Positions 1-64,000 of a stretch of 64,000 nt of DNA are shown here, piece by piece; position 1 is the first letter of the stretch; each line of letters opens with the position of its first letter. The notes beneath the pieces are model-generated. The model searched no databases. It saw nothing but the letters and a program-made list of their open reading frames with translations, and was not told the DNA's origin. The position numbers were made by a program, and so were the translations under genes. Origin of the DNA: Olivibacter sp. SDN3 (GTDB lineage: Bacteria > Bacteroidota > Bacteroidia > Sphingobacteriales > Sphingobacteriaceae); the NCBI RefSeq assembly GCF_014334135.1, contig NZ_CP060497.1, positions 1,984,001 through 2,048,000 of the forward strand. The letters run 5' to 3'.

Positions 1-1478
1 GGCATGCCTCTGCGGTTAGGAGCTACTACAATATAACCTTGTGCAGCAATGAGTTGCATGTTCCACCGGAATGAATAAAATTGAGATAGCGCAGATTGTG
101 GCCCTCCCTGGCAGTACAGTAGCGTCGGATACTTTTTACTTGGATCAAAGTCTGGTGGATATATTATCCAAGAGAACAAATCTTTCCCATCGGTAGCTTT
201 CGTAACCCTTTTTTCAACCTTGCTTTTTGCTAGTGAAGCATTCAAAGCATCATTTACAGTAGTTAATTGTTGCAGTTTATTCGAGCGAAGGTCGAGTATA
301 TACAGCTCGGCAGCATGGTTCATATCCGTGCGGGTAAGCACTAATTTACCCTGATGCTCGCCATTAATATCGGTAATATCGAAGTCACCATTAGTTAACT
401 GTTTAATTTGACCTTTTCCGGTGTTTTCCAGTGATGCCCCTAAACTGATTTCAAATAGCTGAATGGTGCCGGCAATGGGGGCGGTAAACCATATTTTATC
501 GCCGTAACTACTCCATCGATAGCTGGAAACCGTTTCATCCCAGTCTTTTGTGAGGTTATGGGTCGCGTCATTGTGGAGATCGCGCACAATGATATCATTT
601 TTATCTGCTTCGTAACCATCTTCGGCCATGCTTAGCCAAGCTAGGTGTTTCCCATTGTTATTAAAGGATGGTGATACATCGTAGCCCAGCATCCCATCTG
701 TAAGATTGGTCGTTTGCTTGCTGGTTAAATCGTAAGCATATATATCTGTATTCGTACTAAGGGCATATTCCGTTCCAAATTTTTTCTTGCATACATAGAT
801 GATCTGTTTACCATCGGGGCTCCAAATCATATCTTCTGCTCCTCCGAATGGTTGTTGCGGTGTGAAATGAGGTTCATCAGACATGATGTCGATCGGTTCG
901 CCGATAACGCCATCATGATAAGAAGCGTAGAAAACGTGTGAAAACTTTCCGTCGAACCAGGTGTCCCAATGCCGGTTATTAAGAGCGTCGAAAATGTATG
1001 CGTCTGATTTGTCGAGATCCGAGTACTTATCCTTACTCTGAACTTTTTGAAGGGATACCTCTTGTGAGAATAATATATGTTCCCCATCTGGAGATAAGCT
1101 GACATTACTCAAGCTGCCATCAAACGCTGACAATTGTACAGGCTCAGTTTTCCCACTTTCAAGCTTCCAGAGTTGTCCCTTTAGCAGGTAGATGATATTA
1201 CCATTGTTTTTGTCAATATGTACGATAGATTCACCGCCTCCGTTATCCGTAAGTTGCTGAGCACTTCCGCCACTTAGCGGTATTTTAAAAAGATTACGTT
1301 CGCTTTTATTTTCTTTTAAATCGTAATAGGTCACACCATAAATAACCGACTGTCCATCCGGTGTAACCGTTTCAGCAGAAACCATGCCTAGTTGCCATAA
1401 TAATTCTGGAGTAAGTGGCTGTTGAGCTTTGGCTGCCCCTGCGGCCAATAATGTTGCCAATATCAAAATTTTGTTCAT
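1..1478 (-). CDS. S9 family peptidase (prolyl oligopeptidase type), C-terminus outside window
   Basis: The first 492 codons of a secreted serine peptidase are present. The N-terminus (MNKILILATLLAAGAAKAQ) is a short signal peptide ending in AKAQ. The next ~370 residues have repeated xSPDG/xSxDG-type motifs typical of the WD40-like beta-propeller of dipeptidyl-peptidase/acylaminoacyl-peptidase S9 enzymes. Near the window edge the alpha/beta-hydrolase domain begins with YPTLLYCQGGPQ and GYIVVAPNRRGMP, which match the oxyanion region of S9 enzymes. The catalytic Ser, Asp and His would lie beyond position 1, so activity cannot be judged. The start at 1478 follows a TACCTTTG -7 box by about 24 bp, so the gene can be transcribed apart from the upstream dehydrogenase. 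Likely role: periplasmic peptide degradation. Confidence 0.9.
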   Translation of the reverse strand, partial: MNKILILATLLAAGAAKAQQPLTPELLWQLGMVSAETVTPDGQSVIYGVTYYDLKENKSERNLFKIPLSGGSAQQLTDNGGGESIVHIDKNNGNIIYLLKGQLWKLESGKTEPVQLSAFDGSLSNVSLSPDGEHILFSQEVSLQKVQSKDKYSDLDKSDAYIFDALNNRHWDTWFDGKFSHVFYASYHDGVIGEPIDIMSDEPHFTPQQPFGGAEDMIWSPDGKQIIYVCKKKFGTEYALSTNTDIYAYDLTSKQTTNLTDGMLGYDVSPSFNNNGKHLAWLSMAEDGYEADKNDIIVRDLHNDATHNLTKDWDETVSSYRWSSYGDKIWFTAPIAGTIQLFEISLGASLENTGKGQIKQLTNGDFDITDINGEHQGKLVLTRTDMNHAAELYILDLRSNKLQQLTTVNDALNASLAKSKVEKRVTKATDGKDLFSWIIYPPDFDPSKKYPTLLYCQGGPQSALSQFYSFRWNMQLIAAQGYIVVAPNRRGM

Positions 1479-1502
1479 TTATATTTTAACTAAAAAAACG
1501 AT

Positions 1503-1510
1503 CAAAGGTA
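1503..1510 (-). promoter_or_regulatory. Candidate Bacteroidota -7 box (TACCTTTG) for the S9 peptidase
   Basis: On the minus strand the sequence reads TACCTTTG, matching the TAnnTTTG -7 consensus of Bacteroidota sigma factors, 24 bp upstream of the peptidase ATG at 1478. No convincing TTTG -33 box was seen at the usual spacing. Confidence 0.45.
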
Positions 1511-1524
1511 AAAAATAAGGGCAA

Positions 1525-2919
1525 TTAAAATATCTTTCCGGGGTTTAATATGTTTTTTGAATCAAAAACCTTCTTAATTCCACGCATGATATCTAAATGA
1601 AGCGTGGTATATTTTAGGTGCATGTAAGGTCTTTGTACTAAACCTATACCGTGTTCTCCCGATAGGGTTCCACCGAGTTCAATAGTGAGTTCAAAGATTT
1701 CAGTTATGCCATCTTTAAGCTTATTATTCCAGTCGTCGTCACTCATGTTGCCCTTCAAAATATTGACATGCAGGTTACCATCACCCGCATGACCATAGCA
1801 TACGGATTCGAAGCCATATTTCGTGCCTATTTCTTTAATTCCCATGATCAGTTGAGGAAGTGCCGCTCGAGGCACAACAGTATCTTCCTCCTTGTAGATA
1901 GAGTTTGATTTAACAGAAACAGCCATTGTCCGGCGTAGATGCCACAAAGACTCCTTCTGGCTTGCTGTATCCGCTAACAGTACATCTAAGCAGTTATTGG
2001 CCTCCAGCACTTCATTTATCTGTTCACACTGCAGTAAGAGTTCATCGAAGCTATTTCCGTCTACTTCTATCAACAAGAAGGCCTGCATATTATCGAGCAA
2101 ATTAAACTGTATGTGATCGTGTTCCATCACCCATTCAACACCTTTTCTTTCCATAAATTCAAGGGCAGAGGGTGTGATGCCCTTTCTGAAAATGGCCCCC
2201 ACTGCTTGACATGCCTCTTCATGCGACCCAAAAGAAGCCAGCATCAATACATCCTGATTAGGTTTAGGTATCAATTTAAGAACAGCCTTACAAATAATGC
2301 CCAGTGTCCCTTCCGAGCCTATAAACAGTTGTGTAAGATTATATCCTGTGGCATATTTTAACGTATTGGCTCCTGTCCAGATAATCTCGCCGTTGGGTAA
2401 CACTACCTGAAGGTTCAGCACATATTCTCTAATGGTGCCATACTTTACTACCCGAGGTCCGCCGCTGCCATGCGATACGTTACCGCCAATAAAGCAAGAA
2501 CCTTTACTGGCAGGATCTACCGGATAAAGAAAACCTTTTTCAGCCACGGCATCAATTAGCACTTCCGTAATCACGCCTGGCTCAACAGTAGCCTGTAAAT
2601 TACCTTCATCAATCGCTATGATCCTATTCATACGTTGCATAGCAATCATCAATCCCCCATGTATGGCCAGCGACCCACCGGAAAGACCTGTTCCAGCACC
2701 GCGAGGAGTAACCGGTATCGCGTTGGTATGGCAGATCTTCATGAGTTGCGCAATTTCTTCAGGGGATTCTGGAAGCGCCACAACCTCTGGAAAATAACGG
2801 AGATCTTCCGTTTCGTCATGAGCATAATGTTCAAGGTCTGTTGGGTTACTGATTAATCGATCTTCAGGAACTATCTGTTTAAATTGATCTAATATCTCAG
2901 GAGTAATTTTGTTATACAT
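1525..2919 (-). CDS. glcD: FAD-binding 2-hydroxyacid dehydrogenase, GlcD type
   Basis: This 464-residue flavoprotein belongs to the FAD-linked oxidase family (glycolate oxidase subunit GlcD, D-lactate dehydrogenase). It should oxidise a short D-2-hydroxyacid to the 2-oxoacid in the cytoplasm or at the inner membrane. The N-terminal PCMH-type FAD domain (about residues 38-216) contains PRGAGTGLSGG at 72-82 and the GGNVSHGSGG stretch. The C-terminal FAD-oxidase domain has YGHAGDGNLHVN and GTLSGEHGIG, both family signatures, and the protein ends NPGKIF as usual. Length is normal for GlcD. It lies 41 bp downstream of folB, so the two may be cotranscribed. No GlcE or GlcF partner is nearby, so it may be a single-subunit lactate or hydroxyglutarate-type enzyme; exact substrate unknown. 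Confidence 0.9.
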   Translation of the reverse strand: MYNKITPEILDQFKQIVPEDRLISNPTDLEHYAHDETEDLRYFPEVVALPESPEEIAQLMKICHTNAIPVTPRGAGTGLSGGSLAIHGGLMIAMQRMNRIIAIDEGNLQATVEPGVITEVLIDAVAEKGFLYPVDPASKGSCFIGGNVSHGSGGPRVVKYGTIREYVLNLQVVLPNGEIIWTGANTLKYATGYNLTQLFIGSEGTLGIICKAVLKLIPKPNQDVLMLASFGSHEEACQAVGAIFRKGITPSALEFMERKGVEWVMEHDHIQFNLLDNMQAFLLIEVDGNSFDELLLQCEQINEVLEANNCLDVLLADTASQKESLWHLRRTMAVSVKSNSIYKEEDTVVPRAALPQLIMGIKEIGTKYGFESVCYGHAGDGNLHVNILKGNMSDDDWNNKLKDGITEIFELTIELGGTLSGEHGIGLVQRPYMHLKYTTLHLDIMRGIKKVFDSKNILNPGKIF

Positions 2920-2960
2920 TGGTTGTTTTAAGTTTAAAACATAGGTTTATGCGTTACGTA

Positions 2961-3344
2961 TTATTTGTGCCTGCTGTCGTCTTTTTTCCAGTGCAGACTT
3001 ACCGTCGCCTGTGTTATATCTCCGCCAAAGGGTGGGTTATTCTTTTTTAAGGTTACGTCGATTTCATCAATTGCGGGGAAGTCGCGTTGTATACGTTGCA
3101 ATATATTGCCAACCACGGTTTCCAGTAATTTTTTAGGTACGGCCATTTCGTCTTTGGCCACTTTATACAAGCTTTCGTAATTGAGTGTATCTGTGAGTGT
3201 ATCGTCCGTTTTAATAAAATCGGTAAGCGTACAGCTAATATCAACGAAAAATTCGTTCCCCAGAATCTGCTCTTCAGGGTAATATCCATGAAAGGCAAAA
3301 AAGCGTGCGTTTGTTAAAGCGATTTTTTGTTTAAAAGACCCCAT
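2961..3344 (-). CDS. folB: Dihydroneopterin aldolase
   Basis: This 127-residue cytoplasmic enzyme of tetrahydrofolate synthesis cleaves 7,8-dihydroneopterin to 6-hydroxymethyl-dihydropterin and glycolaldehyde. The family signatures FHGYYPEEQ near residue 18, the LNYESLY motif, LLETVVGNI and the C-terminal KNNPPFGGDITQ-type segment are all present, and length is typical (about 120). Glycolaldehyde is a by-product, which makes its neighbour, a glycolate-oxidase-type dehydrogenase, a plausible metabolic companion, though this is inference. The start at 3344 is only 4 bp after a TAAGTTTG -7 box, so the mRNA is probably nearly leaderless. Confidence 0.93.
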   Translation of the reverse strand: MGSFKQKIALTNARFFAFHGYYPEEQILGNEFFVDISCTLTDFIKTDDTLTDTLNYESLYKVAKDEMAVPKKLLETVVGNILQRIQRDFPAIDEIDVTLKKNNPPFGGDITQATVSLHWKKDDSRHK

Positions 3345-3348
3345 CCAA

Positions 3349-3356
3349 CAAACTTA
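3349..3356 (-). promoter_or_regulatory. Candidate -7 box (TAAGTTTG) of folB
   Basis: Minus-strand TAAGTTTG fits TAnnTTTG and ends 4 bp before the folB ATG at 3344. The usual distance from -7 box to transcription start would place the first nucleotide at or very near the start codon. Confidence 0.5.
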
Positions 3357-3488
3357 AGCATTTTTTATAAAATCATTCTGTAGAAGATAGCGGTCAAATA
3401 GACGCCTGATAAAACATTTTCACTGTTCAATAGTTGTTAATACACTTAAAATACGATGAACCCGATTTAATAAAAAAACGATAAAGAG

Positions 3489-3659
3489 ATGAAAAAAACA
3501 CCATATATTTTTTGGCTTGCTGCCATACTTCTCCTTACCACCGTGAGTGGTTGTGATTTATTTGTTGGCGTTTTTAAAGGAGGCGTTTATGTTGGCGTTT
3601 TTTTGGTGTTATTAGTGCTTGCGCTGATCGTCTGGCTCTTGATGCGTATCAGGAGGTAA
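3489..3659 (+). CDS. Small membrane lipoprotein-like protein (56 aa)
   Basis: A 56-codon ORF encodes a protein with an N-terminal hydrophobic stretch, a possible lipobox ending TVSGC (Cys23), a short glycine/valine-rich linker (FVGVFKGGVYVGVF), a second hydrophobic segment and a basic end (MRIRR). This layout, SGC followed by GGxxxGV and one transmembrane helix, is shared by a family of tiny proteins often found in Sphingobacteriaceae and frequently mislabelled phosphatidate cytidylyltransferase because of weak similarity; 56 residues cannot form that enzyme. Whether Cys23 is lipidated or the protein simply spans the membrane twice is unclear. It stands alone between folB and rmlA, with an in-frame ATG and a purine-rich upstream GAGATG context. 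Function unknown. Confidence 0.65.
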   Translation: MKKTPYIFWLAAILLLTTVSGCDLFVGVFKGGVYVGVFLVLLVLALIVWLLMRIRR

Positions 3660-3776
3660 GTCTTGCTGTTAAAGTACTTATTCTGCCAAAAAATCAATAC
3701 TTTTACTGCGGTTTTAATTTTAAAAGGATTTTTTTAACGAAGAGCGTTTTTTGTTCTTTCAATATAGAGGTGCGCA

Positions 3777-4637
3777 ATGAAAGGTATTATCTTGGCCGGA
3801 GGTTCCGGTACCCGTTTACACCCACTGACATTAGCTGTTAGTAAGCAGCTGATGCCTGTTTATGATAAACCCATGATTTATTATCCCTTGTCAACATTGA
3901 TGTTAGCGGGAATTCATGAGATACTCATTATTTCCACTCCTTATGATCTTCCCAATTTTGAGCGGTTATTAGGTGATGGTTCGCAAATTGGCTGTAAGTT
4001 CTCTTATGCTGTACAAGAAGAGCCCAATGGTTTAGCGCAGGCGTTTATTATTGGTGAAGAGTTTATCGGTGATGATAAGATAGCATTGATTTTAGGTGAT
4101 AATATTTTCTACGCAGACGGATTGTCGAAGTTGCTGCAACAAAGTATAAATCCTGATGGTGGCGTAGTATTTGCCTATCAGGTTTCAGATCCGGAGCGAT
4201 ACGGTGTAGTAGAATTTGATGCCGATAAAAACGTACTATCTATTGAAGAAAAGCCGACAGAGCCAAAGTCCAACTATGCAGTTCCCGGTATTTATTTCTA
4301 CGATAATTCGGTTGTGCGTATTGCCAAACAGATAAAGCCCTCGGCTAGGGGAGAATACGAGATTACAGACGTCAATAAGGCTTATCTAGCTCAAGAAAAA
4401 TTAAAGGTGGGTGTTTTCAGTAGAGGTACGGCATGGTTAGATACCGGTACCATTGCTTCGTTAATGCAGGCAGGGCAGTTTGTTCAGGTGATAGAAGAGC
4501 GCCAAGGCTTAAAAATTGGCTGTATAGAGGAAGTAGCCTATCGGATGGGGTATATCGATGCCGAACAGTTGAAAAATGTAGCGAAACCCTTGGTAAAGAG
4601 TGGATATGGTGATTATTTATTAAGATTAGTAAAGTGA
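3777..4637 (+). CDS. rfbA: Glucose-1-phosphate thymidylyltransferase
   Basis: This 286-residue cytoplasmic nucleotidyltransferase makes dTDP-glucose from dTTP and glucose-1-phosphate, the first step to dTDP-rhamnose and related sugars. The N-terminal signature [13 protein letters not shown] at residues 5-17 and the [18 protein letters not shown] segment are diagnostic of Rml[16 protein letters not shown] and [20 protein letters not shown] follow as in RmlA proteins, and the length is typical (about 290). It is 31 bp upstream of gmd and probably cotranscribed. The other rml genes (B, C, D) are not in the window, so the product must be used by enzymes encoded elsewhere. Confidence 0.95.
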
Positions 4638-4668
4638 TGCAAATCAGCGTATAAAAACGCAAAAAAAG

Positions 4669-5805
4669 ATGAAAACAGCATTAATAACAGGTATTACGGG
4701 GCAAGATGGCGCGTATTTAGCTGAATTCTTATTAAAGAAAGGTTACGAGGTACATGGCGTAAAACGGAGAAGTTCATTATTTAATACCGATCGTATTGAT
4801 CACCTGTATCAGGATCCACATGAGTCAGGGCGTAAGTTTACTTTGCACTTTGGAGATTTGACAGACTCCACCAACCTGATACGATTGGTGCAAGAGGTAC
4901 AGCCCGATGAAATTTATAATTTAGCTGCCCAGAGCCATGTCAAAGTGAGTTTTGATACACCGGAGTATACCGCAAACGCAGACGGGCTTGGTACCTTACG
5001 TATACTGGAGGCAGTTAGGCTTTTAGGCTTGACAGAGAAATGCCGAATTTATCAGGCCTCTACTTCAGAGCTATACGGATTGGTGCAGGAGGTGCCACAG
5101 CGTGAAACAACACCCTTTTATCCTCGATCGCCCTATGCGGTAGCAAAAATGTATGCCTATTGGATCACGGTAAATTACCGAGAGGCCTATGGTATGTATG
5201 CTTGTAATGGTATTCTGTTTAATCATGAGAGCCCGATTCGTGGAGAAACGTTTGTTACCCGCAAAATCACGAGGGCGGTATCCAAAATTGCTTTGGGATT
5301 GCAGGATAAGTTATATCTAGGAAACCTTTCTGCTCAGCGCGATTGGGGGCATGCGAAGGACTACGTCGAGGCGATGTGGCTTGTATTGCAGCAGGAGCAG
5401 CCAGAAGATTATGTGATTGCTACCGGAGTAACCACCACTGTACGGGATTTTGTACGGATGAGTTTTGCCGAAATTGGTATTGAAGTAGAATTCAGCGGCA
5501 AAGATGCACAGGAAAGAGGGGTGGTTATCGATATAGATGAGAGCCGTTTATTGGCCTTGGATATTGATCCGTCGACCATTAAGTTTGGGCAGACGGTAGT
5601 AAAAGTAGATCCCGCCTACTTCAGGCCTACTGAGGTTGAGCTATTGATAGGAGATGCATCCAAAGCGCAAAAAAAATTGGGGTGGAAACCCAAACACAAT
5701 TTAAAAACACTTGTAGCTGATATGATGGCATCAGACTTACATCTGATGCGTAAGGAAGAGTATCTCAAAAAGGGAGGTTTCAAAACGATGAATTATTTTG
5801 AGTGA
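4669..5805 (+). CDS. gmd: GDP-mannose 4,6-dehydratase
   Basis: This 378-residue extended SDR enzyme converts GDP-D-mannose to GDP-4-keto-6-deoxymannose, the precursor of GDP-fucose, GDP-rhamnose or GDP-perosamine. Visible features are the Rossmann motif [10 protein letters not shown] at residues 8-17, the substrate-binding [16 protein letters not shown] stretch, the catalytic STSELYG motif, YAVAK (Tyr and Lys of the SDR active site) and [15 protein letters not shown], all typical of Gmd. Length matches the family (about 370). No GDP-fucose synthase gene follows; the next gene is an AraC regulator, so the deoxysugar pathway must be completed by genes outside the window. A likely use is cell-surface polysaccharide or glycoprotein. 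Confidence 0.95.
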
Positions 5806-5858
5806 GATCTCCTGAGCTAGCGTTTTTTTTCATTATATTAGTGTTTTTAACCTAATAT

Positions 5859-6755
5859 ATGAGTGAGCCGATTTTTCAACATATCTACTTGAATAATGAA
5901 GAATCCTATAATATTCTGAAGGTGAGGCGACCTTACTTTGTGGTGCCTTGGCATTTCCATCCAGAATTTGAATTAATGTATATACACAAGGGTGAAGGGA
6001 CGCGTTTTGTTGGCGATCATATTGAAAATTTCGTTCCGGGCGACTTGGTTTTGGTCGGATCGAATCTTCCCCATTGTTGGAAAAGCAGTAGGCATCACCA
6101 CGAAAGTAAAACGAATGGCACACAAAAAGCAGTTGCTGAGGCACGTGTATTATTGTTTAAAGAGTCTTGCTTTGGAGAGAGGTTCTTCGATATTGCCGAA
6201 TTCAGTCATATCAAAGAGCTATTCGTTCGCGCTCAGCAGGGCATTTATTTTTATGGCAAGACACGTAAGCAGGTTGTGGAGTTGATTCATAAAGCCTATA
6301 CACAGTCCGGCGTAAAGCGATTTCTATTATTTATTGACATACTTCATGAGTTAGCCTGTAGCCGAGACTATAAATCGCTTTGCAGTGTAGGTTATAAATC
6401 CATATCGTATTCTACCGACATGTTACGCTTGAATAAGGTATTCGATTTTTTAATGGATAATTATACCGAACCCATTAAATTGGAAGACGCAGCGGCAGAA
6501 GCCTATATGTCTCCTACCGCCTTTTGCCGTTACTTTAAGGCACATACCAATAAGACATTTATCTATTTTCTAAACGAGCTACGCATTGGTTTTGCCAAGG
6601 AACTGTTGATTGCTGATGAAATCAATGTAAGCGATATTTACCTGTCATGTGGATTTCAAAATGCATCGAATTTTTACGAGCAGTTTAAAAAAATAGTAGG
6701 CTGTTCGCCATTGCAATTTCGCAAACAGCATGAAGAAAAGAGCATCTATTGGTGA
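5859..6755 (+). CDS. AraC family transcriptional regulator (cupin sensor)
   Basis: This 298-residue regulator has an N-terminal cupin-like ligand pocket (PWHFHPEFELMYIHKGEG near residue 30, PGDLVLVGSNLPHCW near 70) and a C-terminal AraC DNA-binding domain (about 190-290) with two helix-turn-helices. The second one ends in the typical SDIYLSCGFQNASNFYEQFKK-like pattern. It is a paralogue of the regulator at 44024-44902; both share PWH(F/Y)HPE(F/Y) and VGDHI. Its 3' end overlaps by 10 bp the 3' end of the convergent GH3 gene. Its position at the end of the 6.7-18.8 kb sugar operon suggests it controls that operon, but this is inferred from position only. Confidence 0.88.
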   Translation: MSEPIFQHIYLNNEESYNILKVRRPYFVVPWHFHPEFELMYIHKGEGTRFVGDHIENFVPGDLVLVGSNLPHCWKSSRHHHESKTNGTQKAVAEARVLLFKESCFGERFFDIAEFSHIKELFVRAQQGIYFYGKTRKQVVELIHKAYTQSGVKRFLLFIDILHELACSRDYKSLCSVGYKSISYSTDMLRLNKVFDFLMDNYTEPIKLEDAAAEAYMSPTAFCRYFKAHTNKTFIYFLNELRIGFAKELLIADEINVSDIYLSCGFQNASNFYEQFKKIVGCSPLQFRKQHEEKSIYW

Positions 6756-9388
6756 TGATAATTCATCCGTGCATTTATCTGTTTTTTGCCGTTAACCTGA
6801 ATAGAGGTCTCCTTAAATCCGTCGGCTGAAAACAGGAGTACATCGTTTTCCGCAGCTTTGATGGTGTATTTCCCTTGACTATCACTATGGGTAACTTCTC
6901 CTGACTGCAGTGCCGTAATATTTACACGAGCTATTGGGGTCGCCTGCACATCTCTTATTTCGCCCGTTACAGTGATTATCTCGCCGGCTTTTTCTGGTTG
7001 TTGTGGCGTTTTTTCATAAATGGAAGGGGTCTGCTGGTTATTCGCCTCCACCGTATTGTTCACAGCAATCGTTTTTTTAATATAAATATCTTTTGAAGAG
7101 CTTCCTATTTGGATTTCATATTCTCCAGACTCTACTATACGGTTCATATCGAGATCATATAAAGCCAGTTCATCTATAGGTACCTGAAGTTTAATAGTAG
7201 TAGTATCGCCAGAAGCTATTGCATACTTAGCAAAGGCTTTCAGCTGTTTTACTGGGGTAACGACAGAACTTACCAGATCTCTGACATATAATTGAACAAC
7301 CTCTTTTCCGTCCATTTTCCCGATATTGCTGATCTTGACCCAAACGCTCAGGGTATCCGTTGGCAGTAATGTTTCTGCAGAAAGTTTAACATCCTGATAC
7401 TGAAAAGCCGTATAGCTCAGACCATAACCGAAAGGCCAAAGGGGTTCAGGGTCGGAGAATACATAGTCTCGTCCAGGTTCACCTGGTTTCCCTGGTTTGT
7501 GGTAAAAGCCTTTGTCTGTAGGTAAATGGTTGTAATACACAGGGAGATGTCCTACACTCTGAGGAAAAGAAAAAGGTGTTTTTGCAGAGGGATTGGTTTT
7601 ACCGAATAACATATCGGCAATAGCATCGCCCGCTCGTTCCCCGCCATACCACTGAATAGCGATAGCCGGTACATGTTTTTTGATCCAGGGAATGGCAAAA
7701 GGCCGGCCGGTTACCAATACCACTATGGTGGGTTTACCCTGCGCATATACTGCCTTGACGAGTTCCTCCTGTACACCGGTTAGCTGGAGTGACGATAAGT
7801 CGAAACCTTCACCGCTCGTGGCATTTGCGTAATCCCTCGCGAGAGAAGCGCTGGATGATCCAACAAACAATATGCTTACGTCGCTGATCTGTGCGGCCCT
7901 GATGGCCTGTTCAAACCCGCTGGTATCATTGCTGATCAGGTCACAACCTGTTGCATAATTGATTTTTGCCTGGCCGTCCAGCAGATCTTGAATTCCTTTC
8001 AGTGGTGTTACACCATGTTGATTGTCGCGGCTCCACGTATAATCACCGAACTGCACCTGATTGGCGTTGGGGCCGATGACTGCCACAGATTCGATGTTTT
8101 CCATTGATAAGGGCAATAAGTTGTTTTCATTTTTTAACAAAACAATGGATTCATCTGCGATTTCACGTGAAAGTGTTTGTGCCTCGGTGCGATGTACCAG
8201 CTCTTGGCTAGTTGCCATGTTTGCATAAGGATCTTCAAAAAGGCCTAATTCGAACTTGACACGCAATACGCGGGATACGGCTTGGTCAACATATTGTATA
8301 TCTAGTTCATTTTTCTCTATTAATGTTGCCAATTCCTGAAAGCAATTGCTGGAAGCTTCCAGGTCCATTCCCGCCATAAGGGATTGTTTGGCGGCTTCAG
8401 CATTATCTTTTGCTGTCAGATGAAAACTTTTGAGCATTTCAACTGCCCCCCAGTCGGAATATACATATCCCTTAAAGCCCCATTCTTTCCGTAATATATC
8501 CGTTAATAGATATTTTGAAGCAGAGTTCGGAATATTGTTCCATGAGTTGTAAGAAGTCATCACCGCTTTCACGTCCGTATTTTTAACTACCATTTCATAA
8601 GGTTTTATATGGATATTCCGAACATCACGTTCGCCGCTTTCTACGGACGCTAAATTTAAGCCGCCGAGCGGAGCGCCACCGGGCCCGTAGGGTTTTAACA
8701 TGGGTGCCACTCCATTGTCGATATAGCCTTTCACCTGAGCTATACCCATCTGCCCTACCAGCCAAGGGTCTTCCCCAAAGGATTCTTCCACCCGGCCCCA
8801 TCGTAATTCACGTACAACGTCCAATCCGGGCGAGAGCGTTTGAATAACACCTTGCGCTTTTAATTCATCTGCAATGGCATGGGTCATGCGATAGGCGAGG
8901 TCTGTGTTAAAAGTGCTGCCTAGGGCAACGGATTGAGGAAAGATCGTTGAACCATCGTGCACAGAACCGTGGAGTGATTCCGAGACGGTAATAATGGGAA
9001 TGCCAAGTCTCGTCTGCTCCACCATGTACTGTTGAATTTCATAAAATGCCTGTGCGCAGTTTGCGCTGGTAAGTGTAAAACCTTCTACGCACCCGTAACT
9101 TCTATCGCCTGCAGCTTCCTTTAGTTTCTCCAGATCAACTTGCTGTTCGTTATAAATTTGAAAGCCATGTAAATGGCTGAGCTGTGCTATTTTCTCTTCC
9201 ATCGTCATGCGCTGAAGGAGGTCTGCTACCCGTTCATCGATGGGAAGGCTCGCTTTTTTATATAAAGGTTTTTCCTGCGCCTGCAAAGAAGATATTAGAC
9301 CACAGCACAACGCTATAAAGAGGCTTAAACGGGGATACATGATTCGATAATTGTCCTTAGTTTTCATAAAAAAATGGAATAGCTTCAT
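6746..9388 (-). CDS. Glycoside hydrolase family 3, BglX-like, with C-terminal CarboxypepD-type domain
   Basis: This exported enzyme of about 880 residues should be a periplasmic exo-acting beta-glycosidase (beta-glucosidase or beta-xylosidase type). After a signal peptide ending SSLQAQ come the GH3 N-domain (about 50-360), with the nucleophile motif GYVYSDWGAVEM at roughly residue 312, the GH3 C-domain (about 400-620) and a fibronectin-III-like domain (about 660-750). The last ~75 residues form a carboxypeptidase-regulatory-like beta-sandwich (VTGEIRDVQATPIARVNITAL...), which is unusual at the end of a GH3. The ORF is open to 9451, but that start would overlap the upstream gene by 43 bp; ATG 9388 has AAGGAG 11 bp upstream. 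ATGs at 9367 and 9340 are alternatives. It is the last gene of the operon. Confidence 0.9.
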   Translation of the reverse strand: MKLFHFFMKTKDNYRIMYPRLSLFIALCCGLISSLQAQEKPLYKKASLPIDERVADLLQRMTMEEKIAQLSHLHGFQIYNEQQVDLEKLKEAAGDRSYGCVEGFTLTSANCAQAFYEIQQYMVEQTRLGIPIITVSESLHGSVHDGSTIFPQSVALGSTFNTDLAYRMTHAIADELKAQGVIQTLSPGLDVVRELRWGRVEESFGEDPWLVGQMGIAQVKGYIDNGVAPMLKPYGPGGAPLGGLNLASVESGERDVRNIHIKPYEMVVKNTDVKAVMTSYNSWNNIPNSASKYLLTDILRKEWGFKGYVYSDWGAVEMLKSFHLTAKDNAEAAKQSLMAGMDLEASSNCFQELATLIEKNELDIQYVDQAVSRVLRVKFELGLFEDPYANMATSQELVHRTEAQTLSREIADESIVLLKNENNLLPLSMENIESVAVIGPNANQVQFGDYTWSRDNQHGVTPLKGIQDLLDGQAKINYATGCDLISNDTSGFEQAIRAAQISDVSILFVGSSSASLARDYANATSGEGFDLSSLQLTGVQEELVKAVYAQGKPTIVVLVTGRPFAIPWIKKHVPAIAIQWYGGERAGDAIADMLFGKTNPSAKTPFSFPQSVGHLPVYYNHLPTDKGFYHKPGKPGEPGRDYVFSDPEPLWPFGYGLSYTAFQYQDVKLSAETLLPTDTLSVWVKISNIGKMDGKEVVQLYVRDLVSSVVTPVKQLKAFAKYAIASGDTTTIKLQVPIDELALYDLDMNRIVESGEYEIQIGSSSKDIYIKKTIAVNNTVEANNQQTPSIYEKTPQQPEKAGEIITVTGEIRDVQATPIARVNITALQSGEVTHSDSQGKYTIKAAENDVLLFSADGFKETSIQVNGKKQINARMNYHHQ

Positions 9389-9408
9389 TGTTGTTGGTGC
9401 TCCTTGTT

Positions 9409-10572
9409 TTAGGGAATGGCTTGGTGATCGGTGTCGCGCATGCGGTACCAATCAACCAATTGATCCTTATGGGGTAAATCTTTCGCTAAGGGACTAGCGG
9501 TATCCTGATACCAATAGGCTGCGGAAGAAAATTTAAACTCTCTTGTCTGATCGGCAGGCCTTGGGTTGATAAAAGAAAAAGAAATACGCTCTTGAAACGC
9601 AATGGCATCCTGATCATGAAAACGGTACATGCTCACCATCGAGCGGTGCGGATCTTTGATCGGCACACCATGATAGGGACCATAAAATTCACCTTCCCTG
9701 AAGTACCAACCGCCGTTAAAATAGTCTTCCAGACCCGACCCAACGATAGTAGGTTTTGATTGATCTTTGGTGTCGATATAAACAAATTCGGGTGCTTCCA
9801 GGTAACCTAAATAATTTGGCAGCCAACTTTGCATCGATAAGCAACATCCAACGAAATGTCCGCGTCCTTCCACTTCCAGAATATTTAAAGGTTCGTATCC
9901 CGGATTGGTACCAGCACTATATAGGCAATGAAACCGACCACTGTTGGCCGGCAAGGTCTCTAAGGCATCGTAATTTGCATTTAAGAAAACACTGGACGAC
10001 AAGTGATCGTGCAAGTTCTCTACTTCAATGCGAACTTTTTCAAAAGGCATTGGGAAATATGAATAAAATCCACCGCTGGACATACCGATGTAATTTGATA
10101 GGAAGTGTTTATATTCACAATGGCCAATACCGAAGAAGTCGCCTATAGGGGCCTCTACCGATGGAAAATCTTTCCCGTCCCAATAAATGCGAAGGATGAG
10201 CTTCTTGAGTATCGTCGGGTCTGGCCACCGTTCTTTGCTGAGATCCCAGTTTTCCCAAAACCAGCCCGAACAGGTCAGCCACAATCGGGTGATAATACCC
10301 GGATGTGCATAATCCGCCAATATGGCCTTCTCTCCGGGATTGATAATGGCGGCCTTTATTTTGGTGTCCTGATCAAATGTGGTGAATTGCCGGGAAACGC
10401 TGTCGCGGACGGTATAAAGGGGAGTAGGCCCCAAAAATGCTTGTGCCTTTTGCTGTGCTGTCTGCTCGGTAAACGCCGTCGGCGCGACCGCAAAACCTGC
10501 AACGGCCGCCAGTGCTTTCCTACGGGACATAGCTGCTGTCGGATCGTGTTGATTACGCTGTTTCTGCTTCAT
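9409..10572 (-). CDS. GH172-type glycosidase (DUF2961), Tat-exported
   Basis: This 387-residue protein has the DUF2961 core now classified as GH172, a family known to contain difructose-dianhydride/alpha-fructofuranosidase and exo-arabinofuranosidase enzymes. Family features are the acidic GSGLEDYFNGGWYF segment near residue 280, followed by GPYHGVP and the YRFHDQDAIAF stretch. The N-terminus carries a twin-arginine signal (MSRRKALAAVAGFAVAP), so export in folded form is likely; ATG 10530 directly before SRRKAL is an alternative start. It lies 26 bp after SusD and 20 bp before the GH3 gene, so SusC/SusD probably import the substrate of these two enzymes. With hexose kinase and isomerases in the same operon, release of fructose or another hexose is more likely than arabinose, though this is inference. 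Confidence 0.87.
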   Translation of the reverse strand: MKQKQRNQHDPTAAMSRRKALAAVAGFAVAPTAFTEQTAQQKAQAFLGPTPLYTVRDSVSRQFTTFDQDTKIKAAIINPGEKAILADYAHPGIITRLWLTCSGWFWENWDLSKERWPDPTILKKLILRIYWDGKDFPSVEAPIGDFFGIGHCEYKHFLSNYIGMSSGGFYSYFPMPFEKVRIEVENLHDHLSSSVFLNANYDALETLPANSGRFHCLYSAGTNPGYEPLNILEVEGRGHFVGCCLSMQSWLPNYLGYLEAPEFVYIDTKDQSKPTIVGSGLEDYFNGGWYFREGEFYGPYHGVPIKDPHRSMVSMYRFHDQDAIAFQERISFSFINPRPADQTREFKFSSAAYWYQDTASPLAKDLPHKDQLVDWYRMRDTDHQAIP

Positions 10573-10598
10573 AATTGCCTATATTTGGTATCATCTTT

Positions 10599-12308
10599 TT
10601 AATAACCCGGGTTTTGTCCATTTGATAAATTGTCAGGACCTCCGTTTTGTGAGCGAATTACTTCGTTTTGGTCGAGCACTTGCTGCGGGATTGGAAAGAA
10701 GTAATTTTTGGGGGAGAAATTTCGTCTTCCCCCGGGCGCCTGCACCACAGTATATTGCCACTGACCGTTTTGCCTTTCGATCCGCATTGCATGCAGGCCT
10801 TCGCTATATATTTGCTCGGCGGTTTTCCATCGCAGCATGTCCCACCGACGCTTGTCTTCAAAAGCCAATTCTACTCGGCGCTCTCTTCGGATAACCTCGC
10901 GCATTTCCTGTTGGCTTAGCCCGTCCTGCAAAGGCGGTAAATAAGGATCTGCAGGGTTCCGTTCACGCACGCTATTTATGGCTTCATAAACAGAAGGATC
11001 CGGTCCGACGGCTTCGTTCTGGGCTTCTGCATAACTTAGGAGTACTTCCGCGAACCTAAAATAGTAATAATGTTGATTACTTGTAGCACCATCCCAATTA
11101 TCCGCGCCTAAGGGAATATTGGGATTCATCCGTTTGCGTAAATTATAGGCCGTATTGGTCGCATCACTTGCATCAGATAAATCTAAGGCATTAGGACTAT
11201 TTACCCCCAGACGCGTATAGATCGTATCATTATACCAATAAGAACCGTCATAAACGATCGATTCATAAAAGCGTAGCTCCCTATTGGCATATGGATTTTG
11301 GGGGTCATACCCGGAGGATGGATCGGAGATTGGTTTCCCATTGGCCATGGCATAGTCGTCAACCAGATCCTGCGTGGGATTGATTGCCCCCCAGCTGGTA
11401 TGACCTCCATTTAGCGTATAAGGTGTGCCCATCAAGCCTGTTTCCCGTCCCCCTTTCAGTCGAGGAAAATATTGCCTGAAAAAAATACCTTCCTGGTTAT
11501 TGTTTCCTTCCGGCAAGAACAGTGTTCCATATTCCGGATATAGCGCATATAAGCCCAGATCAATTACTTCCCGGTTAGTAGCGGCCGCTTGCAACCACCG
11601 TTCCGACAAGTTACCTTCATTATAGAGCGGACTGGCATAATAGAGCTCCACCCAACCTTTTAAAGTAAGTGCGGCACCCTTGGTTGCCCTACCCAGCTCA
11701 TTGGTGTTCTGCAAAATCTGTGAGGCAGCATCGAGTTCATCGATAATGAAAAGCGCGGTCTCCTCGGCTGATGCCCGTGGTCTGAAAATAGCATCTTCCT
11801 GTGTAAGACGATCAAGGGGTTCGGTGATCAACGGCACGCCTCCATAGGCCATCCATAATATATGGTAGAAATAAGCACGAAGAAACCTGGCTTCTGCAAT
11901 ACGCGCGCTTTTGTATTCTTCTGGCAATTCAGCGCTTGTCACCTTATCAATAAATACGTTGCATTTGCGGATATGTCCGTAATTGGTATCCCAATAGATG
12001 TTGAGTGTTCCGGCGGGATATACGGCTGGGGTGTAGGAAGATTCCTGCTCGAGGTTTCGGGAAGAAGCCCAGCTAAAGCCCGACATGGAGTTGTCGCTAT
12101 AATTTTCAAAGGGGTCTTCCCAATTGTTGCCGTCGGGTAAGTTATTGTAAATATCATTGAGGAAGAGGTCGGCCGTGCCGGCGTCTGTCCATATGGTGGC
12201 GTCTGATAAGCGATCCCGCGGTATAACTTCCAACTGCCTGTCACTACAGGCAGTGAGCCAAAGACTAGATAGGCTGAAGAAAAGCAAAAGGACTTTTTGA
12301 TTGGTCAT
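10599..12308 (-). CDS. SusD/RagB outer-membrane glycan-binding lipoprotein
   Basis: This 569-residue surface lipoprotein is the lid of a SusCD importer. A lipoprotein signal peptide (SSLWLTACSD, lipid-modified Cys21) is followed by the SusD N-terminal TPR-like part (ARFLRAYFYHILWMAYGGVPLITEPL) and the C-terminal SusD domain (YYYFRFAEVLLSYAEAQNEA, ERRVELAFEDKRRWDMLRWK). The ending FFPIPQQVLDQN...NGQNPGY is typical for the family. It starts 5 bp after the SusC stop codon, so the two are surely cotranscribed. The substrate cannot be read from the sequence. Confidence 0.95.
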   Translation of the reverse strand: MTNQKVLLLFFSLSSLWLTACSDRQLEVIPRDRLSDATIWTDAGTADLFLNDIYNNLPDGNNWEDPFENYSDNSMSGFSWASSRNLEQESSYTPAVYPAGTLNIYWDTNYGHIRKCNVFIDKVTSAELPEEYKSARIAEARFLRAYFYHILWMAYGGVPLITEPLDRLTQEDAIFRPRASAEETALFIIDELDAASQILQNTNELGRATKGAALTLKGWVELYYASPLYNEGNLSERWLQAAATNREVIDLGLYALYPEYGTLFLPEGNNNQEGIFFRQYFPRLKGGRETGLMGTPYTLNGGHTSWGAINPTQDLVDDYAMANGKPISDPSSGYDPQNPYANRELRFYESIVYDGSYWYNDTIYTRLGVNSPNALDLSDASDATNTAYNLRKRMNPNIPLGADNWDGATSNQHYYYFRFAEVLLSYAEAQNEAVGPDPSVYEAINSVRERNPADPYLPPLQDGLSQQEMREVIRRERRVELAFEDKRRWDMLRWKTAEQIYSEGLHAMRIERQNGQWQYTVVQAPGGRRNFSPKNYFFPIPQQVLDQNEVIRSQNGGPDNLSNGQNPGY

Positions 12309-12313
12309 GATAC

Positions 12314-15300
12314 TTAAAATTTAATGTTAACACCTAAGGAGAGCACCCGTTGCTGTGGATAAAACATACCGAAACTATCACTGATCTCCGGATCAAAATT
12401 CTTCAATTTACTCCAGGTCAATATATTTTGACCGCTTAAGTAAATTCTGGCGGATTGCATTTTCAGGGATTTCAACTGTTCACTGGAGAAGGTGTATCCC
12501 AGCTCACCTGTTTTTAAGCGTAGGTAACTGGCATTTTGCAGCCACCACGACGAATATTGTGTATTATTTGTGGTGGGTTGGGGAGTGACACGGGGGTTGG
12601 TTGCATGTGGGTTTTCGGGTGTCCAGACATCCAATGCGGTGACCGGTACAGAAGCACCGTTTGTAAAAGGCCAGGCACCTACATCGCCAATCCAGAAATC
12701 GCGGTTTGCTGCCCCTTGGAACAATAACGATAAATCAAACCCTTTATAGCGTATATTTGGCGAAAAGCCATAGATAATCTGTGGCACGTCGGGATAACCG
12801 ATTGGCACCATATCGTGCTCATCAATTTGCCCGTCGCCGTTGGTGTCCTGGTATTTTAGGTCACCGGGATGGACCGGCCCCCAAGGCTGCCTGACCGGAT
12901 ATTCATCCGGATCAATCACATTATTTCCATTCAGGTCTTCTTCCACTTGGAAATAACCGAGTGCCTGATAGCCAAACTTGGTGCCTAACGGCCTACCGGT
13001 AACCCGGCGGCCGGGGTTGTTAAAGGTTGTAGAGGTTTCAAAGACCTGCACTAATTCATTTTTTGCATACGTGAAATTAGCTTGGATAGAGATGTGTAGA
13101 TCATTTTTAAAAGTATGCATACCACCAATGCTCAGCTCCACGCCGTTATTTTTCATTTTACCCTCATTTACCTGCGCTATGCTGATGCCGTATTCAAAGG
13201 GAACGGTCACTTGCGGAGGGAGCAGCATATTGTTTCTTCGCTCGTAAAAATATTCTGCAGTAAATGTCAGTTGGTTGTTTAGAAAAGCGGCATCAAAACC
13301 AATATTTGTTTTTTGTGCTCTTTCCCATGTAATCATCGGATTAGGCTCAATGGTTTCATAGATACCTTGAGTAGGAATACCGTTAATAACAGCCGAGTTT
13401 CCATATAAGGTATAAGCACTGAGGTATTGGAACGGAGATCCGGCCAAAGCTCCCGATTCACCATAAGATCCCCGGAGTTTTAGATCGCTTATCCATGGTA
13501 GGCCTCTTTTAAAGAAAGCTTCTTCAGAAATCCGCCAACCTATCGAAGCCGAGGGGAAAAAACCAAAACGATGCCCGGGGGCGAAGTAGTAATTGCCATC
13601 ATACCTGCCAGACGTTTCCAATAAATACCGATTATCGTAGTTATAGCTCAGGCGATATATAAAAGACCGTTGTTTAGCTTCCAAAGAGCTGCCACTGTTA
13701 GACATATCCGTTGGATCTGAACTACCGGCATCCAGTTCCGGAATATTGATGTTATAGTTGTTTCTGGAAGCAGCAAACATAGAGGTTCGGGTATTGCGCA
13801 CTTCAAAGACCATTAAACCGCTAAGGTCATGCTTGCCAAAAGTGTTTTGATAGTTCAAATGGCCTTGATAAGTAAAAGCGTGTTCCTCTGCATAATCTTG
13901 ACTATAGATGGGCTTCGCAGGGCCATCATTTCCCGCCTCTCGGTATTCGTAAGGTGTCTGCGTCGTGTCTACCGTATAATAAGGCATAGGCGTTCTCCAT
14001 ATCTTGTTAAGTGTTGGACTCAGGTCATAAGCGACTACCCCTTTGATACTTAGACCTGGTATAAAGGGTAATTGTTGTTCAATGGTTAGCTGGTTGAGTA
14101 AAACATAATCGCGGAATTTGCGGAAACCGCTATTAAATATAGCACCGTAAACCGTGCGTCCTTCATACTCCCCCGCCAAGCCGCCGGGATACACCAAGGG
14201 CGCGATAGGCGGCGTCCTAAAGGCCTGTGAGAAAATATTGCCTGCTCCGGTAGATTCCACACCAGGATAATTGTTCTGTTCTATTCTTCCATTGATCGAA
14301 AGGTTAATTTTGGTAGTAGGCGTGGCCTGCGCGTCTATTTTTGAAATCAGGTTATATTGATGCATATTAGTAGTTTCCCACATACCGCCTTGATATAGAT
14401 AATTCAGTCCCACGTAGTAATTCACTTTTTCTGCGCCACCTGTGAGTTGTAAGTGGTGATTGGTCATCGGCGAATTCGGTGTAATTAATTCCCTTAAGAC
14501 ATTATGATCAGGGTAGCGTATAGGATCTGAACCTTCACGGTACATCTGCAGGTCATAACTAGAGAAGCGGTGGGGTTGTCCTACATTGTCATTGGCCATG
14601 TTAAACAAGGTCGCATATTGGTAAGCATCAGCAAATTTGGTTAGTACCGTCGGATTTTGCCAGGCAAAATATGCATCATAAGATAATGTGGGCGCACCCT
14701 TTTGGCCTTGCTTTGTTGTCACGAGAACAACCCCATTTGCGCCTGCCATGCCGTAGGGTGCTACGGCTGCGGCATCTTTCAATACGCTTATAGAGGCGAT
14801 ACTATGTGGATCCAGTCGTGAAAAATCGCGAGGAATACCATCTACAATCACCAGAGGCTGTGTATTTCCCGTGGTACTTACCCCTCGTATAAAGAGACTG
14901 GACATATCGGCTCCAGGCTCGCCGCTGTTCTGTGTAAAAATAACGCCGGGTACTCTTCCTCCCAAGCTATTGCTTAAATCAGCAACCGGTTTTAAGGCGA
15001 TGTCTTGGCCCTCCACAGCAGAAACGGCTGCAGTGACGGAACTTCTCTTTTGCGTGCCATAGCCTACAACTACTACTTCATCGAGATTTTCAGCAGACGC
15101 TTGCAAGGCCACAGAAATTTCCGTGTTACCATTGATAGGAACTTCGCGCGTAACATAACCGATAAAGCGGATAAGCAGGGTGTCATTGGCTGCGGTCGTC
15201 ACAGTATATTGTCCTAAAGAATCGGTTGTTACCGTCCTGTTTTTTTCTTTAACGGAAATGGATACACCCTGAAGTGGTTGTTGGGTCTCCACGTCCGTAA

Positions 15301-15442
15301 TTATTCCCTGTATGGTCAAATCCTGCCTTGAGGCGTTGGCCCATATTGGATTATTATAGCTTATGATCCAAAAAAGGCATAGTAGTCGAATGCTCCGGCA
15401 ATATTTGGTAAAATTAGTGCAATGCGGTTCTTTCCTTTTCAT
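12314..15442 (-). CDS. SusC/RagA TonB-linked outer-membrane transporter
   Basis: This 1042-residue TonB-dependent transporter imports oligosaccharides across the outer membrane together with the SusD encoded downstream. After a signal region ending IWANA there is an N-terminal CarboxypepD-regulatory-like domain (about 42-120), then the TonB-dependent plug opening EVVVVGYGTQKRSSVTAAVS (about 125-235) with GMAGANGVVLVTTKQG. The beta-barrel ends FGMFYPQQRVLSLGVNIKF, with a C-terminal Phe for outer-membrane insertion. Length is normal for SusC (about 1000). It lies 36 bp downstream of the MFS porter gene in the same operon. Confidence 0.96.
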   Translation of the reverse strand: MKRKEPHCTNFTKYCRSIRLLCLFWIISYNNPIWANASRQDLTIQGIITDVETQQPLQGVSISVKEKNRTVTTDSLGQYTVTTAANDTLLIRFIGYVTREVPINGNTEISVALQASAENLDEVVVVGYGTQKRSSVTAAVSAVEGQDIALKPVADLSNSLGGRVPGVIFTQNSGEPGADMSSLFIRGVSTTGNTQPLVIVDGIPRDFSRLDPHSIASISVLKDAAAVAPYGMAGANGVVLVTTKQGQKGAPTLSYDAYFAWQNPTVLTKFADAYQYATLFNMANDNVGQPHRFSSYDLQMYREGSDPIRYPDHNVLRELITPNSPMTNHHLQLTGGAEKVNYYVGLNYLYQGGMWETTNMHQYNLISKIDAQATPTTKINLSINGRIEQNNYPGVESTGAGNIFSQAFRTPPIAPLVYPGGLAGEYEGRTVYGAIFNSGFRKFRDYVLLNQLTIEQQLPFIPGLSIKGVVAYDLSPTLNKIWRTPMPYYTVDTTQTPYEYREAGNDGPAKPIYSQDYAEEHAFTYQGHLNYQNTFGKHDLSGLMVFEVRNTRTSMFAASRNNYNINIPELDAGSSDPTDMSNSGSSLEAKQRSFIYRLSYNYDNRYLLETSGRYDGNYYFAPGHRFGFFPSASIGWRISEEAFFKRGLPWISDLKLRGSYGESGALAGSPFQYLSAYTLYGNSAVINGIPTQGIYETIEPNPMITWERAQKTNIGFDAAFLNNQLTFTAEYFYERRNNMLLPPQVTVPFEYGISIAQVNEGKMKNNGVELSIGGMHTFKNDLHISIQANFTYAKNELVQVFETSTTFNNPGRRVTGRPLGTKFGYQALGYFQVEEDLNGNNVIDPDEYPVRQPWGPVHPGDLKYQDTNGDGQIDEHDMVPIGYPDVPQIIYGFSPNIRYKGFDLSLLFQGAANRDFWIGDVGAWPFTNGASVPVTALDVWTPENPHATNPRVTPQPTTNNTQYSSWWLQNASYLRLKTGELGYTFSSEQLKSLKMQSARIYLSGQNILTWSKLKNFDPEISDSFGMFYPQQRVLSLGVNIKF

Positions 15443-15478
15443 GTTTTTTGGGGTTAAGGTTAAGCAATGAGCTATTTG

Positions 15479-16867
15479 TTAATGTGTATGCATATAGGTG
15501 TCTCCGGTTTCTTCTAAGGATTTTCCTTTAGTTTCGATTAATAGTCTGATACAGATAAATAGATTAATGGTACTAAATGCGGCAAACATCCAAAAAGTAA
15601 AAGCCGGGCCGACACGCTGGACAAGCCAAGGGAAGAATTGGCCTACGATCCATACAGACAACCAGAGAAAAAAGGTACAGCAAGCTACGGCCTTCATGCG
15701 TATTTCGTTCGGGAAAATTTCATTGATCAATATCCAGGTTATCGGACCTACAGACAAAGCAAAGCAGGCAATAAATAATACGAGCATCAGCAATAATAGC
15801 CAATTGTTTGTTTGGTTTGTGTGGAAGCAGTAACCCGTCATTATCAAAGCCGAAATCATTCCCAATAGACCAATGATGAGCAGCGGCTTTCGGCCAATGC
15901 GGTCAGCTTGCTTAATTGCTATCCAGGTAAAAGCAACATTAACGAACCCAATAATCACCTGTGCCTGTAAAGCATTATTCGTTGTAAGTCCAGCTGTATT
16001 GAAAATTTTAGGTCCATAATAGATAATTGCATTAATTCCGCTGAACTGCTGTAGGATACACAGGGCAATACCGATCAACAGCGGTGTACGCATGGAGGGG
16101 GTACGAACCGTCATTTTAGCTCTTCGTCTTTGCGCGTGCGTAGCTGTGATGCTTTGGTACAAGGCATCAGCGGTAGTATCTGGATATAATTTGTTTAAAA
16201 CGGAACGTGCTTTTTGTAACTTATCGTTCGCGATGAGCCAACGGGGACTTTCCGGTACCCGTAGAATCAAGAGAAAAAAGACAATAGCCGGTAAGCCCAT
16301 AACCAAGAACATACTTCGCCATACTTCTTCTTTAAATAACCAATGAAAGACACCTGTGCCATCCGGTATTGATGTAGACATTGCTAAAAGCCATGCATTG
16401 GAGAAATAGGCCATAAGGATACCTAGTGTGATAGCGAGCTGGTAATAAGCAATTAAGCGACCTCGGGCTCCGGCAGGTGCAAACTCAGCGATGAACATCG
16501 GTGCGACTACAGAGGCAATACCAACACCAATACCTCCGATTAAGCGGTATAGCGCAAGTTTGTTGGCGGAGTCTGCCCAGCCACAGCCAATGCTCGATAA
16601 AAGAAACAAGAAGCTGGCCAACAACAGCATCTTTTTCCCTCCCCATTTTTTGCTTGAGATCGCAGAAGTTAGCACGCCAATGATTGCTCCTACCAGACCG
16701 CTACTTACAAACCAGCCTTCCATCGTTGGACTCATCCCGAACTGCGTATGTATAGGTGTTATCGTTCCCGAAATGACTGCCGTGTCGAAACCAAATAAAA
16801 AACCCCCTATAGCAGCCGTTATACAAATACCCGTTACACGGGTGGATTCTTGTTTAGTAGTGGCCAT
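15479..16867 (-). CDS. MFS sugar porter (XylE/GLUT type)
   Basis: This 462-residue inner-membrane transporter with about 12 transmembrane segments belongs to the sugar porter branch of the major facilitator superfamily. It should take monosaccharides from periplasm to cytoplasm, probably by proton symport. Signatures are FGFDTAVISG in helix 1, RLIGGIGVGIASVVAPMFIAE, ESPRWLI after helix 6, QQFSGINAIIYYGPKIF in helix 7 and ETKGKSLEE at the C-terminus. The operon places it between the periplasmic hydrolases and the cytoplasmic kinase and isomerases, so glucose or fructose is the likely cargo. Confidence 0.95.
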   Translation of the reverse strand: MATTKQESTRVTGICITAAIGGFLFGFDTAVISGTITPIHTQFGMSPTMEGWFVSSGLVGAIIGVLTSAISSKKWGGKKMLLLASFLFLLSSIGCGWADSANKLALYRLIGGIGVGIASVVAPMFIAEFAPAGARGRLIAYYQLAITLGILMAYFSNAWLLAMSTSIPDGTGVFHWLFKEEVWRSMFLVMGLPAIVFFLLILRVPESPRWLIANDKLQKARSVLNKLYPDTTADALYQSITATHAQRRRAKMTVRTPSMRTPLLIGIALCILQQFSGINAIIYYGPKIFNTAGLTTNNALQAQVIIGFVNVAFTWIAIKQADRIGRKPLLIIGLLGMISALIMTGYCFHTNQTNNWLLLLMLVLFIACFALSVGPITWILINEIFPNEIRMKAVACCTFFLWLSVWIVGQFFPWLVQRVGPAFTFWMFAAFSTINLFICIRLLIETKGKSLEETGDTYMHTH

Positions 16868-16885
16868 TACTTATTTTTTAGCTGC

Positions 16886-17263
16886 TTACCGCTTATAGTC
16901 ATCTGCATAACGCGTAATATCATCCTGTTGCCAATTACCAAAGGCAACCTCCAACACCCGGATAGGCTGGTTGCCCCGGCAGGTAAGTCGGTGTTTTGAA
17001 TGGGCAGGAATCCATAGCTCGTCACCGGTCATGTACGTTCGCTCTTCATCGCCTATCTGAATTAAGGCATGATCATCCAGAACAATCCATAATTCACTGC
17101 GGTAGCGGTGTGATTGTAAGCTTAGTCGTTGACCAGGCAACACTGTCATTAAACTCACGGTGCATGCTTCATTATGGGCAAATTGTTTAAAAGATCCCCA
17201 TGGTCTTTCAACAAACCTTACCGGTGGTTTTACGTGTTTTTCTTTTGATGTATCCATGTTCAT
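16886..17263 (-). CDS. Stand-alone cupin, type II phosphomannose isomerase-like
   Basis: This 125-residue single-domain cupin resembles the C-terminal isomerase domain of bifunctional ManC/type II phosphomannose isomerases, without the nucleotidyltransferase part. It has VERPWGSFKQF near the start, SLQSHRYRSELWIVL (the metal-binding QxH...E pattern), LWIPAHSKHRL and the ending DDITRYADDYKR, close to the family D(D/I)xRxxDxYGR end. It may interconvert mannose-6-phosphate and fructose-6-phosphate. Its neighbours, a cupin-type glucose-6-phosphate isomerase and a ROK kinase, support a role in channelling hexose phosphates. ATG 17257 is an alternative start two codons in. Confidence 0.8.
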   Translation of the reverse strand: MNMDTSKEKHVKPPVRFVERPWGSFKQFAHNEACTVSLMTVLPGQRLSLQSHRYRSELWIVLDDHALIQIGDEERTYMTGDELWIPAHSKHRLTCRGNQPIRVLEVAFGNWQQDDITRYADDYKR

Positions 17264-17296
17264 TGTATTAAAATTTGATTTTTTGGTTCACTTTAT

Positions 17297-18250
17297 TTAT
17301 GGGAGGCAAGTGTTTGCATTCGCTTTAAATAATAAGGGTGCACCCATGAGCGCAGCTGTATCAGGAAAATGGGCCGTACGTATTTCAGGTCCTCCCCAGG
17401 GGCACCAGGCTCTGGCTGCTATAATCGATTGTAAATAGGGTACTACCAGTTCTTTTACATGCATCATACCACCACCAATGATGACGATTTCCGGATCATA
17501 GGCGTGGATGAGATTAACGATACCTGCAGCCCAGGCATCCAGACATTGATTGCCCAGCAAACGAGCCAGCTCATCTCCTTCCTTACTAAGCTGAAAGAGC
17601 GTTTGCATATTCAACTTGTCGGATTTTTGTAGCATACTTCTCTCAAATAAGGGGTGTGCTTTCACCAGTTTTTCAATAGTCCAGTTGGAAGCAGTAGCCT
17701 CCACACAGCCAAACCTGCCGCAGCTGCATCGGTGCCTTTCATTTTTATAATCGATGATAAAGTGCCCTCCCAAAATCCCGGCTTGGAAATGTTTCCCACG
17801 CAAGATTACATTGTCGAGGATAACTGCGGTTCCTATGCCTGTCCCCAAAGTCGTCATTACCATGTTGCTGCATTTCATGCCTGCACCATAATACCACTCT
17901 CCCAAACAAGCCATACGGGCATCGTTCTCCAGCTTCAGAGACATACCTAGTGATGTCTTGGCCCATTCCAACAGACCGAGGGAAGGTGCATCCTCGTATT
18001 TTGAGCTCGTGCCTATGATGCGGTTTTCATCGGTGTCTACCAAGCCGGGGAAAGCCAAGCTTAGAAAAGGAACATCATTTAGCTGTGTTTCTTGCTTCAT
18101 TTCGGTGATCTGTATTTCCAATAGCGGGAGTAGATGACGCAACTCCTTGTTATTTTTGGTTTCTGTAATCCGTAAGGCCTTTAATTTTCCATCCGATAGC
18201 AGACCAACTTTAATGCGTGTGCCCCCTAGATCTATGCCGACAATATTCAT
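17297..18250 (-). CDS. ROK family sugar kinase (glucokinase/fructokinase-like)
   Basis: This 317-residue cytoplasmic kinase should phosphorylate a hexose released by the operon. It has the N-terminal phosphate-binding motif GIDLGGTRIKVGLL, the second ATP motif TTLGTGIGTAVILDN and the ROK zinc motif CSCGRFGCVEA. GGGMM precedes the C-terminal helix. The ORF is open to 18286, but that start would run 26 bp into the upstream isomerase gene and adds residues before the conserved start; ATG 18250, with AAAGGGGCCAGG just before it, begins the canonical MNIVGIDLGGT. Glucose, fructose and N-acetyl-hexosamine kinases all occur in this family; the flanking isomerases favour glucose, fructose or mannose. 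Confidence 0.9.
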   Translation of the reverse strand: MNIVGIDLGGTRIKVGLLSDGKLKALRITETKNNKELRHLLPLLEIQITEMKQETQLNDVPFLSLAFPGLVDTDENRIIGTSSKYEDAPSLGLLEWAKTSLGMSLKLENDARMACLGEWYYGAGMKCSNMVMTTLGTGIGTAVILDNVILRGKHFQAGILGGHFIIDYKNERHRCSCGRFGCVEATASNWTIEKLVKAHPLFERSMLQKSDKLNMQTLFQLSKEGDELARLLGNQCLDAWAAGIVNLIHAYDPEIVIIGGGMMHVKELVVPYLQSIIAARAWCPWGGPEIRTAHFPDTAALMGAPLLFKANANTCLP

Positions 18251-18260
18251 CCTGGCCCCT

Positions 18261-18812
18261 TTAAAGCTTAACCAATTGTGGAACATTGTCTACTTGGAAG
18301 ATTCTGCCTGAGAAACCATGATGAGCGATCCCCTCGTAATCATAACCGGCATCTGCTGGCCAACAGGCACCAAAACTCAACGGTTCGGTAGAAGTGTTGA
18401 TGGTTCGGTGAGCCGTATGCGCTGGGATATAGTGTAAACTTCCCGGGTACATCCGTTCCGCCCGGATATTTCGCTTACGATCCATCAGTAGCAATGCGCC
18501 TTCCCCTTGAATACACCAATAGTATTCCGCTCGGTCACCCCTAGCATGAAAATGTCCCCGTGTCATGAAATATTCTGTAGCTATCTGACCAGGCTCTATG
18601 ATCGTCGTTCCAAAAAAAAGACCTCCCGGAGTACCTTCGGCCACAGGTTTATATAAAGTGACCCGATATATCAGTTGGTCTTGCGGCATGTCGAGCCTAG
18701 CCTCTTCATTTTTAAACAGGTTGGTCAGATCAGCTAAATACGTTGATTTCGTAATAACTTCTTTTCCCTTTAAAACATCAACGCTAAAAGTTATGGCTGG
18801 TTGTTGAAGCAT
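18261..18812 (-). CDS. Cupin-type glucose-6-phosphate isomerase
   Basis: This 183-residue protein matches the metal-dependent cupin phosphoglucose isomerase family (archaeal/PgiA type), not the classical Pgi. It should interconvert glucose-6-phosphate and fructose-6-phosphate. Key motifs are TRGHFHARGDRAEYYWCIQG (metal-binding His, His and Glu), PGSLHYIPAHTAHRTIN (third His) and FGACWPADAGYDYEGI. It is the first gene of the eight-gene operon running to 6746, 10 bp upstream of the ROK kinase. A candidate -7 box (TAACTTTG) lies about 87 bp upstream, inside a 321-bp divergent promoter region shared with the plus-strand cluster. Confidence 0.88.
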   Translation of the reverse strand: MLQQPAITFSVDVLKGKEVITKSTYLADLTNLFKNEEARLDMPQDQLIYRVTLYKPVAEGTPGGLFFGTTIIEPGQIATEYFMTRGHFHARGDRAEYYWCIQGEGALLLMDRKRNIRAERMYPGSLHYIPAHTAHRTINTSTEPLSFGACWPADAGYDYEGIAHHGFSGRIFQVDNVPQLVKL

Positions 18813-18898
18813 ATTATTAAATAATTAGGTTATACTTTTTTTGGTTCTCCGGTTATCGGTTTACGTAGCCTTTATACAGATATAAGCACCTGATAAGA

Positions 18899-18906
18899 CA
18901 AAGTTA
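18899..18906 (-). promoter_or_regulatory. Candidate -7 box (TAACTTTG) of the sugar operon
   Basis: Minus-strand TAACTTTG fits the TAnnTTTG consensus and would give a leader of roughly 80 nt before the isomerase ATG at 18812. No good -33 TTTG is seen, which fits an activator-dependent promoter. Confidence 0.45.
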
Positions 18907-19022
18907 GGCGGCTTTTGAACGTTTCTGTTTCATCTTTCTTTTCCAAATTGTACGGTATTTTAGCAAGAAAGACACTTGGTTAATAGTTTTGAAAAGGCCG
19001 CTCCGCTGCTTTCGGTGCTATT

Positions 19023-19041
19023 GAAAAATAGTATCAGAAAT
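19023..19041 (+). promoter_or_regulatory. Putative AraC-type operator, copy 1
   Basis: The sequence GAAAAATAGTATCA followed by GAAAT is identical over its first 14 bases to 44979-44992 and matches 18 of 19 bases overall. It lies 38 bp upstream of the plus-strand -7 box at 19079 and between the two divergent promoters. Confidence 0.5.
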
Positions 19042-19078
19042 AGAGATAAATGTAATAGATAAGGGTTGCTAAGCTCTT

Positions 19079-19086
19079 TACCTTTG
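19079..19086 (+). promoter_or_regulatory. Candidate -7 box (TACCTTTG) of the RidA-led cluster
   Basis: TACCTTTG fits TAnnTTTG and lies 47 bp upstream of the ridA ATG. A -33 element is not evident at normal spacing. Confidence 0.45.
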
Positions 19087-19133
19087 TCATATCACCCCTT
19101 AACAAAGACTTTTAAAGATTAAAACAGCTCATA

Positions 19134-19514
19134 ATGAAACAAGCCATACATCACCCTAAACGCGCAGCGCACTTTGTAACGGGGGCTTACTCCGATGGTA
19201 TCGTTGCAGGAGATTTTTTGTTCGTTAGCGGACAGGCCGCAGTTGACTTTTCAAGCTCTCGCTTCATATTAGGAACCATTGAAGAAGAAACAGCACGCAC
19301 AATGGAAAATATACAAGCAATAGTTTCGGCAGCGGGGGCAAACATGGACGATGTGGTGAAGTGTACCGTTCATTTAAGTGATATTGCTGATTTTGATAGA
19401 TTCAATGAGGTATACAGTACTTATTTTTCTGATATAAAACCTGCACGGACCACCGTTCAATCGGTATTGGATGAAGGCATAAAAGTAGAAATCGATTGCA
19501 TCGTCAAACTATAA
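19134..19514 (+). CDS. RidA family protein (reactive enamine/imine deaminase)
   Basis: This 126-residue protein of the RidA/YjgF/YER057c family normally forms a cytoplasmic trimer that hydrolyses 2-aminoacrylate-type enamines and imines released by PLP enzymes or amino-acid oxidation. GDFLFVSGQAAVDF, ARTMENIQAIVSAAGANMDDVVKCTVHL and PARTTVQS are visible; the Arg in PARTTVQ is the conserved catalytic/ligand-binding arginine. Length is normal. It is the first gene of the plus-strand cluster, 9 bp before a dehydrogenase and close to a PLP aminotransferase, which fits a role in removing an unstable imine from the same pathway. Confidence 0.93.
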   Translation: MKQAIHHPKRAAHFVTGAYSDGIVAGDFLFVSGQAAVDFSSSRFILGTIEEETARTMENIQAIVSAAGANMDDVVKCTVHLSDIADFDRFNEVYSTYFSDIKPARTTVQSVLDEGIKVEIDCIVKL

Positions 19515-19523
19515 AAAAATCGA

Positions 19524-20531
19524 ATGACTAGTATAAAAGAGCAGGTAACTGTTGAGCAAATACAGATAGGTATAGTGGGATTAGGTTTAATGGGCTGTAG
19601 CATCGTGGTTTCATTATTAAAAGCGGGTCATCCGGTAGTTGCTATTGCTCCGGTGAAGGGCGAAGAAATAACCGCAGCCAAGCGTATCTATGAGCATTTG
19701 GAATACGCCAAATATGACGGTTTATTGGATGCGTCGATCGATTCTTATTTAGGGAAGCTGATGATCTCTACAGATTACAACACATTGGGGAAATGCGCTT
19801 TAGTAGTAGAGTGTGTAATAGAGCGAGAAGATATTAAGCAAATAGTATACGATAAGGTAGCGTCAATTGTCGCCAAAGATACCATCATTGCCTCCAATAC
19901 TTCAGCAATTCCTATTAGTCGCCTTCAGCAATATATTGCCGTTCCTGAGCGGTTTTTGGGAGTACATTGGGCAGAGCCAGCCTATACTACTCGTTTCTTG
20001 GAAATTACCTGTGGGCAAAAAACGTCTTTAGCAGTGGCTGAATGGGTTTATCAACTGGCCGGAAGTTGGGATAAGGAACCTACGTTATTGCAGAAAGATA
20101 TCAGAGGTTTTATAACCAATCGACTCATGTATGCTGTTTATCGCGAGGCTTTGCATTTAGTGGCAACTGATGCGACCTGCTTTGAAGATGCCGATAAGGC
20201 GTTTCGGTATGATTTGGGTTCATGGATTACCTTAATGGGCCTTTTTCGCCGGATGGATTTCTTGGGCTTGCAAGATTACGCTTTAATTTTCGAACAACTT
20301 TTTCCGCTACTATATAATGGAGAGGAGGTGCCTGGGGTGATGGAGCGGATGGTGGATTTAGGCGCCAAGGGCGTGCAGAATCTCCGTGGGTTTTATTCCT
20401 ATGACGAAAGTCAAGCAAAAGCTTGGATAAAAGCTTTTCATGCATTCAACCAAACCATATATCAACAAGCGGCACAGTATCCAGAAAGCAGACTGGAACA
20501 TGTGCTGGCCAGTAATACCTATGATGGATAA
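19524..20531 (+). CDS. 3-hydroxyacyl-CoA dehydrogenase-like NAD-dependent oxidoreductase
   Basis: This 335-residue protein has the two-domain 3-hydroxyacyl-CoA dehydrogenase fold: the NAD-binding GLGLMGCSIVVSLL near residue 18, the SNTS motif (ASNTSAIPISRL, about 121-124), the catalytic His148 in GVHWAEP with the partner Glu 12 residues later, and the helical C-domain starting GFITNRLMYAVYREALHLV. The HFFNP motif of true acyl-CoA enzymes is changed to HWAEP, so a non-CoA hydroxyacid or amino-alcohol substrate, as in carnitine or gulonate dehydrogenases, is more likely. It overlaps the following aminotransferase gene by 11 bp, suggesting translational coupling: oxidation of a hydroxyl to a ketone followed by transamination. 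Confidence 0.88.
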   Translation: MTSIKEQVTVEQIQIGIVGLGLMGCSIVVSLLKAGHPVVAIAPVKGEEITAAKRIYEHLEYAKYDGLLDASIDSYLGKLMISTDYNTLGKCALVVECVIEREDIKQIVYDKVASIVAKDTIIASNTSAIPISRLQQYIAVPERFLGVHWAEPAYTTRFLEITCGQKTSLAVAEWVYQLAGSWDKEPTLLQKDIRGFITNRLMYAVYREALHLVATDATCFEDADKAFRYDLGSWITLMGLFRRMDFLGLQDYALIFEQLFPLLYNGEEVPGVMERMVDLGAKGVQNLRGFYSYDESQAKAWIKAFHAFNQTIYQQAAQYPESRLEHVLASNTYDG

Positions 20532-21831
20532 AATAAGATATAAACAGTCGGCTATGCTGCTCCAACGGGCAAAGAAAGTGCTTGCCGGGGGCGTGTCATC
20601 CGAATTTAGAAAGTATAATCATCCGCATGCCCTTTTTTATACCCATGGAGAGGGGAGTCGCATATGGGATGTTGATGGTAACGTATATATAGACTTCACG
20701 TTAAGTCAGGGACCACTTTTGCTGGGACATTCCCATCCGGGGGTATTGGCTGCCGTTGCTGCATATTCAGCACAGGGGCAATTATTTGCCGGCCAGCATA
20801 TCAAAGAAGTGGAGTTGGCGGAAAAGCTAAATGCCTTAATCCCCTCGGCTGAATTGATTCGGTTTTGTTTAGACGGTTCAGAGGCTGTGCAGACGGCTTT
20901 GCGGGTAGCCCGTTCAAAGACAGGAAAATCCAAGTTTTTGCGGTTTGAGGGGCATTACCATGGATGGTTGGATAATGTGGCTTATGGTATCAGTGCAACT
21001 GGAGTAGAAGCAATGGGCTCAAGGGAGAAGCCAAGGGTCACCCCTTGGTGTGCCGGCTTGGCAGCCCAAAGTCGCGATGAATTTATCTTGCTGCCATGGA
21101 ACGATTTATCATTGTTGGAAGCTATCATAAAGGAGCGGCACGACGAACTGGCGGCCGTGATAACTGAGCCTATTATGTGCAATAACGGATGTATTTTGCC
21201 AGTACCGGGTTTCTTGGAGGGCTTACGTGCACTTTGTGACACCTATCAAATTGCCTTGATTTTTGATGAGGTGATTACCGGATTTCGTTTAGGTTTGGGA
21301 GGGGCGCAAGAACACTTCAGTATTCAACCCGATCTCGCCATTTTCGCAAAAGCAATTGGCAGTGGATATCCGATCAGCGCGGTTGTGGGAAGACAATCGT
21401 GGATGGCGGAAATAGAAGAGGGCCGGGTTATTCATGCCGGTACCATGAATAGTAGCCATGCAACCGTAGCGGCGGCATTGGCAACCATCGAAATTTTGGA
21501 AGAAGATCCCACCGTATATGTTCGGCTCTTTCAATTAGGAAAACAGTTACAGGAGGGCTTAAAAGAAGCTGCACGAGACACGGGGCATAGCATGCTGGTG
21601 CAGGGGCCAGGACCTATGCTACATACTGCTTTTACCGATTTATCATGTATCAACGATTATCGCGACACCCTCCAGACCGACGGGTCCAAGTTAAAGGCCT
21701 TTATAGCTGGCTTACATGATGAAGGTATTCGTGTGATAGGCAGAGGTTTGTGGTACATTAGTGCCGTTCACACCGAAGAAGACGTGAAGCAGGCCATTGA
21801 GGTTGCACATCGTGTATTAAGTAGGCTGTAG
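20521..21831 (+). CDS. Class III PLP aminotransferase, glutamate-1-semialdehyde aminomutase-like
   Basis: This 436-residue PLP enzyme resembles HemL: LLQRAKKVLAGGVSSEFRKYNHPHALFY at the N-terminus, LDGSEAVQTALRVAR (phosphate-binding region), FEGHYHGWLDN, FDEVITGFRLGLGGAQ and the PLP lysine in FAKAIGSGYP (Lys277). HemL-like proteins in catabolic clusters usually act as omega-aminotransferases or aminomutases on other substrates, so a haem role is doubtful. The ORF is open from 20440, but ATG 20521 (or 20524) starts just before the stop of the dehydrogenase gene and gives the family's normal N-terminus. With RidA upstream, the pathway clearly handles an amino group. Confidence 0.9.
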   Translation: MMDKIRYKQSAMLLQRAKKVLAGGVSSEFRKYNHPHALFYTHGEGSRIWDVDGNVYIDFTLSQGPLLLGHSHPGVLAAVAAYSAQGQLFAGQHIKEVELAEKLNALIPSAELIRFCLDGSEAVQTALRVARSKTGKSKFLRFEGHYHGWLDNVAYGISATGVEAMGSREKPRVTPWCAGLAAQSRDEFILLPWNDLSLLEAIIKERHDELAAVITEPIMCNNGCILPVPGFLEGLRALCDTYQIALIFDEVITGFRLGLGGAQEHFSIQPDLAIFAKAIGSGYPISAVVGRQSWMAEIEEGRVIHAGTMNSSHATVAAALATIEILEEDPTVYVRLFQLGKQLQEGLKEAARDTGHSMLVQGPGPMLHTAFTDLSCINDYRDTLQTDGSKLKAFIAGLHDEGIRVIGRGLWYISAVHTEEDVKQAIEVAHRVLSRL

Positions 21832-21872
21832 CGTAAAGAAATTAATTATATGAACATTTTTAGCGGCTTTTT

Positions 21873-22733
21873 ATGAAAGATATCCAATTGAAACAGCATT
21901 CCGTTATGGTCATTGGCGAGGGTAAATTGGCAGACAGCATAGCTGCATGTCTTCAGGAGAAACATGCCTTATCACGCTGTACATCGGCTGTAAACTTACC
22001 GCTCTCTATAGCTGAAGAATTGATCATCATCATTACGGCAGACCATCTTGAGCAGAAAGTCGATTGGATAAACGGTATACAGGAACGTATTCATCGAGAT
22101 GCTTTGCTTGCAATTAATCTGGAAGCCATATCCCTTCAAGCTTTGCAGGAAAAAGTGAGCTATCCCGAGCAGTTATTAGGTTTGAATTGGGTTTATCCTG
22201 CAGATACGACCTTCTTTTTGGAAATTATCCGTAATAAATCTACGCGTGAAGGAGCTGACTTGCTGGTGCATCGCTTAGCGAAGCAGTTTTGGAATAAAGA
22301 TCCTTATGTGGTACACGCCGGGTTTAGTATCCGTGCGAGAATGTTTGCCGCTATGGTTCGGGAAGCCTTCTATTTGGTAGAACATCAGTATGCAGACATT
22401 CAGAGTGTAGATAGAGCCTGTCGGAATGATGCCGGGTTTTACCTACCGTTCGCTGGGAACTTTCGTTATATGGATCTGATGGGACCTTATGCTTATGGCG
22501 TTGTGATGAAAGAGCTTAATCCGGAGTTGTCACAAGAACGGCAATTGCCCAATTTTTTCCAACAATTGTTGGCTAAAGGGGCATTAGGGATGGCCCATGA
22601 TGAAGGATTTTATTCTTATGGCGACGGTGAAGCGGCCCGATGGAAAACGCTATTTGCTAAATTCAGTAAAGAAATTCAAGAGATTATTCAGCGATATCCT
22701 TTTACAAGGGAAGATTTAACGGAAAAGTCATGA
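21873..22733 (+). CDS. Degenerate paralogue of the 3-hydroxyacyl-CoA dehydrogenase-like protein
   Basis: This 286-residue protein is a shorter relative of the enzyme at 19524-20531. Collinear features are VIGEGKLADSIAACL (Rossmann loop), LLGLNWVYPADTTFFLE (against LGVHWAEPAYTTRFLE in the paralogue) and GFSIRARMFAAMVREAFYLVEHQYADI. The catalytic His is replaced by Asn105 and the SNTS motif by INLE, while the partner Glu is kept. It probably lacks dehydrogenase activity and may be a regulatory or structural partner of the active paralogue, or use different chemistry. It begins 41 bp after the aminotransferase. Confidence 0.8.
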   Translation: MKDIQLKQHSVMVIGEGKLADSIAACLQEKHALSRCTSAVNLPLSIAEELIIIITADHLEQKVDWINGIQERIHRDALLAINLEAISLQALQEKVSYPEQLLGLNWVYPADTTFFLEIIRNKSTREGADLLVHRLAKQFWNKDPYVVHAGFSIRARMFAAMVREAFYLVEHQYADIQSVDRACRNDAGFYLPFAGNFRYMDLMGPYAYGVVMKELNPELSQERQLPNFFQQLLAKGALGMAHDEGFYSYGDGEAARWKTLFAKFSKEIQEIIQRYPFTREDLTEKS

Positions 22734-22747
22734 ACCCTATCAGGGTT
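22733..22747 (+). terminator. Small hairpin directly after the degenerate dehydrogenase
   Basis: AACCCT-ATC-AGGGTT forms a perfect 6-bp stem beginning at the last base of the stop codon. There is no T-run after it, so it may be a weak terminator or an mRNA-stabilising hairpin between two parts of the cluster. Confidence 0.3.
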
Positions 22748-22930
22748 AAATAACGTTATTCGCAGCGCTGTTTGTTTTAATCCATAATCCGCATTAGCTC
22801 ATGAAAATTCTGGATGTAAGCATAGGGCAATGACTAATTTAATAACGGATTTTTAATTTCGCTTTTGTGTTCATGAACCTTTCGGGGTTTTAGCAAAGAC
22901 TCCGTCTGACAAATAAAAGCATATAAACAG

Positions 22931-24022
22931 ATGAAACGATTAATCATAGATGCCCATTTGGATTTGGCCATGAATGCCATAGAATGGAACAGGGATCTTT
23001 CCAGACCTTTGGAAGAGATCCGGCAACGGGAGCTAAATATGCCTGATAAGCCCGACAGAGGTAATGGTACCGTTTGTTTTCCCGAATTGCGCCGAGGTAA
23101 GGTAGGGTTAGTGGTAGCAACACAGTTGGCCCGTGTAGCATCTCCCGGCAGTAAATTTGCCGGCTGGCATTCGCCCCAGCAGGCTTGGGCGATGACACAG
23201 GCACAATTAACCTGGTATCGTGAAATGGAGGTATTAGAGGAGTTGGTGCAGGTGACGGATCTTGCTGGACTTGAACAGCATATTGATTTATGGAACAGCG
23301 AGGCTATCCCAGATGAGCAAAAACCAATCGGTTATATATTAAGTTTGGAAGGCGCCGATTCTTTGGTGAATATCGATTATCTTTACAAAGCGCACGCCGA
23401 TGGTTTACGGGCAGTGGGGCTGTCTCATTTTGGTCCGGGAAGGTATGCACCGGGAACGAAGGCTGTTGGGCCTATTACGAGTGCGGGCCTACAGCTCCTT
23501 CGTGAAATGGCAAAGCTCCATCTCATACTAGATGTAACCCACCTGACCGACGAAGGCTTTGAGCAAGCGATCGACCTCTACGAAGGTCCTATATGGGCCA
23601 GCCATCATAATGTCAGGCGGTTTGTTCCCAACCAACGGCAGCTAACGGATGACCAGATCAAAAAGCTTGTCGCACGTGGGGCGGTCATCGGCGGGATGTT
23701 AGATTGCTGGGCGATGGATATACGGTTTATTGACGGGATATCAGATCCCTGGCAGTTGGATATTAAGTTAGCCAAGCTTGTGGATCATTGGGATCATATC
23801 TGTCAGATAGCAGGAAACTGTCATCATATAGGTGTCGGAAGTGATTTAGATGGTATTTTCGGTACGGAGCAAGCGCCTTGGGATATGCATTCTGTGGCAG
23901 ATTTACAACAATTCGAAGCTATCCTCAACAGTCGTGGTTACAAAGAAGAAGATATTGATCATATTTTTCACGGAAACTGGCTTCGCTTTTTAAAGCGAGC
24001 TTGGTCCACCGCCGATGCATAA
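22931..24022 (+). CDS. Dipeptidase, M19 (membrane dipeptidase) family
   Basis: This 363-residue zinc hydrolase of the M19/renal dipeptidase family has the metal-binding IDAHLDLA at residues 6-13, the bridging Glu in LSLEGADSL, His in LDVTHLTDEG and IWASHHNVR, and the terminal GSDLDGIFG motif. No signal peptide is visible, so it is probably cytoplasmic. M19 enzymes cleave dipeptides with a C-terminal D- or L-amino acid, and some open amides or lactams; the substrate here is unknown. It lies 197 bp after the previous gene and 7 bp before a ceramidase-fold protein, so these two may act together on an amide-bonded substrate. Confidence 0.88.
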   Translation: MKRLIIDAHLDLAMNAIEWNRDLSRPLEEIRQRELNMPDKPDRGNGTVCFPELRRGKVGLVVATQLARVASPGSKFAGWHSPQQAWAMTQAQLTWYREMEVLEELVQVTDLAGLEQHIDLWNSEAIPDEQKPIGYILSLEGADSLVNIDYLYKAHADGLRAVGLSHFGPGRYAPGTKAVGPITSAGLQLLREMAKLHLILDVTHLTDEGFEQAIDLYEGPIWASHHNVRRFVPNQRQLTDDQIKKLVARGAVIGGMLDCWAMDIRFIDGISDPWQLDIKLAKLVDHWDHICQIAGNCHHIGVGSDLDGIFGTEQAPWDMHSVADLQQFEAILNSRGYKEEDIDHIFHGNWLRFLKRAWSTADA

Positions 24023-24029
24023 CTAATAT

Positions 24030-25388
24030 ATGGCTAGAAATACATTGCGGGCAGGAGCCGCTCAAGTAGAAATTACGCCTCCCTTAGGAACCCTTATCAA
24101 TGGTGAATTCACTTCCCGTTATGCTACCGATATTGCAGATCCGCTCTATGCAAAAGCGCTCGTATTACAGGATTCACAAATGACGCTCGTATTGGTCATC
24201 GTAGATATCTGTGCTATGCAGCGTGATTTGCTTGATGAAATAAAAGAACGCATACAGGCAGAGCTAAGGATACTACCAGCGCAGACACTCATTGCCAGCA
24301 CGCATACCCATGCAGCAGGTTCGGTAGCCGACTTATTAATGACCCCGGTTGACTGGGCATACCGATTACGCCTGCCGAATTTAGTCCTGAATGCCGTGAA
24401 ACAAGCATTTCAGGGCATGGTCGAAGCACAGGTTGCCTTTGGCTCCGCACATGTTCCGGAACATGTGGTATGTAGACGTTATCGTATGCGGCAAGGGTAT
24501 AAGGCCCTTAATCCGGTAACCGGCACATTGGATGACGTAAAAACCAATCCTTTTGGTGACGAAGAAGCAATTGTTGGACGGGCTGCCGAGGTGGATACCG
24601 AAGTAGCCTACCTGGCGGTAAAAACTATAGACAATCAATGGATCAGCCTGATCGCCAATTATTCCCTGCACTACGTAGGCGATTGTGAAAGAGGTACGAT
24701 CAGTGCTGATTATTTTGGGTATTTTTCCCGTGAGCTCAAACAGATGTTTAACACCGGTCAATCGTTTGTTGCGATGATGAGCAATGGTACCAGTGGAGAC
24801 GTTAATATCTGGGATTTTATGAATACTAACCGATATCCTGAGGGGAATCATGAGAAAAGCCAGTTAATTGGTAAGGACATTGCCGGGGCTGTATATCGGT
24901 CGCTCGAAAACGTTAACTGGGAAACCTCGGCATCCTTAGCCTGTGGGTACGAAGATGTCTCCATTCGTTCGCGCAAAGCCAATGCGCAGGAATTGCGAAA
25001 AGCCTTGGTAATCGTGCGCCAAACCGATTATGAAAACCTTTCCTTAGACTTATCTGGCATTATAAGTATCTATGCTCGTGAACAGGTTTTACTATCCAAC
25101 TTTCCCGATGTAGTGCCTTTTCCTATACAGGCATTTCGGATAGGTTCGGGTGTTATCGGTGCTCTGGGTGGAGAGTTTTTTGCAGAAACGGGTTTGCAAC
25201 TAAAAAAAGAATGCCAGGGAAACTATTTCACCATTTGTTTGGCAAATGATTACGTTGGTTATGTCCCTCCCCTGCATGAGTTGGAAAAAGGGGGTTACGA
25301 AACCTGGCGTTGCCGTACCAGTAGACTGCAGGGACAGGCAGAAGCGCTCATCAGCGAACGTTTGCAGACAATAATCTCCAGTCTTTAA
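24030..25388 (+). CDS. Neutral/alkaline ceramidase N-terminal-domain protein
   Basis: This 452-residue protein matches only the N-terminal catalytic-domain fold of neutral/alkaline ceramidases: AGAAQVEITPPLGT at the start, ASTHTHAAG (metal-binding His), NYSLHYVGD and SNGTSGDVNIWDF near residues 251-263. In true ceramidases the nucleophilic serine lies in a (G)(N/D)xSPN motif; here the corresponding position appears to be Asn259 (GDVN). There is no signal peptide and no C-terminal Ig-like domain. It therefore is probably a cytoplasmic metal-dependent hydrolase with another substrate. It is 7 bp after the M19 dipeptidase, with which it is surely cotranscribed. Confidence 0.82.
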   Translation: MARNTLRAGAAQVEITPPLGTLINGEFTSRYATDIADPLYAKALVLQDSQMTLVLVIVDICAMQRDLLDEIKERIQAELRILPAQTLIASTHTHAAGSVADLLMTPVDWAYRLRLPNLVLNAVKQAFQGMVEAQVAFGSAHVPEHVVCRRYRMRQGYKALNPVTGTLDDVKTNPFGDEEAIVGRAAEVDTEVAYLAVKTIDNQWISLIANYSLHYVGDCERGTISADYFGYFSRELKQMFNTGQSFVAMMSNGTSGDVNIWDFMNTNRYPEGNHEKSQLIGKDIAGAVYRSLENVNWETSASLACGYEDVSIRSRKANAQELRKALVIVRQTDYENLSLDLSGIISIYAREQVLLSNFPDVVPFPIQAFRIGSGVIGALGGEFFAETGLQLKKECQGNYFTICLANDYVGYVPPLHELEKGGYETWRCRTSRLQGQAEALISERLQTIISSL

Positions 25389-25514
25389 TGTACATCAACC
25401 ACACATGTACTCCAGAGATTTCGCTTTTAGCAAAATTGAATTGGTTTTGAGGCCGTGTCTGCAACAGGCCATCTTCGCCCCTTTTTTTGAAAGATAATAC
25501 TGCTTTTATAAATG

Positions 25515-25553
25515 AAAATAGTAGCAATAGCTACTTAATAGCAACTACTTTTA
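25515..25553. promoter_or_regulatory. Imperfect inverted repeat upstream of the GH116 gene
   Basis: AAAATAGTAG and CTACTTTTA face each other across about 20 bp, ending 21 bp before the GH116 ATG. A very similar arrangement lies at 28222-28260 upstream of the SusC gene, suggesting a shared operator or leader element. Confidence 0.45.
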
Positions 25554-25574
25554 CAGTAAAGGATTAAGGGTTAT

Positions 25575-28139
25575 ATGCAAGAATCTAATAGGCGAACGTT
25601 TATAAAAAAATTGGCGTTGGGAGGTGCCGTCATCTCCGCAGTGCCACACCAGCTAATGGCTGCTAAAACCGCAACTATATTTGACAAAAATAGTGGTGGG
25701 CATAAAAAACTTTTTCGCACTTCTTACACAGGCGAACAGTTACAAAGAATAGCTTTTCCGATAGGCGGTATGGGAGCGGGCATGTTTTGTTTAGAAGGTA
25801 CAGGGGCGATTTCTCATCTATCGATTCGCCATCGTCCTGAGATGTTTTTTGAACCGTGTGTGTTTGCTGCTATACGCATTAAAGGAAAAAAAAACGGTAC
25901 AAGAATATTGGAACAAAATGTTCCGGCCTGGAAGAAATTTGGACAAAAGAATGCTGCTCTAGGAGGTACAGACGGCAGTCACTGGGGGCTTCCAAGATTC
26001 CGGCATGCCGCATTCGAAGCCCAGTTTCCTTTCGCATCCATCACCTTAACCGATCCGCAAATGCCCCTTGAAGTATCGCTGAAAGGGTGGAGCCCGTTTG
26101 TCCCATCTGAGACAGACGATTCGAGCTTGCCGGTTGGTGCGTTGGAATACACTTTTAAAAATATGGGAACGGAGCCGGAAGAATATATTTTTTCGTACAA
26201 TGCGAAAAACGTTATTGCAGAACCAAAGGGTAATTCTTCTATCCGATCAAATAATAATGGTTTTACACTTTCTATGGACGGCATTGATGATAACCCTGAA
26301 AAGCAGGGTTATTTTACTGTTTACACGGATGATGAGGAACCTGTTGTCAAACATGCTTGGTTTCGTGGTTTTAGAAGAGACGCGCTATCCATGCTATGGA
26401 AAACACTTGGTGAGGATGAAATAAAGACCACTGCTGCTCTGGCCACAGATGCTCCTGGGGCGTCCTTGTTTATTCCATTTAAGCTGGCGCCGGGAGAGCT
26501 AAGGACCTTTAAGTTAATGTTTGCCTGGTATTTTCCAGAAACCGTCTTGCGGGAAGGTGACTCACATCCGGCTTATACCGAGCAGCAGACATCGGTAAGT
26601 GGGCCGAAATATTATAAGCCATGGTACAGTGTGCAATTTAAAAACATTGATGAGGTGGCTCATTATTGGAAAAAAAACTATGTACGATTATATGAGCAGA
26701 GTACCTTATTTAAAAAAGCCTTTTTTGATAGTACACTTCCAAGTGAAGTTTTAGAGGCGGTATCAGCCAACCTTTCTATTTTGAAATCGCCCACCATTCT
26801 CAGGCAACATGACGGCCGTTTATGGGCTTGGGAAGGTTGTGGGGATGACGTGGGTAGTTGCTGGGGTTCCTGTACCCATGTTTGGAATTATGCGCAGGCA
26901 TTGCCGCATCTCTTTCCAGATATGGAAAGGAGCTTTCGGGAAACCGAATTTCATGAAAATCAAGATGAAGAAGGGCATCAAGGCCATCGGGCGAATCTAC
27001 CGATCAGTCCGCTCCGATACAATTACCATATGAAAGCGGCTGATGGGCAATTAGGCGGTATCATGAAAGTTTACCGGGATTGGCGTATCTGTGGTGATAC
27101 AGCATGGCTCAGGGCTATCTATCCAAAAGTTAAAGCCAGCATGGATTATTGCATACGCGTTTGGGACCCAAAAAAATTGGGCGTGATGGAAGGCGATCAA
27201 CTAAACACCTACGATCAAGCTTTCTGGGGGCCGAATGGTATGTGCATGAGTATTTATTTGGGAGCACTAAAAGCTATGATTTGCATGGGGCGTTTTTTTA
27301 AGGATGATGTTCGCATTTACGAAGGGATTTTTGAGAAAGCAAAAGCTTATCTGGAGCAGCATCTTTTTAACGGAGCATATTTTGTGCAAGAAATAAACTG
27401 GCCCGGTTTAACAGATAAAGCAGAAAAAGGTGATCCCCGCTTCGTTGGGTCTTATACCGCAGATGAGCTGGAGATTGTCAGAAAAGAGGGGCCAAAATAC
27501 CAATATGGCGACGGTTGCTTGTCTGATGGTATTTTAGGAAGCTGGTTATCTGAAGTTTGCGGACTAGGAAATCCTGTCAATCCGGAAAAAGTAAAAAGTC
27601 ATTTACTTTCTGTTTATAAATACAACCAAAAATCAACTTTGCACAATCATGGCAACACACAGCGAGCCACCTATGCAAATGGAGAAGAGGCAGGTTTGGT
27701 GTTGTGTTCCTGGCCCAAGGGAAACCGGCTTTCCTTACCCTTTTACTATTGCGACGAAGTTTGGACGGGTGTAGAATACCAAGTAGCCTCTCACCTCATT
27801 TTTACGGACCGTCTGGAAGAAGGATTGGAAATTGTAAGAGCCTGTCGTAGCCGGTACGACGGTAGTATAAGAAACCCCTTCAATGAATATGAATACGGGC
27901 ATTGGTATGCACGGTCGCTGTCGAGCTATAGTTTACTGCAGGCCTTAACAGGTATACGTTATGATGCGGTAGATAACACCTTGTTTATTGATTCCAAGAT
28001 AGGCGATTTTACCGCTTTTATTGCGACAGCCACTGGATTTGGCCAAGTACATTTTTTTGATGGAGAACCTGCGCTTCAGGTGTTTTACGGTGATATCGTG
28101 GTAGAGAAGATTGTCATTTCGGGAAAGGAGATGGCGTGA
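25575..28139 (+). CDS. GH116 family glycosidase (GBA2-like), Tat-exported
   Basis: This 854-residue enzyme resembles the GBA2/DUF608 family GH116, which includes beta-glucosidases, beta-xylosidases and glucosylceramidases. The N-terminus SNRRTFIKKLALGG is a twin-arginine signal, so it acts in the periplasm. The N-terminal beta-domain (about 45-330) begins IAFPIGGMGAGMFCLEGTGA. The (alpha/alpha)6 catalytic domain has LWAWEGCGDDVGSCWGSC followed by THVWNYAQALPHLFPDMERS, and YDQAFWGPNGMC. Glu420 (WEG) and Asp547 (TYDQ) are the likely nucleophile and acid/base by position relative to GH116 enzymes. It precedes the SusCD pair and probably trims the imported glycoside. Confidence 0.88.
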   Translation: MQESNRRTFIKKLALGGAVISAVPHQLMAAKTATIFDKNSGGHKKLFRTSYTGEQLQRIAFPIGGMGAGMFCLEGTGAISHLSIRHRPEMFFEPCVFAAIRIKGKKNGTRILEQNVPAWKKFGQKNAALGGTDGSHWGLPRFRHAAFEAQFPFASITLTDPQMPLEVSLKGWSPFVPSETDDSSLPVGALEYTFKNMGTEPEEYIFSYNAKNVIAEPKGNSSIRSNNNGFTLSMDGIDDNPEKQGYFTVYTDDEEPVVKHAWFRGFRRDALSMLWKTLGEDEIKTTAALATDAPGASLFIPFKLAPGELRTFKLMFAWYFPETVLREGDSHPAYTEQQTSVSGPKYYKPWYSVQFKNIDEVAHYWKKNYVRLYEQSTLFKKAFFDSTLPSEVLEAVSANLSILKSPTILRQHDGRLWAWEGCGDDVGSCWGSCTHVWNYAQALPHLFPDMERSFRETEFHENQDEEGHQGHRANLPISPLRYNYHMKAADGQLGGIMKVYRDWRICGDTAWLRAIYPKVKASMDYCIRVWDPKKLGVMEGDQLNTYDQAFWGPNGMCMSIYLGALKAMICMGRFFKDDVRIYEGIFEKAKAYLEQHLFNGAYFVQEINWPGLTDKAEKGDPRFVGSYTADELEIVRKEGPKYQYGDGCLSDGILGSWLSEVCGLGNPVNPEKVKSHLLSVYKYNQKSTLHNHGNTQRATYANGEEAGLVLCSWPKGNRLSLPFYYCDEVWTGVEYQVASHLIFTDRLEEGLEIVRACRSRYDGSIRNPFNEYEYGHWYARSLSSYSLLQALTGIRYDAVDNTLFIDSKIGDFTAFIATATGFGQVHFFDGEPALQVFYGDIVVEKIVISGKEMA

Positions 28140-28221
28140 AAGGTAAGCATGGGGCGGCTTTTACTTATCTTATTGTCTAGGGATATCTTATTCCTTGCAA
28201 GATTGTATTATGAATATAAAT

Positions 28222-28260
28222 AAAAGTAGTAGTCAAGCCAATTTCTAGCGAGTACTTTTA
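28222..28260. promoter_or_regulatory. Inverted repeat upstream of SusC, second copy
   Basis: AAAAGTAGTAG and AGTACTTTTA are arranged as at 25515-25553, with flanking ATAAAT and TAGCRA also shared. It ends 100 bp before the SusC ATG at 28361. Confidence 0.45.
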
Positions 28261-28360
28261 CTTTATAAACCTTATCAATTATAACCGGTTAAGCTTTGGG
28301 ATTTTCGTAAAAGATCGAATACTTATGCATGATATGGATATCACTTAAACTTAAATAATT

Positions 28361-31300
28361 ATGGTGCAGTTAATCAATATGTTGTGGGCATCTAAATTTA
28401 GGATGTTCGGTTTGCGGCAAATTACGTGCTTGATACTTATGTACGTTGCCGGTATGCAAACCGTCTTTGCCCAAAGAAGTATCTCGGGTATCGTTACCGA
28501 TGATAAAGGGGAGGTTATTTCGGGGGTCAGTGTCCGGGTAAAGGATGGCGGCCAATCGGTGGTAACAGATGCTGCGGGTAGATACTCCATCCAATTGCCC
28601 AATGAAGAGGAGTTAGAAACATTAGTGTTCACATATGTCGGCATGCGAACGGAAGAACGGTCGGTAGAAGGGCAGACTACCATTAATGTTATGCTATTGC
28701 CGGGCGACCAAAGTTTAGATGAAGTGGTCATCGTAGGTTTTGGAGCACAGTCGCGCGAAACGATTACCACTTCCGTATCCAAGCTAGATACGCAGGTATT
28801 GGCCAATGTGCCTTTTGCTCATGCCGCTTCAGCCTTGCAGGGAACCTTGCCGGGCGTTCGGGTGCAGAGTACCAGTGGGCAACCAGGAGCCGCACCGCGC
28901 GTCATTGTACGGGGCGGAACTTCTATTAATAACCCAAACGGCGCCACGCCCCTGTACATCGTGGATGGAATCATCAGACCACAGATTGATAATATCGCAT
29001 CGGACGATATCGAGTCCATGCAAGTATTAAAAGATGCGGCGGCGACAGCAATCTATGGCGCACGGGGATCGAATGGCGTTGTTATTGTCACAACAAAATC
29101 CGGAAAGTCCGGAGCCGTCAGTGTAAACTATTCCTACGATTACACCTTGTCACGTCCGGGTAGGCTGTACGATATGGCAAATGCGGCCGATTATCTCAAT
29201 CTCATGCGACCTGGTGAGTTTGCCGATCCGAAATTTCCAAATTCCGAAGCGCGTTTATTACTCCCGATGGGTTACGGCACTGGTAACGATCTTACGAATA
29301 GTACAGCGTTTTCCACCCAATATCTCACCGATGCCAATCGGCATAAATTGAATGAAGGTTGGTTAAGTATGCCCGATCCGGTAGATCCTTCACGTACCTT
29401 GATTTTTACAGATACGGATTTTCAAGCACTTACTTACCAAACCGGTCATTCGCATAATAACCATGTGGCCATCAATGGCGGAACCGATAAAGCAGTATTC
29501 AATGCAGGTTTAGGTTATTTGACCAATCAAGGTACGGTGATTACTACTAAATATAACCGCTTGAGTTTTAATCTGAACGGTAACTTAAAAGTACGGGATA
29601 ATTTGAGCTTTTCCGGTCGGGCACTTTATAGCAATTCCAAGCAGAATGTACCTTCTACCAGTACGGCGGAAACCTTTTACCGTTCGGCGGGGTTAGCGCC
29701 AACAGCCAAATTTACTTTTGAAGACGGAACGCTTGCCCCCGGAACAAACCGTTCGATCGGTAATCCCGTTTATCATTTGAACAACCGGGTATATGATGAA
29801 TCGGTAGATAATCTCACCTTGTCGCTTGCAGGTAATTGGGAGATCGTACCAGGTTTGACCTTCAAGCCGCAACTATCCACCTTTAGAATCTCCAATGATT
29901 CGTACAGTTTTGAACCTGCATTTTGGAATGGTCCACTTGATTATAATGAAACACGTAATGCCAATGGGTCGAATTACCGCTGGATACAAAATCAATTGGA
30001 CGCCATCTTGACTTATGACAGGGATTTTCAGGCACACCACATCGATGCGATGGCCGGTTTCTCTTATTTTGATCGTCGGGAATCCAGTTTAAGTGCCAGT
30101 GGACGCGGCGCATCTAATGATTTAATCCCTACCTTAAATGCGGTGGGTGAACCGACTGCCGTGAACAGTTCTATTTCTGATCAGGTTTTGCTTGGTTATT
30201 TTGCCAGTGTGAATTATGATTATGCCAAAAAATACCTCATCACACTCAATATGCGGTACGACGGCGCATCAAATTTAGGGGCCGATCATCAATGGGGTTT
30301 CTTTCCCGGTGTATCCTTGGGTTGGAATTTACATCAAGAGGAATTCTGGAAAGCACTTCCCCAAGATTTACTACGGTTTAAACTCAGAGGTAGTTATGGT
30401 GAAAATGGTAATATCAGTGGTTTGGGCGATTTTACGGCGCAGGGCGCTTATGGTACAGGAGGTATATATGGAGGGGCAGCCGCTATCCGTAATACCGTTA
30501 TCCCAAATGCGGAGCTACGCTGGGAGAAATCTAAAACGCTGAATATCGGAGCCGACATTGGTTTATTCAATGGTCGTTTCAATATGCTCTTTGATGCTTA
30601 TAGACGGGTAACCGATAATTTAATCACTAATCTGCCCTTGCCGGCATCTACCGGTTTTGGTAGTGTGTTAACCAATTTGGGAAGTCTGGAAAACCGGGGG
30701 ATTGAATTTGAAGTAAATGCCAATTTATTGCCTGCCACTTCCGCCTATCGGTGGCAGCTGTCCTTCAACGCATCGCGGGTAAAAAATAAAATTTTACGTT
30801 TACCGCCTAACGGGGTAGAAAATAATCGTGTGGGAGGTTTTTACGTTTGGGATCCTGGTATTAATGACTACGCTTGGAAGGGCGGGCTACAGGAGGGAGG
30901 AAGAATGGGCGACTTATACGATCGTTTGCAAATTGGCATTTATCCTACCGATGAAGCGGCAGCCAATGCACCCTTTGATACTTTCATAGCGCTTGATGAT
31001 CGGACCAAATTCGGCGGAGATACCGAGTGGCAGGATACCGATGGTAATGGCATTATCGATAGTAGAGACTATGTGTATATGGGCAATACCTTTCCGACTT
31101 GGACAGGCGGTATGTCTACCAATTTCGGCTATAAGAATTTCAATCTTTACATCCGTGCGGATTACACTACAGGGCACACCATTTTCAACTGGGCTATGAT
31201 GTTTATGGAAGGAAATCTATATTCGGATGGCAACACCACACAACGTAAGATAGACCGGGCATGGCGGGAACAGGGTGACGTAACCGATATGCCGCGCATG

Positions 31301-31597
31301 TATTGGGGGGGTGAGCGCATCCAGCGGAATACCTTTAATGGTACAGCCACTACAGGCACTTCTTTCTACTACGAGCGGGGCGATTTTTTAGCTATCCGAG
31401 AGGTTACCTTAAGTTATACTTTTCCTGTTGCGCTTGCGCAAAGGATGAAAATGAAGGGCTTACGGCTTAACTTAACAGCCAATAACCTCCACTATTTTAC
31501 CCGTTATAGTGGTCTAAACCCCGAGGATGGTGCTCAAGATGATGGTCGTTACTCCATGCCTAAGAACTTTATTTTTGGACTCAATGTATCCCTTTAA
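28361..31597 (+). CDS. SusC/RagA TonB-linked outer-membrane transporter
   Basis: This 1078-residue transporter has a signal peptide ending MQTVFAQ, a CarboxypepD-regulatory-like domain (about 40-118, RSISGIVTDDKGEVISGVSV), the plug opening DEVVIVGFGAQSRETITTS (about 126) with IYGARGSNGVVIVTTKSG, and a beta-barrel ending MPKNFIFGLNVSL. It forms a SusCD uptake pair with the next gene, whose ATG lies 1 bp after its stop codon. It sits directly after the GH116 enzyme and before the sialidase-like genes, so these probably share a glycan target. Confidence 0.96.
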   Translation: MVQLINMLWASKFRMFGLRQITCLILMYVAGMQTVFAQRSISGIVTDDKGEVISGVSVRVKDGGQSVVTDAAGRYSIQLPNEEELETLVFTYVGMRTEERSVEGQTTINVMLLPGDQSLDEVVIVGFGAQSRETITTSVSKLDTQVLANVPFAHAASALQGTLPGVRVQSTSGQPGAAPRVIVRGGTSINNPNGATPLYIVDGIIRPQIDNIASDDIESMQVLKDAAATAIYGARGSNGVVIVTTKSGKSGAVSVNYSYDYTLSRPGRLYDMANAADYLNLMRPGEFADPKFPNSEARLLLPMGYGTGNDLTNSTAFSTQYLTDANRHKLNEGWLSMPDPVDPSRTLIFTDTDFQALTYQTGHSHNNHVAINGGTDKAVFNAGLGYLTNQGTVITTKYNRLSFNLNGNLKVRDNLSFSGRALYSNSKQNVPSTSTAETFYRSAGLAPTAKFTFEDGTLAPGTNRSIGNPVYHLNNRVYDESVDNLTLSLAGNWEIVPGLTFKPQLSTFRISNDSYSFEPAFWNGPLDYNETRNANGSNYRWIQNQLDAILTYDRDFQAHHIDAMAGFSYFDRRESSLSASGRGASNDLIPTLNAVGEPTAVNSSISDQVLLGYFASVNYDYAKKYLITLNMRYDGASNLGADHQWGFFPGVSLGWNLHQEEFWKALPQDLLRFKLRGSYGENGNISGLGDFTAQGAYGTGGIYGGAAAIRNTVIPNAELRWEKSKTLNIGADIGLFNGRFNMLFDAYRRVTDNLITNLPLPASTGFGSVLTNLGSLENRGIEFEVNANLLPATSAYRWQLSFNASRVKNKILRLPPNGVENNRVGGFYVWDPGINDYAWKGGLQEGGRMGDLYDRLQIGIYPTDEAAANAPFDTFIALDDRTKFGGDTEWQDTDGNGIIDSRDYVYMGNTFPTWTGGMSTNFGYKNFNLYIRADYTTGHTIFNWAMMFMEGNLYSDGNTTQRKIDRAWREQGDVTDMPRMYWGGERIQRNTFNGTATTGTSFYYERGDFLAIREVTLSYTFPVALAQRMKMKGLRLNLTANNLHYFTRYSGLNPEDGAQDDGRYSMPKNFIFGLNVSL

Positions 31598-31598
31598 T

Positions 31599-33092
31599 AT
31601 GGAAAAGATGATGAAAACTTCGAAAACAACCTTTTACACGATAGCCATCTTTTTATGGATGTGCTGTGGGTCCTGTTCGCGTCAGCTGGATGTATCGCCC
31701 ACTAGCGTGATCACCACCACTTCCTTTTGGCAGACGGAAGATGACGCCAATGGGGCGCTCACGGGCATGTACATCAGCCTGCGCGATGTGGCCGTAAATA
31801 TTTATCGCAGTGAAATCCGAAGCGATGTATATGAGGGAGGTGTTTCCGGTACGGGCGGAGACTTTGCGGATATACAGGGAAATACCCTTACGCCAACCAA
31901 TCCGGGGCATCCGGGCTGGGCGGGTTATTATCGGGCGATAAATGATGCCAATTTGATACTAAAATATGTGCCGGAGATTTCATTCACTTCAGAAGCTGCT
32001 AAGCAGCGGATTTTGGCAGAAGCCTATACCACGCGCGCTTATATGCATTACATAATAAGCAAAACATGGGGGGACGCTATCATCCGTGATGAGCCTATCG
32101 AATCTTCCAGTGCCGAGGTTACCCAGAGAGAGCGTTCTCCGCAAACAGAAGTCTTTGCTTTTATAAAACAGGATTTGGAACAAGCTATTGCCCTTTTTCC
32201 AGACGACAGCTTTCCCAGTGGCCGGATGCGCTGGTCGCGTGCGGCTGCCAACGCAGTGAAAGCTGATGTGAACTTGTTTACCGGAAAACGCTTAGGGGGA
32301 GGTAGTGCTGATTTTAGTAACGCCTTAGCGGCAATTGAAGCAATTGAGGGAACGGATACCGGCTTGCTACCCGATTTTGCCGATATTTTCCGGTATGATA
32401 ATAAAGGTAACCGCGAATTACTGATGGTGATTCATCATGATGTGATTGAAGGAGGGTTATTTCTGCATTTTACTTGGTTCGGGTCGCAACTTCCCGCAAA
32501 TGTAGGCGAAGAAAGTAGGAACCTGATTTTACCAACTGGAAATGGTATTGGCTTATTGGTGGCTACACAACTTGTTCGTAATCAGTTTTCTATGACAGAT
32601 AGTCGCCGCGACGCTACCTTCCACGAAGTATTTGCCTACGATGCCAATGGTAATGCTACCTATTATACCAATGTCAATCTTAAATTCAGCGGTATTGTTG
32701 AGGGCGGAACCCGCTATTTTACCAACGACGCCATTTTATACCGTTATGCAGATGTCTTGCTAATGAAAGCAGAGGCAAAAAACGCGTTGGGGCAAGATCC
32801 TTCGGTAGAAATGAACGAAATCCGTAGACGGGCTTTCGGATCTGCGTTCAATAATCATATTTTTGTGAACGGCAGCCAGGAAGAGAATGAAACACTTATT
32901 CTCCGCGAAAGATTATTGGAATTGCTATTTGAAGGTAAACGTTGGGATGATTTGGTACGATACGGGAAAGTTTTTGATATCGTACCCAATTTGCAATCGA
33001 GACGTGATGAGCAGCATTTGCTGTTGTTTCCCATTGGCAATAATATCTTGAATACAGAACCACTGGTTGTTCAAAACCCAGGTTATGAATAA
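31599..33092 (+). CDS. SusD/RagB outer-membrane glycan-binding lipoprotein
   Basis: This 497-residue surface lipoprotein has the signal FYTIAIFLWMCCGSCSRQLDV (lipobox CGSC). The SusD core is seen in LAEAYTTRAYMHYIISKTWGDAIIRDEPI and the C-terminal RERLLELLFEGKRWDDLVRYGK, ending VVQNPGY. The ORF is open from 31527 inside SusC, but ATG 31599 is immediately after the SusC stop; ATGs at 31608 and 31611 are close alternatives. It provides the ligand-binding lid of the SusCD complex. Confidence 0.94.
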   Translation: MEKMMKTSKTTFYTIAIFLWMCCGSCSRQLDVSPTSVITTTSFWQTEDDANGALTGMYISLRDVAVNIYRSEIRSDVYEGGVSGTGGDFADIQGNTLTPTNPGHPGWAGYYRAINDANLILKYVPEISFTSEAAKQRILAEAYTTRAYMHYIISKTWGDAIIRDEPIESSSAEVTQRERSPQTEVFAFIKQDLEQAIALFPDDSFPSGRMRWSRAAANAVKADVNLFTGKRLGGGSADFSNALAAIEAIEGTDTGLLPDFADIFRYDNKGNRELLMVIHHDVIEGGLFLHFTWFGSQLPANVGEESRNLILPTGNGIGLLVATQLVRNQFSMTDSRRDATFHEVFAYDANGNATYYTNVNLKFSGIVEGGTRYFTNDAILYRYADVLLMKAEAKNALGQDPSVEMNEIRRRAFGSAFNNHIFVNGSQEENETLILRERLLELLFEGKRWDDLVRYGKVFDIVPNLQSRRDEQHLLLFPIGNNILNTEPLVVQNPGYE

Positions 33093-33160
33093 TTGATCGG
33101 ATAGGAAAAGTCTGTGTTCTAAGGCAGTAGCTAACCATAAAATAAAAAAATAAATTTCGA

Positions 33161-34555
33161 ATGCAATTAAGAGAATGTTTACTGTTTATCTGCTGTTTGG
33201 GTGCGCTGTTTCCTTTGATAAGCTGCCAGTCTGAAGGCAGCGATGCCCGGTTGAATAAAATGGCCGACAGCGATGTCAGGATAACCTTGTATCCCCAGAA
33301 AGATGAATCGGGACAAGCCGTTAAGGGGATACCTGCCTACGACGGAATGGAGATCGACTACCAGAAGGGAGAAAGGAACCGCTTACATATTTCTTTTGGA
33401 GACCCGGTCATTGTTAGCAAAGCTAGGGATCCGCAACCTTGGGGCCATTATCAATTTCCTACACTTCATCATTATTTAGACAGCCAATTGGTTGCCCGTA
33501 TCCACTTATCGGATGATGCGGTAGCCTCATACGGAAAAACACGTTATTTATACGCAGCATCGGGGGATGATGGAACAACTTGGAAAATACTGGAAGCATC
33601 GCAGGATTCGGTGGAGCAGGAGCTGGCAGAGGGAGTCCTCTTGCCTAACGGAGACCGTATAAAAATCACTACTCCGCCTTCCATTCACGAACGGGATCTG
33701 CACTTACCCGAATCTGTAGGGAAGACAATCAATAACTTCAACTTATATCCGTTGGAGTTACTACCCAAGGAGCGGCAGGGCATATTTCTGACACGCTTGC
33801 CAAAAGGCAGTAAGCATTGGCAAACCGAACAGGCAAAGTTACTGGATTCGTTGGCGCTTCGGTATACGATCAAAGGAGAAATGCCTGTCGTTTGGTGGGG
33901 AGATTTGCACTTGGGGGCTGATGGTTCTATTTATGCCGGTGTTTATCCCGGCTACTATCTGCGTGACGACGGAACCGTAGATCCGCGTTCCGGCATTTTC
34001 TTTTACCAATCGACAGATATGGGGCATACCTGGGAAATTCAAGGTCGGATACCCTATGCCTTCGACCATAACTTACATGCAGAAGGGGAGCGCTTCGCTG
34101 GTTTTACAGAACCGACCTTTGAAATCTTGCCAGATAGCAGTTTCCTTTGTGTGATGCGTACGACCGATGAAATCAACGGCCCCATGTATGCCAGCAGATC
34201 AACCGATAAGGGGGTCACATGGACGAAACCCGCTGTATTATCGGCGACAGGCGTGCTGCCCAGACTCTTACAACTCGAAAACGGAATCTTGGTGTTGTCC
34301 TATGGGCGGCCGGGTGTGCAGTTGCGCTTTTCTCAGGATGGCGGAGATACATGGACGGAGGCTTTTGAGATGCTGCCTTACGATGTTATCGATAACGTCG
34401 ATTGGTTTACCACCTGCGGATATACGAGTTTACTGCCTTTGGACAGCGACCGTTTTCTATTAATTTATTCCGATTTTTTTACTATGAATGAACGCGGCGA
34501 GTTGCGAAAATCGATCAAAGTGCGTGAAATCGATGTGACTGCAATCTCTAAATAA
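33161..34555 (+). CDS. BNR-repeat sialidase-like lipoprotein
   Basis: This 464-residue protein begins with a lipoprotein signal (FPLISCQSEG, Cys22) and contains a beta-propeller with Asp-box motifs SxDxGxTW near residues 131, 285, 346 and 390. The fold is that of exo-alpha-sialidases (GH33) and relatives, but the propeller alone does not prove sialidase activity, and the arginine triad could not be confirmed by eye. The preceding SusD ends 68 bp upstream. It may be an outer-membrane or periplasmic exo-glycosidase or a glycan-binding protein of the same uptake system. A second, shorter propeller protein lies at 36354-37556. Confidence 0.82.
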   Translation: MQLRECLLFICCLGALFPLISCQSEGSDARLNKMADSDVRITLYPQKDESGQAVKGIPAYDGMEIDYQKGERNRLHISFGDPVIVSKARDPQPWGHYQFPTLHHYLDSQLVARIHLSDDAVASYGKTRYLYAASGDDGTTWKILEASQDSVEQELAEGVLLPNGDRIKITTPPSIHERDLHLPESVGKTINNFNLYPLELLPKERQGIFLTRLPKGSKHWQTEQAKLLDSLALRYTIKGEMPVVWWGDLHLGADGSIYAGVYPGYYLRDDGTVDPRSGIFFYQSTDMGHTWEIQGRIPYAFDHNLHAEGERFAGFTEPTFEILPDSSFLCVMRTTDEINGPMYASRSTDKGVTWTKPAVLSATGVLPRLLQLENGILVLSYGRPGVQLRFSQDGGDTWTEAFEMLPYDVIDNVDWFTTCGYTSLLPLDSDRFLLIYSDFFTMNERGELRKSIKVREIDVTAISK

Positions 34556-34561
34556 AATTTT

Positions 34562-36361
34562 ATGTTTTCGAAGCTTTTAATTTTTCGTTTTTCGGTATTT
34601 ATATTTTTGGTTTGGTTAGTAGTGAGTGGTTTTTGTCCAACTGGGCAAAAGCCCTCACTTCAGGACAGTATCATTCATTACAGCAGATCGGAACGTTATG
34701 TTCCACGTTTGCTTTTCGACTATTACCATCACCAAGGGCCAAATACTAAAGTGGGAAATTATTTGGTGACAGGCAACTGGGTGGATAACGGCGGGCGTTA
34801 TGGTTGGGACGATTTTGTACACACCAATACCTTTGATCCTCTTTTTGTTGCGTTAGAATCTGATTATGCCATTGCTATGCTGCAAACGCCTTATAATCGT
34901 GCACTACTCGATAGCACCGAGGCGGTGGTTTTGGTTAGCCCCGATAACCCGAGGATAGTGCCTTCCACGCACGTGTTGAGTGACGAGGAGCTCCGCATGC
35001 TCATCGATTATGTACACCAAGGCGGGAGTTTGATGATTATTATCAATAGCGGTGGCGACGATCGGGTACACGAAGAGTTTGAGCAAGTTCAATTGCGGAA
35101 ACTAGCCAATACATTTGGGCTCGATTGGAACAATGATGATACACATTACTCTGATAATCAAATAAAAGCCGGGCATCCCTATTTTTACGATGTACCTGTT
35201 TTTCACTATGGTGCCGGATGTACATTAAAGATACTACCTGAGGCGGAGCATCCCGAAACATTACTTGAGGTCTATTCTGATGCCGGGTATCCTGATCGCG
35301 CCGTACGCGGTCCGGGCATTGTAATGGTGAGGCCTGGAAAAGGAAAGGTTTTGTTAGTAGGAGATACGGGGTCTTGGACTGGAAACATGGCCAGACCTTG
35401 GGCAGATAATGAAAAAATTCTGAAACAATTGTTTCGTTATCTCAAACCAGATAGAGGTGTCAGATCAGCTCAACTGGACGATAATCAATCGCTTACGTAT
35501 TCCGTTACGGTGGCCGGTTTACAGGCAATACCGGTACAAAACTCGCTCCTGCATATCCAACGCCCGTTATACCAGGTTTTCTCTCCGAGGGAAAAAACCG
35601 ACATGCCGTTTATCGAGGCAAATGCGAAGTTGCGTATCAGTGCTAAGCCTCAGCAGAATTCTGAAGTAATGCGCATGCAGGCGGCGATTGAGCACTTTCG
35701 TTGGTTTGACGATTCCAGCAGCTTCACCGGAAATGAATCCATAACCTACACTGCGAGCAAACAGGGAAAAGTTTCAGGAGTTGAAGCCGATGGTGATCAT
35801 GCGCTTTGGTTGGCACCCGATATTTCCTTACTTAATGCACTGTTACCGGTAGACGGCCTACGGGTTGGCGATCATTGGGAATCGTTAGAAAGCCTTCGTA
35901 TTCCTTCTTTGCGTGCAACGGATATACCGCCCGTTAAAACCTTGGAGATGCGCATTACCTATGTTTCCGACACATTGGTGGAAGGTCGGCCGTGCCGCCT
36001 GTTACGCGCCTCGGGCGAAATTTGGTTGAATGATCTGGGCGTAGGGATAGAAGACCTCTTACCTTTAGAGGAATCCCGTAGGGTTGGTGGTTTACGATAT
36101 GCATTTTATCATGAGCGTGGCGGAAAGTTGCTTTTTAAGCGGGAACAATGGGTGGATGCCCGTGACGGCACGGTGATAAAAGCCCGTATGCAGTCGCGAA
36201 TACTTACCTGGGTACACGATAAAAGGAAGACAATCAAAGAGAATAATGCCGATCGGGATACCGAAATGCTAGCCTCTTTGGCCCATGTGATTACATTTGA
36301 TTTGGACGACGTTTCACTGGAAGCAAATGAAACCAAAAAAGGAGAAATAAAACATGAATAA
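34562..36361 (+). CDS. Secreted 599-residue protein of unknown function with class-I-amidotransferase-like N-half
   Basis: I do not recognise a named family. An N-terminal hydrophobic segment (FSVFIFLVWLVVSGFC, with Cys25 possibly lipidated) is followed by a domain (about 40-300) with an alternating beta/alpha pattern: AVVLVSP, LIDYVHQGGSLMIIINSGG and GKGKVLLVGDTGSW. This resembles DUF4350/GATase1-like domains often found in glycan operons. The C-terminal half (about 330-590) is beta-rich, with SFTGNESITYTASKQGKVSG and LLRASGEIWLNDLGVG, and looks like a carbohydrate-binding or lipocalin-like sandwich. The stop overlaps the next gene by 8 bp, so it is an integral part of the operon. Confidence 0.7.
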   Translation: MFSKLLIFRFSVFIFLVWLVVSGFCPTGQKPSLQDSIIHYSRSERYVPRLLFDYYHHQGPNTKVGNYLVTGNWVDNGGRYGWDDFVHTNTFDPLFVALESDYAIAMLQTPYNRALLDSTEAVVLVSPDNPRIVPSTHVLSDEELRMLIDYVHQGGSLMIIINSGGDDRVHEEFEQVQLRKLANTFGLDWNNDDTHYSDNQIKAGHPYFYDVPVFHYGAGCTLKILPEAEHPETLLEVYSDAGYPDRAVRGPGIVMVRPGKGKVLLVGDTGSWTGNMARPWADNEKILKQLFRYLKPDRGVRSAQLDDNQSLTYSVTVAGLQAIPVQNSLLHIQRPLYQVFSPREKTDMPFIEANAKLRISAKPQQNSEVMRMQAAIEHFRWFDDSSSFTGNESITYTASKQGKVSGVEADGDHALWLAPDISLLNALLPVDGLRVGDHWESLESLRIPSLRATDIPPVKTLEMRITYVSDTLVEGRPCRLLRASGEIWLNDLGVGIEDLLPLEESRRVGGLRYAFYHERGGKLLFKREQWVDARDGTVIKARMQSRILTWVHDKRKTIKENNADRDTEMLASLAHVITFDLDDVSLEANETKKGEIKHE

Positions 36362-37556
36362 TCCACGGAAAAGAATACTTGCGCTTAGCATAGTCTATTT
36401 TTGCACTATCGCTTTGAGTGGAGCCATGCAGGCACAACAAGTCTCGGGAGATAGGCCAGGTCTTCAGGTGAAAAAAATAAAAGATTTTGTTATCTATAAA
36501 GACACCCTCTTTCATGCAGCATTTCCTTCCATTGTGCAATGTGTTGATAGCACTTATTTATTGGCATTCCGTCGGGCACCGGAACGAAGGAATTACGGTG
36601 AATCGGGCTTCAATCACATTGATCCCAATAGTTACCTGGTTTCACTCCGTTCTACTGATGGCGAACATTGGAGCGAGTCGCCCTCGTTGCTTTATGCTCA
36701 TCCCTTCGGTGGATCTCAGGATCCTTGCTTACTACGCTTACGGGATGGCACCATTCTTTGCGCCAGCTATGGCTGGGCACCGATGTCGGCGGAAGCGCTA
36801 GCTGCTATCCAAAAACCTTATTTTGAAGCTTCAGGTTCACTTTTTCTAGGAGGATACCTGTTACGCTCAACCGATAATGGGGAACATTGGGAAGAACCCA
36901 TATACCCACCGGCGGTTCCCGCAGAAATCAATCACACCTTGTTTCAGCGCGCTGTACCGGCTTATAATCGGGGAGCGTTGTGCGAAGGAAAAGACGGGCG
37001 GTTATTCTGGGTGATTGCTGCTACAGATCGGGAAGAACCGCAAAAGACTTCCAATCATTTACTTGTTTCAGATGATCAGGGACGCAGCTGGGAGTACAGC
37101 TGCCCGGTTGCGACAGATGAAGAAGTTTCCTTCAATGAGGCTTCCGTATATGAAACACCCGATGGTGAGTTACTGGCATTTTTACGTACTGAAAATTTCG
37201 GCGATACGGCTTGTATAGCTCGTTCAACCGATGGAGGAAAAAGCTTTCAGAAGTGGCAACCTATGGGTTTTAAAGGGCACCCATTACAAGCGCATCGTTT
37301 ACCCAATGAACAAGTTTTACTCGTATATGGGTATCGGCACCAGCCCTTTGGCATCCGGGCCAAATTACTCAATGCCTCGTGTACAGATTTTGAGACAGCC
37401 CCCGAAATCGTGTTACGTGACGATGGCGGTAACGGTGATTTAGGTTACCCCTGGTCGGTACAACTGGATGAGCACCGTGTGCTGGTGGTATATTACTACA
37501 ATAGGCAGACAACCGATAACCGTCATATTGCCGGGACCTTATTAGAAATAAAATAA
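36354..37556 (+). CDS. BNR-repeat sialidase-like secreted protein
   Basis: This 400-residue protein has a signal peptide ending SGAMQAQQ and four Asp-box repeats near residues 99, 171, 238 and 289 (STDGEHWSE, STDNGEHWEE, SDDQGRSWEY, STDGGKSF), forming a sialidase-type six-bladed propeller. FRRAPERRNYGESG near residue 70 carries candidate substrate-binding arginines. It is annotated by family as an exo-alpha-sialidase-like protein, but the sugar could be another acid such as a rhamnosyl- or glucuronyl-type residue. Its ATG lies inside the upstream gene (8-bp overlap). Confidence 0.82.
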   Translation: MNNPRKRILALSIVYFCTIALSGAMQAQQVSGDRPGLQVKKIKDFVIYKDTLFHAAFPSIVQCVDSTYLLAFRRAPERRNYGESGFNHIDPNSYLVSLRSTDGEHWSESPSLLYAHPFGGSQDPCLLRLRDGTILCASYGWAPMSAEALAAIQKPYFEASGSLFLGGYLLRSTDNGEHWEEPIYPPAVPAEINHTLFQRAVPAYNRGALCEGKDGRLFWVIAATDREEPQKTSNHLLVSDDQGRSWEYSCPVATDEEVSFNEASVYETPDGELLAFLRTENFGDTACIARSTDGGKSFQKWQPMGFKGHPLQAHRLPNEQVLLVYGYRHQPFGIRAKLLNASCTDFETAPEIVLRDDGGNGDLGYPWSVQLDEHRVLVVYYYNRQTTDNRHIAGTLLEIK

Positions 37557-37593
37557 TTTATATTATTCAATATTGAGAAACGCATTTATTGCC

Positions 37594-38346
37594 ATGGAAA
37601 AGAAAGCAGAAGAAACCGTAAAGATGTCATTCGATAGGGATGGTTACGTATTTATTCCACAGTTTATGGATGCTCATACCTTTACGCAATTGAAGGAGAC
37701 CTTAGACAATTTTATCGAAAACATAGCCCCCGGTATGCCTGCAGAACATGCTTTTTATGAAGACCCGGTAGACCGGAAATCCCTGAAGCAAATGTTTCAT
37801 TTATCCGATTATGACCCTTTTTTTGCCCATTTGCTGCACGATAGTGATTTTAAAAAGTTAGCTGAGGTCCTGTTGGGTGAACCCATCGCCAAGGGATATG
37901 TAGAGTATTTCAATAAGCCTCCCGGTATTGGGCAAGCTACTCCACCACATCAGGATTGCTATTATTTTATGTTGACGCCACCACAGGCCATTACCTTTTG
38001 GATACCTATCGAAGATGTGGATGAGGAAAATGGTTGTTTGCGTTATGTGCGGGGGTCGCATGTGAAAGGGATGCGTCCACATGGCAGGAATAACACCTTG
38101 GGCTTTTCCCAGTGTATCGTGGATTTTGGAAAGCCAGAAGATATTGCCAATGAAATGCCTATGCACGCAAAGACAGGCGATATACTGGTTCATCATGGTA
38201 TGACCATTCATCGGGCGGATGGTAATCACAGTAAAACCCGTTCCCGAAGGGTAATAGGCTTGGTTTATTTTGGACAATCAGCCGTTGAAGATGTTGCGGC
38301 AAAAAAGGCCTATCAGGAAAAACTTAAAAAAGAAAGACAGGAGTAA
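37594..38346 (+). CDS. Phytanoyl-CoA dioxygenase (PhyH) family protein
   Basis: This ~250-residue non-haem iron, 2-oxoglutarate-dependent dioxygenase has the facial triad HxD in PPHQDCYYF near residue 120 and the distal His and Arg in LVHHGMTIHRADGNHSKTRSRR near 215-230. Family members hydroxylate fatty acyl-CoAs or many small molecules. A TTG start at 37573 is open, but ATG 37594 gives MEKKAEETVKMSFDRDGYVF, the usual FxxDGY beginning. There is no signal peptide, so it acts in the cytoplasm. In this cluster it probably hydroxylates a sugar- or lipid-derived intermediate; the substrate is not known. Confidence 0.87.
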   Translation: MEKKAEETVKMSFDRDGYVFIPQFMDAHTFTQLKETLDNFIENIAPGMPAEHAFYEDPVDRKSLKQMFHLSDYDPFFAHLLHDSDFKKLAEVLLGEPIAKGYVEYFNKPPGIGQATPPHQDCYYFMLTPPQAITFWIPIEDVDEENGCLRYVRGSHVKGMRPHGRNNTLGFSQCIVDFGKPEDIANEMPMHAKTGDILVHHGMTIHRADGNHSKTRSRRVIGLVYFGQSAVEDVAAKKAYQEKLKKERQE

Positions 38347-38354
38347 GTGTATCG

Positions 38355-39290
38355 ATGATTCGTTATATCCTTTTTGTAATGAGCTTGATTTACGCGTATA
38401 AGCTCCACGCGGGTACCGATCGTCTGGAACGATGCCGATCGGACCTTATACAGCTACTGCATGATGAGCAGGGCTGGATCAAGGTTCATGCAGCGGAATA
38501 CCTGCTGCAATTAGGGGAATATCGGGAGGGCATAGCATCGGTCTTTCATAAGGAAGATAGTCTATATGGAGATGTTCCAGCGTATCGCATAGGTATATGG
38601 CGAGTATTAGCACAGACTGATAATGAGGAAATACGCAGTAGCTACCTTGGGCGTATAAAAGCGGTCTTTTACGATACCAGCGCCAATGATCGCCTACACG
38701 CCATAGAAACCTTGGCTAAACTTCGCGAGCCCTTATCGCTAAAGGATTCTTTGGTTTCCGAGGCGTTGCAATCACGGCTAGTGCCCATGATGCTCTATAC
38801 TAAATGGAACGCGGCTTATCATAGCGTAGACATGCAACGGCAGGTTAGCGATGAACTGGCGATGATGTTACTCGATGGAAAATCCCGTTTATCGGTGGAC
38901 GAGCAGAAAACAGCCTGTTATGTCATCCGGCAATTAGATCGGTTGAGTATTAAATGTTGGCAGGCATTACATGATTTCGCACTATCGGAGCTATCGAATT
39001 CTCCGATAAAAGTAACCTTATATAGTACGCTTTACAAAACAAAACCAAGAGCAATAATCGATCGGGTATTAAAAAACGAACTGGAAGCGGTAGCTATTGA
39101 TAGTCCGGATGTCATAACGGTATTAACCGTTTTGTGTGCAAAGGGTTCGGCAGATGATCGTGCACATCTGGAGCGTTTTTACCTATCTTTAAGCAACCGG
39201 GCTTTGCCTCATTATGACGCAGATAAACATGCTGCGTCAGCTTACGCGTTGTATTCACTAGCATACCGCATTAAAATGAAAGAACAATGA
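38355..39290 (+). CDS. Secreted HEAT-repeat-like protein of unknown function
   Basis: This 311-residue protein has a short signal peptide (MIRYILFVMSLIYAYKLHAG) and an all-helical body with HEAT-like pairs: QLLHDEQGWIKVHAAEYLLQLGE, IWRVLAQTDNEE and DRLHAIETLAKLRE. No catalytic motif was found. Such proteins often act as scaffolds. Its start is 9 bp after the dioxygenase stop, and its TGA overlaps the next ATG (ATGA), so it is translated together with the MFS transporter. Confidence 0.7.
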   Translation: MIRYILFVMSLIYAYKLHAGTDRLERCRSDLIQLLHDEQGWIKVHAAEYLLQLGEYREGIASVFHKEDSLYGDVPAYRIGIWRVLAQTDNEEIRSSYLGRIKAVFYDTSANDRLHAIETLAKLREPLSLKDSLVSEALQSRLVPMMLYTKWNAAYHSVDMQRQVSDELAMMLLDGKSRLSVDEQKTACYVIRQLDRLSIKCWQALHDFALSELSNSPIKVTLYSTLYKTKPRAIIDRVLKNELEAVAIDSPDVITVLTVLCAKGSADDRAHLERFYLSLSNRALPHYDADKHAASAYALYSLAYRIKMKEQ

Positions 39291-40537
39291 ATAAAAGGAT
39301 ATATGCATGGCTGGTGGTCGTCTTGCTTTGTGTAGTTGGTTGTTTGAATTATTTGGACCGCACGATGATTACCACGATGCGTGCATCCATTATTCAGGCC
39401 ATTCCGATGACGGATGGGCAATTTGGGCTGTTGACGTCTGTTTTTCTCTGGACTTATGGTGCACTTAGTCCAATAGCTGGCTACCTGGCCGATCGCTTTA
39501 ATCGAAGTAGGGTCATAATAGCCAGTCTGTTCATTTGGTCGGCCGTTACCTGGCTAACGGCTTATGCCAATAGTTTTGAGCACTTGCTCATCACACGTAT
39601 TTTGATGGGATTCAGCGAAGCCTGTTACATTCCAGCAGCCTTGGCACTGATCATGGATTATCATCGGGGTGAAACCCGTTCATTTGCCAATAGTATGCAT
39701 ATGGCGGGTGTCATGGTGGGGCAAAGCCTGGGTTTTGTTGGTGGTTGGCTCGCTGAGCGCCATACCTGGAATTTTGCTTTTTTTATTTTCGGATTTATAG
39801 GAATGGGCTATGCACTCCTATTGCTGTTTACCTTGAAAGATGAACGAAAAGAAGAGGATGTGGTTGCTCACGTGTTACCCGTTCCGTTAGTTCCTTCAAA
39901 TGATGTGCGTTTCACGAAGGCCATCCGCGTACTTTTCAGTAATAAACAGTATCTTTTGGCTTTAGCTGCCTGGTGTTTACTGGGTATTGTGGGCTGGTTG
40001 ATTGTTGGATGGCTTCCAACTTATTTTAAAGAGCATTTTGCGTTGTCACAGACCAAGGCGGGTATTTATGCTACTGGGTATTTTCACACGGCTGCATTGA
40101 TCGGTGTGTTGGTTGGTGGCCTATTGGCCGATCGTTGGGCTAAGGTGCATCCCCGTGGCCGTATTTTGCTGCCCACTGTGGGACTGTTGGTTGCAGCGCC
40201 CGCTATCTATCTGGCAAGCACAACAAATATCTTGGCAGTGGCTATTTTTTGTTTCATGTTATTTGCCTTTACCCGTATTTTTACAGATGGTAACATGATG
40301 CCCATTTTATGTTTAATTACCGATAGGCGGTACCGGGCCACGGGTTATGGCGTACTGAACCTCTTCAGTTGTTTAATTGGTGGACTAGGTATTTATATTG
40401 GTGGTATCATGCGTGACGCGGCGATCAACTTAAGTGTATTGTTTCAGATAGCCACGCTTATCATATTGAGTTGTGCTTTCCTGTTATATAGGATAAGGCC
40501 TTCGTCGAGGTATGAAGAGTCAACAAAAATCAAATAA
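39287..40537 (+). CDS. MFS transporter, anion:cation symporter-like
   Basis: This 416-residue inner-membrane permease with 12 predicted helices belongs to the ACS branch that transports organic acids and sugar acids (hexuronates, galactonate). CLNYLDRTMITTMRASI in helix 1, FGLLTSVFLWTYGALSPIAGYLADRFNRSRVI and RILMGFSEACYIPAALALI are typical of that branch. Overlap of its ATG with the previous stop (ATGA) and the HpcH/HpaI aldolase 8 bp downstream suggest import of a sugar acid or oligosaccharide fragment for the oxidative module. Confidence 0.9.
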   Translation: MNKRIYAWLVVVLLCVVGCLNYLDRTMITTMRASIIQAIPMTDGQFGLLTSVFLWTYGALSPIAGYLADRFNRSRVIIASLFIWSAVTWLTAYANSFEHLLITRILMGFSEACYIPAALALIMDYHRGETRSFANSMHMAGVMVGQSLGFVGGWLAERHTWNFAFFIFGFIGMGYALLLLFTLKDERKEEDVVAHVLPVPLVPSNDVRFTKAIRVLFSNKQYLLALAAWCLLGIVGWLIVGWLPTYFKEHFALSQTKAGIYATGYFHTAALIGVLVGGLLADRWAKVHPRGRILLPTVGLLVAAPAIYLASTTNILAVAIFCFMLFAFTRIFTDGNMMPILCLITDRRYRATGYGVLNLFSCLIGGLGIYIGGIMRDAAINLSVLFQIATLIILSCAFLLYRIRPSSRYEESTKIK

Positions 40538-40544
40538 ATTAGCG

Positions 40545-41351
40545 ATGATGAGAAAAAGTACCGTTTTGGAAAAGCTTCGCAGTAATCAAAAGGCAAGTTG
40601 TTTTAAGGTAAACCTCAAAGACGCCCAGGTAGCCGAGATAGCGGCTATACAGGGTTTCGATTGCATTTGGGTAGACTTGGAGCACATCGGGCAGGACTGG
40701 TCGGTTATTGCTGCCCACGTATGGGCAACAAAGGCACACCGAGCAGATCTCATGGTACGGGTGCCAAGGGGAGCATACAGCGATTATATCCGACCTTTGG
40801 AACTGGATGCTACCGGTATTCTTGTCCCTCATGTGATGAGCCTCCAAGATGCCAAGGATATCATTTATCAAACGCGTTTTTTCCCTTTGGGACGTCGCCC
40901 GTTGGATGGCGGCAATGCCGATGCCGCGTATACGCATATCGGTTTAGATGAATACCTGTCCAGTGCCAATCGCGAACGCTTCATCGCTTTGCAAATTGAA
41001 GACCCCGAGCCTTTACCTGAATTGGAGGCTATAGCCCAGCTGGAAGGTTTTGATATGTTATTTTTTGGACCGGGAGATTTCAGTCAGGGTATCGGTGCTC
41101 CGGGGCAATGGGATCATCCTTTGCTCGTAGATGCCCGAAAGCGTGTAGCGGCCGTTGCCAATCAATATGGAAAATTTGCGGCAACGGTAGGCAGCCCCGA
41201 AACCCTGGAAAGTCTATTTGCGATGGGCTACCACTTGGTAAGCGTAGGAGCCGATGTAGTGGGGTTATCGCAGTATTGCCAACGCATGGCCGCAGCTTTT
41301 GTCGGTCTGGATTCGTCGGATACTACCGGAACCTATTATGAACGACCCTAA
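40545..41351 (+). CDS. HpcH/HpaI aldolase (2-keto-3-deoxy sugar acid aldolase type)
   Basis: This ~268-residue class II pyruvate aldolase has FDCIWVDLEHIGQDW near residue 40, LMVRVPRGAYSDYIRPLELDATGILVPHV, the catalytic/metal-binding LQIEDPEP and FGPGDFSQGIGAPGQ. Members cleave 2-keto-3-deoxy acids such as KDR, KDG or 4-hydroxy-2-ketoheptanedioate to pyruvate and an aldehyde. The ORF is open from 40512 within the MFS gene, but ATG 40545 (or 40548) just after its stop gives the usual N-terminus. With the aldo/keto reductase and dehydrogenases next to it, it is the likely final step of an oxidative sugar pathway. Confidence 0.9.
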   Translation: MMRKSTVLEKLRSNQKASCFKVNLKDAQVAEIAAIQGFDCIWVDLEHIGQDWSVIAAHVWATKAHRADLMVRVPRGAYSDYIRPLELDATGILVPHVMSLQDAKDIIYQTRFFPLGRRPLDGGNADAAYTHIGLDEYLSSANRERFIALQIEDPEPLPELEAIAQLEGFDMLFFGPGDFSQGIGAPGQWDHPLLVDARKRVAAVANQYGKFAATVGSPETLESLFAMGYHLVSVGADVVGLSQYCQRMAAAFVGLDSSDTTGTYYERP

Positions 41352-41364
41352 AAACTGAAGTACT

Positions 41365-42321
41365 ATGAAGCAAAGAAGATTAGGAAATACGGGTATAGAT
41401 GTATCTGAGCTCGCTTTCGGTGGAGTGGAGATTGGCATGCCTTATGGCCTGCATGCACAGGCAGGGGCGGCGGGGCTTATGGATGCTTCCAGTGCCATTG
41501 CTTTGTTACATCAAGCGCTAGATCGCGGGATCAATTTCTATGATACGGCGAGGCTCTATGGAAATAGTGAAGCGTTCATGGGAAAAGCCTTTGCCGGTAA
41601 GCGGTCGGCAGTGGTATTCGCAACGAAATGCCGTCACTTCAAGGATCCTGCTGGGCAGATTCCTGCATACGGACCTTTAAGGAAGCTGGTAGAGAGCTCC
41701 CTTCAGGAAAGCCTTAGAGCCTTGCAGACAGATTATATAGATGTCTTTATGGTGCATTATGCCGATCTGGCCATTTTAGAAAATGAAGACGTCCAGCGCG
41801 TTTTTACAGCGCTCCGTTCTGCAGGTACGGTACGGGCAATTGGCGTTTCCGTTTATGAACCTTCCGAAACTCAGCAAGCGTTGGAAGCGGGTTGTTGGGA
41901 CCTTATACAATTGCCATTCAATTTAATGGATCAGCGTCAACGGGTATTTTTTGACGAAGCTGCACGGCGTGGTATTGGTATTGTGGCTCGGTCGGTGCTC
42001 CTGCGCGGTTTGTTAAGTGACCGGAATGTCGATTGGCATCCAGCCTTAAAAAAAGTAGAGCAGCATATTGCTTCCTATCAGGCACTGGTTAGGCCACCAA
42101 TTCGGCATTTAGCTCAACTGGCTACCAAATTTGTCTTGAGTTATCCGGCTGTAACTTCGGTATTGGTGGGCTTAGACAAAGAAGAATATCTGGAAGAAGC
42201 TATTAGCACCGCGTTGGGTGATCATTTGGATGAGCATTTGTTCCAAAAGGCCATTGCGATGGCCTACCCGGATCCTGATTTTTTAAATTTGGCTAATTGG
42301 GATAGGAGGGGATGGATATGA
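41365..42321 (+). CDS. Aldo/keto reductase (aldose 1-dehydrogenase-like)
   Basis: This 318-residue NAD(P)-dependent oxidoreductase has the AKR tetrad: Asp and Tyr in INFYDTARLYG, Lys in VVFATKCR and His in IDVFMVHYAD. The N-terminus MKQRRLGNTGIDVSELAFGG is typical of AKRs of the L-galactose/L-fucose/D-arabinose 1-dehydrogenase group. It may oxidise an aldose to the lactone at the start of a non-phosphorylative pathway. Its 3' end overlaps the next gene by 4 bp (ATGA). No lactonase or sugar-acid dehydratase is present in the window. Confidence 0.88.
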   Translation: MKQRRLGNTGIDVSELAFGGVEIGMPYGLHAQAGAAGLMDASSAIALLHQALDRGINFYDTARLYGNSEAFMGKAFAGKRSAVVFATKCRHFKDPAGQIPAYGPLRKLVESSLQESLRALQTDYIDVFMVHYADLAILENEDVQRVFTALRSAGTVRAIGVSVYEPSETQQALEAGCWDLIQLPFNLMDQRQRVFFDEAARRGIGIVARSVLLRGLLSDRNVDWHPALKKVEQHIASYQALVRPPIRHLAQLATKFVLSYPAVTSVLVGLDKEEYLEEAISTALGDHLDEHLFQKAIAMAYPDPDFLNLANWDRRGWI

Positions 42322-43241
42322 TACGTTTAGGAATTATTGGGATGAGTGTTGGGAATGCACACCCTTATTCATGGTCGTCTATTATCAACGGTTCTTTTGA
42401 TCCGGCAGAGATTGCGCGTGTAGGTTATCCTGCGGTAGCCGCCTATTTGACAGCCAATGCCGATACCCTGGGCATTGATGGAACGCAGGTTACACACGTA
42501 TGGTGCCAAGAGGAGTCTGTTGCCCGTAGTATCGCACGGTCTGCTGCTATTCCACATGTGGTCAACCGGATGGAGGACATGATCGGCCATGTGGATGCGG
42601 TTATCCTCGCTCGGGACGATCCCGGTCAGCATATGCAGATGGCAAGCCCGTTTTTGGCTGCGGATGTTCCGCTATTTATCGACAAGCCCTTATCGGTAAC
42701 TATGGAAGAGCTGCATTGGTTTTCGCAGCAGGAAGCCGCTGGTAAATTCTTGATGTCCTGTTCGTCGATGCGCTATGCCGCAGAGTGCCGGACAGCCAAG
42801 ACATTTTTGCCGGCGTTGGGTGAGTTACAGCTGGTAACTGCCGTGGGGAAAAAAGACTGGACAACTTATGGTATACACATGGTGGAGGGGCTGTCTGGTA
42901 TGCTTGAAGACCCTTTACCCAAGCGGGTACAATATGTAGGTGCGCCCGATCGTGATATTGTGCTTGTCGATTTTGCCGCCGGTTTTACTGCATCCTTTCA
43001 TCTCTTTAAACACATATCGCCAACCTTTCAGTTTACTTTTTACGGTAAAGAAGGGTGGCATCAGGTAGAAATTCAAAATTCCTATATCATGTTTAAGGAA
43101 ACCATTCTTACTTTCGTGAAGTCTTTAAGGGCGAAGAGAGCCTTATTGTCTTTTACCAAGACCTATCGCGTCATCGAAATTGTATCTAAGGCCTTGGAAA
43201 GTAAAGCATTGAACGGTAATCCTGTGGTGATTCATCCTTAA
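42318..43241 (+). CDS. Gfo/Idh/MocA family oxidoreductase
   Basis: This ~307-residue NAD(P)-binding protein has the Rossmann start IRLGIIGMSVGNAHPYSW and the PLFIDKPLSV motif equivalent to the EKP motif, with Lys as catalytic/nicotinamide contact. The C-terminal alpha/beta domain is shorter than in many members (350-450 residues). ATG 42318 is chosen because AGGAGG lies 8 bp upstream; an ATG at 42312 gives two extra residues but sits too close to that site. It probably oxidises a hydroxyl, often C3 or C2, of a sugar or cyclitol in the cytoplasm. Confidence 0.87.
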   Translation: MIRLGIIGMSVGNAHPYSWSSIINGSFDPAEIARVGYPAVAAYLTANADTLGIDGTQVTHVWCQEESVARSIARSAAIPHVVNRMEDMIGHVDAVILARDDPGQHMQMASPFLAADVPLFIDKPLSVTMEELHWFSQQEAAGKFLMSCSSMRYAAECRTAKTFLPALGELQLVTAVGKKDWTTYGIHMVEGLSGMLEDPLPKRVQYVGAPDRDIVLVDFAAGFTASFHLFKHISPTFQFTFYGKEGWHQVEIQNSYIMFKETILTFVKSLRAKRALLSFTKTYRVIEIVSKALESKALNGNPVVIHP

Positions 43242-43250
43242 TATACACGT

Positions 43251-44027
43251 ATGCATATCCATAAATTATTAGACTTAACGAAGAAAGTTATCCTGGTTAC
43301 AGGTGGTTCAGGAAATTACGGTCGTAACATTGTAGAGGGGTTGGCAGAAGCAGGAGCAACGGTAATTACTACTTCCCGCGATTTATCCAGAGCAGCAAGT
43401 ACTGCAGCCACTTTTCGGGCTTCCGGGTATGCGGTATTTGCTTTAGCTGTTGATCAATCTGATGCTACGAGTATAAAGGAGTTGAAGGAAAAAATTTTGA
43501 CAGATTTTGGGCGTCTGGACGTTTTTGTAAACAATGCCGTGTCTAGACCAATGACGGGGTACAGTGCACCGGTGGATCAATTTGAAAAATCGATGCAGGT
43601 AAATGCTTCAGGGATGTTTCATTTATTGCGTGAAATGACTGATCTTATTGTAAACGCAGGAGGGGGAAGTGTGATTAATATTGCGTCTATGATGGGCGTG
43701 AGAGGTCCTGATCTTTCTAACTATGAAGGAACTTCCATGGGCAATCCTCCTCCAGACTATTTTTTTCATAACGCTGGACTTATTAATTTAAGTCGATATA
43801 TGGCCAAGGTCATGGCAGGGAAAAATATTCGCTTTAATTGCATCAGCCCAGGGGGATTATTTAATAATCAGCCTGCACGTTTTGTTGAAAACTATTGTAA
43901 AAAGGTTCCTTTGGGTCGTATGGCCAATGCAGATGATATCAAAGGTTTAGTTGTGCTACTGTCGTCAGATGCCGGTGCCTATATAAACGGCGAAAATATT
44001 CTCTTAGATGGAGGTATGCATGCTTAA
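43251..44027 (+). CDS. SDR family oxidoreductase with altered active site
   Basis: This 258-residue short-chain dehydrogenase has the cofactor motif TGGSGNYGRNIVEGL near residue 18, NNAVSRP, the catalytic serine region INIASMMGVRG and the C-terminal NGENILLDGG. The expected YxxxK is Y170-F-F-H-N174, so the catalytic lysine is replaced by asparagine. The rest of the helix (AGLINLSRYMA) is normal. It is 9 bp after the previous gene and ends the plus-strand cluster; its last 4 bp overlap the end of the convergent AraC gene. Confidence 0.88.
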   Translation: MHIHKLLDLTKKVILVTGGSGNYGRNIVEGLAEAGATVITTSRDLSRAASTAATFRASGYAVFALAVDQSDATSIKELKEKILTDFGRLDVFVNNAVSRPMTGYSAPVDQFEKSMQVNASGMFHLLREMTDLIVNAGGGSVINIASMMGVRGPDLSNYEGTSMGNPPPDYFFHNAGLINLSRYMAKVMAGKNIRFNCISPGGLFNNQPARFVENYCKKVPLGRMANADDIKGLVVLLSSDAGAYINGENILLDGGMHA

Positions 44028-44902
44028 GCGGGCTGGAGTAAAACGGTCTTCCGATACTCACTGGGAGACATACCTTTTAATTTTTTAAACTGCCTATTAA
44101 AGTTTGCCAGATTATTAAAACCACATTCGTACGCTATTTCTACAATATTGAGGTGGTAATCGTCGCTTAATAGTTTACATACATAACCGATCCGGATGGT
44201 ATTTAAGTATTCGACGAAAGTCATGCGATAATGTTCTTTGAAGAAATTGCAGAAGGTCGTCGTAGCCATATTTGCCTGATCGGCCACTTCATTCAAGGTT
44301 ATTTCCTTATTAAAATTCCTTAGAATATAATCCGTGATCTTACTGAAGCGATCTGTAGAGTTTTCCCGTTTATAGAGCATATATGTCGGGCTTGCCAAAG
44401 GTTCGTATTCCCTATAATAGCAAAGAATATCGAAGATATGTAGTAAGGAGGCCAGACGTCTCACGGCACTTTCCTGCATTATTTTTCGGATGATATGACT
44501 GATCTGTTTTTTGGCCTCTCCCTGTATAACCAAACCGCGGCCGGATAGTTGCAGAATTTTCTTCAGGGGTTCGAATTCCGGAATGTTGAAAAAATTTTCT
44601 CCAAGAAAGTCCTCTTTGAAATGAATGACCATTGCATCGGCTTTCCGTATCCCGGTACCATTGGTATAGATGGGGTCGTTTACCCAAACATGAGGAAGGG
44701 ATGGACCCATAAAAACCAAGTCGCCTTCACCGAAGTAACCGATATGGTCTCCAACCATCCGTCTGCCGGTACTTTTATTAACTAGGCAAAATTCGTATTC
44801 CGGATGGTAGTGCCAAGGGCAGGGAAAGAAAGGACCTTTTTCATTAAAAACAACAAAGGACTTATCGAAGTCTTTCGGAAGGCGGTATTCTACAGCTTTC
44901 AT
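44024..44902 (-). CDS. AraC family transcriptional regulator (cupin sensor)
   Basis: This 292-residue regulator has an N-terminal cupin (FPCPWHYHPEYEFCLVN, GEGDLVFMGPSLPHVW) and a C-terminal double helix-turn-helix (about 190-285) ending NIVEIAYECGFNNLANFNRQFKK and GMSPSEYRK. It is a paralogue of the protein at 5859-6755. It is placed at the end of the plus-strand cluster and close to the GH2 gene. The putative operator at 44979-44997, shared with 19023-19041, lies about 80 bp upstream of its start, suggesting autoregulation plus control of the divergent promoter region. Confidence 0.88.
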   Translation of the reverse strand: MKAVEYRLPKDFDKSFVVFNEKGPFFPCPWHYHPEYEFCLVNKSTGRRMVGDHIGYFGEGDLVFMGPSLPHVWVNDPIYTNGTGIRKADAMVIHFKEDFLGENFFNIPEFEPLKKILQLSGRGLVIQGEAKKQISHIIRKIMQESAVRRLASLLHIFDILCYYREYEPLASPTYMLYKRENSTDRFSKITDYILRNFNKEITLNEVADQANMATTTFCNFFKEHYRMTFVEYLNTIRIGYVCKLLSDDYHLNIVEIAYECGFNNLANFNRQFKKLKGMSPSEYRKTVLLQPA

Positions 44903-44978
44903 AACAAAAACGGTTAAGTTGGCAATATGCTAATTTACGTTATTCCGTCCGATATTTTTTGTTATGAGGGATAATTCC

Positions 44979-44997
44979 GAAAAATAGTATCACAAAT
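44979..44997 (+). promoter_or_regulatory. Putative AraC-type operator, copy 2
   Basis: GAAAAATAGTATCA is identical to 19023-19036, followed by CAAAT against GAAAT. It lies about 80 bp upstream of the AraC gene start, in the 102-bp gap before the GH2 gene's 3' end. Confidence 0.5.
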
Positions 44998-45004
44998 TGA
45001 TAAA

Positions 45005-48591
<3,587 letters not shown>

Positions 48592-49359
48592 TCAAAGAGG
48601 TCTTACCCAGATATTCCGGAAACTGATCGGTTTGCTTGGGTCGCCGTGCGACTGCAACATGATAGGAGCAGGGCCGTGTGCTTTATAAGAAGGTTTACCG
48701 ATATATTGGGTGCCGCCCTCCAGTTCCACGTTATTCTGCACCAATACCCCGTTGATCAAAACAGTTACGCGTGCAGGTGATCCCAGCGATCCATCTTCTT
48801 TAAATTCAGGGGCAGTCCATACCACATCATAGGTTTGCCATTCGCCGGGTTTTCTAGCAGGGTTTGCTAAGGGGATTTTCTGCTTATAAACAGACCCTAA
48901 TTGGCCATTTACGTAAGTTTTGTTTTCGTATGAATCTAAAATCTGCAACTCATATCCTTCATCACCGGAGCCAATAGCTGCCAGGAATAAACCGCTGTTA
49001 CCTCTTCCCTGTCCTTCACCATCAATATCAATAGGTATATAGTATTCTAAATGAAGTTGATAACTGCCAAATTTTTCTTTGGTCCAGATATTACCTTTTT
49101 CTTTATTAACGGTAAATGTGCCTCCTCCTACCGTCCATTCTGCCGGCTGTCCTGGGTTTTTCTGCGATTCCCAGGCGGATAAGTCTTTTCCGTCAAATAG
49201 TACCACAGCATCGGAAGGTGCTTGGCTAACAGGTGTGTTTACCACAGGAGGAACAGGTTCCCAAACTTCGGTGTCTTCTGGTTTCATTTTTTCTTGTGCT
49301 AAGGTTGGCACGGCCGTACCTACAAGCAGTGCAGCGATAAGTAATTGATTTTTTAACAT
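48592..49359 (-). CDS. DUF1080 protein (3-keto-disaccharide hydrolase-like), secreted
   Basis: This 255-residue protein has a signal peptide (MLKNQLLIAALLVGTAVPTLAQ) and one DUF1080 domain: VVLFDGKDLSAWESQ near residue 50, GNSGLFLAAIG, YELQILDSYENKTYVNGQLGSVYKQ, PGEWQTYDVVWTAPEF and ISFRNIWVRPL at the end. The lectin-like jelly-roll family includes hydrolases/lyases acting on 3-keto-glycosides made by Gfo/Idh/MocA oxidoreductases. A Gfo/Idh/MocA gene is 5 kb away in the plus-strand cluster. Its upstream region carries a dispersed repeat element, copy A. Confidence 0.88.
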   Translation of the reverse strand: MLKNQLLIAALLVGTAVPTLAQEKMKPEDTEVWEPVPPVVNTPVSQAPSDAVVLFDGKDLSAWESQKNPGQPAEWTVGGGTFTVNKEKGNIWTKEKFGSYQLHLEYYIPIDIDGEGQGRGNSGLFLAAIGSGDEGYELQILDSYENKTYVNGQLGSVYKQKIPLANPARKPGEWQTYDVVWTAPEFKEDGSLGSPARVTVLINGVLVQNNVELEGGTQYIGKPSYKAHGPAPIMLQSHGDPSKPISFRNIWVRPL

Positions 49360-49403
49360 AGTATATAATTTTAGTTTGTATTAATTTACTTTTTCCAGCA
49401 GCT

Positions 49404-49475
49404 GAAAAAGTAACAAAACTAAGTGCAACGTTCTCATGAACGCCATAAAAATGTTACACTAGTGAATAAAAACCG
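49404..49475. repeat. Dispersed intergenic element, copy A leader
   Basis: Conserved blocks GTAACAAAAC, CTCATGA, TAAAAATG, ACACT and GAATAAA recur at 52366-52437. From CTCATGA the distances to ACACT (23 bp) and GAATAAA (31 bp) are identical in both copies. The element lies upstream of the DUF1080 gene and continues into a long hairpin. Confidence 0.6.
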
Positions 49476-49543
49476 CAGCTTAAAAATCTTCTTTGACGCT
49501 ACTGCTGAGGCAAGGCCTTTGTAGCCGAAGATTTTTGAGGCTG
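49476..49543. repeat. Long hairpin of element copy A
   Basis: The arm at 49476-49491 (CAGCTTAAAAATCTTC) pairs with 49527-49543, a nearly perfect 16-bp stem. Inside it GCTAC at 49498-49502 pairs with GTAGC at 49521-49525, and AGGC/GCCT forms the tip. No poly-T follows on either strand. Confidence 0.55.
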
Positions 49544-49585
49544 ATTTTGTTATAATGAGCGTACTGCGCAGCACTCATCAAAATC
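49543..49585. repeat. Second stem-loop next to copy A
   Basis: GATTTTG at 49543-49549 pairs with CAAAATC at 49579-49585, and ATGAG at 49555-49559 pairs with CTCAT at 49574-49578. The two arms share an axis, giving a two-part stem. The remaining sequence to 49787 shows no gene. Confidence 0.5.
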
Positions 49586-49787
49586 GTTAAATCCTCTTTT
49601 TTGAGGCCAATTTTATGCTTATGAACGGCCATTTTTACAGAAACTTATATGTCGCAGGGAATTTATCAGCAATTTATCATATGATTTCATCATCTTTGAT
49701 TAGCAGAGGTACTAAGTAAGTGTTCAAAGTACGCTTCATCAAAGGTAGGTAATTGGCAAATAAGTAACAACAAAAATGAGTGTTCGA

Positions 49788-51035
49788 TTACAGGCTTTTT
49801 GCCGATTTTGTATTATAGATAGTTAAAATGTAGTTGCATATGTCTGTGGCAACTTCCTTTTTAGATTTTAGCGCGAACGTTGTTTGTTGTTTGTTGCGAT
49901 CGATAATGGTAATCTTATTACTATCACCAGCAAAGCCTGCGCCCTTGTCTTGCATAGAATTCAATACGATAAAATCGAGGTTTTTGTTTTCCAGTTTGAT
50001 AAGCGCATTCGCCTCTTCATTGTTCGTTTCCAAAGCAAATCCAGCCAAAATTTGATCCGGTCTTTTAGCAGCGCCCAATGAAGCCAGAATGTCTGTGGTT
50101 TTTGTTAACGCGATGGAAAAGTGTGGATCTTTTTTCTTAATCTTTTGCGAAGCCACCTCCACTGGTGTGTAATCGGCCACGGCGGCACTCATAACGGTAA
50201 TGTCGGCTTCAGTAAAAGTCTGGGTACAAGCTTCCAGCATTTCTTTTGCAGAGGTCACATCGATACGGAGCACCTGTTGGGGTGCTGCTAAAGCTGTTGG
50301 GCCACTCACCAGTGTTACATCTGCTCCCAGACCTTGTAATGTTTCGGCAATTGCATAACCCATTTTCCCGCTGCTATGATTACCAATAAAGCGTACAGGG
50401 TCTATGGCTTCATATGTCGGCCCGGCACTAACCAATGCCTTTTTACCTGCTAAAGGCAAGGCAGCGTCTTCACGGGCTTTAGATACACCACCAGTGGCAA
50501 ACGATTGTTCTATAAAAGTTGTAATCTCTTCGGGCTCTGCCAATCGGCCTTCACCCACTAATCCACTGGCAAGTTCTCCGCTATCTGGGGGGATCAATAT
50601 ATTTCCAAAGCTTTGCAGCCGCTGTATGTTTTGTTGCGTAGCCGGATGGGAAAACATATCTAAGTCCATTGCGGGGGCGAAATATACAGGGCATCGTGCG
50701 GAGAGGTATATCGCACATAGGAGGTTATCACATAAACCATTAGCTAATTTGGCGAGGGTATTAGCGCTTGCCGGGGCGATTAACAAACGGTCAGCCCATA
50801 GCCCCAAGTGTACATGTTTATTCCATTCGCCCGTATGTTCGTCAAAATACTCCGTAAGTACGGGTTTGTTGGAAAGTGTAGCTAACGTTAGCGGGGTAAT
50901 GAAGGCTGTGGCCTCTGGGGTCATTACCACCTGTACTTCAGCACCTGCTTTTACCAGTAGTCTGGTCAATGTAGCTGCTTTGTAGGCTGCAATGCTCCCA
51001 CAGATACCTAATATAATCTTCTTGCCCTTAAGCAT
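49788..51035 (-). CDS. coaBC: Bifunctional phosphopantothenoylcysteine decarboxylase/phosphopantothenate-cysteine ligase
   Basis: This 415-residue cytoplasmic enzyme makes two steps of coenzyme A synthesis: ligation of cysteine to 4'-phosphopantothenate and FMN-dependent decarboxylation. The N-terminal CoaC flavoprotein domain (1-175) has GICGSIAAYKAATLTRLL, the catalytic His in NKHVHLGLWAD and APAMDLDMF. The CoaB domain (190-405) has SAGPTYEAIDPVRFIGNHSSGKMGYA and AAVADYTP. It is the third gene of the conserved bamD-rpoZ-coaBC string. Confidence 0.97.
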   Translation of the reverse strand: MLKGKKIILGICGSIAAYKAATLTRLLVKAGAEVQVVMTPEATAFITPLTLATLSNKPVLTEYFDEHTGEWNKHVHLGLWADRLLIAPASANTLAKLANGLCDNLLCAIYLSARCPVYFAPAMDLDMFSHPATQQNIQRLQSFGNILIPPDSGELASGLVGEGRLAEPEEITTFIEQSFATGGVSKAREDAALPLAGKKALVSAGPTYEAIDPVRFIGNHSSGKMGYAIAETLQGLGADVTLVSGPTALAAPQQVLRIDVTSAKEMLEACTQTFTEADITVMSAAVADYTPVEVASQKIKKKDPHFSIALTKTTDILASLGAAKRPDQILAGFALETNNEEANALIKLENKNLDFIVLNSMQDKGAGFAGDSNKITIIDRNKQQTTFALKSKKEVATDICNYILTIYNTKSAKSL

Positions 51036-51064
51036 TTGTTAGCTTAATAGAGTAGCTTTTTATT

Positions 51065-51394
51065 CTACTTCTGTTCTTTAGAAGGGTTTCTAAAGTAAAC
51101 CTTATCATTTAGAAATTCGTCAGCGGCAACCAAAGTGGGTTTAGGCATACGCTCGTAATGTTTAGATATTTCTATTTGCTCACGATTTTCAAATACCTCT
51201 TCCAAATTATCGTTAGAGGTGGCAAATTCTGCCAGTTTACCATGTAATTCTTCCTTTACGTTACTAGCAATCTGATTGGCACGGCGTGCAATGACTACAA
51301 TTGATTCGTAAATGTTTCCTGTTTTTTCATCCAGCTCACGTAAATCACGTGTCACGGTAGAGTTAGGAACGATATTTTTCTGTGTATTGCTCAT
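51065..51394 (-). CDS. rpoZ: RNA polymerase omega subunit (Rpb6/RpoZ family)
   Basis: This 109-residue protein fits the Bacteroidota omega subunit. The Rpb6-like core is TGNIYESIVVIARRANQIASNVKEELHGKLAEF, with the C-terminal acidic/aromatic KHYERMPKPTLVAADEFLN segment common in this phylum. It lies 4 bp after bamD and 29 bp before coaBC, the usual order, which strengthens the call. It aids assembly of the beta' subunit into RNA polymerase. Confidence 0.9.
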   Translation of the reverse strand: MSNTQKNIVPNSTVTRDLRELDEKTGNIYESIVVIARRANQIASNVKEELHGKLAEFATSNDNLEEVFENREQIEISKHYERMPKPTLVAADEFLNDKVYFRNPSKEQK

Positions 51395-51398
51395 AGTT

Positions 51399-52325
51399 TT
51401 ATTGTATACTTTGTTGAGGTATAGTGCCTTGTGGCGTGTTTTGTCCTTCTTCCATTATCTTCCCCTTCTCTTCTTCCTGCTTTTTTTGTGTAGGCGTTAA
51501 AGAAGCGATTATTTTATTCGTTTCTTCAATACCTTTCAATGCATCTTTTTTCAGGCCTTCTACGTCTTTCTTATATTTGCTTTCGGGAAAATTGTCTACA
51601 AAATCATCGGCAAAGGAGATCGTTTCATTGTATCGTCCTTCCTGACTTTTAAGCATGCTGTTGCGTGCATATAAGTATTGTGAACGAATAGCGAGAAACT
51701 CCATTTCTTCTGCATATTTCGTGTCCGGGTAATCCTGCAAAGAATTTTGGAAAGCGATAACGGCCGCTTTGTAATCGCCTACGTCTAGATAAAGTTTAGC
51801 ATTTGCATATGACTTATGCTCTAATTTGTCACGTAAATCCTGAATAAATCTAGAGGCTTCTTCAGCACGGTCACTCTTTGGATATAAATTTATAAAAAGC
51901 TGAAGTGATTCAATAGCTTTTAATGTGTTCTCCTGATCGAGCGAATATACAGGTGATTCCAAGTAATAGCAATAAGCACCCATAAACCGGCATTCTTCCG
52001 ATCGGGCACTCTGAGGGTATTGATCGGTGAAATTCTTGAAATGAAATCTAGCGGATGTATAGTCTCTTAACCGATAATTGGTATAAGCAAAATAATAAAG
52101 TAATTCTTCATTTTCTGGCCTTCCGCGATACTTGTTCGACAGATCTTCAAATAAAATAAGCGCTTTTGAGTATTTCTTGTTATTATACAAGTTGATCGCT
52201 TCGCGGTATTTTGCAACATTGTCATTGCCAGCTCGCAATTTCTCAAATTTGCTTTTACAGCTTACCATTCCAAATGAAAATAGCAAAACTGAAACCCAGA
52301 TCACTAAACGCTTGTCTTTAAACAT
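51399..52325 (-). CDS. bamD: Outer-membrane assembly lipoprotein BamD
   Basis: This 308-residue lipoprotein has a lipoprotein signal (FSFGMVSCKSKFEK, Cys23) and TPR repeats: YREAINLYNNKKYSKALILFEDLSNKYRG, YYFAYTNYRLRDYTSARFHFKNFTDQYPQS and YKAAVIAFQNSLQDYPDTKYAEE. It is the periplasmic BAM-complex subunit that acts with BamA to insert beta-barrels such as the SusC proteins. A candidate -7 box, TATCTTTG, lies only 4 bp before the ATG. The upstream region contains copy B of the dispersed element. Confidence 0.94.
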   Translation of the reverse strand: MFKDKRLVIWVSVLLFSFGMVSCKSKFEKLRAGNDNVAKYREAINLYNNKKYSKALILFEDLSNKYRGRPENEELLYYFAYTNYRLRDYTSARFHFKNFTDQYPQSARSEECRFMGAYCYYLESPVYSLDQENTLKAIESLQLFINLYPKSDRAEEASRFIQDLRDKLEHKSYANAKLYLDVGDYKAAVIAFQNSLQDYPDTKYAEEMEFLAIRSQYLYARNSMLKSQEGRYNETISFADDFVDNFPESKYKKDVEGLKKDALKGIEETNKIIASLTPTQKKQEEEKGKIMEEGQNTPQGTIPQQSIQ

Positions 52326-52329
52326 TCTG

Positions 52330-52337
52330 CAAAGATA
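52330..52337 (-). promoter_or_regulatory. Candidate -7 box (TATCTTTG) of bamD
   Basis: Minus-strand TATCTTTG fits TAnnTTTG and ends 4 bp before the bamD ATG at 52325, predicting a nearly leaderless transcript for the bamD-rpoZ-coaBC operon. Confidence 0.5.
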
Positions 52338-52365
52338 ATTAAAATTATTTTAACTTTTTTACCGT

Positions 52366-52437
52366 AAAAAAGTAAACAAAACCGACCATCGGGAGCTCAT
52401 GAGCACTTATTAAAATGAACACTTGCGAATAAACCTC
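52366..52437. repeat. Dispersed intergenic element, copy B leader
   Basis: GTAAACAAAAC, CTCATGA (52396-52402), TTAAAATG, ACACT (52419-52423) and GAATAAA (52427-52433) reproduce copy A with identical internal spacing from CTCATGA on. The element is in the same orientation relative to the downstream minus-strand gene. Confidence 0.6.
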
Positions 52438-52502
52438 GCCGCGTTAGCCAGATGCCACCAAGGTAGTGCTCCAACCTGCAAACCGCATCTGCCTAAGGCG
52501 GC
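52438..52502. repeat. Long hairpin of element copy B
   Basis: The 18-bp arm at 52438-52455 pairs with 52485-52502 with only two mismatches (GCCGCGTTAGCCAGATGC against its complement), around a 29-nt loop. Sequence differs from copy A's stem but position after the leader is the same. No T-run follows. Confidence 0.55.
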
Positions 52503-52775
52503 ATTTTCGCAGAACGAAGGATTTATACTGCCTGTAAAGTTACACGATCCCGCTGCTCAAAAATTAAAGCCGCCGCTAAACCCGCTTTAGCAAGCTTCAT
52601 TTCCATTGAAAACAACCGCTATGAGCTATGTACGAAAGTAGCCATGCATTTTCGCTGTAGCAAATTTTTAACATATATTAACTTTCTGTATTCTTTTTCT
52701 TGACTAATAAGGAGCAGACTGAAGCGTGGAGCGATGCGCTCTTGAGCAACACAGAAAACAAATAAAAGTGGATAA
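52503..52775. other. Non-coding stretch upstream of the bamD element
   Basis: No supported gene. A small inverted repeat GCTAAA (52575-52580) and TTTAGC (52586-52591) is present. The rest shows no ORF or clear signal. Confidence 0.4.
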
Positions 52776-53288
52776 TTAAACCTTCCGACCCAACACCACT
52801 AAACTCCGGCGTACTCCATCTAATAACGCAATATCTGGAAAGTTTCCCCATTCTTCAAAGCCCTCTTGTTGAAATAAATTAATACTGGATAGGTTATGGG
52901 CGAAAATGAAGGCCATAATGGTATCTATAGCATGTATTGGCGCTTGCTGCAGCGCATATCTTAAGATCTCCTTACCATAGCCTTTTCCCCGTTGATTTTC
53001 ATCGAGATATATGCTTATCTCTGCCGTGCCATTGTAAGCAGGGCGACCATAAAACGACTGAAAGCTGACCCATCCGATTGGCTGTCTATCACCATTTTCC
53101 ACCATCCACAGCGGACGAGTACGCTTATTATGCGATTTAAACCAAGGCAACTTGCTTTCTATAGAGACCTCTACGGTATCCGCGGTTACTATCCTACTGG
53201 CCACTGTACTGTTATAAATAGCAACAATTGTTGATAAATCGGTCAATAAGGCATCTCTATAAACTAAGCTACGATGGGTATGGGTCAT
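52776..53288 (-). CDS. GNAT family N-acetyltransferase
   Basis: This ~170-residue acetyl-CoA-dependent acetyltransferase resembles the phosphinothricin/methionine-sulfoximine acetyltransferase group: RDALLTDLSTIVAIYNSTVAS at the start, GWVSFQSFYGRPAYNGTAEISIYLDENQRGKGYG (acetyl-CoA loop QRGKGYG) and IMAFIFAHNLSSINLFQQEGFEEWG. The ORF is open to 53351, but the -7 box at 53293-53300 lies inside that extension, so ATG 53288 is the start. Substrate unknown; it may detoxify an amine or antibiotic-like compound. Confidence 0.9.
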   Translation of the reverse strand: MTHTHRSLVYRDALLTDLSTIVAIYNSTVASRIVTADTVEVSIESKLPWFKSHNKRTRPLWMVENGDRQPIGWVSFQSFYGRPAYNGTAEISIYLDENQRGKGYGKEILRYALQQAPIHAIDTIMAFIFAHNLSSINLFQQEGFEEWGNFPDIALLDGVRRSLVVLGRKV

Positions 53289-53292
53289 GTTA

Positions 53293-53300
53293 CAAAGATA
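53293..53300 (-). promoter_or_regulatory. Candidate -7 box (TATCTTTG) of the GNAT gene
   Basis: Minus-strand TATCTTTG matches TAnnTTTG and ends 4 bp before ATG 53288. It fixes the start choice for the acetyltransferase and again implies a nearly leaderless message. Confidence 0.5.
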
Positions 53301-53369
53301 AAAAGGTTTGAGGATTAGGTAAAAAAAATCCTCAAGGAATGGACAGGCCATTTTACTTGAGGACGTTTC

Positions 53370-53410
53370 TCATAGGTAGATGAGAGTATATTTCAATTCA
53401 TAGGTAGATG
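53370..53410. repeat. 13-bp direct repeat (TCATAGGTAGATG, two copies)
   Basis: TCATAGGTAGATG occurs at 53370-53382 and 53398-53410 between the GNAT gene and the small ORF at 53429-53581, downstream of the latter on the minus strand. Function unknown. Confidence 0.4.
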
Positions 53411-53428
53411 TAATTTTTTTGGGCCAAA

Positions 53429-53581
53429 TTAAGCAATTTTCATCTGGCCACTTTTTAAGTTTTGCTGTGCTCGGATATTTTTTAGCTCACCAACCAATAA
53501 ATCCATTAACTGTTTATCCACTTTTCTAGCCAATTTTGATAAACCATTAACCTTCATTGTACTTTTTTTTATGCTTTTCAT
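53429..53581 (-). CDS. Small basic peptide ORF (50 aa), unknown
   Basis: A 50-codon ORF encodes a lysine-rich peptide beginning MKSIKKSTMKVNGLSKLARK and ending with a helical LMDLLVGELKNIRAQ segment and SGQMKIA. It has no cysteine, no signal peptide and no recognised domain. The lysine-rich leader-like N-terminus recalls ribosomal-peptide precursors or small DNA-binding proteins, but no maturation enzyme is nearby. It lies in an otherwise empty 0.9-kb region between the GNAT and flippase genes and may be a chance ORF. Confidence 0.35.
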   Translation of the reverse strand: MKSIKKSTMKVNGLSKLARKVDKQLMDLLVGELKNIRAQQNLKSGQMKIA

Positions 53582-54187
53582 AGTATAAAGGATTTATTCG
53601 TTAAACATTTTCTTTCAGCGAACAGATTAACTCCAATATCGTGCCAAAAAGATGATGAATACTAATGGTTTTGTTTTAAGTTATTGATTGTCAGTTGATA
53701 ACTTCTTTTTGGGCTTTAGTGTTGTTTTCGTAAAAAGTTGCGGAGGAGTTTATGTATGAGCGTTAATTAGCAATTGTTTAGGTGCTCCAAACGGTGAAAA
53801 TTGGTCTTTTCATATTCAAGGATTGTCCATTCCCATTGTATAAAAAATGAGCCATTTTATATATTGTCGTTGTGCTCTTTATTGTACATATGAACAGTAG
53901 GTAAGTATACGTTATGTTATGTTTTTAAACCACCCGGGCAGGATGCAATAGTATACTCAAAAAGCGGACAACTATTATACATTACTGCACACAAAATTGG
54001 CGTTTATTTTACAATATTCATCTTAATTGAACAGCCTATTGCTGATGGTCGTATATTCGCAAGTCAAACAGGCTCAGTCTGCCGGGAATTACTTTGCTTG
54101 GCATTGACAGGAAAGTGCTACTTATTCCGCGATTAAGCAACTATATACAATAGTAAAGTAGCAGAAGCAACATTACAAGAAGATACA
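53582..54187. other. Non-coding stretch before the flippase gene
   Basis: About 600 bp without a supported ORF. It is AT-rich and probably contains the promoter of the two polysaccharide genes, but no clear TAnnTTTG box at a convincing distance from the ATG at 54188 was found. Confidence 0.4.
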
Positions 54188-55699
54188 ATGAACAATATAA
54201 CGGCCCTTAAGAAGAATCTTTTATCTAATGGAGCTTTGTTTATTTTAAATGGTATAATAGGGTTTTGGTTACCACCTTACCTGATAAAAAAATTAGGTGT
54301 AGGTGCATATGGTATGATTCCGTTAGCTACGACCATTATTGGCTATGCTTCAGTCATTACCGTTGCAGTTAATGGATCACTTTCGAGGTTCATGGCCCTT
54401 AGCAAAGAACGGGAAAGTGAGGAAGGAACCTCTCAGGTCTTCAATACGGCATTAATTGCTATTGGTGGTATACTGCTCTTATTGGTTCCCGGCTTTATTT
54501 TGTTCTCTACGCAAATAGAAAAAATCATATCTGTACCGGATGGCTATGTGACAGACGCGGTACAGTTGTTCTTATGCATTAGTTTTTCATTTATATTAAC
54601 CTGCCTAACTTCTGTGTTCAACGTATCGGCTTACGTGGCCAATAGGTTAGACCTAGTCAATCAGGTTACAGTGATCAATACCTTGGTGCGGGTACTCGTT
54701 GTGGTAGGTACTTACCTACTTATAAAAGTCTCACTGCTCGGTTACGGTTTCGCGGTACTGTTAGGTAGTATTTTTGCCAGTAGATATAGCTTTTATCTCT
54801 TCAAAAAATATTCGCCAAATATCAAGTTAAGGTTTAAAGATTTTCGAAAGGAGCGGTTATATGAGCTGCTGTCTATGGGTGGATGGTTGGTTGTAATCCA
54901 ATTGGGTAGTATACTTTTTCTACAGATCGATTTGATCGTTGTCAACAAAATAATGGGCAATGAGGCAGCTGGTAAGTATAGTGTTATATTGCAGTGGAGC
55001 AATTTAATTAGAACCTTATCCATTTCGCTTTCAGGTGTATTGGGGCCCTTGATACTCACGCTGTATGCTAAACGACAGATCGAGCAGATGACAAAGATTA
55101 CGCTGTTATCGAATAAAACATTAACCCTTTTTATTACCTGCATGGTTGCGACCCTCTGTATCTTGTCGGAAAATCTTTTATCCCTTTGGGTAGGAGAAGA
55201 ATTTGCAGCTATGAAATGGTTGTTTATTCTGGTACTGTTGCCTTTGCCCATTAATTTAGGTATTCAGCCACTTTTTTCATTAAATAGAGCCTATAATAAG
55301 GTTAAGGTCCCAGGCATATTTACAGTGGTCATGGGAGTAGTTAATCTTTTACTGGCCGTTTACTTAGTAAAATATACTTCCCTTGGACTTTACGGTGTTG
55401 CTATAGCCAGTGGACTTGTTTTGACTATCAAAAACTTCATTTTTATGCCGATTTACATAGCAGGTAACATGGGCATTAATAGGTTTACATTTTTTAAATC
55501 TTCTATTTCGTCTTTATTGCTGTTAGGGGTTGCTATTGTTATGGGGCAGACCTATACAACCTTCTTTCAAATCGACACATGGCCTGCAATCATCTTGCAC
55601 GGTGGGGGCTTATTTATGTTTTTTGGTGTTTTGGCTTACCTTTTCCTGAACAAGGAAGAGAAGAACCTTGTTGTAAATAAATTTATTAAGAAGAAATAA
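54188..55699 (+). CDS. Polysaccharide flippase (Wzx/MATE-type membrane protein)
   Basis: This 503-residue integral membrane protein has about 14 hydrophobic helices. NNITALKKNLLSNGALFILNGIIGFWLPPYLI at the N-terminus, YANRLDLVNQ-like and LLSMGGWLVVIQLGSILFLQIDLIVVNKIMG in the middle fit the oligosaccharide flippase (Wzx) group of the MOP superfamily. It would move lipid-linked oligosaccharide across the inner membrane. It is 10 bp before a polysaccharide pyruvyl transferase gene. No glycosyltransferase or polymerase lies beside it. Confidence 0.9.
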   Translation: MNNITALKKNLLSNGALFILNGIIGFWLPPYLIKKLGVGAYGMIPLATTIIGYASVITVAVNGSLSRFMALSKERESEEGTSQVFNTALIAIGGILLLLVPGFILFSTQIEKIISVPDGYVTDAVQLFLCISFSFILTCLTSVFNVSAYVANRLDLVNQVTVINTLVRVLVVVGTYLLIKVSLLGYGFAVLLGSIFASRYSFYLFKKYSPNIKLRFKDFRKERLYELLSMGGWLVVIQLGSILFLQIDLIVVNKIMGNEAAGKYSVILQWSNLIRTLSISLSGVLGPLILTLYAKRQIEQMTKITLLSNKTLTLFITCMVATLCILSENLLSLWVGEEFAAMKWLFILVLLPLPINLGIQPLFSLNRAYNKVKVPGIFTVVMGVVNLLLAVYLVKYTSLGLYGVAIASGLVLTIKNFIFMPIYIAGNMGINRFTFFKSSISSLLLLGVAIVMGQTYTTFFQIDTWPAIILHGGGLFMFFGVLAYLFLNKEEKNLVVNKFIKKK

Positions 55700-55709
55700 T
55701 AATTTTCAG

Positions 55710-56822
55710 ATGAATAGCATATATTTTGTGCCCGCTTCTCAGACAGAGAACACGGGAGATTTATTGATAAATAAAGTAGCCATTCAATTGATGGGGAAGT
55801 ATGGCCAAATTATATTAGAAGATAATAACACCGATCGCTGGTTTATTGATGAGTTAAGGGGAAAACAAGATCGATTACTTTCAGAAGTAACCCATGCATC
55901 GTTGGATAGACATCTTTTAAGTAAGTTGGCCAGGTCGATATTCAGTAAAAATAAGGTATATCTGGTGTTGGCCCCGGGGCATACCTCTAGGCAGGGTAAA
56001 GAGGGCGCTGACCGGTTAAGAAAAAGGAGCACGCGTTTACTTCTTTTTAAGGCCTTGGGTTTACGTATTGTACGGGTCGGGTTCTCCATAGGACCGTTTG
56101 ACGATGTTAATATGCAGGCCGAAGCTTTTCATTCGAAGGTTTATTTTTTCTATGGCGTACGCGATAAAGAATCCGTAAAAATGGCTATAGAAGGTAAATT
56201 TAAAAAACCTCAACTGTTTCCCGATTTAGCGTGGAGTTATGAACCGCCTATTAATGTCTCTCCACCAGATAAAGATCAATATATTATCTTAAGTTTTAGA
56301 TCCAATTCTTATGGGAAAGTACATGATGAGCGTTACTTTCAACCTTATGTGGAGCGGGTAAAAGCGATCTTGAAATCTTTTTCAGATCTAAAGCTGCGTG
56401 TAATAATCTCCTATCAGGTGAAATATGATCGCGAAGCTTCGTTTGTATTGCAAAAAGCGTTAATGGAAGATTTTGATGTAGAAGTTATCGATAGAAAACT
56501 ATTATTGGAGGAGGCAGCAGGACTTTACAATAAAGCGCTCTTTGTTATCAGTAACCGATTACATGTTTTGTTGTTTGCTCTACAGTGTAATACCATTTCT
56601 TTTCCATTGATTGATCCTGTTGACAATAAGAAAATCTATCATATTTGGAAAGATAACCAAATGGCTGAAGCGGTAATGGACATCAATGAGAAGTCAGAGC
56701 GCAACGTTGCCATTATGCAGAAAGGTGTAGCTGATAGGCGTTTTGTTTTAGATCCATTTATCAAAGCCCGTCAACAAAACGAGCAGCTAATACAAAAGTA
56801 TCTGTCGGCCATTTTTAACTAA
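55710..56822 (+). CDS. Polysaccharide pyruvyl transferase family protein
   Basis: This 370-residue protein has the CsaB/WcaK-type fold: NTGDLLINKVAIQLM at the start, LVLAPGHTSRQGKEG, LRIVRVGFSIGPFD, FFYGVRDKESVKMA, FPDLAWSYEPP and the C-terminal SNRLHVLLFALQCNT, the usual xRxHxxxxA signature. It probably transfers pyruvate ketals from phosphoenolpyruvate onto surface polysaccharide sugars. It follows the flippase gene directly, so both serve one surface glycan. Its acceptor sugar cannot be deduced. Confidence 0.87.
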   Translation: MNSIYFVPASQTENTGDLLINKVAIQLMGKYGQIILEDNNTDRWFIDELRGKQDRLLSEVTHASLDRHLLSKLARSIFSKNKVYLVLAPGHTSRQGKEGADRLRKRSTRLLLFKALGLRIVRVGFSIGPFDDVNMQAEAFHSKVYFFYGVRDKESVKMAIEGKFKKPQLFPDLAWSYEPPINVSPPDKDQYIILSFRSNSYGKVHDERYFQPYVERVKAILKSFSDLKLRVIISYQVKYDREASFVLQKALMEDFDVEVIDRKLLLEEAAGLYNKALFVISNRLHVLLFALQCNTISFPLIDPVDNKKIYHIWKDNQMAEAVMDINEKSERNVAIMQKGVADRRFVLDPFIKARQQNEQLIQKYLSAIFN

Positions 56823-56864
56823 CTTAAAAGGGAGTGATGGCTTTTTGTTGGGTAATAGCAGATA

Positions 56865-57932
56865 CTATAATTTTACCTGTCGGATAATGTTCTTGATGTT
56901 CAGTTCGATAATGTCTGTCATACTCTTGCAGGCATAGTAATCCTGGTTATCATAATGTTTGGCCAAATGACTTTTAAGCTGGGCGATATTTTCTGACGGA
57001 GATAGCTGTTCATGTTGCGAGACATCACGTAGAGCAGCCAGACGATGTCTTTCTATACGCACGCGATGTACAATGGATGAACGCTCTTCCTGTTGGTATT
57101 GGAGTACTGTTTTCTCTGTAAGGTGTTCCATGGAAAGTTGTACATAAGGGAAGTTTTCTTTGAAGAATTGAGGCATATATACCTTCATATTGCCTTCATA
57201 AAACTCCTGGTCAAAATCAATCGCCCGTATCCGGAACTGAAAATCATCAAAATCGGGTGTTATCTGCATAACATAGTTGTAAGAGCGCATATCACCCAGT
57301 AACATGATCAGGCAGCGTTCATTAAATTTCACAAATTCCTTTGCTATCCGGATAGGGTTATAATCAGGATTTCTCATCAGCTGTTTGCTGAACACGTCAC
57401 CCGGTATACCTACAATATGCTCTTCTACCAAGGTTTCACCGTCTACAGTAAAATTAACCCTGTTCGGCGACATGATTTCTTCCAGCTCCAGGCCATAAAT
57501 GCGCGAAGCATCAGCCTGTTTAATGTAAAAGTAATCATATACATCATTTAACCTATTTACTATGCGTATTCTAAAGGGGTGTGTATTGCCAAAAGTACAA
57601 TAGTCGATACGATCAATAAATTTATGTTCTACAATGCGGTTATTGCCAGAAGCTTTCAATTTTGCATAAATCTGCTTAAGGCCATCGTGAATATGATCAA
57701 CCTCATGAGGAAGATACAGCGGTGTTTCCCAGAGTGTATCGTTTCCTTCTTTATCGAAAACAGGTACGCTTTCGGAGAAGTTACGTAGTTCCTTATATGT
57801 TAAGGGAAGTTTCGCTTCCCGTTGGTATTCCCTCAAGTATTTACGTAACGGAGGCTTGATAGGGAAAAAAGGCTTTTTCTGCGATATCTTTACGTCACCT
57901 GTGGGCACCGGCCCGTTTGCTTTCAGCGTCAT
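56865..57932 (-). CDS. Uncharacterised protein with kinase-like motifs (355 aa)
   Basis: No named family was recognised. The sequence YDYFYIKQADASRIYGLE, LEEIMSPNRVNFTV and TLVEEHIVGIPGDVF looks like the N-lobe and hinge of a protein-kinase-like fold (beta3 Lys, alphaC Glu). IMLLGDMRSYNYVMQI (Asp about 214, Asn five residues later) followed by FRIRAIDFDQEFYEG (Asp-Phe-Asp about 237) resembles catalytic and metal-binding loops of kinase-like enzymes. The C-terminal ~100 residues are helical. It is convergent with the pyruvyl transferase gene and may be cotranscribed with the phospholipase C/SGNH pair 115 bp upstream. Cytoplasmic. Confidence 0.65.
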   Translation of the reverse strand: MTLKANGPVPTGDVKISQKKPFFPIKPPLRKYLREYQREAKLPLTYKELRNFSESVPVFDKEGNDTLWETPLYLPHEVDHIHDGLKQIYAKLKASGNNRIVEHKFIDRIDYCTFGNTHPFRIRIVNRLNDVYDYFYIKQADASRIYGLELEEIMSPNRVNFTVDGETLVEEHIVGIPGDVFSKQLMRNPDYNPIRIAKEFVKFNERCLIMLLGDMRSYNYVMQITPDFDDFQFRIRAIDFDQEFYEGNMKVYMPQFFKENFPYVQLSMEHLTEKTVLQYQQEERSSIVHRVRIERHRLAALRDVSQHEQLSPSENIAQLKSHLAKHYDNQDYYACKSMTDIIELNIKNIIRQVKL

Positions 57933-58047
57933 AACATCATTTCTTAATACTAAGCTACCAAATTTCTTTTATTAGTGAGCACTGGATAACGCTAGGTGTT
58001 GCCTGTTTTTATCTATAATAACATGCAATGGCTATTTAACTATTTAC

Positions 58048-59124
58048 CTAAAATTTAAGTACGTCCATTAAAGTGGGTTGTATTTTGCGTAACATGCGGT
58101 CAAAACCCAAGTCGTTGGGATGAGTTCCGTCAGTAGTTCCTTCATGATCATTGCCTAATAGATCTTCAGCAGTAATGAGGTAGAGGTTATCTACTTCAGT
58201 GCTGAGGGCCTTTACTTGTTGGGCAACCATTTCGTTTTGCTCTTTTACATGTCTGCCCACCTGTTGATTAAAATAACCGTGTTCACGGATAATTGTTTGT
58301 ATCATCACGATGGGCGCTTCCGGGTGTGATTGTCTGATACTTTTGATTAAATAAGCTGTACGTTCCTTAATTTCCTGAGGTGAGGCGTTGGGGATGCAAT
58401 CCAGCACAAAGGCATCGGCATCCATTGTTGAGAGCATGTTTGCCACCGATTTCTCCATTTTAGCACTTCCGCTCAAGCCGAGGTTCACAAAGTTCCACCC
58501 CGTTTCTCTCGATAACCTTGCTGGATAGGCGAGACCGGGTCTACTGGCGGAAGCACCTTGTACAATACTGGATCCATAAACAATAATCTTTTTCTTAAAC
58601 GGGTTCTTCAGAGCACTTAGAGAGCTACCCGGTGTGACACCGATTTCAACCTCACTTATTTCGTCATAAAGCGGTAAATATAATAAACACTCTTTTTCGG
58701 TATCATCCATATGCGAGGCAAGTATACTTGTGCTACAGGAGTCGCCATACTGCCCTACGCCTGCATATTGCCAGAAGCCATCTTTTTTAATATAAAGATC
58801 CAATCCTTCAAAGGCAATAGCCGTCATGTTTGCCGAGGATCGGCGGGGCGAGGTGCACCATTTCGCTGCGATGGTAGGGCTATTGGTTTTAAACGTAATT
58901 GCCAGACCGGCTGAGTGGGTAAGTAGGGACTTTACCTGTTTCGGCAGTTCCGGATAATCGGCGGTGTCTACCCGGTGATAGAACGGTTCACGGTGTACCG
59001 CCTTGCCGATCAGGGTAAGTTCTTCAGCTCCCTTGTACGTGAAAATGGCCTGTTCCTGTGCCATAACGCCTTGGAGAGGCAATGAAAAGATTGCCAGACA
59101 AAAGAAAAATTGCTTTAATACCAT
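58048..59124 (-). CDS. Secreted SGNH/GDSL hydrolase
   Basis: This 358-residue esterase has a signal peptide (FFFCLAIFSLPLQGVMAQ), an N-terminal beta-sandwich with GLDLYIKKDGFWQYAG (the GxDLY domain) and a C-terminal SGNH domain: VYGSSIVQGASASRPG (catalytic Ser), LGLSGSAKME (Gly), DCIPNAS (Asn) and the final DGTHPNDLGFDRM (Asp and His). Such enzymes remove acetyl or other acyl groups from glycans or cleave lysophospholipids. It lies 4 bp after the phospholipase C gene, so the two act together, perhaps releasing acyl chains from phospholipids. Confidence 0.9.
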   Translation of the reverse strand: MVLKQFFFCLAIFSLPLQGVMAQEQAIFTYKGAEELTLIGKAVHREPFYHRVDTADYPELPKQVKSLLTHSAGLAITFKTNSPTIAAKWCTSPRRSSANMTAIAFEGLDLYIKKDGFWQYAGVGQYGDSCSTSILASHMDDTEKECLLYLPLYDEISEVEIGVTPGSSLSALKNPFKKKIIVYGSSIVQGASASRPGLAYPARLSRETGWNFVNLGLSGSAKMEKSVANMLSTMDADAFVLDCIPNASPQEIKERTAYLIKSIRQSHPEAPIVMIQTIIREHGYFNQQVGRHVKEQNEMVAQQVKALSTEVDNLYLITAEDLLGNDHEGTTDGTHPNDLGFDRMLRKIQPTLMDVLKF

Positions 59125-59128
59125 CGTT

Positions 59129-61645
59129 TTAGCCTTTATTGTTTTTTCCCATTGTTGTTATTCTACCCAGTTGCGGGTCTGAATATCCCGGTTCGCCCGT
59201 TTCCACCTTGCCAGCGTAGGCCCAACAAAAGTTGGGGTAGCCTTCAACCCTTACCTGCAGATCATACCAGCAAAAACTGTTTGCCAAAGATAACTCAATG
59301 CTAGCCTTCTCCTGAGCTTTCACTGTTTTTTGTACGGTAGGATGGCCGTAAGCATTGTCATGAGCGGAAACGGTTAGACGTTTGCCCGCTTTGTTCTGCA
59401 CCAGTATCGTTATATCTCCGGTGGGTTTATTGTTCTTGAGTTTATGGGTCAGTTGGAGTATAAGTTCAGGCGCTTCTCCTTTATTCTGAAAGGAACGGAA
59501 AAAACCATTCGGTCCGTGCACCTCGATATGGTACTCCCGTGCTGGCCCGTTCATTTCGAAAAAATCAAACAAACGATCTCCGGCGGTTACTGCATAAGAC
59601 CGGATAGCTTTGGGGGTATACACGGTAAAGGGTGCTCCAGCACTTTTGTCACCAAAATAAGCGTCAGAGGCAATGAGTGTTAAACGAAGGCCATCTTTTT
59701 CCTGTTGAATATCGGCATATAACTCATAAGGCAGGCTGCAGGCAACTTTTAAGCCTTCCTCCTGTGTAGGCATTTCCGGTAGTAGGTGCGGGATGGAAGA
59801 GGCCCGTTTCAGTGCTTCCGGAGTTAATGCTATAAAAGTTTTTGGTGGTTCTTTAAATTGTGCTTGATGAATCCCTTCCAGATAAGGGTTTCTTTCAATA
59901 AAAGGCAAGTTATCCTTATTGTCTTCATTGGCAGTATGAAAAGCAGCCGTTAAATCTCCACAGACGGTTCTTCGCCATGCGCTAATGTTTTCTTCTATAA
60001 TAGTTGTTTTAAATCGTTGATTGACCCATTTTTCAAGAAACTGTAAGGTAGAGGTATGGTCAAATACCTGCGAGCATACCTTCCCACCCCTGGTCCACGG
60101 AGAAGCTATGATCATAGGCACACGGAATCCCAGACCAATTGCCCCACCTCTGGCCTGTTTTGCAGGCCTGCCTTGAGCGAGTTCCTGTTCCAAAGTAATG
60201 TATTCAATAGTAGGATCAATTCCCGCCGAGCATTTACCACTATCTTCCGTATAAGGGTTTGGTGGTACGAAAGGTGGCACATGATCAAAGTAGCCATCAT
60301 TTTCATCGTATGTCATGATGAAAACTGTTTTTCGCCATACTTCTGGGTTTTTAGTCAGTATATCCATGATTTCCGATACATACCAGGATCCATACCAAGG
60401 TGCTGTAGGATGATCGGAGTACTTCTCACCGGGTATCATCCAGGAAACGGCAGGTAGTTGTCCGCTTTCCACATCCTTTCTAAATTGATATAAAAGGTCG
60501 CCTTTCGGTACGGTTAACTCCTGTGTTCTGCCCTGCTCATCGGTATATTGAAGTAAGTCTAAGCTGTGGTAGTCAGGATCACCTTCATTTGTGGTGAAAG
60601 CCTTTCTGAACAGTTTTTTTTCTTTTTCAGGCAATTTGTTGAAATGCGCTTCGCTCCATTGAATCATTGCAGATTTTACCTCCTCTAACACTTCTTCTTT
60701 CTTAGCTATGGCCTGTAGTGTTTTCTGATAATTTTTGTCGCCTGGTTTTAAGCGGGTTAATGCTGTTTTCAGTTGATCGATTTCTGCCGGGAGTTGCTCC
60801 GATTGCTTTTTCAGACTTTTTACATGGCGTGTGTTGAAATGGATATGGTATTGTTCAAAAAATTCGAGTGGATTACAGCTGAAGCTCGATAACCAGGAGC
60901 GTTCTTCGCCCTGAAAGCCTCCACCAAAGCTCACGTCATTTTGATAAGCTTTCCAAGAAATATTCACTTCCTCCAGACGCTCCGGAAAAGTTTTCCACTT
61001 TGCCTCTCCGCGTTGCAGTTCATTGCGTATCCAGGCCTTACTTTCACTGTTGGGCTCCTCCCTTATGGTACCTGTCCAAAAAAATAGCCTATTAGGCCAG
61101 GTGCTTGTCATGCCCGAACAGAAATTTTGGTCACACACCGTGAAGGCATCGGCAAGCGCGTAATTGAAGGGTACATCTTCACGATTGTGGTAACCCATGG
61201 TTAGCGGGATATCTTTATAAGGTTTTCCTTTTTTCTTCGCTTCGATCCACTGGTTGTACCAGCCATTATTATAGGCATCCACCTGCGATTCCCTCGAATG
61301 GGGTACAGCACCCATCCAGGTCGCTTTAGATCCCCGCAGGTCGAGACGGAAGGGAGCATAGGTGTTTCCTTCATTGTCGCTTTGAAACCAGACGGGATAA
61401 CTATTTGCTTGTTTGATAAAGCGAGGATCATTAAACCCGCGAACGCCTTTTAGTGTACCAAAGCAATGATCAAAAGATCGGTTTTCCTGCATGAGGATTA
61501 CAATATGCTCTGCATCTAAAAAGGAAGATCCCGGAAGAGGCTCAATCGCCAGTGCTCGTTGTATAACAGGGGGGATGGTGTTTGTTAATCCGGTTGTACC
61601 GGCAAGTAATAAGGCTTTCTTAATAAAATCTCTTCGGTTATCCAT
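59129..61645 (-). CDS. Phosphocholine-specific phospholipase C family protein, Tat-exported
   Basis: This 838-residue enzyme is of the acid-phosphatase-like PLC family that hydrolyses phosphatidylcholine or sphingomyelin. The twin-arginine signal is NRRDFIKKALLLAGTTGL. The catalytic domain has VILMQENRSFDHCFGTLKGV, FCSGMTSTWPNRLFFWTG, YDENDGYFDHVPPF and GFRVPMIIASPWTRGG. A helical, charged insert (about 270-330) and two C-terminal DUF756 beta domains (about 660-830) follow, giving a length above the usual ~700. It acts in the periplasm or outside, releasing phosphocholine or a similar headgroup. Confidence 0.93.
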   Translation of the reverse strand: MDNRRDFIKKALLLAGTTGLTNTIPPVIQRALAIEPLPGSSFLDAEHIVILMQENRSFDHCFGTLKGVRGFNDPRFIKQANSYPVWFQSDNEGNTYAPFRLDLRGSKATWMGAVPHSRESQVDAYNNGWYNQWIEAKKKGKPYKDIPLTMGYHNREDVPFNYALADAFTVCDQNFCSGMTSTWPNRLFFWTGTIREEPNSESKAWIRNELQRGEAKWKTFPERLEEVNISWKAYQNDVSFGGGFQGEERSWLSSFSCNPLEFFEQYHIHFNTRHVKSLKKQSEQLPAEIDQLKTALTRLKPGDKNYQKTLQAIAKKEEVLEEVKSAMIQWSEAHFNKLPEKEKKLFRKAFTTNEGDPDYHSLDLLQYTDEQGRTQELTVPKGDLLYQFRKDVESGQLPAVSWMIPGEKYSDHPTAPWYGSWYVSEIMDILTKNPEVWRKTVFIMTYDENDGYFDHVPPFVPPNPYTEDSGKCSAGIDPTIEYITLEQELAQGRPAKQARGGAIGLGFRVPMIIASPWTRGGKVCSQVFDHTSTLQFLEKWVNQRFKTTIIEENISAWRRTVCGDLTAAFHTANEDNKDNLPFIERNPYLEGIHQAQFKEPPKTFIALTPEALKRASSIPHLLPEMPTQEEGLKVACSLPYELYADIQQEKDGLRLTLIASDAYFGDKSAGAPFTVYTPKAIRSYAVTAGDRLFDFFEMNGPAREYHIEVHGPNGFFRSFQNKGEAPELILQLTHKLKNNKPTGDITILVQNKAGKRLTVSAHDNAYGHPTVQKTVKAQEKASIELSLANSFCWYDLQVRVEGYPNFCWAYAGKVETGEPGYSDPQLGRITTMGKNNKG

Positions 61646-61755
61646 TGGTAAATTAATGTTTATAGTATCTGTCGAGGGAAGGTAATATTATTCGAAGGGA
61701 ATAGCAAAGAAATCATGAATTTTACAAGGCTTAACCGATGCGTGGGTACTCAAAA

Positions 61756-61785
61756 AAGCCCCGAAACCGATCGGTTTCGGGGCTT
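61756..61785 (-). terminator. Perfect 30-bp palindrome with T-run (terminator)
   Basis: AAGCCCCGAAACCGA pairs exactly with TCGGTTTCGGGGCTT. On the minus strand it is followed by TTTT, forming a strong intrinsic terminator after the DUF4843 gene. The other strand has no T-run. Confidence 0.85.
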
Positions 61786-61815
61786 AGTCCCTTGCTAAAA
61801 AGTAAATTGATTCTT

Positions 61816-62295
61816 TTACTCCAAATTTATCTGTAGACCAATCTTTTTATAGCGTTCGCTTGGTTTTACATGCTCGTTGCCCGTTAGTTCCAGCACTAAC
61901 TGCACATTGCCGGAGCTGGGTGCGAAATCAGGCACATCGATTTTCAGGTAGGCAAAACTGCTATTGGCCGGCAGTGTGGCAATGTTACCTTCGGGTAGGT
62001 TAAAGTGTACACCTTCTTCCGCCGTAGTTTCTTCGTCTACTATCCGGAAAGCCAAAGCCTGGTTCTCACCCAACTGTTCGCCCAGTAAATTGATGCGGTA
62101 CTCCTTTTCGCCGCTGTCTCGTGTTAAGGTGGTTAACAAGGGGTAATTCTTTCCGGCAACATTGCTGCCTGTAGTAGCGTCTTCAAATTCAACGATAGCG
62201 TCTCTAAAATAAAAATCCTCATCCGTTTCTTTCATACATGCTGTAAAGAACAGGGGTATGGCTACCAGGGATATGATATATTTTAATCTTTTCAT
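61816..62295 (-). CDS. DUF4843 lipoprotein
   Basis: This 159-residue lipoprotein (FFTACMKET, Cys20) has the DUF4843 beta-sandwich common after SusCD pairs in Bacteroidota: FYFRDAIVEFEDATTG, LAFRIVDEETTAEEGVHFNLP and FAYLKIDVPDF. It is probably an auxiliary surface-exposed binding protein of the third SusCD system. It is 17 bp after SusD. Confidence 0.85.
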   Translation of the reverse strand: MKRLKYIISLVAIPLFFTACMKETDEDFYFRDAIVEFEDATTGSNVAGKNYPLLTTLTRDSGEKEYRINLLGEQLGENQALAFRIVDEETTAEEGVHFNLPEGNIATLPANSSFAYLKIDVPDFAPSSGNVQLVLELTGNEHVKPSERYKKIGLQINLE

Positions 62296-62312
62296 GTTTT
62301 AATTTTTAGTCG

Positions 62313-63746
62313 TTAATAACCTACATTCTGTTCCACTTGCGTGTTTGGTACAGCTTCGCGTACAGGTATGTTTGCCAAGATTCTGAAATCGGTATGCTGT
62401 ATATTGCCCGACTCTTTGAAGATGTCTCTTCCCAAACGTTTCAGGTCGAAGAAGCGATGGCCTTCGAAGGCAAGTTCCAGGCGACGTTGTAAGATAATGT
62501 CGTCAAACAGCGCCTGTCCATCGGCATTTGTGGCATCAATTCCTGCCCTTTCCCGGATGAGATTCAGTTGCTCACGGGCAGCTTGCTCATTTAATACAGT
62601 GCTTCCCGGTGTTGCATAGGCTTCAGCCATATTCAAGATCACTTCCGGCAATCGGATCACCGGTACATTATCGATATTATTCACTTCGCTCCGGCTTACA
62701 AATTTAGTAATCTCCCAACGTGAGCTGTTTCCGCTCAGACCGCGCATAATCAGTTCGCGACGGACGTCGTTTTCTTCATAAGCGGCGTACAGTTCATCAC
62801 TAACTACGACGTTGCCATGACTCACTGCTGTGTTCGATTCAGCTGTCATGCGTGTGGTAAAAGAAGACCGTAAAGACTCATTTGTGGCATTGGAATGATC
62901 AGCGGGCTGAACAAAAGCCACCTCAAAAAAGGATTCCGGATTTTTAGCCGTACGCCAGGTGTTTACAAATTGTTCGGTATCGGCCAACCTCAGGTTACTC
63001 GTGCTTATAGCGAGCTCCCCTTCACTGATCACTTTGGCCATATCACCCCTATAAAGTGCTACCCTGGAATATAAGGCATGTGCCGCAGGTAAGGAAGCGA
63101 AAATCTGATCGCCAATAGCGTTACCGGGAAACAAAGCAATTGCCTGATCCAATTGGCTGTAAATAAAATCATATACTTCAACAACAGTCGGGCGGCTGGT
63201 ATATTCAATTTGCTCGGTATTCAAAACTCCGGTGTTAATAATCGGCACGCCTCCTCTATCGTTGGGTTCTACAATCGCTGTAGGATCATAGGCATAAGCC
63301 TTCATCAGGTCGTGGTACACTAAGGCTCTTAAAAAGTACAACTGAGCGGCAATATTATCTTTGTACGCCTGATCAGCCTCGAAATCCTGAAGCGCCTCCA
63401 AGATAAGATTAGCCTGATTGTTGATATAATAGGCATACTGCCAGGTGCCTGATTGTATATGAGCGCCGGCCTGATTTATTCCTTGGCCTACGAGGCGGTT
63501 ACCTGCACCGGTATTCACGGCGTTATCGGAGAGTAGTTCCGGAATAGCAATCAGGTCGCGACCGTATAGGCCCACTTCGCGTAGCCTTGAATAAACGCCG
63601 TGTAATGCAGCATTAATAGCCTCTTCACTTTCCAGTGCGGTATTAGAATCGATCGACTGTGTAGGGTCTACGTCTAAAAGCTTGTTGCAGGCAGTCATTG
63701 TGGAGCTAATGCCTACAATCAGTAATATATTTAGTATTTTTTTCAT
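62313..63746 (-). CDS. SusD/RagB outer-membrane glycan-binding lipoprotein
   Basis: This 477-residue lipoprotein has a signal peptide with lipobox TACNK (Cys20), the SusD N-half (NIAAQLYFLRALVYHDLMKAYAYDP) and C-half (VIRLPEVILNMAEAYA, LQRRLELAFEGHRFFDLKRLGRD), ending NVGY as usual. It forms the SusCD uptake pair with the SusC encoded just upstream. Substrate not known. Confidence 0.94.
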   Translation of the reverse strand: MKKILNILLIVGISSTMTACNKLLDVDPTQSIDSNTALESEEAINAALHGVYSRLREVGLYGRDLIAIPELLSDNAVNTGAGNRLVGQGINQAGAHIQSGTWQYAYYINNQANLILEALQDFEADQAYKDNIAAQLYFLRALVYHDLMKAYAYDPTAIVEPNDRGGVPIINTGVLNTEQIEYTSRPTVVEVYDFIYSQLDQAIALFPGNAIGDQIFASLPAAHALYSRVALYRGDMAKVISEGELAISTSNLRLADTEQFVNTWRTAKNPESFFEVAFVQPADHSNATNESLRSSFTTRMTAESNTAVSHGNVVVSDELYAAYEENDVRRELIMRGLSGNSSRWEITKFVSRSEVNNIDNVPVIRLPEVILNMAEAYATPGSTVLNEQAAREQLNLIRERAGIDATNADGQALFDDIILQRRLELAFEGHRFFDLKRLGRDIFKESGNIQHTDFRILANIPVREAVPNTQVEQNVGY

Positions 63747-63764
63747 GTTTCCTGTTTTTTTAAA

Positions 63765-64000
63765 TTAAAAGCCTACCTGGACACCAAGTGTATAACTTCT
63801 CAGCGGTGGAATAGCGCCTTGGTTAGACGTGAAATTCGCTCCGGTTTGTTGCTCGATAATAAATTCTGGATCATAACCACTCCATTTGGTCCAAGTCAGG
63901 AGATTGACACCTTGGGCGTAAATACGTACCTGGCGGGCATTAATCTTAGATACGATATGTGCCGGTAATGCATATGCTAAGGTTACGGTTTTCAAGCGGA
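63765..64000 (-). CDS. SusC/RagA TonB-linked transporter, C-terminal 78 residues only
   Basis: The reading frame is open at the right edge. The visible end contains LKTVTLAYALP, VRIYAQGVNLLTWTKWSGYDPEF and the terminal LGVQVGF with Phe, all typical of the end of a SusC barrel. It lies 18 bp before SusD and is the upstream partner of that gene. Most of the protein lies outside the window. Confidence 0.9.
   Translation of the reverse strand, partial: RLKTVTLAYALPAHIVSKINARQVRIYAQGVNLLTWTKWSGYDPEFIIEQQTGANFTSNQGAIPPLRSYTLGVQVGF

Follow-up and report, generated by a model that had tools for sequence, protein, structure and literature searches.

We found that an unbroken plus-strand run of 19 genes, from a RidA gene to a short-chain dehydrogenase (SDR) gene, occupies positions 19134-44027 of the window, the 64,000-nucleotide stretch of Olivibacter sp. 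SDN3 DNA analysed here. These genes very probably constitute a single conserved system. We propose, with the balance standing about level, that the cluster is a conserved locus by which Bacteroidota utilize a glycan containing an N-acylated nonulosonic acid, one of the bacterial (pseudaminic/legionaminic-like) type. The run was defined from an ORF listing and Pfam/NCBIfam scans, which bear out the single-direction cluster described in a sequence-only reading of the same DNA and the families named there (RidA, a PLP enzyme, M19, a ceramidase domain, GH116, SusCD, two propellers and PhyH), with 19 genes in place of the twenty counted. The many overlaps and short gaps were also seen: 11 of 18 junctions overlap or lie at most 10 bp apart, once two starts were moved downstream (aminotransferase, from 20440 to about 20521; SusD, from 31527 to about 31599), since the longer ORFs are probably artefacts of start choice. 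The M19, GH116 and SusC genes are each preceded by a gap of 186-221 bp, so that several transcription units are possible. A plus-strand search for the Bacteroidetes promoter consensus between 17 and 46 kb gave no strict match and one relaxed match, inside gene 11. As in SusCD-type PULs, the SusC and SusD genes are adjacent, with GH and regulator genes adjoining them (GH116, BNR propellers, AraC). Horizontal transfer was considered from base composition, which gave little information (GC 0.45-0.47 in the cluster versus 0.38-0.46 around it). For comparison with relatives, we used 80 named loci (M19 is close in 26 and more distant in 54) and 11 family genomes. The features are listed below; genes 2 and 4 belong to a family that the sequence-only reading had left unnamed.

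19134..19514, plus strand: gene 1, RidA family (imine/enamine deaminase), conserved core; PF01042 102.9 bits, TIGR00004 113.7 against a cut-off of 106.25
19524..20531, plus strand: gene 2, 3-hydroxyacyl-CoA-dehydrogenase family, active-looking from its residues; PF02737/PF00725
20521..21831, plus strand: gene 3, class-III aminotransferase, GSAM-like; PF00202 218 bits
21873..22733, plus strand: gene 4, degenerate paralogue of gene 2; catalytic His changed to Asn, GxGxxG lost
22931..24022, plus strand: gene 5, M19 dipeptidase-family metallohydrolase; PF01244 153 bits; no signal peptide seen by eye
24030..25388, plus strand: gene 6, ceramidase-like hydrolase; PF04734 40.7 bits (cut-off 32.1); by eye, no signal peptide
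25575..28139, plus strand: gene 7, GH116; PF04685, PF12215; Tat-like signal by eye
28361..31597, plus strand: gene 8, SusC; TIGR04056 779.5 bits
31599..33092, plus strand: gene 9, SusD, NanU-like; NanU model 269.5 bits against a cut-off of 425
33161..34555, plus strand: gene 10, BNR propeller, predicted sialidase fold (Foldseek); PF13088; model pLDDT 76.5
34562..36361, plus strand: gene 11, GATase-like/DUF4350-like, Pfam matches all sub-threshold; start looks exported; in 4 of 11 family genomes
36354..37556, plus strand: gene 12, BNR propeller; homologue of Dyadobacter fermentans Dfer_1899 (PDB 5hx0), 63% identity
37573..38346, plus strand: gene 13, PhyH-family Fe/2-oxoglutarate oxygenase; PF05721 119.9 bits
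38355..39290, plus strand: gene 14, no Pfam match; HEAT-like by eye
39287..40537, plus strand: gene 15, MFS transporter; PF07690
40512..41351, plus strand: gene 16, HpcH/HpaI-family aldolase with solved relatives; PF03328
41365..42321, plus strand: gene 17, aldo/keto reductase (AKR); PF00248
42312..43241, plus strand: gene 18, Gfo/Idh oxidoreductase, nonulosonate-linked subfamily; motif GN[AG]HPxSWxxIxNG
43251..44027, plus strand: gene 19, SDR; PF13561; best NCBIfam model NF006619, 171.8 against 255 bits
44024..44902, minus strand: AraC-family regulator, convergent to the cluster; PF12833; in 14 of 26 close-M19 loci and 3 of 11 family genomes

Uptake, propeller and AKR-Gfo-SDR genes

The two best of the 28 paralogues of the gene 8 SusC in the genome are those of its two sialidase-bearing loci, and the MFS proteins of the same loci are the nearest paralogues of gene 15, at 40% (sialic acid locus) and 38%. 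The first locus has DHDPS-family aldolase, NanM, GlcNAc-2-epimerase, BNR and GH20 proteins, and the second two BNR proteins. Gene 9 has the second-best NanU score in the genome and is one of two reaching 260 bits, its score staying under the NanU cut-off. The predicted models of genes 10 and 12 adopt the GH33 fold: besides 5hx0, nearly all of the 50 Foldseek matches listed are sialidases, and a Pseudomonas pseudaminidase is also among those listed for gene 10. Aligning the propellers to a sialidase with hhalign gave local matches only. Both propellers lack the arginine of the GH33 RIP motif (all 10 aligned gene-12 rows have another residue there); the [FY]R[IYF]P motif is absent from 11 gene-12 rows (one without its N-terminus) and 9 gene-10 rows, and is carried by all 3 sialidase-like proteins of the two sialidase loci. 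The region homologous to gene 14 is fused to a sodium:solute symporter in relatives.

The nan/NanOU loci of Bacteroidetes are alike in their NanU-like SusD, related SusC and MFS proteins, sialidase-fold proteins and pyruvate-type aldolase. Unlike them, the 19 genes gave no NanA, NanE, NanM or GH20 match and contain instead an HpcH aldolase, dehydrogenases, amidases and an aminotransferase; a DHDPS/NAL-family aldolase and a GlcNAc-2-epimerase, both missing from the 19 genes, are found in another locus (L181) of the same genome. An ordinary-looking Neu5Ac locus exists elsewhere in the genome. Sialoglycan came closest among the substrates first suggested, with the evidence pointing to bacterial-type nonulosonic acids over Neu5Ac.

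The nonulosonic-acid reading draws on these SusC, MFS and NanU-like SusD relationships, on the predicted sialidase fold of both propellers, and on the subfamily of gene 18, whose members outside the system lie in pseudaminic/legionaminic-type biosynthesis loci in 8 of 8 cases (E <= 1e-20, two overlapping samples of 395 genomes). PseC, PseG and PseI scored over their cut-offs in one of these loci (L157), PseC and PseI in a second (L158) and PseF in neither; the remaining six were assigned by BLAST. An AKR gene is directly upstream of Gfo in six of the eight, as in genes 17-18, and an SDR gene directly downstream in four (L178 and L180 are truncated at contig ends), the full AKR-Gfo-SDR order being present in three (L157, L176 and L179). 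In Halorussus, an SDR-Gfo pair adjoins NeuA/NeuB/NeuC genes. Among plasmid records matching gene 18, the best 1 of 6 was looked at. The biosynthesis loci are alike in their Gfo subfamily, with its common motif, and partly in gene order; the cluster differs in giving no PseC, NeuB or CMP-transferase match, and from its uptake genes we infer a catabolic direction. Identities to the adjacent genes of the Pse loci are 23-30% for gene 17 and 25-27% for gene 19, which is weak for such large families. In an SDR tree with long branches, four adjacent Pse-locus SDRs cluster with a second SDR of relatives, outside the gene 19 clade. A weaker gene-18 match (G213; 33% over 179 residues, E 2.6e-20) lies outside any nonulosonate locus and was not returned by a search with a Pse-locus query. 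The lost RIP arginine and the weak AKR/SDR homology count against the nonulosonate reading, as do the NanU score below its cut-off and the G213 match.

A less probable reading keeps the single catabolic system but gives it a different substrate, some other acidic or deoxy-amino sugar that bears an amine; an amino-uronic acid or 2,4-diamino sugar from bacterial capsules would be examples, as would Kdo/Dha-like acids. AKR-Gfo-SDR would then have been recruited for general ketose/aldonate redox. The core and the trio would be conserved whichever sugar was used, and the missing RIP arginine favours this alternative. So does the HpcH family, which spans many 2-keto-3-deoxy acids and in which membership implies no substrate specificity. 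Some distant-M19 loci also combine M19 with GH109-like, sub-threshold fucose-isomerase, class-III aminotransferase and DeoC/LacD aldolase matches, that is, a different sugar route. However, the transport proteins and the Gfo subfamily independently indicate nonulosonates. Also on the side of the nonulosonate reading, three family genomes (G057, G108 and G161) have a DHDPS-family gene and no HpcH gene that we could see.

Core genes and their conservation in relatives

The six-gene core consists of RidA, the 3-hydroxyacyl-CoA-dehydrogenase-like protein, the GSAM-like aminotransferase, the degenerate dehydrogenase paralogue, M19 and the ceramidase-like protein. Its order and strand are kept in 19 of 26 close-M19 loci versus none of the 54 distant ones. 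In the gene 2 alignment, GxGxxG and the Ser/Thr, His, Glu and Asn residues, which we take to have the roles they have in the 3-hydroxyacyl-CoA dehydrogenase family, are retained in 46 of 46 rows, whereas the His of gene 4 is Asn in 33 of 33. Gene 3, present in 21/26 close-M19 versus 0/54 distant-M19 loci, falls below the GSAM equivalog cut-off (hemL, 339.9 versus 527.3 bits); aminotransferase neighbours on the two plasmids examined gave no lead. Gene 5 is 69-77% identical to the 7 relatives aligned, and H92, H94, H214, E382 and Y411 of gene 6 are unchanged in 20 of 20 rows. Use of vitamin B6 glucosides was rejected: the best model of gene 2 is a pyridoxal-pathway dehydrogenase, but at 163.5 bits against a cut-off of 500, and no further B6 family is among the Pfam matches of the cluster. 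Carnitine or fatty-acid use was dropped, the common ground being the enzyme family only.

Glycopeptide or D-amino-acid salvage, in which M19, a D-TA-like enzyme and RidA would free and deaminate D-amino acids from glycopeptides or peptidoglycan-like material and the sugar genes would be an attachment, is unlikely. Annotated plasmids of Parabacteroides, where a gluconate:H+ symporter accompanies them, and of Hymenobacter do have RidA, D-TA and M19 together, M19 being homologous at 53-56%, and D-TA is found in 22 of 54 distant-M19 loci. Yet the two annotated stretches are without class-III aminotransferase, ceramidase-like and AKR-Gfo-SDR genes, the close M19 clade is linked instead to genes 2-4, 6 and 16-19 (with D-TA in 8/26), and no peptidoglycan hydrolase family was matched by Pfam in the cluster. 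That D-TA is missing from the window cluster, with a single copy (46%) elsewhere in the genome, counts against the nonulosonate route as well.

Gene order in relatives, which the sequence-only reading had put forward as a check, was conserved for the core and for HpcH-AKR-Gfo-SDR, and reshuffled for the SusCD/propeller block. The gene set is conserved in Dyadobacter, Spirosoma, Runella, Larkinella and Parapedobacter. The HpcH-AKR-Gfo-SDR genes form an uninterrupted run in 11 of the 26 close-M19 loci and stand upstream of the RidA core in 10 of the 26, indicating that the two ends of our cluster form a unit. Three loci (L080, L082 and L084) have aldolase, AKR, Gfo, SDR, RidA, M19 and ceramidase-like genes without genes 2-4, which are therefore not needed everywhere. 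The c57 protein of relatives (776 aa) had no Pfam match, and sequence searches of the PDB gave nothing better than E 0.077. It is very unlikely that at least two unrelated units (RidA to the ceramidase-like gene; the SusCD block; HpcH to SDR) abut by chance, as the three longer gaps and the reshuffled SusCD/BNR block might suggest, because other genera, too, have the core and the HpcH-SDR block side by side in this order, in those 10 loci. One system for the uptake and breakdown of a nitrogen-containing, amide-bearing glycoconjugate, as first suggested, draws support from the gene order that genera share; its lean on GH116 and ceramidase was not supported. Ganglioside, glucosylceramide or sphingolipid breakdown, with GH116 as glucosylceramidase and gene 6 as ceramidase, was rejected as extremely improbable despite the presence of GH116 and PF04734 within one cluster, since GH116 occurs in none of the 11 family genomes (about 40 kb each) or 80 named loci (at least four genomes being common to both sets) and gene 6, above the PF04734 domain cut-off and with no visible signal peptide, scores 14.8 bits against the 1200 of the NCBIfam neutral ceramidase equivalog.

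A putative route for bacterial nonulosonic acids

Homology identifies in the cluster a SusC/SusD pair for capture, one transporter of the MFS type, both sialidase-fold propellers, a regulator of the AraC family and a cytoplasmic-looking conserved core. Under the nonulosonate reading, the propellers would release the sugar and the MFS protein would import it. AKR-Gfo-SDR may then oxidise or epimerise it, like the AKR+SDR enzymes acting at C8 of pseudaminic acid. According to PMC12053666, EpaA/EpaB and AciE carry out C8 epimerisation of nonulosonic acids in Acinetobacter; their AKR domain and SDR are of the families of genes 17 and 19, a comparison by family alone, and unlike our cluster EpaA has a cytidylyltransferase domain and the pair, as given there, is without a Gfo. 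Pyruvate would be split off by the HpcH aldolase, or in some relatives by a DHDPS-family protein, and the leftover 2,4-diamino-2,4,6-trideoxyhexose would be converted to its acid, an alpha-amino, beta-hydroxy, gamma-amino acid. What follows, order included, is conjecture: the two N-acyl groups might be taken off that acid by M19 and the ceramidase-like enzyme, and the two nitrogens by the GSAM-like aminotransferase together with the D-threonine-aldolase-like enzyme that relatives have; gene 2 might oxidise the beta-hydroxyl with gene 4 as non-catalytic partner, and RidA might clear imines.

Tentatively, this could be the first pathway by which the diamino nonulosonic acids of bacteria (pseudaminic, legionaminic or epimers) are catabolised. 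The route, equally tentative, would run from sialidase-like release and NanOU-like uptake through AKR-Gfo-SDR epimer funnelling to a pyruvate aldolase; two amidases, the GSAM-like aminotransferase and the paired active and inactive dehydrogenases would then convert the diamino-trideoxyhexose by way of a diamino acid. Among the literature matches listed, we found neither a described route for eating pseudaminic or legionaminic acids nor a description of a conserved uptake system of this kind. A defined, conserved gene set in named genera makes the question of catabolism directly testable, and the active and degenerate dehydrogenases (genes 2 and 4), always paired, are a second clean problem. 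The cluster also offers candidate enzymes to release or remodel pseudaminic and legionaminic acids. These acids decorate flagella and capsules in many bacteria. If the reading is true, these Bacteroidota would be able to graze on the capsules and flagella of other bacteria.

Organization of the cluster and its surroundings

The contig holding the window is 6.1 Mb long. The sequence-only reading had described twenty genes running in one direction with many overlaps or short gaps. The single direction holds, with 19 genes rather than twenty counted on the plus strand in the ORF listing, and the tight packing was borne out: 11 of the 18 junctions overlap or show a gap of at most 10 bp (two gene starts were moved for this count), and the three longest gaps measure 186-221 bp.

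Gene order in the cluster and its neighbours (window coordinates)
12314-18812, minus strand: divergent neighbour cluster with TonB-dependent receptor, sugar transporter, mannose-6-phosphate-isomerase-like cupin, ROK kinase and cupin glucose-6-phosphate isomerase
19134-44027, plus strand: genes 1-19, as follows
Genes 1-6, plus strand (Pfam/NCBIfam): RidA, 3-hydroxyacyl-CoA-dehydrogenase family, class-III aminotransferase, second dehydrogenase paralogue, M19, ceramidase-like hydrolase
Genes 7-12, plus strand (Pfam/NCBIfam): GH116, SusC, SusD, BNR propeller, GATase-like, second BNR propeller
Genes 13-19, plus strand: PhyH, a gene without Pfam match (HEAT-like by eye), MFS, HpcH aldolase, AKR, Gfo/Idh, SDR
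Convergent, 3' of SDR gene 19, minus strand: AraC gene
45005-49359, minus strand, beyond the AraC gene: GH2 beta-galactosidase-like protein and protein with a 3-keto-disaccharide hydrolase domain

Conservation in relatives

Gene 6 was used as a query against 201 genomes of the family, Olivibacter sp. SDN3 itself among them. Matches of at least 52% identity were found in 11 other genomes, the next best falling clearly to 37%, and four other genomes of the same genus had none at this level among the matches listed. In the ~40 kb inspected around gene 6 in each of the 11 genomes, genes 2-6 stand in the window order in ten and are preceded by RidA in nine; genome G111 retains, of genes 2-6, only gene 6. 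An M19 profile of the close clade was also run against the named genome collection. Among the matches listed, the best 80 loci were taken: 26 at 68% identity or more (L064-L089, the close-M19 loci) and 54 at 56-62%. A core of six genes (1-6) is complete and ordered in 19 of the 26 close-M19 loci versus none of the 54 distant ones, and HpcH-AKR-Gfo-SDR is contiguous in 11 of the 26 versus none of the 54, both counts being minima as contig ends interrupt some loci. The two sets overlap: L066 is the G057 locus and L085 the G195 locus, both counted in each; L093 and L107 are further loci in G077 and G108. Close-M19 genera include Dyadobacter, Larkinella, Spirosoma, Runella, Parapedobacter, Sphingobacterium, Pleomorphovibrio and Lunatimonas. 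The shared gene order that the earlier reading proposed to seek in relatives is kept across genera, for the core as for the HpcH-SDR block. Because this block stands upstream of RidA elsewhere (10 of the 11 loci where it is contiguous), both ends of the window cluster, judged by gene order, form one unit despite the SusCD block between them. GH116 was found neither in the ~40 kb of the 11 family genomes nor in the best 80 M19 loci.

Some loci are reduced. Genes 2-4 are missing from L080, L082 and L084 (Cyclobacterium, Pleomorphovibrio, Lunatimonas). Gene 4 (window 21873-22733) persists in L076 and L079, where M19 and a D-threonine-aldolase-like PLP enzyme (D-TA) are present and genes 2 and 3 were not seen. 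A parallel set was observed at L098:8977-21068, with a gene-2-like dehydrogenase, M19 (60%), a GH109-like protein, the protein c57, a class-III aminotransferase and a DeoC/LacD aldolase, together with a sub-threshold fucose-isomerase match and, by eye, a transporter and a sugar kinase; L092 and L094 hold part of such a set. It is perhaps another amino-sugar route. c57 (L098:12555-14885 and orthologues, ~770 residues), which turns up in loci of both kinds, has neither a Pfam match nor any convincing match to a PDB sequence.

Possible links to sialic and other nonulosonic acids

On the NanU model, the gene 9 SusD scores 269.5 bits, below the cut-off of 425; two other SusDs of the window score 26 and 42 bits, and among 105 SusD-model matches in the whole genome one SusD besides gene 9 reaches 260 bits. 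When gene 8 was compared with 28 paralogues, the best two were 39% and 38% identical and the third 33%; for gene 15 the values were 40%, 38% and 31%. The best two paralogues of both genes sit in one common pair of loci. The first carries a DHDPS-family aldolase (NAL by context), NanM, GlcNAc-2-epimerase, a BNR protein with RIP motif and GH20, and the second two BNR proteins with RIP motif. The genome thus carries ordinary-looking sialic acid loci and, since the closest paralogues of genes 8 and 15 lie there, the window locus is by homology, as far as transport goes, a divergent sister of these loci. At L155:5160-7595 (Pfam) and L080:780-3296, a sodium:solute symporter carries a fused segment homologous to gene 14; the L080 fusion is 34% identical to that of L155 over 786 residues. 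This fusion in relatives suggests that gene 14 works with an inner-membrane importer.

The gene 12 propeller shares 63% identity with Dyadobacter fermentans Dfer_1899 (5hx0, annotated without function). Its model has a pLDDT of 83.9, and the best 50 of 1157 Foldseek matches are 5hx0, one "designed protein" entry and, for the remainder, sialidases. The gene 10 model (pLDDT 76.5) has among the matches listed 5hx0, the same "designed protein" entry, sialidases, one GH93 arabinofuranosidase and the Pseudomonas pseudaminidase 2w38. The RIP arginine is missing in both propeller families in the gene 10 and gene 12 rows aligned or scanned; it is kept in three sialidase-like proteins of the genome's two sialic acid loci.

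Among 395 genomes sampled from the phylum, gene 18 as a query matched 6. A more distant homologue, from G400, matched 5 of these 395 and 10 of 395 in a second sample, drawn at class level and overlapping with the other. G000, G232 and G357, which have the window-type system, were left out of the locus count. In all eight remaining genomes (G289, G400, G627, G642, G680, G762, G780, G807) the gene 18 relative lies in a nonulosonate-type biosynthesis locus. At L157, PseC, PseG and PseI are over the NCBIfam cut-offs and PseF is under; at L158, PseC and PseI are over, PseG narrowly under and PseF under. The six others were assigned by BLAST similarity to L157 proteins, most weakly L175 (PseI-like 32%, PseC-like 28-30%) and L178 (PseC-like 44%, at a contig end). 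AKR is immediately 5' of Gfo in 6/8 and SDR immediately 3' in 4/8, a count within which L178 and L180 are interrupted by contig ends. The inspected neighbourhood of a weaker match, in G213, is not a nonulosonate-type locus. The best plasmid match, from Halorussus, has an SDR immediately 5' and adjoins annotated acylneuraminate cytidylyltransferase, NeuB and NeuC genes; it is the one exception to the motif GN[AG]HPxSWxxIxNG, found in 24 of 25 Gfo rows. The catabolic Gfos form one clade (support 98/99). Similarity of the neighbours is weak: gene 17 is 23-30% identical to the adjacent Pse-locus AKRs, and gene 19 is 25-27% identical to the adjacent SDRs and 34-36% to two others (L175, Halorussus). 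The SDR tree places the four SDRs adjacent to Gfo in Pse loci with the relatives' second SDR (97/93, long branches), outside the gene 19 clade. PMC12053666 documents AKR and SDR enzymes, EpaA and EpaB, at C8 of pseudaminic acid, and AciE as the corresponding enzyme for acinetaminic acid.

Core enzymes and proposed degradation

Nine of the 11 family genomes have D-TA within the ~40-kb stretch, usually 3' of gene 6. One member scanned contains PF01168 and PF14031, and the nearest solved relatives are D-threonine aldolase and D-serine dehydratase. It is absent from the window cluster, a single copy (46% identical) lying elsewhere in the genome. Both dehydrogenase paralogues were aligned from relatives' loci (rows >230 residues, two genomes counted twice). 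Gene 2 retains GxGxxG and the Ser/Thr, His, Glu and Asn expected of an active enzyme of the family in 46/46 rows. In gene 4, Asn replaces the catalytic His in 33/33 rows, GxGxxG is lost and Glu retained; it may be a subunit conserved in degenerate form or else a different kind of enzyme. Metal-ligand-like residues of gene 6 are invariant in 20/20 rows. At L061-L062 (G108), eight ceramidase-like genes, 23-35% identical to gene 6, span ~22 kb with SusC/SusD-like genes interspersed.

By homology, the locus encodes uptake proteins together with redox enzymes and an aldolase of the pyruvate type. The propellers would release the sugar, AKR-Gfo-SDR would funnel epimers and HpcH would do the cleavage; in G057, G108 and G161 a DHDPS-family gene was found and HpcH was not seen in the ~40-kb stretch. 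The diamino hexose would be oxidised to an acid, M19 and gene 6 may strip two N-acyl groups, and two nitrogens could be lost via the aminotransferase, the D-TA-like enzyme and RidA. On chemical reasoning, the enzyme classes (beta-hydroxy, alpha-amino-beta-hydroxy and gamma-amino acid) would fit the proposed acid.

Titles and abstract openings of the papers listed from a partial library gave no description of this gene set or of pseudaminic/legionaminic acid breakdown. The cluster, for which no published description was found, is a real, conserved utilization system, and a nonulosonate-like acid has an even chance of being its substrate.
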